This document shows, piece by piece, positions 1 through 38,871 of a stretch of DNA of 38,871 nt; the first letter of the stretch is position 1, and each line of letters begins with the position of its first letter. A program made the position numbers and the translations under genes. The notes beneath the pieces are model-generated. The model saw only the letters and a list, made by a program, of their open reading frames with translations. It did not search any database and was not told the origin of the DNA. Origin of the DNA: an uncultured Eubacteriales bacterium (GTDB lineage: Bacteria > Bacillota > Clostridia > Oscillospirales > Acutalibacteraceae); the NCBI GenBank assembly GCA_900316435.1, contig ONCY01000020.1, positions 1 through 38,871 of the forward strand. The letters are read 5' to 3'.

Positions 1-215
1 ACATTTTTACCTGTACCGTTGGGAAGTACAACCGCGCCGCGAACCTGCTGGTCTGCGTGACGGCCGTCAACGCCGAGCTTTACATGAAGCTCAACGGTTT
101 CATCAAACTTAGCTGTGGCTGTTTTGATAACGGTGTCCAGAGCCTCGTTTGTATCATATAATTTTGTTCTGTCAACGAGCTTTGCAGCGTCGACATATTT
201 CTTACCGTGTTTCAT
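1..215 (-). CDS. rplA: 50S ribosomal protein L1, N-terminal part (runs off the window)
   Basis: Only the first 71 codons are inside the window; the gene continues past base 1. The translation starts [15 protein letters not shown] and includes a [20 protein letters not shown] stretch typical of the start of L1. L1 forms the mobile L1 stalk of the large subunit and in many bacteria represses its own mRNA. The ATG at 215 is chosen because a GGAGG motif lies about eight bases upstream. It follows rplK by 55 bases, and that gap holds an RNA motif resembling the L1 site of 23S rRNA (separate entry). Identification is certain; the C-terminal part cannot be judged. Confidence 0.96.
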
Positions 216-234
216 CAGTTTTCCTCCATGTTTA

Positions 235-262
235 GGTGGTCAAACGGAAATTTCCTCCCACC
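235..262 (-). promoter_or_regulatory. Probable L1-binding RNA motif between rplK and rplA
   Basis: Read on the minus strand, the gap has GGTGG, GAGG, a short GGAAATTTCC stem, then CGTTTGA and CCACC, so GGTGG/CCACC close an outer stem. From memory this matches the L1 stalk region of 23S rRNA, which has GGUGGGAGG on one side and UACCACC on the other. Feedback repression by L1 through such mimicry is established for L11-L1 operons. That this copy is functional is inference. Confidence 0.7.
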
Positions 263-270
263 CGGATTAA

Positions 271-696
271 TTAGTCAACTACTGTAATACCCATGCTTCT
301 TGCGGTGCCAGCAATCATCGAAGCAGCCGCTTCTACAGAGCCCGCGTTAAGATCGGGCATTTTCTGCTCGGCGATCTTTGTAAGCTGCTCTCTGGTGATT
401 TTGGCAACCTTTGTCTTGTTGGGCACGCCCGAACCGCTTTCAATGCCGCAAGCCTTCTTAAGAAGAACCGCTGCGGGCGGAGTCTTTGTAATGAAAGTGA
501 ATGAGCGGTCTGCGTATACTGTAATGACGACAGGAATGATAAGACCGATGTCATTCTTTGTGCGCTCGTTGAAATCCTTTGTGAACGCAACAATGTTAAC
601 GCCGTGCTGACCGAGTGCAGGGCCGACAGGCGGTGCCGGAGTAGCTTTGCCGGCAGGGATCTGAAGCTTGATTAAGCCTACTACCTTTTGAGCCAT
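271..696 (-). CDS. rplK: 50S ribosomal protein L11
   Basis: This 141-residue protein has the normal L11 length. It starts [20 protein letters not shown] and has the [14 protein letters not shown] segment of the N-terminal domain and a C-terminal RNA-binding domain ending in [13 protein letters not shown]11 forms the base of the GTPase-associated stalk with 23S rRNA and is needed for RelA activation where RelA is present. The frame is open 27 codons further upstream, but that part is the nusG-rplK leader; the ATG at 696 has GGAGG seven bases upstream and gives the family start. It lies between nusG and rplA, the usual order. Confidence 0.98.
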
Positions 697-717
697 TGTT
701 AATAACCTCCATAATTC

Positions 718-758
718 GTGGTAAATTGCGGGACGCCACTTTGTAGGGTCCCTCCCAC
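718..758 (-). promoter_or_regulatory. Probable L1-binding RNA motif in the rplK leader
   Basis: On the minus strand GTGG, GAG and GGGAC are followed by a loop and then GTCCCGC, AATTTA and CCAC. GTGG/CCAC form an outer stem and GGGAC/GTCCC an inner one, the same plan as the motif between rplK and rplA. A second small hairpin (GGGAAC/GTTCCC) lies just upstream. It resembles the L1 site of 23S rRNA. Function is inferred. Confidence 0.6.
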
Positions 759-777
759 AGGGAACCGGTGTTCCCAA

Positions 778-796
778 TAAAAAGCCCCGCAGGGCT
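778..796 (-). terminator. Short hairpin with T tract after nusG
   Basis: On the minus strand AGCCC, TGCG, GGGCT is followed at once by TTTTTA. It starts about ten bases after the nusG stop. The stem is only five base pairs, so it may be a partial terminator or attenuator ahead of the rplK leader rather than a full stop. Confidence 0.5.
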
Positions 797-806
797 TAAT
801 ATCGTG

Positions 807-1334
807 TTAATCCTCTATGGGTTCTGCCTGACCGAGCTCAAGCTCAACAGGCGTTTCGCGTCCGAACATAGAAACAACTACGCGGACATAGTTTTTGTCG
901 GCGTCGATTTCCTCGACCGTGCCGACGAAGTCCTCCAAAGGACCGTCAATAATGCGTACCGAATCGCCTACCGCGTACGAGACTTTGACAACGCGCTGTT
1001 CAACTCCCATACGGTAAACCTCGGCGTCGGTGAGGGGAACGGGCTTTGACCCCGGTCCGACAAACCCCGTACAGCCGCGTATATTGCGGACGACATACCA
1101 GGTTTCATCGGTATAGACCATTTTCACGAAAACATAGCCCGGATAGATTTTATGCTCGACCTCTTTTGTCTTGTCCCCTACCGTTTCGGTAACGATCTCG
1201 GTGGGAACCTTTACGTCGATGATCATATCCTGAAGCTGGCGGTTCTCCGCTGTAGTCAGCAGGTCGTTAGCCACCTTGTTTTCATAGCCCGAGTAGGTAT
1301 GTATAACATACCATTTTGCTTCATAATCAGCCAT
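807..1334 (-). CDS. nusG: Transcription termination/antitermination factor NusG
   Basis: The 175-residue protein has the NGN domain at residues 1-110, starting with WYVIHTYSGYENKVANDL, including YPGYVFVKMV and the FVGPGSKPVPL segment. A C-terminal KOW domain (about 120-170) has VGDSVRIIDGPLEDFVGTVEEID. NusG binds RNA polymerase through the NGN domain and modulates pausing and coupling to the ribosome. The start is an ATG with GGAAGAG upstream. It sits between secE and rplK as in most bacteria, 42 bases after secE. Nothing unusual is seen. Confidence 0.98.
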   Translation of the reverse strand: MADYEAKWYVIHTYSGYENKVANDLLTTAENRQLQDMIIDVKVPTEIVTETVGDKTKEVEHKIYPGYVFVKMVYTDETWYVVRNIRGCTGFVGPGSKPVPLTDAEVYRMGVEQRVVKVSYAVGDSVRIIDGPLEDFVGTVEEIDADKNYVRVVVSMFGRETPVELELGQAEPIED

Positions 1335-1376
1335 ATGCTCTCTTCCTTTCGTAAAGATAAGTAAGCAAAAGCCGAC

Positions 1377-1652
1377 TTAGGTTCGGGACATATCCATAAC
1401 CAAGCCGAGCAGCTTGAACAGACCCATATCAAGGGCAAAGATGAATAATCCCATAACTATGATTACAACAAGAACGATAAAGAAGTTCTTGGTGGTCTGC
1501 TTAGGAGTAGGCCATGTAATCTTTTTGAGCTCACCCTTACATGCGCGAAGGTACTTCCACAGTCTTTTGAAGACATTTGGATTCTTTTTGTTAGCGGGCT
1601 TTTTAGAGGACTTGTCAGCGCCCTTTTTAGCCACAGCTTTTGAATCTGCCAT
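1377..1652 (-). CDS. secE: Preprotein translocase subunit SecE
   Basis: This 91-residue single-span SecE has a lysine-rich N-terminal extension (residues 1-26), an amphipathic region with GELKKITWPTPKQTTKN (about 40-56), which is the family signature, and one hydrophobic segment (about 58-82). SecE clamps the SecY channel in the membrane. It lies 11 bases after rpmG and 42 bases before nusG, the usual Firmicutes cluster. Length and motif leave no real alternative. Confidence 0.95.
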   Translation of the reverse strand: MADSKAVAKKGADKSSKKPANKKNPNVFKRLWKYLRACKGELKKITWPTPKQTTKNFFIVLVVIIVMGLFIFALDMGLFKLLGLVMDMSRT

Positions 1653-1663
1653 GATGTACCCCC

Positions 1664-1813
1664 TTACTTTGTTTCTTTGTGAAGAGTGTGCTTCTTACAG
1701 AAACGGCAGTACTTGTTCATTTCAAGTCTGTCGGGACTGTTTTTCTTGTTCTTCATTGTGTTGTAGTTGCGCTGTTTGCATTCTGTGCAGGCCAATGTGA
1801 TTTTAACTCTCAT
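1664..1813 (-). CDS. rpmG: 50S ribosomal protein L33
   Basis: A 49-codon gene encoding [19 protein letters not shown] followed by a lysine-rich middle and [17 protein letters not shown]. Two CxxC pairs (residues 9/12 and 36/39) make this the zinc-binding form of L33. It is the first gene of the rpmG-secE-nusG-rplK-rplA run. The ATG at 1813 has GGGAGG eight bases upstream, and a strong promoter lies about 85 bases further upstream. Firmicutes genomes often carry a zinc-free L33 paralogue as well; none is seen here. Confidence 0.96.
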
Positions 1814-1895
1814 AACGGCACCTCCCGGTTATTCGGAATAATTTTAGCCTCCCTCAACAGGGCACAAAAATAAAGCCCCTTTTAGAGGTAAAGCT

Positions 1896-1924
1896 ATTTT
1901 ATCATACATTTTACGCTTTGTCAA
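1896..1924 (-). promoter_or_regulatory. Sigma-A-type promoter of the rpmG-secE-nusG-rplKA run
   Basis: On the minus strand a consensus -35 TTGACA (1924-1919) is followed by a 17-base spacer and TAAAAT (1901-1896). The leader between it and rpmG contains a short imperfect hairpin (CCTCT/AGGGG) followed by CTTTATTTTT, which could attenuate transcription; that part is speculative. Confidence 0.8.
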
Positions 1925-1936
1925 GCGGTTTTTTCA

Positions 1937-1990
1937 GTTAGTTGTCAGTGATTAGTGATGTTTAAAATTCACTAATCACTGACTGCTAAC
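1937..1990. repeat. Perfect 15-bp inverted repeat of the CACTAATCACTGA type
   Basis: The arms at 1944-1958 and 1969-1983 are perfect complements (GTCAGTGATTAGTGA) around a ten-base loop. Pairing extends to 22 bases with two mismatches. It lies 20 bases after the stop of the hypothetical gene at 2008. A related but unpaired CACTAACCACTA-type tract follows the PBP gene near 18500. There is no T tract on either side, so it is not a typical terminator. Confidence 0.8.
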
Positions 1991-2007
1991 CACTATCCTC
2001 AGAATTA

Positions 2008-2814
2008 TTATTTCTGCGCGTCTCTCAGGGTCGCGAATCTTGACGGCTTTTTAGCCTTTACAACCTCGGGCTTAACGGTTTTGCCCTTGTATTTGCGCGC
2101 GAACCTTGCCGCTATTTCCAGATCCTTGTCAAAGGTCTCGGCAAGCTTGGTGTACTCGGCGTCGTCGAGGCTGTTTAGAATAACGGTAGTAATTACCGCG
2201 CGTGTGTCGGCGTTGCCGTTGCCGTACTGGGTGTTGAAAATGCCGCCCAGCTTTTCAAGGTCTTTTTTGCCGGCGCTCTTTATATAAGGCGGAAGCTTGG
2301 GAGCGAGGTGTTCCTTGGCGAAGGTCGCTCCGCGGAAGGGATAATAGCAGTCCTCTTCCTCCTGGATCTCGTCCCTCAGCTCGGGAAAAAGCGTAATAAA
2401 GCGCTTTGCCAGAAACTTGGGATCGGCGTTGCCGTCGTCGCTCTTTTTCTTTTTTGATTTGGTCTGCTTTGCGCGCTTAATAGCTACAGTGCCCGAAACG
2501 CCCTCGACAAAGTCGTTTGCGATACTCTCGGCGTCCTTCTGGGTTGAAACAGAGTCGTTGTACAGCCATGTTGCAAGGGTTTTCCAGTCGTTGTCGGGGC
2601 CCTCGTCAACAGTCATTCCGCAGGTGCGCAGCGTCATAAGCTGTTTGTCAACGGTATAAAGCACCGAGTAAGCCACATTTTCGCTTGTAAACAGCGCCAC
2701 CAGCTCGTTTTCGTCGTCGGAAGCGACCTTTTCTCTGGTGTAGCCTGTTTTTTTCAGCTCCTCTTCAACTCTTTCGGTGATGAGGTCAAACGCTTTTTTG
2801 TATTCTAAAGCCAT
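2008..2814 (-). CDS. Conserved hypothetical protein (possible DUF7674-type)
   Basis: A 268-residue soluble protein with no signal peptide or membrane segment. The N-terminal 90 residues are acidic and helical (ALEYKKAFDLITERVEEELKK). A lysine/serine-rich linker with TKSKKKKSDDG (about residue 117) separates it from a C-terminal half with FLAKRFITLFPELRDEIQEEED and a basic tail. No catalytic motif is recognised. It follows argS by 35 bases with its own ribosome binding site (AAGGAAG), so it is probably cotranscribed with argS. The family name is a guess from overall appearance; the function is unknown. Confidence 0.75.
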   Translation of the reverse strand: MALEYKKAFDLITERVEEELKKTGYTREKVASDDENELVALFTSENVAYSVLYTVDKQLMTLRTCGMTVDEGPDNDWKTLATWLYNDSVSTQKDAESIANDFVEGVSGTVAIKRAKQTKSKKKKSDDGNADPKFLAKRFITLFPELRDEIQEEEDCYYPFRGATFAKEHLAPKLPPYIKSAGKKDLEKLGGIFNTQYGNGNADTRAVITTVILNSLDDAEYTKLAETFDKDLEIAARFARKYKGKTVKPEVVKAKKPSRFATLRDAQK

Positions 2815-2849
2815 TTTTATCTTCCTTTCGGTTTATATTACAGACAGCC

Positions 2850-4586
2850 TCACATGCTGTCGGGGCAGTTGATATTGAACATCGTGAGCACGTTTTTGAT
2901 GACCGCTCTTGTACAGTCACATAGAGCCATACGCGCCTGCATAAGTCCCTCGTCCTCGCCCTTTACGCGGCAGGCGTTGTAGAACTTGTGGAACAGGGTA
3001 GCAACCGAGGTGACATAGCGCGTAACCTTTGTGGGGTCGTAGGCCTTTGCTGCGCTTATAACCTCTGAGGTGTACAGCGAAAGCAGACTGATAAGCTCCT
3101 TTTCCTCGGGAGCTGTGAGCAGCTTAAGCTCGCTGTTGGTGCATTTGCGCGGAGTGATTCCGTCGGCAGCAAGCGCCTTGAATATACTGCAAATACGCGC
3201 GTGGGCGTACTGAACATAGTAAACAGGGTTCTGGTTATCCTGAGCGACAGCCAAGTCGAGGTCAAAATCCATCTGAGTGTTCGCTTCGCGGGTGTTGAAC
3301 AGGAACCTCGCGCTGTCGACGGGAACCTCCTCAAGCAGATCACGGAGCTGAATAGCCTTGCCGGTGCGCTTGCTCATCTTTACAAGCTCACCGCCGCGAA
3401 CCAGCTTTACGAGCTGCATAAGAACAATCGTCAGATCGTCGCCGCTGCAGCCTATGGCGTCCATAGCGCCCTTCATGCGCATTACATGGCCGTGGTGGTC
3501 GGCACCCCAGATGTCGATAAGTGTAGTAAAGCCGCGGTCGAATTTATTTTTGTGATAAGCAATATCCACCGCGAAGTATGTCGGGTTGCCGTTTTTGCGG
3601 ATAAGCACGTCGTCCTTCAGCTCAAGGTTATCGATGTACTGCTGAGATTTGCCCTCTTTGAGCAGCTTTTCGGTGACTACCTGCTTGTTTTTGTACCAGA
3701 CCGCGCCGTCCTGCTCGTAGGTAAGTCCCTTCTCTGTCAGCAGGTCTACGATTTCCTTAACCTTGCCGTCTTTGTGAAGCTCGCTCTCGAAAAACCACTT
3801 GTCATAGGTGATTTTATATGTCGCCATGTCCTCCTGCATCTTTTTGATGTTCTTGGGCAGAGCGTAGTCAACAAGCGCCTTTTTGCGCTCGGCACTGTCC
3901 TTTTTGACATAGCTGTCGCCGTTTATGTCGGCAAACTCCTGAGCAAGCTCGGTAATATCCGCGCCTTGATAGCCGTCCTCGGGGAACACTATTTCGTCGC
4001 CCTTGTAGATTTGCAGGTAACGCGCCTCAAGCGAGCCCGCGAATTTTTCGATCTGGTTGCCGGCGTCGTTTACATAGAACTCGCGGTAAGCGTCGTAGCC
4101 CGCCTTTGAGAGCACCGCCGCAAGGCAGTCGCCCAGAGCGCCGCCGCGCGCGTTGCCCATGTGCATAGGTCCCGTGGGGTTCGCCGAAACGAACTCAACA
4201 TTCACCTTTTCGCCCTTGCCGAAGTCGGACGAACCGTAGCCCTCGCGGTCTGAGAGAATATCTTTGATGACCTCGGCGTAGAACTCCGCGCCGAGGAAAA
4301 AGTTGATAAAGCCGGGTCCCGCCGTTTCAAAACGGTCGCAGAACGTGCCGCTCAGCTCAAGGTTATCGGTAATAGCCTTGGCGATTTTGAACGGCGGCAT
4401 ACGGAAGCTTTTAGCTCCTGCCATAGCCGCGTTTGTGGCAAAGTCGCCGTTTTTGTTGTCGGCAGGGGTTTCTATTATAAAGTCGGGAAGCTCAGCCTGA
4501 GGCAGCTCGCCCTTTTCAATAGCCTTGTTCACAGCCGCCGCTACAGCCTCTTTGAGCCGCGCGACAACTAAAGAATATGTATCCAT
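2850..4586 (-). CDS. argS: Arginyl-tRNA synthetase
   Basis: A 578-residue class I synthetase that charges tRNA-Arg with arginine. The N-terminal additional domain covers about residues 1-110. The Rossmann fold starts with VEFVSANPTGPMHMGNARGG, where HMGN (142-145) is the HIGH signature. KMSKRTG (402-408) is the second ATP-binding loop. The C-terminal anticodon-binding DALR domain has YYVQYAHARICSI and ends NVLTMFNINCPDSM. Length and both signatures are normal. It starts four bases after the DUF1934 gene stops, so translation is probably coupled. Confidence 0.97.
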   Translation of the reverse strand: MDTYSLVVARLKEAVAAAVNKAIEKGELPQAELPDFIIETPADNKNGDFATNAAMAGAKSFRMPPFKIAKAITDNLELSGTFCDRFETAGPGFINFFLGAEFYAEVIKDILSDREGYGSSDFGKGEKVNVEFVSANPTGPMHMGNARGGALGDCLAAVLSKAGYDAYREFYVNDAGNQIEKFAGSLEARYLQIYKGDEIVFPEDGYQGADITELAQEFADINGDSYVKKDSAERKKALVDYALPKNIKKMQEDMATYKITYDKWFFESELHKDGKVKEIVDLLTEKGLTYEQDGAVWYKNKQVVTEKLLKEGKSQQYIDNLELKDDVLIRKNGNPTYFAVDIAYHKNKFDRGFTTLIDIWGADHHGHVMRMKGAMDAIGCSGDDLTIVLMQLVKLVRGGELVKMSKRTGKAIQLRDLLEEVPVDSARFLFNTREANTQMDFDLDLAVAQDNQNPVYYVQYAHARICSIFKALAADGITPRKCTNSELKLLTAPEEKELISLLSLYTSEVISAAKAYDPTKVTRYVTSVATLFHKFYNACRVKGEDEGLMQARMALCDCTRAVIKNVLTMFNINCPDSM

Positions 4587-4590
4587 AATT

Positions 4591-5043
4591 TTACCTCACA
4601 GTGTTTTGTTTTTCTTCAACGGTGATCAAAAAGCGGTTTTCGCTCACCAAGTCGGTGTTGAAGTCAAGAGTGTAGCTGACCTCAAGCGAGCCGCCCTTTT
4701 CGGTGAGGTTGTTGTTGAGCGTTTTTGTAAACACGCCTATGTTCAAGTCGCCCGCTATCGTCTGATAAATGCACTGGTGCCGTCTGCCCTTTTGAAGCAT
4801 AAGCTGCGAGCGCATGGGTCCCTTTCGGTTGATTGTGACGGTGTCGCCCTCTACCTTTATCAGGTTGTTGTAGAAGGTGTCGGGGTTGTCCTCGTCATAT
4901 TCCTTATAGCCTATATAAAAGTGGTCTTTTTTCTTTATAAAGTTTCCCGCGGTGAGCACCTCGACCTTATCGGTTTCGCCGTCGAGCTTTTGTTCACCGA
5001 GGATTGAAATAAGATAGCGTTCCCTGTCTTTTTCCTTATCCAT
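4591..5043 (-). CDS. DUF1934 family protein (YwiB-like, calycin fold)
   Basis: A 150-residue protein with alternating beta strands and the family features GDTVTINRKGPMRSQLMLQKGRRHQC and GGSLEVSYTLDFNTDLVSENRF. In Bacillus the same kind of gene (ywiB) lies beside argS, as here. Its biochemical role is unknown. The frame can be extended four codons to a TTG, but the ATG at 5043 has TGAGGA upstream and lies nine bases after the murI stop, so it is preferred. Neighbouring spacing supports a murI-DUF1934-argS operon. Confidence 0.85.
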   Translation of the reverse strand: MDKEKDRERYLISILGEQKLDGETDKVEVLTAGNFIKKKDHFYIGYKEYDEDNPDTFYNNLIKVEGDTVTINRKGPMRSQLMLQKGRRHQCIYQTIAGDLNIGVFTKTLNNNLTEKGGSLEVSYTLDFNTDLVSENRFLITVEEKQNTVR

Positions 5044-5051
5044 AAAAATCC

Positions 5052-5870
5052 TCAATACTGTTCAATATCGATCTGAGTTACGGTATGCTCCATATCTCTG
5101 CCCAAAAACAGCCCCGCAACGCTCTTAAAACCGTCGGGAGTGTCGCTTACAAAAAACTCGGGCTGCTTTACCGAAGTATCGTCGTTGAGCAGATCATGCT
5201 CTTTGAGCACCTTGGCGGCGTAGTTTGCGGTTTCAAAGCCCGAATCCACAAGCGTAACGTCCTCGCCCATGTAGTCGGAGATAGCGTCGCGCAGAAGGGG
5301 AAAATGGGTGCAGCCGAGAATTACGGTATCGACGCCGTTGTCCTTGAGCTCTGCCATGTATCGTCGCACCACAAGGCGCGTTATCTGGTCGTCGCGGTGG
5401 ATTATTCCGTTTTCGACAAGCGACACAAACAGCGGACACGCCTGCTCAAACACCTGAACGTCGGGGTTGAGCTTCTGTAATCTGAGCTTGTAGCTGTGGC
5501 TGCCGACCGTGGCGGCAGTGCCGATTACGCCGATTTTGCCGTTGCGGGTTTTCCTTACGGCGGTGTAAGCCGTGGGATTGACAACTCCCGTGTATGGCAC
5601 GGCAAGCTTTTCCTCAAGAGCCTCGCCCGCAACCGAGCTGACGGTGCCGCATGCGGCAACAATCATCTTGACGTTGCGGCTGAGCAAAAACTGCGCGTCC
5701 TGAAAGGCGTATTTGCGAATGGTATCGCGGCTGCGCGTTCCGTAGGGCACACGTCCCGTATCGCCGAAATAGATGATTTTTTCGGCAGGCAGTATGTTTA
5801 AAAACTCCTTGACCGCGCTCAGTCCGCCCAAGCCCGAGTCAAAAACGCCGATTGCGTTTCCAGACGACAT
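5052..5870 (-). CDS. murI: Glutamate racemase
   Basis: A 272-residue racemase that makes D-glutamate for peptidoglycan. It has FDSGLGG (residues 10-16), YFGDTGRVPYG (34-44), the first catalytic cysteine in VAACGTVSS (Cys74) and the second in ILGCTHFPLL (Cys187). The first motif departs from the textbook ACNTAS: glycine replaces asparagine and valine-serine follows the threonine. The frame opens at a TTG two codons earlier, but the ATG at 5870 is better placed relative to AGAGG. It is the first gene of the murI-DUF1934-argS-hypothetical run. Confidence 0.95.
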   Translation of the reverse strand: MSSGNAIGVFDSGLGGLSAVKEFLNILPAEKIIYFGDTGRVPYGTRSRDTIRKYAFQDAQFLLSRNVKMIVAACGTVSSVAGEALEEKLAVPYTGVVNPTAYTAVRKTRNGKIGVIGTAATVGSHSYKLRLQKLNPDVQVFEQACPLFVSLVENGIIHRDDQITRLVVRRYMAELKDNGVDTVILGCTHFPLLRDAISDYMGEDVTLVDSGFETANYAAKVLKEHDLLNDDTSVKQPEFFVSDTPDGFKSVAGLFLGRDMEHTVTQIDIEQY

Positions 5871-5921
5871 AATCAAACCTCTTTTTCACTGATTTTTGAT
5901 TTGCATAGTTATACGTTTACT

Positions 5922-5950
5922 ATAATAGCACAAACAGCCGCGACTTGCAA
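5922..5950 (-). promoter_or_regulatory. Promoter of the murI operon
   Basis: On the minus strand TTGCAA (5950-5945), a 17-base spacer and TATTAT (5927-5922). The -10 is extended by TGC. It lies about 55 bases upstream of the murI ATG. Confidence 0.7.
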
Positions 5951-5954
5951 GAAC

Positions 5955-6145
5955 TTTTTGCCGCCACGCGGCAGAAAGCGAAAACGTGACGTTTTATCCG
6001 TCGCGCCTTTGGATAAATCGGTTTATAGGAAAGTTCGGTATAACGGCGCATTAAAACCTTTCCGCAACAACGCAAGCTATTTCGCGGGAACGGAAGTTTT
6101 GTCAATTGCAAACACCTGATTCGCGTACTGCCCTCCCGTGGCAAC
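5955..6145 (+). repeat. Mosaic intergenic repeat, copy 1
   Basis: Modules in order: GCCGCCACGCGGC, a perfect palindrome AAAACGTGACGTTTT at 5981-5995, CGCCTTTGG, ATAAATCGGTTTATAGG, CGGTATAACGGCGC, TTCGCGGGAACGGAAG and CTGATTCGCG. The same modules in the same order are found in reverse orientation at 15290-15562, and subsets at 10670, 35173 and 38495. It fills most of the 327-base gap between the divergent murI and the zinc-ribbon gene. The two opposing reading frames across it (up to 74 codons) are not convincing genes. Confidence 0.85.
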
Positions 6146-6149
6146 GGGT

Positions 6150-6178
6150 TTGACTTTTCTATCGGCGTATGCTATGAT
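6150..6178 (+). promoter_or_regulatory. Promoter of the zinc-ribbon membrane protein gene
   Basis: TTGACT (6150-6155), a 17-base spacer and TATGAT (6173-6178) with a TGC extension. The hexamers and their inner flanks match the fab promoter at 15211-15239. Transcription would begin close to 6185, directly at the AGAGG ribosome binding site, so the leader must be very short. Confidence 0.75.
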
Positions 6179-6197
6179 TGTTTAAGAGGTGATAACA

Positions 6198-7049
6198 ATG
6201 AAATGCAGCTATTGCGGATTTACATATGACGACGAGCTTGTATGCCCTATCTGCGGTACTCCCGCGGCTCCTTTAGAGCAGACAGCACCCTTTGCGCCGC
6301 AGCCCGCGCCGACCGTTCAGGCTCCCGTTTCGGCTTCTTCTCCTTGTGTTGAGCCCGATATTGAGGAAAACAAAAAGCCCGCTGCCGCAAAAAGCGGAAA
6401 GGGACTTAAAATTGCGGCTCTGTGCGTGCTTTCGGTGATCGCGGCGGCGCTTTTGGCAAACGTGGCTATTCAGGCGTTTTCGCTTAGCGCCGAGCTGAAG
6501 CACTACAGAAAATCAGCGGATGTAATGGACAGGGAAAAAGAGCTTTACGACAAAAGCTTTAAGCTTGTTGAAAGCGAGCCCGACTTCGATTATGATTATG
6601 ACGGTTCCAATTCAGAAGGATACGGTTTGTCCGAAAAGTCCGACAATACAGTTCACAAGGTGGGCGAATCCTACGACTTCGGCTCGGGTGTAATAACTCT
6701 AAAAAGCGTCAGAGTCTCCCAGAAAACAGCTAATTTTGACAGCACAAAGCAGCAGGTCGCTTTTTTTGTAGAGGTAACAAACAACACCAATTCATCTCAA
6801 GTATACGAAATTCCCTCGCTAACGCTCGGCGAAAAGCTTGACGCCGAAGCATTCGCTTTTGCGGAGTTCAACAATTCAGGCGAGGACGTTGCGTATTCCT
6901 TTGATCCGGGCGAGAGCTGTTCCGCCGTATTCTGCTACAATCTTCCCACAGAAAACCAAACGCTCAATGTTTCGGTTTCAACTGAAAGCCAAAGCGCAAA
7001 CTGCCGTGTTGAAACGGAATACAGCCTTGAAACAAAGGACATAAAATAA
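6198..7049 (+). CDS. Zinc-ribbon, single-span membrane protein with a DUF4352-like outer domain
   Basis: A 283-residue protein of unknown function. Residues 1-20 form a four-cysteine zinc ribbon (CSYCGF and CPICGT). A proline/alanine-rich linker follows (about 25-65), then one membrane helix (about 75-97, LKIAALCVLSVIAAALLANVAIQ). The C-terminal 140 residues look like an immunoglobulin-like domain of the DUF4352 kind, with VGESYDFGSGVITLKSVRV and VAFFVEVTNNTNSSQVYEIP. The likely topology is ribbon inside and domain outside. The ATG at 6198 lies eight bases after AGAGG; a GTG at 6189 is too close. It is monocistronic, with its own promoter and terminator. Confidence 0.8.
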   Translation: MKCSYCGFTYDDELVCPICGTPAAPLEQTAPFAPQPAPTVQAPVSASSPCVEPDIEENKKPAAAKSGKGLKIAALCVLSVIAAALLANVAIQAFSLSAELKHYRKSADVMDREKELYDKSFKLVESEPDFDYDYDGSNSEGYGLSEKSDNTVHKVGESYDFGSGVITLKSVRVSQKTANFDSTKQQVAFFVEVTNNTNSSQVYEIPSLTLGEKLDAEAFAFAEFNNSGEDVAYSFDPGESCSAVFCYNLPTENQTLNVSVSTESQSANCRVETEYSLETKDIK

Positions 7050-7070
7050 TTATTGTCAGTATAACCATAC

Positions 7071-7112
7071 AAAAAACCGGCTCATCTTTAAAAGGGTGAG
7101 CCGGTCGTTTTT
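7071..7112. terminator. Bidirectional terminator between convergent genes
   Basis: ACCGGCTCA (7076-7084) pairs with TGAGCCGGT (7097-7105). A run of six A precedes the stem and a T-rich tract follows, so it can end both the plus-strand gene at 6198 and the fab/acc operon on the minus strand. Confidence 0.9.
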
Positions 7113-7116
7113 TGTA

Positions 7117-7905
7117 TTAATTTATATGCGATGTTCCAATCTTTCTGAACCGCGCGTATCTCTGCTCTGTAAGCTCTTCATCTGAGAGCATGAGGTTCTT
7201 TTCAAAGGTTCTGCCGATAAGCAGCTTAAGGCTCTCAAACATTGCACCGTCCTCAGCCTTTGGCTGGCGGATAATACGCTCAACAACGCCGAGGCTGAAC
7301 AAATCCTGAGCCGTCATTTTAAGCGCCTCTGCCGCCTGGGGAGCCTTTGAGCTGTCCTTCCAGAGGATAGACGCGCAGCCCTCGGGAGAGATTACGGAAT
7401 AAACCGAGTTTTCCATCATCCAAACCTCGTCCGAAACAGCAAGCGCAAGCGCGCCGCCGCTGCCGCCCTCGCCGATAAGAATGGTGAGGATAGGGGTTTT
7501 GAGCGTCATCATTTCCATAAGGTTTTCGGCGATTGCCTGTCCCTGACCGCGCTCCTCGGCGCCGATTCCCGGGTACGCGCCGCTTGTGTCAACAAGACAG
7601 AGCACGGGACGGTGGAACTTTTCCGCCTGCTTCATAAGGCGCAGAGCCTTACGGTAGCCCTCGGGCTGAGCCTGGCCGAAGTTGCGCTCCATGCGCTCGC
7701 GGGTGTTGCGCCCCTTTTCAATGCCGATAACGGTAACGGGCGTGTCGTAAAGCATGGCAATGCCTGCCACGATCGCCTTGTCGTCGGAGTATCTTCTGTC
7801 GCCGTGCAGCTCGATGAAGCTGTCGCCGAACATGTGAGCAATATAATCAACGGCGGTAAGCTTTTTAGCGTCGCGCGCCGCCATCACCTTTTCATATGCA
7901 GTCAT
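7117..7905 (-). CDS. accA: Acetyl-CoA carboxylase carboxyltransferase subunit alpha
   Basis: A 262-residue alpha subunit; with AccD it moves the carboxyl group from carboxybiotin to acetyl-CoA, giving malonyl-CoA. It has FIELHGDRRYSDD, the IGIEKGRNTRERMERNFG segment and VDTSGAYPGIGAEERGQG with the oxyanion-hole region GEGGSGGALALA. It lacks the N-terminal helical part (roughly 50 residues) of the Escherichia coli and Bacillus proteins, a shortening I believe is common in Clostridia. Its ATG overlaps the accD stop by four bases (ATGA), so translation is coupled. It is the last gene of the operon. Confidence 0.95.
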   Translation of the reverse strand: MTAYEKVMAARDAKKLTAVDYIAHMFGDSFIELHGDRRYSDDKAIVAGIAMLYDTPVTVIGIEKGRNTRERMERNFGQAQPEGYRKALRLMKQAEKFHRPVLCLVDTSGAYPGIGAEERGQGQAIAENLMEMMTLKTPILTILIGEGGSGGALALAVSDEVWMMENSVYSVISPEGCASILWKDSSKAPQAAEALKMTAQDLFSLGVVERIIRQPKAEDGAMFESLKLLIGRTFEKNLMLSDEELTEQRYARFRKIGTSHIN

Positions 7906-8762
7906 TGCGCCGCCTCCTTATAACCGTGCATTTTAAGCAGCTTTGCCACAGTGGATTTAAGCTTGTCGCGGCTTACGACCGCGTCGATAAAGCCCTTCTG
8001 CATTACAAACTCCGAGGTCTGGAAGTCCTTTGGAAGCTTTTGGCGCATTGTCTGCTCGATTACCCTGGGGCCCGCAAAAGCCACAAGGGTATTGGGCTCG
8101 GCAAGTATTATGTCGCCCTCCATGGCAAACGACGCCGTAACGCCGCCCGTTGTGGGGTCGGTGAGAACAGTTATGTACAAAAGCCCTGCGTCGCTGTGGC
8201 GCTTGACCGCGCCTGAGGTCTTTGCCATCTGCATAAGCGAGAGGATACCCTCCTGCATACGAGCGCCGCCCGAAACGGTGCACACTACAACAGGCAGGCG
8301 GTTCTCGGTTGCGTATTCAAAGGCGCGGGTGATTTTTTCGCCCGTGACGGTTCCCATGCTGCCCATCATAAAGCCCGCCTCCATAACGCAGAGAACGGTT
8401 TTTACTCCGCCTATAAGGCACTCGCCGCAGATAACCGATTCCTTTGCCTTTTGCTTTGCCTTTTCAAGCTTTGAGTCATAGCCCGGAAAGTCGAGGATAT
8501 TTGAGCTTGTAAGCTCGGCGTCGCGCTCGGCAAAACTTTCGCCGTCGGCAAGCATTTCAATGCGCTGCTTTGAGCTCATGCGGAAGTGGTGGCCGCACCT
8601 GGTGCACACATTAAAGTTCTCCTCCATGTCGGTAGTGAGAAGCATTGTGTTGCACTTGGGGCACTTCATCCACATTTCATCAGGCACAAACGGCACGTTC
8701 TGCTTTGCGTCGGGTGAGGATTCAAGCTCGTTTTTCGGTTTTACAAAGGCAAAAAAATCCAT
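7902..8762 (-). CDS. accD: Acetyl-CoA carboxylase carboxyltransferase subunit beta
   Basis: A 286-residue beta subunit and partner of AccA. The N-terminal zinc ribbon has CPKC (residues 34/37) and CTRC (53/56), the classic AccD feature. The crotonase-like core has GSMGTVTGEKITRAFEYA, VSGGARMQEG and LTDPTTGGVTASFAMEGD. It overlaps accA by four bases and follows accC by 67 bases. Length and motifs are standard. Confidence 0.96.
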   Translation of the reverse strand: MDFFAFVKPKNELESSPDAKQNVPFVPDEMWMKCPKCNTMLLTTDMEENFNVCTRCGHHFRMSSKQRIEMLADGESFAERDAELTSSNILDFPGYDSKLEKAKQKAKESVICGECLIGGVKTVLCVMEAGFMMGSMGTVTGEKITRAFEYATENRLPVVVCTVSGGARMQEGILSLMQMAKTSGAVKRHSDAGLLYITVLTDPTTGGVTASFAMEGDIILAEPNTLVAFAGPRVIEQTMRQKLPKDFQTSEFVMQKGFIDAVVSRDKLKSTVAKLLKMHGYKEAAQ

Positions 8763-8829
8763 AGCAATACCTTTCTTTTTGTTTGCGGCGGAAAACCTGC
8801 AAAACAGCTCCGCCGCATAATCTTAATTA

Positions 8830-10185
8830 TCAGTTATTTCTTCCGTGCTCGCGCTCAAAGTCAAGCATAAAATCGGTGGTGTATTCGCCGCTTACAAAGC
8901 GGTCGTCAGACAGGATCTCCGCAAGTATATCGCGATTGATGTCGATTCCGTCGATTGTAAGCTCCGAGAGCGCCATCTTCATTTTGCGGATTGCCTCGGC
9001 ACGGCTGCGCGCCTGAACAATCAGCTTGCCTATCATCGAATCGTAATAAGGCGGAACAACGTAGTCCTGATAAATGGCTGTATCAAAGCGCACAAAGCTG
9101 CCGCCTGGAGTATGGAGCCTCTTGATTCTGCCGCAGCTTGGGCGGAAGCCCTTTTCGGGGTTTTCGGCGTTGATGCGGCACTCGATTACATTTCCGTGGG
9201 TGAAAATGCTGTCCTGGGTGCGCGTAAGCCTTGCGCCCGCGGCAATGCGTATCTGCCACTGAACGATGTCAAGACCCGTTACCATCTCGGTAACGCCGTG
9301 CTCAACCTGCAAACGGGTGTTCATCTCCATAAAATAGAAGTTGTTGTCGTGGTCGAGCAAAAACTCAACCGTGCCCGCGTTTACATAGTGAACAGCCTTT
9401 GCCGCCTTGACAGCCGCAGCCATCATCTTTTTGCGGGTTTTCTCGTCAAGAGCAGGGCTTGGGCTTTCCTCAATCATCTTCTGGTTTTTACGCTGAACCG
9501 AACACTCGCGCTCGCCCAGGCAGATGATGTTGTTGTATTTGTCGCAAAGCAGCTGCATTTCGATGTGCTTTACGGGGTGAATGAATTTCTCTATGTAGCA
9601 CGCGCCGTCGCCAAAAGCGGATTTTGCCTCGGCGCTCGCCGAAAGGAACGCCTCCTCAAAGCGGTCGATCGAATCGACTCTGCGGATACCGCGTCCGCCG
9701 CCGCCCGAGCGCGCCTTGATAAGAAGCGGAAAACCGATTCTCTCCGCCTCGATCTTAGCCTGATTAACGTCCTCAATTACATCGCAGCCCGGAGTTACGG
9801 GAACGCCTGCCGCACGCATGGTCTTACGCGCCATGTCCTTGTCGCCGAGCATAGCGATCATATCGGAGGTGGGGCCGATAAAATTGATGTTGCACTGCTC
9901 ACAAAGCGAAACAAACTTGGCGTTCTCGCTGAGCAGTCCGTAGCCCGGGTGAATAGCCTGAGCGCCGCTTTCGACAGCGACGGTCAGAATAGCCGGGATA
10001 TTAAGATAGCTGTCCGCCACGCGGTTTCCGCCCACGCAGTAGCTTTCGTCCGCAAGCTGAACGTGCATTGCGTCCTTGTCAGCCTTTGAGTAGATAGCTA
10101 CGGTGGAAATGCCCATTTCACGGCACGCGCGGATTATTCTTACGGCGATTTCGCCGCGGTTGGCAATCAGAATTTTAGAAAACAT
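8830..10185 (-). CDS. accC: Acetyl-CoA carboxylase biotin carboxylase subunit
   Basis: A 451-residue ATP-grasp enzyme that carboxylates the biotin on AccB using bicarbonate and ATP. It has the N-terminal KILIANRGEIAVRIIRACRE, the glycine-rich ATP lid KARSGGGGRGIRRV (about 160-173), the EMNTRLQVEHGVTE metal/biotin region and the C-terminal DYVVPPYYDSMIGKLI segment. Its length is normal. The ribosome binding site is weak (GGATGTG). It lies 45 bases after fabZ in the operon. Confidence 0.96.
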   Translation of the reverse strand: MFSKILIANRGEIAVRIIRACREMGISTVAIYSKADKDAMHVQLADESYCVGGNRVADSYLNIPAILTVAVESGAQAIHPGYGLLSENAKFVSLCEQCNINFIGPTSDMIAMLGDKDMARKTMRAAGVPVTPGCDVIEDVNQAKIEAERIGFPLLIKARSGGGGRGIRRVDSIDRFEEAFLSASAEAKSAFGDGACYIEKFIHPVKHIEMQLLCDKYNNIICLGERECSVQRKNQKMIEESPSPALDEKTRKKMMAAAVKAAKAVHYVNAGTVEFLLDHDNNFYFMEMNTRLQVEHGVTEMVTGLDIVQWQIRIAAGARLTRTQDSIFTHGNVIECRINAENPEKGFRPSCGRIKRLHTPGGSFVRFDTAIYQDYVVPPYYDSMIGKLIVQARSRAEAIRKMKMALSELTIDGIDINRDILAEILSDDRFVSGEYTTDFMLDFEREHGRNN

Positions 10186-10230
10186 TTTTTCACATCCAGT
10201 AGTGATAAAGGTAAGGCGGTAGCGCCTTTA

Positions 10231-10653
10231 TTATTTCTCGTTAGGTACAAGCGCGAACGACAGCTCAGCGCAAACGCACAGCTTGCCGTCGACATAACCC
10301 TTGGCGTCGATAAAGTAGAACGATCCCCTGTTTTTGGTAAGGGTGCATACGCTCTCCAGAGTATCGCCGGGCTTTACGGGGTTTTTGAACTTTACCTTGT
10401 CCATTTTGGTAAAGTAGGGCGTGCAGTCGCTCACCTTGTCGGCGAGCAGGCAGCAGCTTGCCTGTCCCATCATTTCGCAAAGGATTACGCCCGGAACAAC
10501 GGGGTTGCCGGGAAAGTGTCCGTTCAAAAAGAACTCGTCGCCCTTTATTGTATATTTACCCTTTGCGGTGTTTTCGTCGAGCATTTCGGATTCCTCAACA
10601 AGCAGCATATCGTTGCGGTGAGGAAGTATTTTCATAATTTCCTGTTGGTTCAT
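10231..10653 (-). CDS. fabZ: 3-hydroxyacyl-ACP dehydratase FabZ
   Basis: A 140-residue hot-dog-fold dehydratase that removes water from 3-hydroxyacyl-ACP in chain elongation. The catalytic pair is His46 in NGHFPGNPVVPGVI and Glu60 in CEMMGQA; LPHRNDMLLV is the conserved N-terminal motif. The frame is open another 30 codons upstream, but those codons run through the mosaic repeat at 10670-10754. The ATG at 10653 with GGAG seven bases upstream gives the family start. The gap to accB is 101 bases, the longest inside this otherwise tight operon. Confidence 0.96.
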   Translation of the reverse strand: MNQQEIMKILPHRNDMLLVEESEMLDENTAKGKYTIKGDEFFLNGHFPGNPVVPGVILCEMMGQASCCLLADKVSDCTPYFTKMDKVKFKNPVKPGDTLESVCTLTKNRGSFYFIDAKGYVDGKLCVCAELSFALVPNEK

Positions 10654-10669
10654 ATTTTTCTCCTTTGCC

Positions 10670-10754
10670 GCCACGGGAACGTGACGTTCCATCCAAAGCC
10701 GCCTTTGGAAAACGTCTGATTCGCGCTGTGGGTCAAGCGTCACGCTTGCGCGAC
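10670..10754 (+). repeat. Mosaic intergenic repeat, copy 4 (inside the fab operon)
   Basis: GGAACGTGACGTTCC (10676-10690) is a perfect palindrome; CCAAAGCCGCCTTTGG (10693-10708) is a second hairpin; AAGCGTCACGCTT (10735-10747) is a third. The block ends at the accB stop codon. It is transcribed with the operon and could fold into consecutive RNA hairpins between accB and fabZ. Confidence 0.9.
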
Positions 10755-11189
10755 TTATTTTACCTTGAACAGCGGCTGGTCAAACTCTACCAAATCGCCG
10801 TTGTTTACAAGTACCTCGGTGATTTCGCCGTCGAATTCCGCCTGGATCTCGTTCATGCACTTCATAGCCTCGATAATGCAGACGGTGTCACCCTTGCTTA
10901 CTCTTTTGCCTACCGATACATACGGCTCGCTGTCGGGCGAGGGAGCGGCATAAAAAACGCCTACGATAGGAGCGTTGATTGTTTTTCCGCTGTCAACGGG
11001 AGCAGCCTCCTGAACGGGAGCGGGAGCGCTTACCGCGGGAGCAACAACAGCAGTGGGAGCCGCGCCTGCAACAGCCGCCGAGGGCTTTTCAAGATAAATT
11101 GAGTCTTTTCCGTCGGAAAGCTCGAGAGTCTGCAGTGAGCTTTCCTCAAGCACCTTTATGTATTCCTTAAGGGTTGCAATATCAATCAT
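10755..11189 (-). CDS. accB: Biotin carboxyl carrier protein of acetyl-CoA carboxylase
   Basis: A 144-residue carrier. Residues 1-35 form the conserved N-terminal segment ([18 protein letters not shown]), residues 36-66 are an alanine/proline linker, and residues 70-144 form the biotinyl domain. Lys110 in [11 protein letters not shown] is the biotinylation site. The residue after the lysine is cysteine where methionine or leucine is usual. AccB shuttles carboxybiotin between AccC and AccAD. It is 13 bases after fabF, and its stop adjoins the repeat described above. Confidence 0.95.
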
Positions 11190-11202
11190 TTCAATTCCTC
11201 CG

Positions 11203-12432
11203 TTAAATCTTTTTGAAAACTACACAAGCGTCGTGGCCGCCGAAGCCAAGGTTAGTTGAAGCGGCAACATTGACGGCGCGCTTTTTAGCGGTTTTAGGTG
11301 TGTAGTCAAGGTCAAGACCTTCCTCGGGCTCGTCGAGGTTGATTGTCGGAGGAATAACGCCCTCCTCAATCGCCTTAACAGCCGCGATAGCCTCAATAGC
11401 GCCCGTTGCACCCAGCATGTGACCTGTCATAGACTTGGTTGAGCTTATGCTGGCGGTGTATGCCTTCTCGCCCAGAGCCTTTTTAATAGCCATGGTCTCG
11501 GTGAGGTCGTTTAAGTGGGTACTGGTTCCGTGAGCGTTGATGTAGATTTCGGCGTCGTCGGGCACATTAGCCTCGTCAAAGGCAATTTCAATAGCCCTTG
11601 CAAGTCCCGCGCCCTCGGGGTCGGGAGCCGTAACGTGGTGAGCGTCGCAGGTGTTTCCGTAGCCCGAGAACTCGGCGTAAATCTTAGCGCCGCGAGCCTT
11701 TGCGTGCTCGTATTCCTCAAGCACGAGCATACCTGCGCCCTCGCCCATTACAAAGCCGTCGCGGTCTTTATCGAACGGACGCGAAGCCTTTGCCGGGTCG
11801 GGATTAGTTGAAAGCGCCTTCATGTTCTGGAAGCCCGCGATAGTCAGCCTTGCAACTACCGCCTCGGCGCCGCCTGCTATAATCGCGTCGGCGTAGCCGT
11901 CCTTGATTGCGTGGAACGCCTCGCCGATTGAGTTTGTGCCGGTAGCGCACGCGCTCATAACGGAGAGCGAAACACCCTTTGCGTTAAAGCGGATCGCCAC
12001 ATTGCCCGTAGCTATATTTCCTATCATCATGGGAATAAAAAAGGGGCTTACCTTTCTGGGACCGCCGTTTTCAAGCCCCACGGTGTTGTTTACAAATGTA
12101 TTGAGACCGCCGATTCCCGCGCCGATATAAACGCCGAAACGGTTTTCATCTATAGTGCCGAGGATTTTGCTGTCGTCAACCGCCTGCTGTGCCGCCGCTA
12201 TAGCGTACTGGCAGTAGATGTCAAGCTTTTTTGCCTCTCTCTTTTCAAAATAAAGCTCGGGCTGAAAGTCCTTTACCGTACCCGCTATATGTACCTTCAA
12301 GTCGGAGGTGTCGAACGCGGTGATCTCCGCGATTCCGTTTACGCCGTCAACAAGGTTTTTCCACATTGTGGGAACGTCGTTTCCGACAGGGCTTACGGCG
12401 CCCAGACCCGTTACTACTACTCGTCTGCTCAT
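11203..12432 (-). CDS. fabF: 3-oxoacyl-ACP synthase II (FabF)
   Basis: A 409-residue condensing enzyme that adds malonyl-ACP to acyl-ACP. It has the N-terminal [18 protein letters not shown], the nucleophile Cys162 in [16 protein letters not shown], and the two active-site histidines in [11 protein letters not shown] and [16 protein letters not shown]. It ends [16 protein letters not shown]. The frame extends 30 codons upstream into AT-rich intergenic sequence; the ATG at 12432, preceded by AAGGAAG, gives the family start. It is in operon with fabG and accB. Confidence 0.97.
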
Positions 12433-12493
12433 TATGTAATCACTTCCTTGTATATAAGAAAATTCAGGAATTATTTGCCTTTTTCGGGATTCA

Positions 12494-12518
12494 TTAATTC
12501 CGCATTCCGAATTAAATC
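12494..12518. repeat. Short ATTCCGCATTCCGAATT repeat at the fabG 3' end
   Basis: The 17-mer at 12497-12513 recurs at 35338-35354 next to the gapdh stop. Here it overlaps the fabG stop codon (12512-12514), so the repeat supplies the TAA. In both places the flank reads GATTTAATTC on the minus strand. Confidence 0.75.
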
Positions 12519-13255
12519 GCAAGTCCTCCGTCTACGCGGATAACCTCGCCCGTAACGTATGCCGCCTCGTCGCTGCACAAAAACGCTACAACGTTGGCTA
12601 CATCCTCGGGAGTTCCGATTCTCTTAGCCGGGATCTGCGCCTGCATTGTCTCCTTAACCTTGTCGGAAAGGGCGTTTGTCATGTCGGTGCCGATGTATCC
12701 GGGAGCGACCGCGTTAACGGTTACGCCTCTGCCCGCAAGCTCGCGCGCGACTGATTTTGTAAGGCCGATAATGCCCGCCTTTGAAGCGGAGTAGTTAGCC
12801 TGACCCGCGTTGCCGATCAGGCCGACGATCGACGAGGTGCTTACGATCCTGCCGCTGCGCTTTTTCATAAAGTGCTTGTAGGTGTGCTTTATCATATTAA
12901 AGGTGCCCTTGAGGTTGACATTGATTACCGCGTCAAAGTCCTTTTCGTCCATGTTGAGCACCAGCTTGTCGCGGGTAATGCCCGCGTTGTTGATAAGAAT
13001 ATCAACGCCGCCGAATTCCTCAATAACGGCGTCTACAACCTTTTTTGAAGCCTCAAAGTCGGACACGTCGCAGAAATACTGCTCAACCTTTGTGCCGTAC
13101 TGCTTAAGCTCCTCAACGGCGTTTTTGCCCTCGGACTCGTCGCCGACATAAAGAATAGCAATGTTAGCGCCGTTTTCAGCGAGCTTTTTTGCGATTGCCA
13201 GTCCGATTCCGCGCGAGCCGCCTGTGATAACGGCTGTTTTGTTCTCAAAATTCAT
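12512..13255 (-). CDS. fabG: 3-oxoacyl-ACP reductase FabG
   Basis: A 247-residue short-chain dehydrogenase that reduces 3-oxoacyl-ACP with NADPH. It has GGSRGIGLAIAKKLAENG (cofactor site), NNAGITRD, the catalytic Ser-Tyr-Lys set around STSSIVGLIGNAGQANYSASKAG, and the C-terminal VTGEVIRVDGGLAI. Length is normal. Its ATG follows the fabD stop by 12 bases, and GAGGT lies just after that stop. Its own stop codon is provided by a dispersed repeat. Confidence 0.97.
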   Translation of the reverse strand: MNFENKTAVITGGSRGIGLAIAKKLAENGANIAILYVGDESEGKNAVEELKQYGTKVEQYFCDVSDFEASKKVVDAVIEEFGGVDILINNAGITRDKLVLNMDEKDFDAVINVNLKGTFNMIKHTYKHFMKKRSGRIVSTSSIVGLIGNAGQANYSASKAGIIGLTKSVARELAGRGVTVNAVAPGYIGTDMTNALSDKVKETMQAQIPAKRIGTPEDVANVVAFLCSDEAAYVTGEVIRVDGGLAI

Positions 13256-13267
13256 ATGTATACCTCA

Positions 13268-14170
13268 TTAAAGTTCGATTTTGTCTATGTCCTCGGGTGT
13301 TTCGACCTTATACGCCTTTATGTCGTCAAAGGTGCGCTTGCAGAGGTTCTGAAGGGTTTTGCCCACGCCGACCTCGATTACGGTATCAACACCCTGTGCT
13401 TTCATGTTTTCCATAATGGTCTGCCAGCGCACGGGATTCTCAACCTGAGCCCTGACAAGCTCCTTGAAGTCGCCCTCGTAAGGCTTTGCGGTGTAGTCGG
13501 AGTAGATAGTGACCTCTGGCTGAGAGAACTCAACGTTTTCCATGTACTGAGCCAGTCCCTTTGCCGCCTCAGCCATAAACGGAGAGTGAAACGCGCCGCT
13601 TACGGGGAGTTGCTTTGCCCTGCCACCGACCTCCTTGACCGCCTCGCAGAACGCCTCGGCGTTCTCAACAGTCGTTGCGACTACCGTCTGAGCCGGCGAA
13701 TTATAGTTAACCGGATATGTTTTGTCAAACTTTTGGCAGATCTCCTCAACCTGTTCGGGAGTTATCTTTAGCACGGCGACCATTGCGCCGGGGTTCGCTT
13801 TAGCCGCGCTGCCCATAAGCTCGCCGCGCCTGCAGACAAGCTTGAACGCCTCTTCATCCGTGAGCGCTCCCGAGAACGCCAGAGCCGCTATCTCGCCCAG
13901 CGAAAAGCCTGCCACGCAGTCGGGTTTGATTCCCTTTTCAACAAGAGCGCGCGCCGCCGCCAAATCAGCCGCAAATACGCAGGGCTGGGTGTTTACGGTT
14001 TGGGTAAGCTCCTCCATAGTGCCCTCAAAGCACTGCGATGAAGTGCCCTCGCGAATGCTGTCCGCCATGTCAAATACTGCCTTGGCAGCGGGAAAAGCGT
14101 CATACATCGCCTTGCCCATGCCGCTGTACTGGGCGCCCTGTCCTGAAAATACAAATGCTATTTTACCCAT
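13268..14170 (-). CDS. fabD: Malonyl-CoA:ACP transacylase FabD
   Basis: A 300-residue acyltransferase that loads malonyl groups on ACP. It has FVFSGQGAQYSGMGK near the start, the nucleophile Ser90 in AGFSLGEIAAL, and the catalytic histidine in SGAFHSPFM. The usual GHSLG reads GFSLG here, so phenylalanine precedes the serine; this should not abolish activity. It overlaps the end of fabK by 13 bases, so the two are translationally coupled. Confidence 0.96.
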   Translation of the reverse strand: MGKIAFVFSGQGAQYSGMGKAMYDAFPAAKAVFDMADSIREGTSSQCFEGTMEELTQTVNTQPCVFAADLAAARALVEKGIKPDCVAGFSLGEIAALAFSGALTDEEAFKLVCRRGELMGSAAKANPGAMVAVLKITPEQVEEICQKFDKTYPVNYNSPAQTVVATTVENAEAFCEAVKEVGGRAKQLPVSGAFHSPFMAEAAKGLAQYMENVEFSQPEVTIYSDYTAKPYEGDFKELVRAQVENPVRWQTIMENMKAQGVDTVIEVGVGKTLQNLCKRTFDDIKAYKVETPEDIDKIEL

Positions 14171-15108
14171 TTTGTCGCTCCGTTCAGTACCGCCTCGGCC
14201 TCGCCGAACATCTCGGTAATAATTTCTCTTGAGGTCTGCTCGCGGGTTACCATTGAGGCAACCTGTCCCGCCAGAACACAGCCGTTCTTGACGTCGCCAT
14301 CACGGGCAGCCATGCGCAGAACGCCCGTGCCCATCTTTTCAAGCTCGTCGTCGGGGTAGTTTACCGAGTCGTACTCAGCCTTTGAGTACTCCCTTGTAAA
14401 CTGGTTGCGGAGCGAGCGCACGGGGTGACCGAGGCGCTTGCCCGTTACAACCGAATCAATATCCTTGGCCTTTAAGACCTTATCCTTATATTCCTGAGCG
14501 ATTGTGCATTCCTTGGCTACCAAAAAGCGGGTGCCTACCTGAACTCCTACAGCTCCCAGCATAAACGCCGCAGCAACCTGTCTGCCGTCGGCAATGCCGC
14601 CCGCCGCGATAACGGGGATCTTTACCGCGTCAACGACCTGGGGCACCAGAGCCATTGTTGTAAGCTCGCCCACATGACCGCCGCTTTCGCCGCCCTCAGC
14701 AATAAGCGCAAAGGCACCTAACTTTTCCATGCGGCGCGCAAGAGCCACCGACGGAACAACGGGGATAACCTTAATACCCGCGGCAAGCCACTTTTCCATA
14801 TATTTACCGGGATTGCCCGCGCCTGTGGTGACTACGGGGATACTCTCCTCTACCACAACCTCGGCTACCTCGTCGGCAAAGGGGCTCATCAGCATGATGT
14901 TAACGCCGAATGGCTTGTCTGTCAGCTCCTTGCACTTCCTGATTTCGTCACGAAGCTGCTCGCCGTTTGAGTTCATTGCCGCTATAAGTCCCAGGCCGCC
15001 CGCGTTTGAAACGCCCGCCGCCAAAGAAGCGTCGGCAACCCATGCCATGCCGCCCTGAAAAATCGGGAATTCAAGTCCCAGCGACTGATCGATTATGGTA
15101 GAAATCAT
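14158..15108 (-). CDS. fabK: Enoyl-ACP reductase II (FabK, FMN-dependent)
   Basis: A 316-residue TIM-barrel flavoprotein of the nitronate monooxygenase-like group that performs the last reduction in each elongation cycle. It has the N-terminal FPIFQGGMAWVADASLAAGVSN, VTTGAGNPGKYMEKW, GGESGGHVGELTTMALVPQV and AAGGIADGRQVAAAFMLGA with GVQVGTRFL. No fabI or fabL is seen, so this is the enoyl reductase of the operon. The ATG at 15108 has AAAGGAG upstream; 17 more open codons before it run into the leader. It is the first gene of the nine-gene operon. Confidence 0.95.
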   Translation of the reverse strand: MISTIIDQSLGLEFPIFQGGMAWVADASLAAGVSNAGGLGLIAAMNSNGEQLRDEIRKCKELTDKPFGVNIMLMSPFADEVAEVVVEESIPVVTTGAGNPGKYMEKWLAAGIKVIPVVPSVALARRMEKLGAFALIAEGGESGGHVGELTTMALVPQVVDAVKIPVIAAGGIADGRQVAAAFMLGAVGVQVGTRFLVAKECTIAQEYKDKVLKAKDIDSVVTGKRLGHPVRSLRNQFTREYSKAEYDSVNYPDDELEKMGTGVLRMAARDGDVKNGCVLAGQVASMVTREQTSREIITEMFGEAEAVLNGATKWVK

Positions 15109-15210
15109 ATGTACAATCTCCTTTACATTCACAAAGCATATTTTCATCAGCAAATGCAAGATAAGACCGCATTATAAGCCGATTTTACATACTGAGTCAT
15201 TATTGATACT

Positions 15211-15239
15211 ATCATAGCAAAAATTTGGAGAAAAGTCAA
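15211..15239 (-). promoter_or_regulatory. Promoter of the fab/acc operon
   Basis: On the minus strand TTGACT (15239-15234), a 17-base spacer and TATGAT (15216-15211) with a TGC extension. It is followed by a leader of about 95 bases before fabK. A second possible -10 (TATAAT) lies about 40 bases downstream but its -35 (TGACTC) is poor. No clear FapR or FabT operator was recognised. Confidence 0.8.
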
Positions 15240-15289
15240 CGGCAAGTTTGTTTGAGAGTTGAGTTGTGTTGTAGTGACAGGGCTTGCCC

Positions 15290-15562
15290 ATGTCAGGCAG
15301 CGTGACGCTGCACCTAATCCGCGCAAACGTGACGCTTGACCCACGACGCGAATCATACGTTTGCGATTAACAAAACTTCTGTTCCCGCGAATTAAGTTGC
15401 GCCGTTGCAGAAACGTATTTGGGCAACCGCAAGGGTTGCCCCTACGAATGTAACAGAAATGTTTTAATGCGCCGCTATGCCGCCCCTCCCTATAAACCGA
15501 TTTTAAAATAGGCGCGCCGGATGCAACGTCACGTTGCCGCGCTTCCTGCCGCGTGGCGGCTA
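15290..15562 (-). repeat. Mosaic intergenic repeat, copy 2 (inverted, longest copy)
   Basis: Read on the minus strand it starts GCCGCCACGCGGCAGGAAGCG and then matches copy 1 module by module: a CGTGACG-centred palindrome (15523-15537), ATCGGTTTATAGG, AGCGGCGCATTAAAAC, TTCGCGGGAACAGAAG and TGATTCGCG. GCAGCGTGACGCTGC (15297-15311) is a further perfect palindrome. A REP-like hairpin is nested inside. It occupies most of the 450-base gap between fabK and the small exported protein gene, whose stop codon lies at its edge. Confidence 0.85.
15421..15445 (-). repeat. REP-like element: GTAG plus hairpin
   Basis: On the minus strand GTAG is followed by a GGGCAACC/GGTTGCCC stem with a five-base loop. 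Tetranucleotide GTAG before an imperfect palindrome is the layout of REP sequences mobilised by RAYT transposases. Only one copy is in the window and no RAYT gene is present. Confidence 0.65.
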
Positions 15563-15871
15563 ACTGCAGTAGTCCTCTAAAATGCGTTCGAGCTCCTGTT
15601 TGTTTTGTGCGTAAATACCGTTTTTCAACTTGATAATATCGGGCTTTGGCAGGGTCGAGGTGCGCGTTGAGGTCACCTTAAACGGCTTGTCCGAACCGCT
15701 TACGAACACCGCTATATTGCCGTTAAAGTCGCGGACATAATAACCCTCTGCGGTTGTTTGCTCCGCCGAAACCGCGGTTTGCGGACGCGCCGCTTCGGTT
15801 TGGGTGTAAAGGCTGCCTAAGCACACGCAGCTTATAAGAATTATCCCCGTAACAGCGACCAGTTTTTTCAT
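15560..15871 (-). CDS. Small exported protein, possibly BofC C-terminal-domain-like
   Basis: A 103-residue protein with an N-terminal hydrophobic signal or anchor (residues 3-24, LVAVTGIILISCVCLGSLY). The mature part has YYVRDFNGNIAVFVSGSDKP, a TSTLPKPDIIKLKNGIYA segment and ends ELERILEDYCS. This pattern (aromatic-rich strand, LPxxD, GI, ELxxxLEDY) resembles small clostridial proteins annotated with the BofC C-terminal domain, known from a forespore signalling protein of Bacillus; that link is tentative. The second ATG (15871) is seven bases after GGGG and preferred to the one at 15877. No operon partner. Confidence 0.65.
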   Translation of the reverse strand: MKKLVAVTGIILISCVCLGSLYTQTEAARPQTAVSAEQTTAEGYYVRDFNGNIAVFVSGSDKPFKVTSTRTSTLPKPDIIKLKNGIYAQNKQELERILEDYCS

Positions 15872-16017
15872 GTACATTCCCCTTTTGCCGAGTTCTTTAC
15901 TGCTATTATCGGCGCTAAAGTGTTAATTATTCATTCATTTTCATAAAATTAACCGCCGCTGTAGGGTTATTTTCTCAAAAAAAATTCAAATTATATATTT
16001 ATTTTTTCGCCCCGTGG

Positions 16018-16026
16018 TGATATAAT
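16018..16026 (+). promoter_or_regulatory. Extended -10 promoter of the PBP gene
   Basis: TGATATAAT with no good -35 at 17 bases. The AT-rich upstream tract (about 15950-16010) may help. It lies 65 bases before the PBP start. Confidence 0.55.
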
Positions 16027-16090
16027 ATGTATTAAATATGTTTATTAATTATTGATTTACTTTTATTGATTACTTTAAAAAGGAGTTAAT

Positions 16091-18487
16091 ATGCGCAATA
16101 AACGTGAAACGGATATCAGTAATTATACTGATAAAACCACGGACACAACAGCATCCGAGGTTAAAACCGAAAGCGGCGCCAAGCGGTTTTTTAAGTCGCT
16201 GGGCAAGTTTTTCCTCACGGTGTTTTGTGTCTGCCTGATTGCGGGCATTATTACGGTCGTTTCGCTGGGCATTTACATCTTCCACCTTGCATCGGAACCT
16301 ACGGGTATCGACCTAAAGGCAAAGTCGATGAACCAGACCAGCCGAATCTTCGTAAAGGACAGCAAAACGGGCGAGTTCACCGAGCGGCAGAAGCTTTACG
16401 ACGTTGAAAACCGCATTTGGGTAGACTACAACGATATTCCGCAGTACATGAAGGACGCGCAGGTAACTATTGAGGACAAGCGCTTCTTTGACCACAAGGG
16501 CGTAGACTGGACGCGAACCCTGTCGGCGGTAGGCTCGCTGATAACGGGCTCCAACTCATACGGCGGCTCAACAATTACCCAGCAGCTTATAAAGAACATC
16601 ACCGACGACAACGAGGTGTCAATTACCCGAAAGCTGAGGGAGATATGCAAGGCGATAAAGCTTGAGCAGGAGTACTCAAAGGAGCAGATACTTGAAGCGT
16701 ACCTGAACGTTGTCAACTACGGCAACAACTGCCAGGGAGTCGAGGCGGCGGCGCAGCTGTACTTTGGAAAGAGCATAAAGGACTGCTCGCTTGCGCAGTG
16801 CGTGGCGATCGCGGGCATTACCCAGAACCCGTCGCACTGGAATCCGCTGATGTACCCCGAAAACAACCTGATACGCCGCGAAAACATCTTATATGAGATG
16901 TACGACCAGGGCAAGATATCCAAGGACGAACTTGATTCGGCGCTTGCCGAGTCAAAGAACATGACATTTGTGGGCTTCTCGACCGACCACGATGATGACG
17001 ACGACGAGGAAGCCGACGACAAGGTTCAAAACTGGTACTACAACCAGATGATTTATGATTTGCGCGCCGACCTTGCAAAGCTGTACAATATAAGCGAGGG
17101 CGCGGCGAGTGAGAAGATCTACACGGAAGGTCTTAACATTTACAGCGCTATGGACGAGCAGATGCAGGACTTCATCGAGTCGGCGGCGCTCAACATGGAC
17201 AAGACCCAGGATCCCGATATCCAGATAGGCTCGGTACTGATGGACTTTGACGGCAGAGTCATAGCCACGGTCGGAAGCTCGCAGCGCAAAACGGGCCCTC
17301 TTGACTGGGACCGCGCAACTCACTCAACTCTGCAGCCGGGTTCATCAATCAAGCCCGTGCTTGTTTATCCGCTTGCTATCGAAAAGCGCCAGCTCTACTT
17401 CTCGTCCCAGGTTCTGGACGAACCGCTTGAGGATTACGAAGTAACCGAATCGGGCGAGAAAAAATCGGGTCCTAGCAACGCCTACGGCTCATATCTCGGC
17501 CAGATCCTGCTGCCCGACGCTATTGAGCGCTCCTCAAACGCAACTGCGGTTCAGGTGCTCAAGATGATAGGCGGCCCCGGAGAGGCGTACGACCAGGCGA
17601 CCACCAAGATGGGCTTCAAAAAGCTTGACCAAGCCGATTCATACCAGATAGGTTCGCTTTCAATCGGCGGTATGGTAGGCGGCGTAAGTGTCCGTGAAAT
17701 GGCGGCGGCGTTCACCTACATGGGCAACGGCGGTCTGTACTACGACCCCTACACCTACTACTACGTAACCGACAGCGAGGGCAACGTCATTATTGACAAC
17801 CGCGACAAGGTTCCGCGTCAGGCTTATTCAACCGAGACCGCGTCGATTATGAACCGTCTGCTCCACTACAACATGGAGATGGTTCCCTCAACAATGCACA
17901 CCTATGCAAACTACGCCGTTATTCCCGGCTGGGATATAGTGGGCAAAACCGGTACCACCGATGACGACAAGGACTGCTGGTACTGCGGACTTTCGCCCTA
18001 CGGCGTAATGGCTACCTGGACAGGCTTTGATATTCCGGATACGATAAACGATAAAACCCGTTCGGCAAAGTTCTTCAACACGGTTATGAGCGAGTATCTT
18101 AAGGACAAAGATCCGCTCGACTACGTTCTGTCACCCAATGTTATCCCCGCTTCCTACAACCCCGTAACAGGTCTTATTGTCTCAACCGATTATGTAACGG
18201 GTCCGTATGTAGGCTACTATATTAAGGACAATATGCCCGCGTACGGCGAGCCGTATTACGAGCCTGTCACCTACGGCGATTATACACCTACCGTGCCCGA
18301 CTACACCGGCGAGCAGCCCTCTTATATTGAGCCGAGCAATCCCGGTGAGCAAAGCAGCGGCGGCGAGCAAAGCAGCGGCGGCGAACAGAGCAGCGGCGGT
18401 GAGCAAAGCAGCAGCGGCGGAGGCGACGACCAAGGCGGAGGCGACGACCAAGGCGGAGGTCAAGGCGGCGACGGCGCACAGCCATAG
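16091..18487 (+). CDS. Class A penicillin-binding protein (glycosyltransferase/transpeptidase)
   Basis: A 798-residue PBP1a-type enzyme that polymerises and cross-links peptidoglycan outside the membrane. There is a short cytoplasmic tail (1-38) and a membrane helix (about 40-65). A GT51 domain has the catalytic Glu128 in IEDKRFFDHKGVDW, GGSTITQQLIKN (158-169) and EQILEAYLNVVNYGNNCQGV. A strongly acidic insert is at 299-310. The transpeptidase domain has Ser418 in PGSSIKP, SSN (481-483) and KTGT (619-622), a complete active site. The C-terminal 50 residues are low complexity, with four GEQSSG units then GGDDQ units, as in many clostridial PBPs. GGAG precedes the ATG. Confidence 0.96.
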   Translation: MRNKRETDISNYTDKTTDTTASEVKTESGAKRFFKSLGKFFLTVFCVCLIAGIITVVSLGIYIFHLASEPTGIDLKAKSMNQTSRIFVKDSKTGEFTERQKLYDVENRIWVDYNDIPQYMKDAQVTIEDKRFFDHKGVDWTRTLSAVGSLITGSNSYGGSTITQQLIKNITDDNEVSITRKLREICKAIKLEQEYSKEQILEAYLNVVNYGNNCQGVEAAAQLYFGKSIKDCSLAQCVAIAGITQNPSHWNPLMYPENNLIRRENILYEMYDQGKISKDELDSALAESKNMTFVGFSTDHDDDDDEEADDKVQNWYYNQMIYDLRADLAKLYNISEGAASEKIYTEGLNIYSAMDEQMQDFIESAALNMDKTQDPDIQIGSVLMDFDGRVIATVGSSQRKTGPLDWDRATHSTLQPGSSIKPVLVYPLAIEKRQLYFSSQVLDEPLEDYEVTESGEKKSGPSNAYGSYLGQILLPDAIERSSNATAVQVLKMIGGPGEAYDQATTKMGFKKLDQADSYQIGSLSIGGMVGGVSVREMAAAFTYMGNGGLYYDPYTYYYVTDSEGNVIIDNRDKVPRQAYSTETASIMNRLLHYNMEMVPSTMHTYANYAVIPGWDIVGKTGTTDDDKDCWYCGLSPYGVMATWTGFDIPDTINDKTRSAKFFNTVMSEYLKDKDPLDYVLSPNVIPASYNPVTGLIVSTDYVTGPYVGYYIKDNMPAYGEPYYEPVTYGDYTPTVPDYTGEQPSYIEPSNPGEQSSGGEQSSGGEQSSGGEQSSSGGGDDQGGGDDQGGGQGGDGAQP
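18346..18477 (+). repeat. In-gene tandem repeats encoding the PBP tail
   Basis: Four near-identical 18-base units encode GEQSSG, the last with an extra serine codon, followed by two 15-base units encoding GGDDQ. Units differ mainly at synonymous positions (GGT/GGC, CAA/CAG). The region is prone to unit gain or loss. Confidence 0.8.
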
Positions 18488-18496
18488 CATTTTGTA

Positions 18497-18535
18497 ACGC
18501 ACAACCACTAACAACTAATCACTAACCACTAAATA
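18497..18535. repeat. CACTAACCACTA-type low-complexity tract
   Basis: A run of CACTAAC, AACTAATCACT and AACCACTA units just after the PBP stop. It is similar in wording to the inverted repeat near 1944-1983. No function is evident. Confidence 0.6.
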
Positions 18536-18569
18536 ATATGTTAGCAAAAAAGATGATAAAAGTGTTCGA

Positions 18570-18609
18570 CGGCGGGTTGTTGTCTATCCCGCCGCCAAAC
18601 ACTGTTTGG
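18570..18609 (+). promoter_or_regulatory. Hairpin and palindrome in the hom leader
   Basis: CGGCGGG (18570-18576) can pair with CCCGCCG (18588-18594), and directly after it comes a perfect palindrome CCAAACA-C-TGTTTGG (18595-18609). The second ends 16 bases before the hom ATG and partly abuts its ribosome binding site. It could be an operator or an mRNA structure; the ligand or protein is unknown. Confidence 0.45.
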
Positions 18610-18624
18610 AAAGGTAAGGTAAAT

Positions 18625-19848
18625 ATGGTATCAGTAGCAATTATGGGACACGGAGTTGTCGGCTCCGGCGTTGCCGAGATCCTTCTGACGCACAAACAGA
18701 AGCTCTTTTCAAATTTGGGCGAAGAAATCTACATCAAAAAAATTCTCGACCTCAGAGAGTTTCCCGACAGTCCCATTGCGGACAGATTCACCAAGGATTT
18801 TGAAGAAATTGTAAACGACCTTGAGATCCGCGTTGTTGTTGAGGTTATGGGCGGATTAAATCCCGCATATGATTTTGTTAAGCGCTGCCTTAAGGCAGGC
18901 AAAAGCGTAGTTACCTCAAACAAGGAGCTTGTTGCCGCTCACGGCGCAGAGCTGCTCGCGATCGCTAAGGAAGAAAACGTAAACTTTATGTTTGAGGCAA
19001 GCGTAGGCGGCGGCATTCCGATCATCCGCCCGATGAACCAGTGCCTTGTAGCAAACAACGTAAGCGAGGTTGCGGGTATTCTCAACGGCACCACCAACTT
19101 CATTCTGACAAAGATGATCGAGGAAGGTATGCAGTTTGAGGACGCGCTTAAGCTCGCTCAGGACCTGGGCTTTGCCGAGCGCAATCCTGCCGCGGATATC
19201 GAAGGTCACGACGCGTGCCGCAAGATCTGCATTCTCGCGTCACTTGCGTACGGCAAGCATGTTTATCCCGAGAGCGTTCACACCGAGGGCATTACAAAAA
19301 TCACCCTCGACGACGTAAATCTCGCCGAGGCGTTCGGATATGTAATAAAGCTTATCGGCAAGGTCAAAAAGCTTGAAGGCGGCAAAATCGACATCATCAC
19401 AGCGCCCATGCTGGTACCTTTCAAAAGCCAGCTTTCCAATATTGACAACGAGTTCAACGGCATTATGGTGCGCGGCGACTGCACGGGCGACGTAGTGTTC
19501 TACGGCAAAGGCGCGGGCAAGCTTCCCACTGCAAGCGCTGTTGTAGCCGATATCGTTGACTGCTGCAAGCACCTTAAGGCAAGACGCTTCCTGTTCTGGG
19601 CTGACGGCGACGGCAAAAACATCATCGACTACCGCGAGTCCGTTTCGGCTATGTTCGTAAGAGTTACGGGCGACGGCGCGCTCGATAAGGCAGAAAGCGT
19701 GTTCGGCGAGGTAAATTCCGTTGCCGACGGCGACATGACGGCGCTCATTACTCCCGAAATGCCATACGGCGTTTTTGAGGAAAAATGCACTGCGCTTGAA
19801 GCTGACGGCGTAAAGGTTCTCTCCGCTATCCGCGTAGGCGACATTTAA
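18625..19848 (+). CDS. hom: Homoserine dehydrogenase
   Basis: A 407-residue enzyme that reduces aspartate semialdehyde to homoserine for threonine and methionine. It has the N-terminal NAD(P)-binding SVAIMGHGVVGSGVAE, SNKELVAAHGAELL, the catalytic-domain signature GGGIPIIRPM and GILNGTTNFILTKM, then LGFAERNPAADIEGHDACRK. The last 80 residues (FVRVTGDGALDKAESVFGEV) look like an ACT domain for feedback control. The frame opens 29 codons earlier, but the ATG at 18625 has AAGGTAAGG upstream and gives the family start. It lies 46 bases before the aspartokinase gene, so the pair is probably cotranscribed. Confidence 0.95.
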   Translation: MVSVAIMGHGVVGSGVAEILLTHKQKLFSNLGEEIYIKKILDLREFPDSPIADRFTKDFEEIVNDLEIRVVVEVMGGLNPAYDFVKRCLKAGKSVVTSNKELVAAHGAELLAIAKEENVNFMFEASVGGGIPIIRPMNQCLVANNVSEVAGILNGTTNFILTKMIEEGMQFEDALKLAQDLGFAERNPAADIEGHDACRKICILASLAYGKHVYPESVHTEGITKITLDDVNLAEAFGYVIKLIGKVKKLEGGKIDIITAPMLVPFKSQLSNIDNEFNGIMVRGDCTGDVVFYGKGAGKLPTASAVVADIVDCCKHLKARRFLFWADGDGKNIIDYRESVSAMFVRVTGDGALDKAESVFGEVNSVADGDMTALITPEMPYGVFEEKCTALEADGVKVLSAIRVGDI

Positions 19849-19894
19849 TAATTTTAGTTTGCAAATCCAAATACATATAAAGGGGTAAAAGCAC

Positions 19895-21071
19895 ATGAGT
19901 TTGATTGTACAGAAATTCGGCGGCACTTCGGTGCGCGACGCCGAGCGTGTCATGTGCAAAGGGCAACGACGTTGTAGTTGTTGTTTCCGCACAGGGCGAC
20001 ACCACAGACGACCTTATCGCAAAGGCTGAGGAGATTAATCCCAACGCTTCCAGACGTGAAAAAGACATGCTTATGGCGGCAGGCGAACAGATTTCAATTG
20101 CGCTGCTTGCAATGGCGATTGAAAAGTTAGGCTATCACGCCACCTCGCTTCTGGGCTGGCAGGCAGGCTTCCAGACCTCCTCGGCTCACACAAGCGCACG
20201 AATCAGAAGGGTAAACGCTGAAAGGATCCGTGAGGCGCTCGACAAGAAAAATATCGTTGTTGTAGCGGGCTTCCAGGGCCTTTCACGCCACGGCGACATT
20301 ACAACCCTGGGCAGAGGCGGCTCCGACACCAGCGCGGTAGCTATTGCGGCGGCAATGCACGCTGACCTTTGTCAGATCTACACCGACGTTGAGGGCGTTT
20401 ACACAGCAGACCCGCGCAAGGTTGAAAACGCCAGAAAGCTTAAGGAGATCTCTTACGACGAAATGCTTGAGCTTGCCACACTCGGCGCGCAGGTACTTAA
20501 CAACCGTTCGGTTGAAATGGCTAAGAAATATAACATCGAGCTTGAGGTGCTTTCAAGTCTTGCCAAGGCCTCGGGTACAATTGTAAAGGAGAAAACTAAA
20601 ATGGAAAAAATGTTAATCAGCGGCGTTGCCAAGGATACAGACGTAGCAAGAATTTCGGTTATCGGCGTTCCCAACACTCCGGGTATCGCGTTTAAGATGT
20701 TCTCAAAGCTTTCCGCAAAGGACATCAACGTAGACATCATTCTCCAGTCCATCGGTCACGACGGCAAAAAGGATATCAGCTTCACCGTTGCCAAGTCCAG
20801 AGGCAAGGACGCTGTAGCGGCTCTTGAGGACTACATGGTAAGCCACGGCGCTAAAGAAGTTCTCTACGACGACGAGGTTGCCAAGATCTCTATCGTAGGC
20901 GCGGGCATGGAGAGCCACGCAGGCGTTGCAACAAAGATGTTTGAGGCTCTTTACGACGCTCAGATCAACATCCAGATGATTTCCACCAGCGAAATCAAGG
21001 TTTCCGTCCTCATCGACATCAACGACGCTGACAAGGCGGTTAAGGCTATCCACTCCAAGTTCTTTGATTAA
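19895..21071 (+). pseudogene. lysC: Aspartokinase gene with a frameshifting deletion near the N-terminus
   Basis: From the ATG at 19895 (AAAGGGG upstream) the protein starts MSLIVQKFGGTSVRDAERVM, the normal start with the KFGGTS ATP motif. From about 19957 the homologous sequence KGNDVVVVVSAQGDTTDDL continues in the next frame (+1) and stays open to 21071. Compared with Bacillus LysC from memory, about 11 residues between the two blocks are missing, so a net loss of roughly 35 bases fits both the gap and the frame change. The remainder is intact: FQGLSRHGDITTLGRGGSDTSA, GVYTADPRKV and two ACT domains. The frame stops soon after the junction if read from the proper start. This could be a real null allele or an assembly fault. 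Confidence 0.85.
20601..21071 (+). CDS. Possible internally started aspartokinase beta chain (ACT domains)
   Basis: Inside lysC, AAGGAG (20586-20591) precedes an ATG at 20601 in the intact frame, giving 156 residues starting MEKMLISGVAKDTDVARISV. It contains both ACT regulatory domains (VPNTPGIAFKMFSKLSAKDINVD and SIVGAGMESHAGVATKMF). Bacillus LysC is known to make a separate beta chain from an in-frame internal start at the equivalent place. Here the beta chain would survive the upstream frameshift. Separate translation is inferred from the ribosome binding site. Confidence 0.6.
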   Translation: MEKMLISGVAKDTDVARISVIGVPNTPGIAFKMFSKLSAKDINVDIILQSIGHDGKKDISFTVAKSRGKDAVAALEDYMVSHGAKEVLYDDEVAKISIVGAGMESHAGVATKMFEALYDAQINIQMISTSEIKVSVLIDINDADKAVKAIHSKFFD

Positions 21072-21088
21072 TAATCAGATATATGCGT

Positions 21089-21120
21089 AAAAGGGCACGG
21101 CTTCGGTCGTGCCCTTTTTG
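21089..21120 (+). terminator. Terminator after lysC
   Basis: AAAAGGGCACG (21089-21099) pairs with CGTGCCCTTTT (21108-21118) around a GCTTCGGT loop, followed by T residues. A strong rho-independent terminator 18 bases after the stop. Confidence 0.92.
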
Positions 21121-21127
21121 TTTAAAG

Positions 21128-21220
21128 AGCGAAGTGTTAAGAGTGGAGAGTTGAGTGAAGGGTCGCTTCGCTCCGATTTCTCTAAACTCTTAATTCTTAA
21201 CTCTAAACTCTCAGCTCTCA
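21128..21220. repeat. AACTCTAAACTCT-type low-complexity tract at the spoIIE 3' end
   Basis: Many AACTCT/AACTCTTA units in a row, with a GAAGGGTCGCTTC-like inverted segment in the middle. On the minus strand the last units overlap the spoIIE stop (GAG AGC TGA GAGTTTAGAG). Similar wording occurs near 38745-38768 and 15250-15265. Confidence 0.65.
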
Positions 21221-23526
21221 ACAAGCCTTATCGCCACGGCTGTTATGTCGTCGTCGCGGGTTTCGGCGCGGCGGCGTATTGCCTCCTGAACCACCGCCTG
21301 AGCCAAATCCTGCACGCTTCCCTCTTTCCAAGAGCGGATAAGCCTTTCCAGCCACTTTTCATCGCCTGTAATTACTCCGTCTGACACCATAACTATCATA
21401 TCTCCCGCACCGAGCTTGATTGTATCCGTAGAAAATTTGATGTTGTTCAGAATTCCCGCGGGCAGCGACGGCATTTCACGCGTCAGCAGCCTGCCTCCCT
21501 TTTTTATATAGGTCAGCGGAGCGCCCGCCTTTTTAAGCGTTACTCCGCCCGTGAACAGGTCTACGCCTGCCAAGTCCACCGTTGAGAGCGATTCGTCACC
21601 GCTTTTTATCATCAGCGCAGAATTGGCGATCTGAAGCGAGCTGTCGGGCGAAAGCCCCGACCTTAGCAGCCTGCCCATAACCGACACAGCCATGTTTCCG
21701 TCGACCGCGGCTCTGCCGCCCGTGCCCATTCCGTCGCAGACCAGCGCGTAGGTGCTGCCCATTCCGTCGCTGAAATAGTCAATGCAGTCGCCGCACAACT
21801 TGCCGCCGTCGGCAATATGCTGGTCAGTGCCGATTTCCACATCAAATAGCGGCATTTCGCACATCGCCGCGCGCACTCTGCCGCCCTCGCAGCTTAACGC
21901 CGGCAAATCGAACCGCCGTCCGCAGCACTTGCTGACCTCGCGCGCTAAAACGCCCTTTGAGATTTTTTTGTCGGAGCGCTGAGAAAGCTCAAGCTCAACA
22001 GTCATTCTGCCGTTTCCGTTTCTCAGGCAAACGCAGTCCGCAACGGCGTACCCCAAAGCGCTGAGGGAAGATATGATCCTCTCGGCGCTGTCCTCGTCCG
22101 AGACTCCCGTTGAGCCGAACTCCTTTGAAAGGTCGCGCAGAATATCGCTCACGCCTGCAAACTGCCCTGCCACAACGCCCCTAAGCTCGGCAACACGGCT
22201 CTGAGCCTCTCTTGCCGCAAGCAGGTGACGGTAATTTTTGTTCATGTGCTCGGCTATTTCGCCCTTTTTGCAGCAGTTTTTGACGAAGGCTTCCTCAACA
22301 TCCTTTTCGCTGAGGCTTCCGTTTTCCGCCATGACCTCCTCAAGGCGGCGGAAGTCGTCACGCGTAACGCCGCCCTTGTGCTCGTAGCAGTACATTTTCA
22401 GTCCGCAGCCCGAGCATACGTCGCGCGCCACGTTCTCGCAGACCTGCTCAAATGACGGCGAGTACATTTCGCCCAGCTTTTCCGACACCGCTTTTACGTC
22501 GTTTTTAACGTTGGCGATTGCTTTTGAGGTGAAGTCGAGCCGCATTACAACGTTGCGCCGCAGGCTCTCGCCCAATGAGGCATTTCGTTCGCTGCCGAAA
22601 AGCGGCGACACCACATTGCCGACCTCCTTGGGCAGAACCATGAATATCACCGCGCCCATAAGGCTTTCGATAATTACGGAAGGCATCATGTTTTCACGCC
22701 CGAACGCAAGGCTCATAAGCGAGTTTGACATAAAAAAGCTGACCGCGCAGCCAAGCCTTCCCAAGGGCGCAAACACGCCAGACATAAGCCCTCCGAAGGC
22801 GAATCCGCCGCAGATATAGCCCAAGCCCGTATCGGCAAGGCTGAAAACCGCACCCGTGGCGGCTCCGCTTACGGCTCCTCCCGCAACGCCGCCGTAACGC
22901 GCGCAGAGCAGAATAACCGCGACGGCGATTACATGCCCTGCCGACACGCCCTCGACCGCCAAATCACCGAGAGAGAGCATAAGCACGCAGCCCGTAAGCA
23001 CCACGCCCGCGCTCTCCTGCCGCGTAAAGGACGAAATGCTCCTGCGGCGTGTGCTCAGGCGCACAGTCATAGCCATAAAGTACGCCGCAGCGCCCGCAAG
23101 CGCCGCCTCGATAACGCAGTCGGTGATTGAGGAAAGAGTGCTCATATTGCCGAACACAAGCGCAATACCCGTAGACAGCACGGTTCCGAACGCCACAAGC
23201 GGCGCAAACAGCCTGCTCTCCCTGATGAAGTCAAGCTCGCTGAACAGCCAGCGCAGCGCCCCTATCGCCACAACCACCGCAACATACCTGAAGCTGCCCG
23301 ACGGAGTGAGCACCGTGTAACCGAGAGCCGTGCCCGTAAGCGATGACAGCAGCCTGTTTTTTGGCACCGCCGCCGCATAAGAAGCCCCGAACGGAGCCAA
23401 ATTCCCCATTACCGCGCCGTGCGACACCAAAAAACCAAGCAGTCCGTAAATGACATTTGCCCCTGCGTTTCTGACAAAGCTTTCCCTATTTGCACGCCTT
23501 ACGCGTGCTGTTTTTACGCTCTCCAT
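21211..23526 (-). CDS. spoIIE: Stage II sporulation protein E (PP2C-type phosphatase)
   Basis: A 771-residue protein. The first 310 residues hold about ten hydrophobic segments (membrane domain), then a cytoplasmic region of about 220 residues and a C-terminal PP2C domain with YFSDGMGSTYALVCDGMGTGG, DLAGVDLFTGGVTLKKAGAPLT, SLPAGIL, MIVMVSDGVITGD and RDDDITAVAIRL. In Bacillus SpoIIE dephosphorylates SpoIIAA to release sigma-F in the forespore and associates with the polar division site. All metal-binding aspartates are present, and the length is close to the usual 800. It implies a working or recently working sporulation programme. GGAAG precedes the ATG. Confidence 0.95.
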   Translation of the reverse strand: MESVKTARVRRANRESFVRNAGANVIYGLLGFLVSHGAVMGNLAPFGASYAAAVPKNRLLSSLTGTALGYTVLTPSGSFRYVAVVVAIGALRWLFSELDFIRESRLFAPLVAFGTVLSTGIALVFGNMSTLSSITDCVIEAALAGAAAYFMAMTVRLSTRRRSISSFTRQESAGVVLTGCVLMLSLGDLAVEGVSAGHVIAVAVILLCARYGGVAGGAVSGAATGAVFSLADTGLGYICGGFAFGGLMSGVFAPLGRLGCAVSFFMSNSLMSLAFGRENMMPSVIIESLMGAVIFMVLPKEVGNVVSPLFGSERNASLGESLRRNVVMRLDFTSKAIANVKNDVKAVSEKLGEMYSPSFEQVCENVARDVCSGCGLKMYCYEHKGGVTRDDFRRLEEVMAENGSLSEKDVEEAFVKNCCKKGEIAEHMNKNYRHLLAAREAQSRVAELRGVVAGQFAGVSDILRDLSKEFGSTGVSDEDSAERIISSLSALGYAVADCVCLRNGNGRMTVELELSQRSDKKISKGVLAREVSKCCGRRFDLPALSCEGGRVRAAMCEMPLFDVEIGTDQHIADGGKLCGDCIDYFSDGMGSTYALVCDGMGTGGRAAVDGNMAVSVMGRLLRSGLSPDSSLQIANSALMIKSGDESLSTVDLAGVDLFTGGVTLKKAGAPLTYIKKGGRLLTREMPSLPAGILNNIKFSTDTIKLGAGDMIVMVSDGVITGDEKWLERLIRSWKEGSVQDLAQAVVQEAIRRRAETRDDDITAVAIRLVES

Positions 23527-23641
23527 AGTTTAAACTTCCTTTGCTTTTGATAAAACTATTGTATAATGAAGCCGTCAATCGTTTTGTCACACCATGGCAG
23601 GTTGTTTTTATATTCTTTTGTAGAAATTTCTTGCCAACTGC

Positions 23642-23670
23642 TTGTATCTTTTGCGCTTTTGGACTATAAT
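23642..23670 (+). promoter_or_regulatory. Promoter of the yqgF-type gene
   Basis: TTGTAT (23642-23647), a 17-base spacer and TATAAT (23665-23670), 29 bases before the start codon. Confidence 0.75.
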
Positions 23671-23699
23671 GTAATTATCAAGCTGAAAGGAATAATTAT

Positions 23700-24116
23700 A
23701 TGATTATAATGTCGGTTGACTTGGGAAAAGCCAGAACAGGGCTTGCGCTAAGCGATAAAACGGAATTCTTGGCGTCACCGTACAAGGTGATTTTTGAGAA
23801 ATCGCCAAACAAACTGCCCGATAAAGTCGCTCAGGCGGCAAAAGAGGCAAATGCGGAGCTAATTGTGGTTGGGCTGCCGAAAAACATGGACGGATCCGAG
23901 GGCGAAAGCGCCCAAAACGCGCGCGCCTTTGCCGAAAAGCTAAAGGAACTGACGGGGCTTCCCGTTGAAATGCAGGACGAGCGCGGCACGACCGTGACGG
24001 CTCACCATTTTTTAAACGACACCAACACCCGAGGCAAAAAAAGAAAAACCGTGGTCGACGAGGTCGCCGCCACGATTATTTTGCAAAACTATCTTGATAA
24101 ACATAAAAACAAATAA
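23700..24116 (+). CDS. ruvX: Putative Holliday junction resolvase YqgF/RuvX
   Basis: A 138-residue RNase H-like nuclease. The start MIIMSVDLGKARTGLALSD is the first acidic motif, followed by LIVVGLPKNMDGSEGESAQNARAFAEKL, then VEMQDERGTTVTAHHFLN and VVDEVAATIILQNYLD with the last acidic residues. The family is implicated in pre-16S rRNA 5' end maturation and, by fold, in junction resolution. The order of the motifs and the length are typical. It is transcribed alone between its own promoter and terminator, divergent from spoIIE. Confidence 0.92.
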   Translation: MIIMSVDLGKARTGLALSDKTEFLASPYKVIFEKSPNKLPDKVAQAAKEANAELIVVGLPKNMDGSEGESAQNARAFAEKLKELTGLPVEMQDERGTTVTAHHFLNDTNTRGKKRKTVVDEVAATIILQNYLDKHKNK

Positions 24117-24127
24117 ATACAAACAAA

Positions 24128-24156
24128 CCGCCGCGAATAGCCGCGGCGGAATTTTT
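24128..24156. terminator. Terminator between yqgF and the lipoprotein gene
   Basis: CCGCCGCG (24128-24135) pairs with CGCGGCGG (24142-24149), followed by AATTTTT on the plus strand. The convergent lipoprotein gene ends at 24158, so it may use the same stem, though its T tract is poorer. Confidence 0.85.
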
Positions 24157-24157
24157 A

Positions 24158-24547
24158 TCAGCCCTCGAACGGAGCTACAGTATTAAATTCTTCGTCATCC
24201 TGATCATGCTGTTCCTGCTGCTGAGTGGTTGACTGTTCCTCATACGGAGCTACGGTATTGTCCTCGGCGTCATCCTGTGACGACTGAGACGACTGGGTAG
24301 GAGCTGAGCCGTTTTCTTCATATAGCGCTACGGTGTTGTATTCATCTGTCTGTCCTCTGCTATTATCATTATCGGCAGAGGTTTTGGTCTTTTGACCGCT
24401 CGCCTTGGTGGTCGCGGCTGCGGTTGTCGTCGGTGCCTTTGACGATGAACTGTTGCTGCTGCTCTTGGAGCCGCAGCCTGTAATTGTAAACATTGCTGCC
24501 GCGGCAATTGCCGCTGTCATTACAATAACTAAAAATCTCTTTCTCAT
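24158..24547 (-). CDS. Lipoprotein with three NTVAxYE repeats
   Basis: A 129-residue protein. Residues 1-24 are a lipoprotein signal ending in TITGCGSK (Cys25). The rest is serine/threonine/glutamine/aspartate-rich and probably disordered. Three copies of a short motif stand out: EYNTVALYEENG (about 69), EDNTVAPYEEQS (95) and EFNTVAPFEG (119, at the C-terminus), with spacings of 26 and 24 residues. No known fold is recognised. A GGGG-type ribosome binding site precedes the ATG. It follows nothing in operon and is convergent with the yqgF gene. The repeats suggest a binding peptide, but the partner is unknown. Confidence 0.75.
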   Translation of the reverse strand: MRKRFLVIVMTAAIAAAAMFTITGCGSKSSSNSSSSKAPTTTAAATTKASGQKTKTSADNDNSRGQTDEYNTVALYEENGSAPTQSSQSSQDDAEDNTVAPYEEQSTTQQQEQHDQDDEEFNTVAPFEG

Positions 24548-24603
24548 GGTTATCTACCCCTTTAATTACATTTTTCAGCAGGTTTTCCCCTGACTGTGAT
24601 TAA

Positions 24604-24612
24604 AGTATAGCA
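24604..24612 (-). promoter_or_regulatory. Possible extended -10 promoter of the NTVA lipoprotein gene
   Basis: On the minus strand TGCTATACT, 57 bases upstream of the start codon. No good -35 is seen at 17 bases. Confidence 0.45.
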
Positions 24613-24659
24613 GACAAAGTATGACAAAAACAGGACAAAAACAAGCAGTTTTTTAAAAA

Positions 24660-26294
24660 TTAAAATTTTGCGGTAAAAATCAGGATTTTGTCTTTGTACT
24701 CAAAGCCGTAATCAACCTTGTGCAAATCCATAATCGACTTAACAATAGACAGTCCCAAGCCGTTGCCCTTAGTGGTGCGGCTTTTGTCTTTTCTTACATA
24801 GGGCTGCCAGATTTCCTTTATATCGCTTTTTGAGAGCGGCTCGGCTTCGTTTGAAACGGTAAACGTTGTGCCGTTAAGCCCTACTTTTATCACTGTTTCG
24901 GGCAGGGCGTACTTAACCGCGTTGTCGATAAGGTTTTGGAGCGCGGTTTTCAAAAGCTCTTTGTCAGCCTCGGTAATATTCTTGCCGCTGTGAGTAAACT
25001 CAAGCTTTTTGCCGTTTGGAAGCGCGGTGTAATTTTTCAGAATAGTCTCTGTCAGCTCAAGCAAATCGAGCTCAGTTTTATTGAGCTTCATTTGGTAGGA
25101 ATCGAGCTTGCTGTAGCTCAGCATTCTGTGCACAAGCCCGTTTACCTCGTCGGTCTGCTCAATTATTTTGTCAATATATTCGCCGCGCTCGTCGGCGTCG
25201 ATGTCCTCTTTAAGCGTGTAAGCGTAGCCGCTTATGACAAAAAGCGGAGTTTTTATATCGTGGGCAAGCGCGTTTGTCAGGTCGAGCCGCTTCTGCTCCT
25301 GAATGATCTGAGCTTTGACCGTCCTCCAAATCATCACGCACAAAATCAGCGCGATCGTCAGGAAGAACACAAAGATAACCGCCGCTCCGATTGCCAGATC
25401 CCATTTGCAGTTGTCAAACAAATTGACTTCTTTAGCGTACTGAAACACCAAGCTTCCGCTGCCGTCCGCATACTCCGATCCGTTAAAGCTAAGGTAATCC
25501 TGCGCGTAAAAAATATAATTAAGCCCGCCTGAATGGACCATATCGACGTTTGATTTGCGCTCTTGCTTTGTAAGCGAGCCGATAATATCCCTGTTGTATT
25601 CTTTGTTAAGCAGAAAGCCCTTTGGAATAGTGTTGCGGCTTATTTCGCTGCTTGAGTAAACATCGCTCTCAGCTTGCGGAGTGCGGTTAAGCTTATACGT
25701 CGCCACATTTCCGTCGATTACAAACCGTGTGTCGCTTCCGTCAACCACGACTATTCTAAGCTCAACAGGCTCAATAACAACGCCGAGTTCAAGCTTTGTG
25801 CATATCAGCTCATAGTAATTTCCGCCGTCGAGCTCGGTATTCAAATACTTTTCAATTTCACCGAACTGCTCGTCGCTGAGCGAATTGCGCAGGGTATCAT
25901 AGTAAAGAAGTCCGACAAAGCTGTAGTTGCCGTCCGATTCATCTTTGACGCGAAACGGCACCGCGATGCTGCCTGCCGTATCGGCTATCACCGCGTCGGT
26001 TCTGTTGTCGGTAAACACAGCCTGGGTATCGAAGGCGTTGTCGCCGCCCTCCTTATAAATAAAATCCATTTGGTCGTTTAAAACTCCCGAAAAAGCCTCA
26101 AGACTGCCGTTTCCGACAGTCAGAAGCTGCTTCGATACCGACAGCTCTGCAAGCTCGCTGTTCTGTATATTTACCTTTTCAACGCTGAGCCTTACACCGA
26201 AGAACACCAATGACACCGTCAGCCAAACCGCAGACAGTATTATTATGATCCGCAAAAAGAGCTTGTTGCGCTCATGCTTTAACCGTTTTTCCAT
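24660..26294 (-). CDS. Sensor histidine kinase, no adjacent response regulator
   Basis: A 544-residue membrane kinase. Membrane helices are at about 13-34 and 301-322, enclosing a large outer domain of about 265 residues of unknown fold. There is no obvious HAMP domain; a short coiled linker leads to the HisKA box LTNALAHDIKTPLFVISGY (His345). The ATPase has LQNLIDNAVKYA (N box) and TTKGNGLGLSIVKSIMDLH (G box). The pattern is of VanS/PhoR-like kinases that signal to OmpR-type regulators. No regulator gene is adjacent on either side. TTGAGG precedes the ATG. It is divergent from the dockerin protease gene. Confidence 0.9.
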   Translation of the reverse strand: MEKRLKHERNKLFLRIIIILSAVWLTVSLVFFGVRLSVEKVNIQNSELAELSVSKQLLTVGNGSLEAFSGVLNDQMDFIYKEGGDNAFDTQAVFTDNRTDAVIADTAGSIAVPFRVKDESDGNYSFVGLLYYDTLRNSLSDEQFGEIEKYLNTELDGGNYYELICTKLELGVVIEPVELRIVVVDGSDTRFVIDGNVATYKLNRTPQAESDVYSSSEISRNTIPKGFLLNKEYNRDIIGSLTKQERKSNVDMVHSGGLNYIFYAQDYLSFNGSEYADGSGSLVFQYAKEVNLFDNCKWDLAIGAAVIFVFFLTIALILCVMIWRTVKAQIIQEQKRLDLTNALAHDIKTPLFVISGYAYTLKEDIDADERGEYIDKIIEQTDEVNGLVHRMLSYSKLDSYQMKLNKTELDLLELTETILKNYTALPNGKKLEFTHSGKNITEADKELLKTALQNLIDNAVKYALPETVIKVGLNGTTFTVSNEAEPLSKSDIKEIWQPYVRKDKSRTTKGNGLGLSIVKSIMDLHKVDYGFEYKDKILIFTAKF

Positions 26295-26327
26295 TTTTTT
26301 AACCTCAAACTCAAATTATCTGAGAAT

Positions 26328-26356
26328 ATTATAAAAAATTTTTTTGAAAAAGACAA
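26328..26356 (-). promoter_or_regulatory. Promoter of the histidine kinase gene
   Basis: On the minus strand TTGTCT (26356-26351), a 17-base spacer and TATAAT (26333-26328). A TCAGATAA motif (minus strand, 26323-26316) lies between it and the gene, similar to the direct repeats at 26361-26381. Confidence 0.7.
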
Positions 26357-26360
26357 GTTC

Positions 26361-26381
26361 TTTAGATAAACTTCAGATAAA
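26361..26381 (+). promoter_or_regulatory. Direct repeats TTTAGATAAA / TTCAGATAAA upstream of the protease
   Basis: Two ten-base copies with an 11-base period at 26361-26370 and 26372-26381, ending five bases before the -10. Head-to-tail repeats of about one helical turn over a -35 are the usual binding site of OmpR/PhoB-family activators. The regulator is unknown but could be the partner of the divergent kinase. Confidence 0.55.
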
Positions 26382-26386
26382 TCTTG

Positions 26387-26392
26387 TATAAT
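26387..26392 (+). promoter_or_regulatory. -10 element of the protease promoter
   Basis: TATAAT without a recognisable -35; the position where it should lie is taken by the direct repeats, which fits activator-dependent transcription. Confidence 0.6.
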
Positions 26393-26442
26393 TGAAGTAT
26401 AAAATGAAACAGACATACAAACACAAACAGGAGGAAACAAAA

Positions 26443-28446
26443 ATGAGGAAAAAAACAGTCGCTTCGGTATTGGCGTTAATGCTGATTCTGACATCAATTC
26501 CCTTCTCGGGCTTTTCCGCGTCGGCGGCTGAGGGCGAAAGCGATACGCAGCTGCCCTCATCAATTGACCTGAGGAATTACAACGGCAAAAATTACGTTAC
26601 ACCCGTAAAGCTCCAGAGTCCCTTCGGAACATGCTGGGCGTTCAGCCTTGCTGCCGCGGCTGAAACTGCCTATTTGTACGCAAATGACATGGGCGTTCCC
26701 GCGGGAAAGGTAAACAACACGGTCGATTTTTCCGAAAAGTACATCGCGTGGTACCTCTATCACAGCATTACCGAGGACGATGTTACAACAGGCCGAGTCC
26801 GCGCCTCTCAGATTAGCGAGGGCTTTGACTCAAGCGATGCCGAAAGCAAAAACAGCACCGCGGTCTACGGCTTCGGCGGAGAGTTCGTTCACTTCTCGGG
26901 ATTCTTTGCGGCCGACTTTGGCCCCGTTGACGAAAGCGTAAGCGTAAACGGCGACACACCCTATTACTACAGCGGAAAGAACCGCAGGCGCACCCAAGGC
27001 TTAGTCGGCTATTCGGCGGCTGACGACTGGTCGCTTCCATTAAACTCCGAATACCGCAACGCTCCCTCTGACGCAGTTTTCAGAAGCAGCAAAAACCTTC
27101 CAAGCCCTGCCTCTAAAAACGCCGACGGAAGCTACAAATTCAATCAGAGCGGAGTTGACGCGATTAAATCAGAAATAGCGCAGGGACACGGAGTAGCTCT
27201 GGCTTTTTATTCCGCGGGCAATCACTACAACAATAAAACCTGGGCATGGTACAATTACGCCTCATATCTGTCAGACCACGCGGTTACTGTAGTAGGCTAT
27301 GACGACAACTACTCAAAGGATAATTTTACACGCGTCAGCAAAAGCGGCAAAACGATTAAAAACAGCACGCCTCCCGGTGACGGAGCGTTTATAGTCAAGA
27401 ACAGCTGGGGCGCCCTGACCGACGAGGACAGGGCGACCGCAAAAACAGATAAATACGGAAAAGTTACCTACGAAAATCCGAACGCGACTCCCTGGGGCAT
27501 TGACGACAGCGGATTTTTCTATCTCTCCTACTACGACCAAACAATCGTGTCCCCCATCAGCTTTACCTTTGACAATTCTGCCGACAGCCCCTCAAGCCGC
27601 AACTGCGACCAGTACGATTTGCTGATGACGGGCGTTTACTCAAACAACGACTACATCGCCGAGGCAAAGACCGCGAATGTATTTGACGCCGAGGAGGACG
27701 AATACCTTTATCAGATTTCTTACAGAACAAACACCGACAACACAACGGTGCATTACGAAATCTACAAGAACCCCGAAGCCGATAACCCCTCGTCCGGAAC
27801 GCTGCTCGAAAAGGGAGATACCCTTCACGCGTATATGGGTTACTACCGCATAGATCTAAACGGAGAATACTTCATGCGCAAGGGCGAAAGATACTCGATC
27901 GTTCTGACGATGACTCACAAAGACAGCAGCGGAGCCGAGGTTTACACCGATACCGTTCCTTACGCGGCAAACATTCACCCCAAAAACAGCCCCAAGCCAA
28001 ACGGAGTTATCAACAAAGGCGAAAGCTTTTTGTATGCCGACGGAAAGTGGAGCGATATGTCAGAGCTGAAAAGCAGCCTTATCGACTCGGTTTATCAGTA
28101 CTGCTCCGATACCGACGACCTGGATCATGTGCTGATTTCAAGGAACCCCGAGGGCAAAGAAAACTTTGTGGTTGACAACTACCCGATAAAGGGCTTGCTT
28201 ATCCCCGCAAAAGCACACGACGCGGGAGTTCTTCTCGGCGACTCGGACGGAAGCGGCGAGGTTGAAATAAAGGACGCGACTCAAACTCAGCAGTTCCTGG
28301 CTGAAATGTCCGTAAATTCCTTCTGTGAGAACGCCGCCGACGTCAACCGCGACGGCAAGGTAAATATAGATGACGTAACGATCACTCAGCGCTATTTGGC
28401 TGAAATGACAGCCCCCGAGGGTATCGGAAAAGTAATTTATACATAA
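26443..28446 (+). CDS. Secreted papain-like (C1A) cysteine protease with dockerin-like module
   Basis: A 667-residue exported protein. The signal peptide spans about 1-29. The papain domain (35-375) has Gln58 and Cys64 in KLQSPFGTCWAFS, His279 in SDHAVTVVGYDD and Asn320 in FIVKNSWG, a complete catalytic set with no long propeptide. A beta-rich region follows (about 390-590). Residues 595-667 hold two calcium-loop repeats, GDSDGSGEVEIKDATQTQQ and DVNRDGKVNIDDVTITQRY, each followed by LAEM: a type I dockerin. Dockerins attach proteins to cohesin scaffolds, as in cellulosomes and amylosomes of Ruminococcus. The ATG at 26443 has GGAGG nine bases upstream. Confidence 0.93.
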   Translation: MRKKTVASVLALMLILTSIPFSGFSASAAEGESDTQLPSSIDLRNYNGKNYVTPVKLQSPFGTCWAFSLAAAAETAYLYANDMGVPAGKVNNTVDFSEKYIAWYLYHSITEDDVTTGRVRASQISEGFDSSDAESKNSTAVYGFGGEFVHFSGFFAADFGPVDESVSVNGDTPYYYSGKNRRRTQGLVGYSAADDWSLPLNSEYRNAPSDAVFRSSKNLPSPASKNADGSYKFNQSGVDAIKSEIAQGHGVALAFYSAGNHYNNKTWAWYNYASYLSDHAVTVVGYDDNYSKDNFTRVSKSGKTIKNSTPPGDGAFIVKNSWGALTDEDRATAKTDKYGKVTYENPNATPWGIDDSGFFYLSYYDQTIVSPISFTFDNSADSPSSRNCDQYDLLMTGVYSNNDYIAEAKTANVFDAEEDEYLYQISYRTNTDNTTVHYEIYKNPEADNPSSGTLLEKGDTLHAYMGYYRIDLNGEYFMRKGERYSIVLTMTHKDSSGAEVYTDTVPYAANIHPKNSPKPNGVINKGESFLYADGKWSDMSELKSSLIDSVYQYCSDTDDLDHVLISRNPEGKENFVVDNYPIKGLLIPAKAHDAGVLLGDSDGSGEVEIKDATQTQQFLAEMSVNSFCENAADVNRDGKVNIDDVTITQRYLAEMTAPEGIGKVIYT

Positions 28447-28452
28447 AATAAT

Positions 28453-28490
28453 CCCTGCGTATTCGTTAAGATACGCAGGGAAATTATTTA
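28453..28490 (+). terminator. Hairpin after the protease gene
   Basis: CCCTGCGTAT (28453-28462) pairs perfectly with ATACGCAGGG (28471-28480) around an eight-base loop. The tail AAATTATTTATT is AT-rich but not a pure T run. Confidence 0.75.
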
Positions 28491-28547
28491 TTATTCGATA
28501 ATAGAATTATTTATGCTGATTCCTGATAAGAAGTAGACTTAGATTTG

Positions 28548-28655
28548 CGAGGATATTTTTCGCAAGACGAGGCGAAGGACGCCGCAAGGCTGGCGCCTTG
28601 CAAGGACGACAACGAAGTATTGAGGAAAATAGACCGCAAAGATTGTCTGCTTTTT
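28548..28655. repeat. Structured intergenic block of GGACG-type motifs
   Basis: A GC-rich stretch unlike its AT-rich surroundings, with GGCGAAGGACGCC, a CAAGGC-TGGC-GCCTTG hairpin (28585-28600) and repeated AAGGACG. It lies between the protease terminator and the end of the lipoprotein gene. It looks like a dispersed repeat, but there is only one copy in this window. Confidence 0.45.
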
Positions 28656-28656
28656 A

Positions 28657-29157
28657 TTAGGTTTCAGTATTAACTCTGTCAGCGGGAACCGCGATATAGC
28701 AGCCCAGTCCACTGTCTTCAAGAGTAACAACGCCTGTGATGGTAATCGTGGCGTCATCTGCGGGATATGCGTCAATGCTGTCGGCGCCGTCGATTTTATA
28801 GGTGGTGCCGATTTTGCTGCTTGCGCCGTCGCTGATCGAGACAGTTGCCTTTGCGCCGAAGTTGGAGCGGCTGTTGATGCCGGTGATCTTAACAACCTCG
28901 CCCTGGTGGCCGTTTGTCTGCATTTCGGAAGCGTAAGCCTTAAGAGCGTCATAGTCGCCCTCGCCGAAGGTAGCGGTGGGATTGTCGTAGTCAGCGTCAG
29001 CCGATTTGCTCGACTCGTCAGCCTTTGAAGCCGCGCTGCTGTCAGATGCCTTGCTGCTTTCCTCGGTCTTGCTTGACGATGAGCCGCACGCCGCAAATAC
29101 GGACGCCGAAAGCGCCAGTGCCATTGAAACAGCTATGATTTTAAATAATTTTTTCAT
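28657..29157 (-). CDS. Lipoprotein with a possible OB-fold domain
   Basis: A 166-residue protein. The signal ends in VFAACGSSS (Cys24 the lipid site), followed by a serine/lysine/glutamate linker (25-55) and a compact domain of about 105 residues: GDYDALKAYASEMQTNGHQGEVVKITG, a set of beta strands (AKATVSISDG, TTYKIDG) and TITGVVTLEDSGLGCYIAVPADRV. The strand pattern resembles small OB-fold domains, but no family is certain. It lies 63 bases after glgA, so it may be the last gene of the glycogen run; no terminator is seen in between. Function unknown. Confidence 0.75.
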   Translation of the reverse strand: MKKLFKIIAVSMALALSASVFAACGSSSSKTEESSKASDSSAASKADESSKSADADYDNPTATFGEGDYDALKAYASEMQTNGHQGEVVKITGINSRSNFGAKATVSISDGASSKIGTTYKIDGADSIDAYPADDATITITGVVTLEDSGLGCYIAVPADRVNTET

Positions 29158-29220
29158 TATTAACTCCTATTATTATAAGGCGCAAACCCAAAAAGTCTGC
29201 GCCTTGTTTTAGTTTTTTAA

Positions 29221-30648
29221 TTATGCCCAGTTGAGGGTATCGCTGTAAACGTTGATGTAATCCTGAGCCGAGCGATCCCAGCTGTTGTCGCTCATCATAG
29301 CGCGCCACATAAGCTGGTGCCAGCCCTGGTCATCCTGAATGCCCCACAGAGCGCGGCGTACAGCGTGCTGCATGTCGGCTGTGTAGTAGTTCTTGAAGGT
29401 AAAGCCGTTGCCGTAGTTGTCGGCTGAATCGAATACAGAGTCCTTAAGACCGCCTACCTCGCGTACTACGGGGATAGTGCCGTAGCGCAGAGCGATCATC
29501 TGAGCAAGGCCGCAGGGCTCCTGAGCCGAAGGCATAAGGAAGATATCAGCGCCTGAGTAAATCTTTCTCGCAAGCTCGGGAACAAAGCCGTGGCAGAAGA
29601 TAAGTCTGCCCGGGTACTTGGCCTGCATGTAGTTGAAGTAATCCTCATATTCCTTGTCGCCCGAGCCGAGGATAACAAACTGCATGTTTTCTGTGTTCAT
29701 AAGCTCCTCAAGACCCATACGTACAAGGTCAAGACCTTTATGGGAAACAAGGCGGGTAACCATAGCAACAAGCGGAATGCTCCAGTTGACTTCGAGAGTA
29801 AGTCTTTCCTGAAGTCTGCGCTTGCACTCGCCCTTGCCGCTCATATCCTCTTTGGTGTAGTTGCAGTAGATCTGATAGTCGGTAGCGGGGTCGTAGCTTG
29901 CAAGGTCGATACCGTTCTTGATACCGCAGAGCTTATAGTGACGGAGGTTCAGCTCGTCATGCAGACCCCAACTGTACCACGGATCCTTGATCTCGGCAGC
30001 GTAGCTGGGAGATACGGTGGAAACGCGGGTAGAGGTCTCGATAGCGCCCTTCATCATGTTGAGCTTGCCGTTCATCTCAAGAATGTGGCATTCGCTTGCG
30101 GGAATACCTACGCATTCGGTGTTGACTTCCCAGCCGTACTCGCCCTGATACTGGATGTTATGGATGGTGAACAGGCTCTTGATGTTGTAATACCAGGGTC
30201 TGTGTGAGTAGAACAGATAGTAGTAAACGGGAACAAGAGCTGTCTGCCAGTCGTTTGCGTGGATGATATCGGGATGGAAGTCGATGTAAGGCAGCATTTC
30301 AAGAATGGCGCGCGAGAAGAACGCAAAGCGCTCGGCGTCGTCATAGTGGCCGTAAAGTGTGCCGCGCTTGAAGTAGTACTCGTTGTCGATGAAGTAATAG
30401 GTGCAGTCGTTCCAGCGAGCCCAGAACAGTCCGCAGTACTGGTGTCTCCATGCTACGGGTACGGTGAAGTTTGTGATAAAGTTGAGCTGATTTCTGAGAT
30501 CCTGCGGAATGGTGCCGTAAAGCGGCACTACGATACGGCAATCCTGACCCTTTCTGCACAGGGTATGCGGAAGGCTGCCCGCAACATCGGCAAGTCCGCC
30601 GCTGCCGCAGAAGGGATTAGCCTCAGAAGCACAATACAATATTCTCAT
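29221..30648 (-). CDS. glgA: Glycogen synthase (ADP-glucose type, GT5)
   Basis: A 475-residue glucosyltransferase that extends alpha-1,4-glucan from ADP-glucose. It has the N-terminal segment ASEANPFCGSGGLADVAGSLP, HANDWQTALVPVY, TIHNIQYQGEYG and the C-terminal MPSAQEPCGLAQMIALRYGTIPVVREVGGLKDSV. In Escherichia coli GlgA the first motif is KTGGL, with Lys15 contacting ADP-glucose; here the position is glycine (GSGGL). The rest of the active site looks normal. Start: ATG with GGAGG. It follows glgD by 62 bases. Confidence 0.95.
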   Translation of the reverse strand: MRILYCASEANPFCGSGGLADVAGSLPHTLCRKGQDCRIVVPLYGTIPQDLRNQLNFITNFTVPVAWRHQYCGLFWARWNDCTYYFIDNEYYFKRGTLYGHYDDAERFAFFSRAILEMLPYIDFHPDIIHANDWQTALVPVYYYLFYSHRPWYYNIKSLFTIHNIQYQGEYGWEVNTECVGIPASECHILEMNGKLNMMKGAIETSTRVSTVSPSYAAEIKDPWYSWGLHDELNLRHYKLCGIKNGIDLASYDPATDYQIYCNYTKEDMSGKGECKRRLQERLTLEVNWSIPLVAMVTRLVSHKGLDLVRMGLEELMNTENMQFVILGSGDKEYEDYFNYMQAKYPGRLIFCHGFVPELARKIYSGADIFLMPSAQEPCGLAQMIALRYGTIPVVREVGGLKDSVFDSADNYGNGFTFKNYYTADMQHAVRRALWGIQDDQGWHQLMWRAMMSDNSWDRSAQDYINVYSDTLNWA

Positions 30649-30710
30649 TGGTGTTTCCTCCTATAAAGATGAATTTGATTTATCTGTTGACATAGCGCAA
30701 GACCGCTATA

Positions 30711-31820
30711 TCAGACTATTGACTTCTTCGCTATATAAATAGGATAGGATTCAAAGCCCATAAGCGAACGCTCGTCCTTGATTGTAACGTCCTTGTCGAT
30801 GATAACATAGTTGAGGTTGGTGTTTTTGCCGATTTTTGTATCCTGCATAACAATACAGTTAGAAAGCTTTGCGCCCTCGCCTACATAAACGCCCTTTGAG
30901 ATAACGCAGTTCTCGACCTCGCCGTCGATAACGCAGCCCTGAGCGATGATGGAGTTCTTGACCTTGCTCTGCAGACCGTACTTTGAGGGAGCGTCGTCAC
31001 GTACCTTTGTATAGATAGGACGCTTGGGATTAAACAGCTCGTCGCGCACTTCCTTCTTCATGAGGTCCATGTTGAAGTTGAAGTAGTCGTTGATTGAGCT
31101 GATAGCCGCCGTGTAGCCCTTGTTTTCAAAGGCGTAAACGTTCATTCTGCCTACGGCGTCCTGAACAAGGCGCTTGATGTCGAGCTGGTTAAGGCTTAAC
31201 GCCTTGCGGATCTCCTCCATGAGGATCTCCTTTTTGATGAGAACCGAACCGAATACCTGGTTAACGACCTCTTCTGTAGCGCTGGGCTTAACGAATACCT
31301 GCTCAACCTTGCCGTCAGCGGCAACGTCAACGGTTATCGGGCGGTCATAGCCGCCGGGAACAACATGGTTCTTGAACACAAGAGTCATGTCGGCGTTTTT
31401 CTTTGAATGGAATTCAAACAGCTCGGTGTAGTCAAAGTTGCATACAACGTTGCCCGGAGAGATCATAACATATTCCTCGCGGCAGTTTTCAAGATAGCCG
31501 TGCATGTTGTAGATCGTCTCAACATAGCTGCCGAACGACTTTCCGCCGTAAGGAGTCAGCAGGGTAAGGCTGCTTCTTCTTTTTGAAAGGTCATAGGCGC
31601 TGCCCGAGCCGACGTGGTCGGTGAGCGAAAGGAAGTTGCTCTTTGCTATGATGCCTACGTTGTTGATACCCGCGTTTGACATGTTTGAAAGCACAAAGTC
31701 AATTACTCTGTACTTGCCGCCGATGGGTATGCTTGCGGTCGTGCGGGAAGCGGCAAGCTCGGGGATTTTATCGTCGAGAGTACCCGCGAAAATAAAGCCT
31801 AATACGTCGTTACTTCTCAT
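30711..31820 (-). CDS. glgD: Glucose-1-phosphate adenylyltransferase, GlgD subunit
   Basis: A 369-residue paralogue of GlgC. It has the nucleotidyltransferase fold start [40 protein letters not shown] and a C-terminal left-handed beta-helix ([27 protein letters not shown]). The glycine-rich GGxGxRL signature of active subunits is missing, as in known GlgD proteins of Firmicutes, which work in a complex with GlgC. Its ATG overlaps the glgC stop (ATGA), which indicates coupled, stoichiometric production. Confidence 0.94.
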
Positions 31821-33028
31821 TTAGCCTCTACCTCCGTTTCACTGTCAATCATTTCTTTAGCCTTGATTACCGCGCCGTCGGCGATTTTGGTGTTCTCGCC
31901 TATTACGGCAATACCCCAGTTGTCGCGGTTTTCAACTTCCTCGGGACGCTGGCCTACCTTGGCGTTTTTGCCGATAACGGTATTCTCGGCTACAATAGCG
32001 AACTGAACCGTAGCACCGTCCTCGATCACCGCGCCGGGCATGATGATAGAGGAGTTGATTGTAGCTCCCTTGCCTACGGTAACGCCCGAGAACAGGATCG
32101 AAAACTCCAGATTGCCGTCAACCTCGCAGCCGTCTGCTACCAGCGAGTTCTGGATGTTGGCGTCGGGTGAGATATAGTGGGGCGGCATCATGGGATTGCG
32201 CGAATAGATGTCTTTTAAGTCGAGGGTGACCTTGGGGTCGAGCAGGTCCATGTTAGCCTCCCAAAGGCTGTCGATGGTTCCTACGTCCTTCCAGTAGCCC
32301 TCAAAGGGATACGCAAACATTCTCTCGCCGGCGTTGAGCATTGCGGGAAGAACGTCCTTGCCGAAGTCGTGGCTTGACCCCTCAAGCGCATCGTCGTCGG
32401 TGAGATATTTTTTCAGCTCTTTCCAGCTGAAGATGTAGATACCCATAGAGGCGTTTGTGCTCTTGGGATGCTCGGGCTTTTCGTCGAACTCATAGATTTC
32501 GCCGTCCTCATAGGTGTTGAGGATACCAAAGCGCGAAGCCTCGGAAAGCGGAACGTCGATTACGGCGATTGTGCAGGCGGCGTTCTTCTCCTTATGGTAC
32601 TCAAGCATTTTGTTGTAGTCCATTTTATAGATGTGGTCGCCCGAGAGGATTACGACATAATTAGGATCGTAACGCTCGATGTAGTTGATATTCTGGAAGA
32701 TCGCGTTTGCGGTGCCCGAATACCAGTCGGCACCTTTAATGGCCTGATAAGGGCTCAGACAGTTTACGCCCGAATGCATACCGTCCAAATCCCACGGCTG
32801 ACCGTTTCCGATATACTCGTTAAGAATGAGCGGCTGGTACTGGGTTAGAATACCCACAGCCTCAATACCGGAATTTACACAGTTTGACAGCGGGAAGTCA
32901 ATAATGCGGTACTTGCCGCCGAACGGTACGGCAGGCTTGGCGAGTTTTTTTGTCAGCACGCCCAGTCTGGAGCCTTGTCCGCCCGCAAGCAGCATCGCAA
33001 CTACTTCCTGTTTTGGGAACATTTGCAT
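31817..33028 (-). CDS. glgC: Glucose-1-phosphate adenylyltransferase, GlgC subunit
   Basis: A 403-residue catalytic subunit that makes ADP-glucose from ATP and glucose-1-phosphate. It has [46 protein letters not shown] at the start, the [12 protein letters not shown] catalytic aspartate region, and the C-terminal beta-helix domain ([20 protein letters not shown]). The first ATG (33028) is seven bases after GGAGG. It sits between glgB and glgD; the 4-base overlap with glgD suggests a GlgC-GlgD heteromer. Confidence 0.96.
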
Positions 33029-33092
33029 GTAATAACCTCCGTTTTCTTATATAGATTAAATTGTTTCCAATTATTTGGCTGATTTAGGCGGG

Positions 33093-34991
33093 TTACTCGT
33101 TTTCGCCCACGCATTTAAGATAGATAACGCCCATTGGCGGCAGGGTAAGCGGCAGCCCTTGGTTGCAGCCGTGGATCTTTCTCGGCACAGGTCTGATCTC
33201 GCTTCCGTTTAAAATACCCGAGCCTCCGAATTCTACCATATCGGAGCTGAAAACCTCGGCGTAAACGGCGTTTTTGGACACGCCTATAACGTATTTTTTA
33301 TGCAGAATCGGGCGGAAGTTGCACACGGCGATAATCTCGTTGTCGTCCTCGTCGGTGCGCTTGAAAGCAATTACCGAGTTGGTGTAATCGTCGTGATGGA
33401 TCCAGTCAAAACCCTTCCAGCTCGCGTCGCGCTCAAAGAACGGGCGGTTCTCAAGGTAAAACTTGTTCAGCTCACGGAAAAAGTGCTGGAGCTGGCGGTT
33501 CTTTTCGTTTTCTGTAATAGTCCAGCAAACGGGAACGCTGTATTCCCAGTTGATGACCTGACCTGTTTCGGCGCCCATAAACACCAGCTTTTTGCCGGGA
33601 TGGGCATACATATATGTAATAAAGGCGCGGTATTCGGCAAACCTGTCACGGTTCGCGGACTCAAGCCCCTTTACAAGCATTCCCTTGTCACGCGAGACCT
33701 CGTCGTGCGAGAGCGGCAACAGGAAGTGCTCGGAAAACGCGTAGAAAAAGCTGTAGGTAAGGTTGTCGTGATTGAACGGCCTCCACTGCGGATCGAGCGT
33801 CATGTAGTTTATCATGTCGTTCATCCAGCCGCCGTTCCACTTGTAGTCAAAGCCCATTCCGCCTTCTTCGATTTTATGCGTAACCTTTGACCACGATGTC
33901 TTTTCCTCGGCGAACATGAGCGCGCCGGGATGGAACATATGCACGGCGGTGTTCAGGCGCTTAACAAACTCTATGGCCTCAAGGTTTTCCTTGCCGCCGA
34001 ACCTGTTTGGCTCCCACTCACCGGCGGTCTTGCCGTAGTCGAGGTACAGCATCGACGACAGCGAGCCCACGCGCAGACCGTCAAGATGATAGTATTCAAG
34101 CCAGAAAATGGCGCATGACACCAAAAAGCTCAGCACCTCGGGCTTTGCGAAATTGAACAGGCAGGTGTCCCACGACGGGCGCTCGCCCAGCTTTGGATCC
34201 TCGTCCTCAAAAAGCGCGGTGCCGTCAAATTTTGCCAGCGCGAAGTCATCCTTCGGAAAATTTGACGGAACCCAGTCAAGGGTTACGCCGATGCCCGCCT
34301 GATGCAGCCTGTCTACAAGGTACATAAAGTCTTTGGGCTCGCCGAAACGCGAGGTCGGCGCAAAGTAGCCCGTTGTCTGATAGCCCCAGCTTCCGTCAAA
34401 GGGGAACTCCATCATCGGCATAAGCTGAACGTGGGTGTAGTGCATGTCCTTAACGTATTCGGTCAGCTCGTCGGCGTATTGGCGGTAGGAATAAAAGCTT
34501 CCGTCCTTGTTTTGCTTCCAAGAGCCGAGGTGCACCTCATAAAGGTTCATCGGCTCCTTTAGCGAATCTCTGCCGCGGCGGTTCTCCATCCATTCACTGT
34601 CGCCCCATTCATATCCGCTAAGGCTGTAAATTCTTGAAGCGCGCTTGGGCTGAACCTGAGCGAAGAACGCGAACGGATCGGCTTTTAAAATCCTCTCGCC
34701 GCCCTGAGTCAGAATGCTGAACTGATAGCTCTGCCCCTCCTCGGCGCCCTCAACAAACAGCTCCCAAGCTATTTCGTCGCAGCGGCTCATCACACCTTCA
34801 TCGCTGTTCCAGCCGTTGAAGTCGCCCACTACCGAAACGTCTGCGGCGTTCGGAGCCCACACGCGGAACAGCACGCCGTTTTTGCCGTCACGCTCCTCAA
34901 AATGCGCGCCAAAGTAGTTGTAAGCGCGCACGCTGTCGCCCTCACAAAACAATGTTATTTCGCTGCGTTCGTCGTTAAAGCTGTAGTTCAT
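33093..34991 (-). CDS. glgB: 1,4-alpha-glucan branching enzyme family protein with altered active site
   Basis: A 632-residue GH13/CBM48 protein. The N-terminal CBM48 (about 28-125) has FRVWAPNAADVSVVGDFNGWN. The barrel has MPMMEFPFDGSWGYQTTGYFAPTSRFG and VTLDWVPSNFPKDDF. Region II reads LDGLRVGSLSSMLYLDYG: Gly309 stands where the nucleophile aspartate of RVDAV is expected (GGC codon, 34067-34065). Glu362 (MFAEE) and Asp430 (LPLSHDEV) remain. The histidine after DWVPA is Asn244. It is otherwise full length, with no stop or frameshift. Overall assignment is clear; normal branching activity is doubtful. Confidence 0.9.
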   Translation of the reverse strand: MNYSFNDERSEITLFCEGDSVRAYNYFGAHFEERDGKNGVLFRVWAPNAADVSVVGDFNGWNSDEGVMSRCDEIAWELFVEGAEEGQSYQFSILTQGGERILKADPFAFFAQVQPKRASRIYSLSGYEWGDSEWMENRRGRDSLKEPMNLYEVHLGSWKQNKDGSFYSYRQYADELTEYVKDMHYTHVQLMPMMEFPFDGSWGYQTTGYFAPTSRFGEPKDFMYLVDRLHQAGIGVTLDWVPSNFPKDDFALAKFDGTALFEDEDPKLGERPSWDTCLFNFAKPEVLSFLVSCAIFWLEYYHLDGLRVGSLSSMLYLDYGKTAGEWEPNRFGGKENLEAIEFVKRLNTAVHMFHPGALMFAEEKTSWSKVTHKIEEGGMGFDYKWNGGWMNDMINYMTLDPQWRPFNHDNLTYSFFYAFSEHFLLPLSHDEVSRDKGMLVKGLESANRDRFAEYRAFITYMYAHPGKKLVFMGAETGQVINWEYSVPVCWTITENEKNRQLQHFFRELNKFYLENRPFFERDASWKGFDWIHHDDYTNSVIAFKRTDEDDNEIIAVCNFRPILHKKYVIGVSKNAVYAEVFSSDMVEFGGSGILNGSEIRPVPRKIHGCNQGLPLTLPPMGVIYLKCVGENE

Positions 34992-35061
34992 AGTAGCTGC
35001 TCCTATTGGCTCTTATCGGTAAATAGTCATAGTTATCCCAGATTATATCTTTCTAATATAT

Positions 35062-35090
35062 ATAATACCAAAAAATTCTGTGAATTTCAA
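35062..35090 (-). promoter_or_regulatory. Promoter of the glgB-glgC-glgD-glgA run
   Basis: On the minus strand TTGAAA (35090-35085), a 17-base spacer and TATTAT (35067-35062) with a TGG extension, about 70 bases before the glgB start. Confidence 0.75.
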
Positions 35091-35172
35091 GCAAATTGAA
35101 AAATTTGCAAACGAAATTTTAGTGTATTTTTTATAAAATGTTAACAAAAATATCATTCAAAGCCAAAAAAAC

Positions 35173-35286
35173 GGCCGCCACGCGGCAGGAAGCGCGCCTT
35201 TGGATAACATGCCTATAACAAATACCTTTCTGCAACGGCGCATCCAAACTCGCGGGAACGCGACATTCCATCCAAAGCCGCTTTGG
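35173..35286 (+). repeat. Mosaic intergenic repeat, copy 3
   Basis: Starts GCCGCCACGCGGCAGGAAGCG, then CGCCTTTGGATAA, CTGCAACGGCGCAT, CTCGCGGGAACG, a decayed GGAACGCGACATTCC (35255-35269) and CCAAAGCCGCTTTGG (35272-35286). It lies between the gapdh terminator and the glgB promoter. With the promoter and terminator it accounts for most of the 380-base gap 34992-35371. Confidence 0.85.
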
Positions 35287-35294
35287 TGCGCCCA

Positions 35295-35327
35295 CAAAAA
35301 AAGTGCGCCTCCAAAGAAGCGCACTTT
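35295..35327 (-). terminator. Terminator after gapdh
   Basis: On the minus strand AAAGTGCGC (35327-35319) pairs with GCGCACTTT (35308-35300), followed by a run of T. Confidence 0.88.
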
Positions 35328-35337
35328 GTTGCTTATT

Positions 35338-35371
35338 ATTCCGCATTCCGAATTCAGAATTCAGAATTAAA
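35338..35371. repeat. Short ATTCCGCATTCCGAATT repeat at the gapdh 3' end
   Basis: The same 17-mer as at 12497-12513, here at 35338-35354, followed by a tandem CAGAATT. It abuts the gapdh stop codon. Confidence 0.75.
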
Positions 35372-36400
35372 TCACAGCTCTGCGAAATACTTAATTGTTC
35401 TTACCATCTGGCTGGTATAAGAGTTCTCGTTATCGTACCAGGAAACAACCTGAACCTCATAGAGGTCGTCTGCAACCTTGGAAACCATGGTCTGGGTAGC
35501 GTCAAAGAGTGAGCCGTATCTCATACCGATAACGTCGGAAGAAACGATGGGATCCTCGTTGTAGCCGAAGGACTCGGAAGCAGCAGCCTTCATAGCGGCG
35601 TTGATGCCTTCAACGGTAACGTCTGTGCCCTTAACAACAGCTGTAAGGATAGTTGTTGAACCTGTGGGAACGGGAACACGCTGAGCTGAGCCGATGAGCT
35701 TGCCGTCGAGCTCGGGGATAACAAGGCCGATAGCCTTTGCAGCGCCTGTGGAGTTGGGAACGATGTTTGCAGCGCCGGCTCTTGCACGTCTGAGGTCGCC
35801 CTTTCTGTGAGGACCGTCAAGGATCATCTGATCGCCTGTGTAAGCGTGGATTGTGCTCATGATACCGCTCTGGATGGGAGCATACTTGTTAAGAGTATCA
35901 GCCATGGGAGCAAGGCAGTTAGTTGTGCAGGAAGCAGCGGAGATGATGGTGTCCTCAGCGGTGAGAACGTTCTCGTTTACGCTGAATACGATAGTGGGAA
36001 GGTCTTTGCCCGCGGGAGCGGAGATAACAACCTTCTTAGCGCCTGCGTCGATGTGAGCCTGGCTCTTAGCCTTTGAGCAGTAGAAACCTGTGCACTCCAG
36101 AACAACGTCTACGCCGATCTCGCCCCAGGGAAGCTCAGCAGCGTTGGGCTTAGCATAAATTGTGATTTCCTTGCCGTCAACAATGATTGAGTTCTCGCCT
36201 GCCTCTACGGTGTGAAGATTCTCGCCGATAGTACCGCAGTAGCCCTTCTGAGCTGTGTCGTACTTAAGCAGGTTAGCAAGCATTTTGGGATCGGTAAGAT
36301 CGTTGATAGCAACAACCTCGTAACCCTCTGCGCCGAACATCTGACGGAACGCAAGACGTCCGATACGGCCGAAGCCGTTAATTGCAACTTTTACTGACAT
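35372..36400 (-). CDS. gap: Glyceraldehyde-3-phosphate dehydrogenase, type I
   Basis: A 342-residue glycolytic enzyme converting glyceraldehyde-3-phosphate to 1,3-bisphosphoglycerate with NAD. It has [19 protein letters not shown], the active-site Cys158 in [42 protein letters not shown] and the C-terminal [20 protein letters not shown]. Codon 33 region AINDLTD has the aspartate typical of NAD preference. It has its own promoter and terminator, so it is monocistronic. Codon choice is strongly biased, as expected for an abundant protein. Confidence 0.97.
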
Positions 36401-36430
36401 AAAAATTCCTCCTAAAAATAAGATAAGTTT

Positions 36431-36459
36431 ATTATATTACATTTTTTCGTTTTCTTCAA
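36431..36459 (-). promoter_or_regulatory. Promoter of gapdh
   Basis: On the minus strand TTGAAG (36459-36454), a 17-base spacer and TATAAT (36436-36431). The ribosome binding site AGGAGG lies at 36413-36408. Confidence 0.75.
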
Positions 36460-36603
36460 TAGTTTGCCAAAAAAATAACACCTTTTTTTGAAATTTTTTC
36501 CAACTGTCAGCAATAATTGTTTGATTAATAGAATTTTCATGTCGGCGGCATGTACTTTATTGCTGAAATAGAATTATTTTTTACAAAACTATCACTTTTC
36601 TTA

Positions 36604-36632
36604 TTGACATTCAATTGTTTTTATTATAGAAT
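36604..36632 (+). promoter_or_regulatory. Strong promoter upstream of RNase Y or a small RNA
   Basis: Consensus TTGACA (36604-36609), a 17-base spacer and TAGAAT (36627-36632). It starts about 250 bases before the RNase Y gene, so it makes either a long leader or a separate small RNA. Confidence 0.75.
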
Positions 36633-36637
36633 AACTG

Positions 36638-36720
36638 TAGACTCTATAACTATGGGGTTTGCAATTGTATGCCTCCGTCAAAGAAGGCGGGAGCTGCGAT
36701 TCGCTTTTTTTAATCAGACT
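36638..36720 (+). ncRNA. Candidate small RNA or attenuated leader
   Basis: The stretch after the promoter contains GC-rich segments (GCCTCCG, GGCGGGAGC) that can partly pair, followed by CGATTCGC and a run of seven T at about 36704-36711. This looks like a short transcript with a weak intrinsic terminator. The 76-codon reading frame over it is not convincing. The rest of 36401-36891 is AT-rich with nothing recognised. Confidence 0.35.
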
Positions 36721-36891
36721 CTTTCAGGAGCCGTTATATATAGATATTTTTTAATTATTATTTATCCCTTTTTATATTAAATTGAAAAATATTATATTCC
36801 TACAATTGAATATTATGTAACGGCACCGAAAGGTTTTGTTTAGATTAAAGCTGTTTAACTTTAAAAAATGAAACAAGGAGGTGTCAGGGAG

Positions 36892-38448
36892 ATGGTTAGT
36901 GTAGTGATTTTGATCATAGGCATTGTCGCTGCCGCTGTCGTCGGTATTGCTTTGGGCATTTTTGTTGGTATTACCATAAGGAAGAATACCGCCGAAAAAG
37001 AAATAGGCAGCGCCGAAGAGGAAGCAAAGCGCATTGTTTCCGATGCTATCAAAAACGCCGAGGCTAAGAAGAAAGAACTTGTGCTTGAGGGTAAAGAAGA
37101 GGTTCACCGCTTCCGCAACGAGAGCGAGAAGGAAATCGCCGACCGCAGACGCGAGGTTCAGCGCCAGGAGCGCCGTATCCAGCAGAAAGAGGAAACGCTT
37201 GACCGCAAGCTCGATAATGTCGAGAAGAAGGACGAAAAGGTTTCCCGCAAGATCAAAGAAGCCGACGCAAAGCTTGAAGAGATTGAAACCATCAAGAAAA
37301 GCCAGTTTGAAATGCTGGAAAAAATCTCGGGTTATACAGCCGAGCAGGCAAAAAGTTACTTACTCTCCCAATTGGAAAACGAGCTGACTCACGAAAAATC
37401 CGTGAAGATCATGGAATATCAGGAGCAGCTGAAAGACGAAGCCGACGAAAAGGCAAGAAACATTATTTCACTTTCCATTCAGAAGCTTGCCGCGGAATAT
37501 GTCGCGGAGGCTACGATTTCGGTAGTACCGCTTCCCAATGACGAAATGAAGGGCCGCATTATCGGCCGCGAGGGAAGAAACATCAAGGCTATAGAAACGC
37601 TTACGGGCGTCGATCTTATTATCGACGATACTCCCGAGGCAATCACACTCTCGTGCTTTGAGCCGGTTAGGCGTGAGGTAGCGAGGATCGCCTTGGAGCG
37701 CCTTATTTCCGACGGAAGAATCCATCCCGCCAGAATTGAGGAAACAATTGAAAAAGCACGCCGTGAGGTCGACTCTACCATCAAGCGTGATGGCGAGCGC
37801 GCCGTGCTTGAGCTCGGCATTCACAATATTCATCCCGAGCTTGTCAAGCTGCTCGGCCGCTTGCGTTACCGCACCAGCTACGGCCAGAATGTGCTTAAGC
37901 ACTCTATCGAGGTAGCGTACCTTGCGGGTATGATGGCAAGCGAGCTCGGAATCGATCCCACGCTCGCAAAACGCGCGGGTCTGCTGCATGACATAGGCAA
38001 ATCAATCGACCACGAGGTTGAGGGAACACACATCCAAATCGGTGTTGACCTCGCCAGAAAATACAAGGAGAGCGATGCGGTCATCCACGCTATCCACGCT
38101 CACCACGGCGACGTAGAGGCTAAAACGATTGTCGCAATTCTCGTTCAGGCTGCCGACGCGCTTTCAGCAGCACGCCCGGGCGCAAGACGCGAGAACGTTG
38201 AAAACTACATCAAGCGCCTGCAAAAGCTTGAGGAGGTTGCCTCATCATTTGACGGCGTTGAAAACTGCTACGCTATTCAGGCGGGACGCGAGGTTCGCGT
38301 TATGGTCAAGCCTGAATCCGTTAAGGACGAGCGCATGATCCCCCTCGCAAGAGAGATCTGTAAAAAGATTGAGGAAGAGCTTGAGTATCCCGGTCAGATC
38401 AAGGTTAATATCATCCGCGAGAGCCGGGCGGCAGAGTTTGCAAAATAG
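36892..38448 (+). CDS. rny: Ribonuclease Y
   Basis: A 518-residue membrane-anchored endoribonuclease that starts mRNA decay. The N-terminal helix (about 4-27) anchors it; residues 30-180 form a long charged coiled coil. The KH domain has [17 protein letters not shown] (219-235). The HD domain has [21 protein letters not shown] (His366-Asp367) and IHAHHGDVE. The length and the C-terminus are normal. The ATG at 36892 is ten bases after AAGGAGG and gives the family start; the upstream ATG (36868) precedes that site. It has its own terminator. Confidence 0.96.
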
Positions 38449-38467
38449 AATTAAACAGTTAAAATCG

Positions 38468-38495
38468 TCCCCTGCTTTTCAGCAGGGGATTTTTT
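38468..38495 (+). terminator. Terminator after RNase Y
   Basis: TCCCCTGCT (38468-38476) pairs with AGCAGGGGA (38481-38489) around TTTC, followed by TTTTTT. It leads directly into the repeat block. Confidence 0.93.
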
Positions 38496-38695
38496 GCCGG
38501 GAACGTGACGTTCCATCCAAAGCCGCCTTTGGAAAAATTGATATAACAAAAACGTTTTACTAACGGCGTGCCCAATCTCGCGGGTCGCCATGTTTAATCA
38601 ATCTAAAACGTCTGATGCGCGTCCTGAAAGTCGCGTCACGCGACCGCCTTTTGACAAATCGGTTTATAGGAAAACTCGGTATAACGGCGCAGCTT
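38495..38695 (+). repeat. Mosaic intergenic repeat, copy 5
   Basis: GGAACGTGACGTTCC (38500-38514) and CCAAAGCCGCCTTTGG (38517-38532) are shared almost letter for letter with the fab-operon copy. Then follow CTAACGGCGTGC, ATCTCGCGGG, AACGTCTGATGCGC, a perfect GTCGCGTCACGCGAC (38630-38644), and AAATCGGTTTATAGG with CGGTATAACGGCGCA, which are shared with copy 1. Modules are in a different order from copies 1 and 2. Confidence 0.85.
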
Positions 38696-38801
38696 ATGAA
38701 TGTGGAATTTGAAATTGTTTTTTCAATAAGGCTTCTGTTAGTTTAAAACTCCACTCTAAACTCTCAAAAAATTATTTTCCTGTCCCTTTTACAATTATAT
38801 A

Positions 38802-38830
38802 TTGCACACCGTGTAAAACTATGATATACT
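38802..38830 (+). promoter_or_regulatory. Promoter for a gene beyond the window
   Basis: TTGCAC (38802-38807), a 17-base spacer and TATACT (38825-38830). Confidence 0.75.
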
Positions 38831-38859
38831 TTATGTAATTATAATATGCCTACAGCGAA

Positions 38860-38866
38860 AGGAGTA
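38860..38866 (+). promoter_or_regulatory. Ribosome binding site of the next gene
   Basis: AAAGGAG five bases before the window ends at TACATAA. The start codon should follow just beyond base 38871. Together with the promoter it shows a plus-strand gene starts here. Confidence 0.6.
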
Positions 38867-38871
38867 CATAA

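What the first reader, a model, noticed from the sequence alone, without database searches (positions are those of the whole stretch)
5981..38644. Palindromes with an invariant CGTSACG centre and co-varying arms in five intergenic regions
Six perfect palindromes of 15 bases and one of 13 share CGTGACG or CGTCACG in the centre but differ in the arms: AAAA/TTTT (5981), GGAA/TTCC (10676 and 38500), AAG/CTT (10735), GCAG/CTGC (15297), GCAA/TTGC (15523), GTCG/CGAC (38630). A decayed copy is at 35255. Arms change on both sides together, which suggests selection for pairing around a fixed core. This could be a hairpin read as RNA, or a protein site. I do not recognise it as a described element.
Basis: partly seen in the sequence, partly recalled or inferred. 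Interest (0 to 1): 0.75.

Follow-up and report, generated by a model that had tools for sequence, protein, structure and literature searches.

The report
Repeat element with swappable hairpin ends
The palindromes are the end pieces, predicted to fold into small hairpins, of a roughly 145-base repeat with about 120 full or partial matches in this bacterium's genome; the end pieces differ between copies and between relatives yet mostly stay perfectly self-complementary, and the repeat is likely a mobile element copied by an enzyme not yet identified.

Summary
All seven palindromes are in the window and all are 15 bp (the '13' is CAAGCGTCACGCTTG). They are not free-standing sites. They are the terminal inverted repeats (6-bp stem, 3-nt loop) of a dispersed mosaic repeat of about 145 bp. 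A model of 26 units finds 123 full or partial matches in the own genome and matches in 70 of 120 genus genomes. In the own genome and close relatives pairing is kept while all six stem pairs vary, including the CGT/ACG 'core'; the TGA/TCA loop is mostly fixed. In some more distant species the loop differs too. Among 52 orthologous edges judged, 7 carry a different perfect hairpin (5 with flanks aligned up to the edge), 20 the same, and 19 no perfect hairpin. This argues for a folded single strand and against a double-stranded protein site. Copies avoid genes; presence and module content differ between relatives. The best reading is a REPIN/BIME-like non-autonomous element. It lacks the GTAG/CGTC tag, shows no link to RAYT genes, and reverses the REPIN pattern: the body is conserved and the end hairpins vary. 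The mobilising enzyme, and any RNA role, are untested.

The parts
5960..6148 (+). Copy 1: outer hairpin GCCGC-CAC-GCGGC (5960-5972), then a unit with A-end AAAACG-TGA-CGTTTT (5981-5995), body, and B-end CCCGT-GGCA-ACGGG (6135-6148)
   Evidence: model R1 match 5981-6148, E 7.5e-19
10676..10748 (+). Copy 2: A-end GGAACG-TGA-CGTTCC (10676-10690) and B-end CAAGCG-TCA-CGCTTG (10734-10748), 72 bp shorter inside than the orthologous 145-bp unit in G006 (L090); lies between a biotin-carrier-like gene (10755-11189) and a FabA-domain gene (ORF 10231-10743, whose real start is judged to lie near 10651), both on the minus strand
   Evidence: R1 match 10676-10722, E 5.0e-8
15297..15560 (-). Copy 3, composite: GCAGCG-TGA-CGCTGC (15297-15311), near-perfect CAAACGTGACGCTTG (15324-15338), GCAACG-TCA-CGTTGC (15523-15537), GCCGC-GTG-GCGGC (15548-15560); touches the stop codon of ORF 15560-15877 (no Pfam match)
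   Evidence: R1 match 15324-15421, E 5.0e-21; same length in G006
35174..35286 (+). Copy 4, decayed: GCCGC-CAC-GCGGC (35174-35186) and GGAACGCGACATTCC (35255-35269), followed by CCAAAGCCGCTTTGG (35272-35286)
   Evidence: R1 match 35174-35268, E 3.9e-16
38500..38644 (+). Copy 5, full unit: A-end GGAACG-TGA-CGTTCC (38500-38514), body, B-end GTCGCG-TCA-CGCGAC (38630-38644)
   Evidence: R1 match over all 144 model positions, E 9.2e-35; one of the 26 units the model was built from
38645..38749 (+). Partial second module joined to copy 5 (38645-38691 is 91% like 6004-6050)
   Evidence: the repeat finder D3; R1 match 38630-38749, E 2.5e-5
38466..38495 (+). Hairpin CCCCTGCTTTTCAGCAGGGG plus a T run (looks like an intrinsic terminator) just before copy 5; not part of the repeat
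   Evidence: sequence; judged by eye, no terminator scan was run

Best explanation
The palindromes are the terminal 15-base inverted repeats, predicted to fold as hairpins of 6 bp with a 3-nt loop, of a dispersed mosaic repeat of about 145 bp that is likely a REPIN/BIME-like non-autonomous mobile element, mobilised in trans by an unidentified enzyme that would recognise the folded single strand. Shown: two inward-facing terminal inverted repeats; a conserved body of about 115 bp; joint change of both stem sides at all six pairs; many dispersed copies; presence/absence and module differences between relatives; different end hairpins at the same edge in two relatives. Inferred: that the fold forms in single-stranded DNA (probably at replication), that a hairpin-binding nuclease/transposase cuts at the hairpin foot, and that copies spread this way. 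RAYT is not supported as that enzyme. Once inserted 3' of genes or between genes of an operon, the hairpins would be transcribed and could also protect or attenuate mRNA, as proposed for REPs; this was not tested.
For: Body-anchored sampling: 145 of 176 A-end and 52 of 91 B-end sites form all six pairs; each pair's count exceeds the highest of 2,000 shuffles. On 44 distinct 15-mers 90.9% of cells pair against 63.5% shuffled, covariation score 0.687 against 0.186, 67 double-change cells against 18.1, and each of the six pairs occurs in two to four Watson-Crick types. 123 full or partial matches in the own genome, 150 of 993 candidates scored; 70 of 120 genus genomes; pattern 47 in G000 and 39 in G006, 0 in the reversed control. 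Ten more distant genomes: 25 of 37 A ends and 29 of 37 B ends fully paired, 0.0006 of interior windows. Different perfect hairpins at the same edge, with flanks aligned up to the edge: GCAGCG to GTCGCG, GCCCT to GCCGC, GCAACG to CCCGC, GCCGC to CCCAT, GCCGC to GGAACG. Absence or replacement: L082 element absent in L244, L075 element replaced by a terminator-like region in L179, L069 element absent in L175. Hairpin modules differ in tandem number: one, two and three in L038, L134, L110, the extra ones imperfect. Avoids genes. Model matches on both strands of one place, as an inverted dimer gives.
Against: No mobilising gene found: no hit in G000 to the RAYT-like protein of G006, and one Y1 transposase there without these ends. 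No clean insertion with a target duplication was seen; the absences have imprecise edges, and gain was not told from loss. At 28 of 52 judged edges a perfect hairpin stands at the same place in G006, so movement is not frequent; at 19 of 52 no perfect hairpin stands there, so pairing is also lost at some edges. Half-versus-half symmetry of the body is modest (25.1 against 17.4, sd 5.2). A/T-rich stems are weak hairpins (AAAACGTGACGTTTT -1.4 kcal/mol as RNA, -3.2 as DNA).
Confidence: 0.6

Rival explanations
1. RNA element: the hairpins act in mRNA 3' ends and between genes of operons (stabilising ends, attenuating), selection for the RNA fold keeps the pairing, and spread is incidental.
For: Element clusters lie in 19 convergent, 39 tandem and 7 divergent gaps, against 54, 362 and 56 gaps overall. 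15 of 77 stop-facing edges touch or overlap the stop codon against 7.2 expected for uniform placement; four lie where the TGA of the loop would itself be the stop codon (distance -9). A copy lies within a fatty-acid gene cluster. The body folds better than column shuffles (-27.2 against -5.1, sd 2.7).
Against: Seven clusters lie in divergent gaps. AAAA/TTTT stems are very weak as RNA (-1.4 kcal/mol). No Rfam family matches at its cut-off. The enrichment at stop codons is only about twofold. It does not explain dispersal or end swapping.
Confidence: 0.2
2. Palindrome correction without function: template switching inside quasi-palindromes rewrites one arm from the other, so palindromes stay perfect with no selection on a fold.
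For: Both arms differ together at orthologous edges with nearly identical flanks (GCCCT-CAC-AGGGC against GCCGC-CAC-GCGGC, L072/L104), and few sites have one pair broken (11 of 176 A-end sites with five pairs). A decayed copy changed symmetrically even in its core (GGAACATGATGTTCC, L082).
Against: Does not explain the near-fixed loop and its orientation (TCA in 154 of 176 A-end sites), swaps of hairpin together with linker, the fixed 6+3+6 size, or the conserved body.
Confidence: 0.13
3. Site for a dimeric double-stranded-DNA-binding protein with core CGTSACG.
For: In G000 and G006 the centre is mostly CGTSACG.
Against: The supposed core covaries (GTCGGC, GTCGAC, AAAACC, GGAACT stems with the same loop), and some other species carry end hairpins with no CGTSACG at all. 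Symmetric but variable arms are not expected of a degenerate dimer site.
Confidence: 0.03
4. A classical REP/REPIN family mobilised by a RAYT.
For: Short hairpins in inverted dimers, extragenic, with complementary stem changes, as described for REPs (PMC3733652, PMC3116915). RAYT-like genes exist in the genus: 7 of 24 genomes match the protein.
Against: No GTAG and one CGTC within 6 nt of 256 hairpins. The own genome has 123 matches and no RAYT hit, while G012 has 3 matches and four RAYT matches, two of them adjacent pieces. Of 19 RAYT/TnpA loci tested, one gave a weak R1 match, E 0.005. G000 is 97% complete, so a missing gene is not excluded.
Confidence: 0.04

Closest known systems
REPINs (REP doublets forming hairpins), Bertels and Rainey 2011, PMC3116915 (passages seen)
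   Same: Inverted pair of terminal repeats around a spacer, extragenic, tandem clusters, complementary changes, proposed ssDNA or mRNA fold, non-autonomous.
   Different: In REPINs the ends are a highly conserved 16-mer and the spacer varies; here the body is conserved and the end hairpins vary. No GTAG, no linked RAYT.
GTAG- and CGTC-tagged REPs, Di Nocera 2013, PMC3733652 (abstract and passages seen)
   Same: 20-40 bp hairpins with sub-families differing by complementary stem changes, often inverted dimers, mainly downstream of genes; CGTC REPs also lack a dedicated transposase.
   Different: Neither tag is present; the end hairpins are attached to a body of about 115 bp; words beginning Clostridi, Ruminococc and Firmicutes do not occur in that paper's main text.
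BIMEs of E. coli (as described in PMC8266576, passages seen)
   Same: Mosaic combinations of different palindromic units with linkers.
   Different: Different sequences and tags; BIME units are GTAG REPs.
Group 3 TnpAREP substrate (S. maltophilia REPtron Sm, PMC8266576, passages seen)
   Same: Perfect palindrome with a 3-nt loop in which certain loop positions tolerate no change; a tetranucleotide stands 5' of the hairpin, where GGAT, GGGT or GTCC mostly stands here.
   Different: The tag is GTAG there; no enzyme is known here; the loop differs between some species here.

Membership tests
REP (GTAG/CGTC super-families) | GTAG or CGTC tag beside the hairpin | tested here: not met
   256 perfect TGA-loop hairpins: 0 GTAG, 1 CGTC and 1 CTAC within 6 nt; linkers are GGAT 152, GGGT 39, GTCC 18 (the GGAT share is inflated because fetched loci by ATCC)
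REP (GTAG/CGTC super-families) | Many extragenic short hairpins with complementary stem changes | tested here: met
REPIN | Two inverted end repeats around a spacer, spreading as one unit | tested here: inconclusive
   Inverted ends and unit length met; spreading as a unit inferred only
REPIN | Strongly conserved end sequence, variable spacer | tested here: not met
   Body columns CGCC, ACGGCG, CGCG are invariant in A1 while the four outer stem pairs vary; C5, G6, C10, G11 of the A-end hairpin are invariant in A1 too, their changes are seen in the wider sets
REPIN | Associated RAYT | tested here: not met
BIME | Mosaic of different palindromic units and linkers | tested here: met
IS200/IS605-derived miniature element | Ends shared with a TnpA-bearing element in the genome | tested here: not met
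   The single TnpA found in G000 (L206, 3,357 bases held) has no CGTNACG and no R1 match in its locus
Known structured RNA | Rfam covariance match | tested here: not met
   No match at gathering score in the window; best match in four loci with copies E 0.095, 24.4 bits against a cut-off of 45

The most novel reading that the evidence does not exclude
An unknown single-strand hairpin-processing enzyme exchanges the end hairpins of this repeat in place, so that the hairpins are interchangeable caps on a conserved body: a kind of miniature mobile element in which the fold of the ends, not their sequence, is what is recognised and inherited.
Probability: 0.25. Interest if true: 0.82.

Novelty: new variant of a known kind. 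Interest (0 to 1): 0.6.

Why it matters
It is a large family of interspersed palindromic repeats in the Clostridia (a group whose name does not occur in the REP survey consulted here) with direct orthologous evidence that the fold of the ends can be kept while the sequence changes. It gives a natural set of stem and loop variants for finding what recognises a folded strand, and it makes one question testable: how REP-like repeats spread where no RAYT is linked to them.

Tried and rejected
Y1/IS200 transposase as the mobiliser: one in G000, without these ends. RAYT as the mobiliser: no tracking of copy number and no ends nearby. Rfam: nothing at cut-off. A phylum-wide DNA pattern: 0 of 397 other genomes, so the exact sequence is narrow. 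In the 39-genome search 8 genomes matched; the hits in G004 and G026 are not hairpins. Four viral contigs and one Verrucomicrobia contig hold the pattern; not followed. RNAalifold of whole units gave -7.2 against -0.2 for shuffled columns, with short stems only; the body alone with more species gave -27.2 against -5.1, but its stems hardly vary (double changes in at most 4 of 64 rows at any pair), so it says little. Target duplication: none seen in the absence cases. Insertion exactly at stop codons looked striking, but a uniform-placement control cut it to about twofold. Literature: searches listed no paper on this family by title or abstract start (one search listed 20 of 58); the library lacks most subscription journals.

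Rows left out before counts: one search used 44 of the 85 distinct 15-mers (the rest looked unrelated to the family); one search used 37 matches from 36 of 40 loci (L303, L304, L310, L320 left out); the A1 model used 26 of 41 units found (length outliers, reversed or nested rows, and L137 dropped). In one search one of 8 'different hairpin' rows (L066/L098) is the same hairpin out of register, two more (L001/L101, L079 minus strand/L086) have flanks that do not align up to the edge, and two of 20 'same' rows look like chance hairpins. Ends were placed by a model that contains the hairpins, so they lean towards pairing. One search scored at most 26 candidates a genome, so its copy numbers are lower bounds.
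Full report
Observation. CGTSACG is in excess in the window (15 against 4.67) and in the genome (263 against 173 for the reversed control). In the stretches of the own genome (G000) held, 60 of 143 CGTNACG cores are palindromes of 15 bp or more, 0.56 being expected; in those of G006 63 of 123. These stretches were chosen because they hold copies, so the densities are not genome-wide.

What the palindromes belong to. Aligning the sites showed that the palindromes border a repeat. At both ends the hairpin faces inward (CGTGACG read from outside to inside). The unit is hairpin A, a linker, a conserved body, a linker and hairpin B, with 129-134 bases between cores in most full units. Other hairpins stand at the same ends: GCCGC-CAC-GCGGC at the A end, and GTCGGC-TCA-GCCGAC, GTCGT-GGCA-ACGAC or CCCGT-GGCA-ACGGG at the B end. 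A covariance model of 26 units (R1) gives 123 matches at E<=1e-3 in the own genome, partial units included, 150 of 993 candidates being scored, and matches in 70 of 120 genomes of the genus, the own one counted. Its E-values are rough. An exact pattern of the A end occurs 47 times in G000, 39 in G006 and 8 in G008, with 0 in the reversed control, and a longer form of it in none of 397 other genomes of the phylum. Named carriers listed are mostly rumen and gut Clostridia (Ruminococcus-like MAGs, Lachnoclostridium sp. MSJ-17, Ruminococcaceae bacterium P7). G006 appears to be RUG447, because contig lengths such as 42,905 agree.

Covariation. To avoid selecting on the core I anchored on the body and read the adjacent 15 bases. 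All six pairs form in 145 of 176 A-end and 52 of 91 B-end sites; for each pair the paired count exceeds the highest of 2,000 shuffles, and registers slid by 1-3 mostly pair far less, a few columns excepted. On 44 distinct 15-mers: 90.9% of cells paired against 63.5%, covariation score 0.687 against 0.186, 67 double-change cells against 18.1, none of 500 shuffles reaching these three; 'pairs with a change on both sides' (6 of 6) was reached by 97 of 500 shuffles and 'further pair types' (17) by 9 of 500; slid versions pair in 30-47% of cells. All six pairs, including the two nearest the loop, occur as different Watson-Crick types there. The loop is TCA in 154 of 176 A-end and 58 of 91 B-end sites. 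In ten more distant genomes of the genus 25 of 37 A ends and 29 of 37 B ends are fully paired against 0.0006 of interior windows; most keep the TGA/TCA loop, but 7 of 25 and 5 of 29 do not, for example CCCGCG-ACA-CGCGGG, CCCGTG-AGC-CACGGG, GTCGAG-TGC-CTCGAC and GCAGCG-ACG-CGCTGC. The ends were placed by the model, which leans towards pairing. So what is conserved across the genus is a 6+3+6 hairpin, not one sequence.

Comparison of relatives. Of 97 outermost hairpins in G000, 52 could be judged in the G006 sample (829 kb); the rest lacked a flank (29), a unique flank (13) or length (3). Of the 52, 20 have the same hairpin, 7 a different perfect hairpin (plus one register artefact), 19 no perfect hairpin there, and 5 a flank that diverges before the edge. 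In five of the 7 the flank aligns up to the edge: GCAGCG to GTCGCG (140-base flank, about 100% identical), GCAACG-TGA-CGTTGC to CCCGC-CAC-GCGGG (99%), GCCGC to GGAACG (96%), GCCGC to CCCAT (92%), and GCCCT-CAC-AGGGC to GCCGC-CAC-GCGGC (91%). The 19 edges without a perfect hairpin are a mixture of rearranged modules, single-base damage and absence, and speak against flawless upkeep of pairing. The window copy at 10676-10748 is 72 bp shorter than its 145-bp orthologue. Hairpin modules of 25-28 bp differ in tandem number. The L082 element is absent from L244, the L075 element from L179 and the L069 element from L175, without clean duplicated targets; gain was not told from loss.

Context. With a simple ORF caller (513 genes, 79% coding), 118 of 121 fully paired CGTSACG sites lie outside genes, against 21 of 63 sites with 0-2 pairs. 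Element clusters: 39 in tandem, 19 in convergent, 7 in divergent gaps, 6 inside or overlapping predicted genes, 10 at stretch edges. Edges at stop codons are about twice the uniform expectation, 15 of 77 against 7.2. In the window, copy 2 lies between a biotin-carrier-like and a FabA-domain gene, and copy 5 follows a terminator-like hairpin.

Mechanism. The need for pairing with free sequence argues for a folded single strand. Inverted ends, dispersed copies and remodelling suggest a non-autonomous element of the REPIN/BIME kind. TnpAREP enzymes are known to read a hairpin with a short loop plus a 5' tetranucleotide (PMC8266576, passages seen); here GGAT, GGGT or GTCC mostly stands in that place. 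RAYT is not supported: no hit in G000, no agreement between RAYT and copy number, and of 19 RAYT/TnpA loci one weak match, E 0.005. The enzyme is therefore unidentified, and the transposition step is inferred. Correction of quasi-palindromes by template switching could add to the joint arm changes, and an RNA role 3' of genes is possible; both are kept as rivals.

Compared with what is known. REPINs have conserved ends and a variable spacer (PMC3116915, passages seen); this family has the reverse. Tagged REPs carry GTAG or CGTC (PMC3733652, abstract and passages seen); these hairpins do not. I therefore call it a new variant of a known kind.

Noticed in passing
window 15271 (+) and 15445 (-): GTAG-tagged REP-like hairpins (GTAGTGACAGGGCTTGCCCATGTCA; GTAGGGGCAACCCTTGCGGTTGCCC) stand beside or inside copy 3: a second, classical-looking REP family. 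A similar repeat lies just downstream of a RAYT-like gene in G006 (L089 12440-12913).
   Followed up: partly
L089:12440-12913 and L098:7124-7603 (G006): Two RAYT-like genes in G006; no hit with the first of them in G000.
   Followed up: partly
window 1937-1990: Inverted repeat with arms containing CAGTGATTAGTGATGTTT; similar TTAGTGATTAGTG stretches occur beside elements in L076, L095 and L102, so probably another dispersed repeat.
   Followed up: no
window 18329-18419: 18-bp tandem repeat near the 3' end of the penicillin-binding-protein-like gene 16091-18487.
   Followed up: no
L031 and L091: A G000 locus and a G006 locus match at 100% in both flanks while the stretch between the flanks differs by 81 bases; recent exchange or mixed assembly bins.
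   Followed up: no
L202-L205 and L123: Four IMG/VR contigs and one Verrucomicrobia contig hold AACGTGACGTTNNATCC followed by what looks like a further short hairpin; chance or a distant relative.
   Followed up: no
256 TGA-loop hairpins in sampled loci: The base just outside the hairpin on the inward strand is G in 173 of 256, a possible cleavage-site preference; orthologous copies were not thinned out.
   Followed up: no
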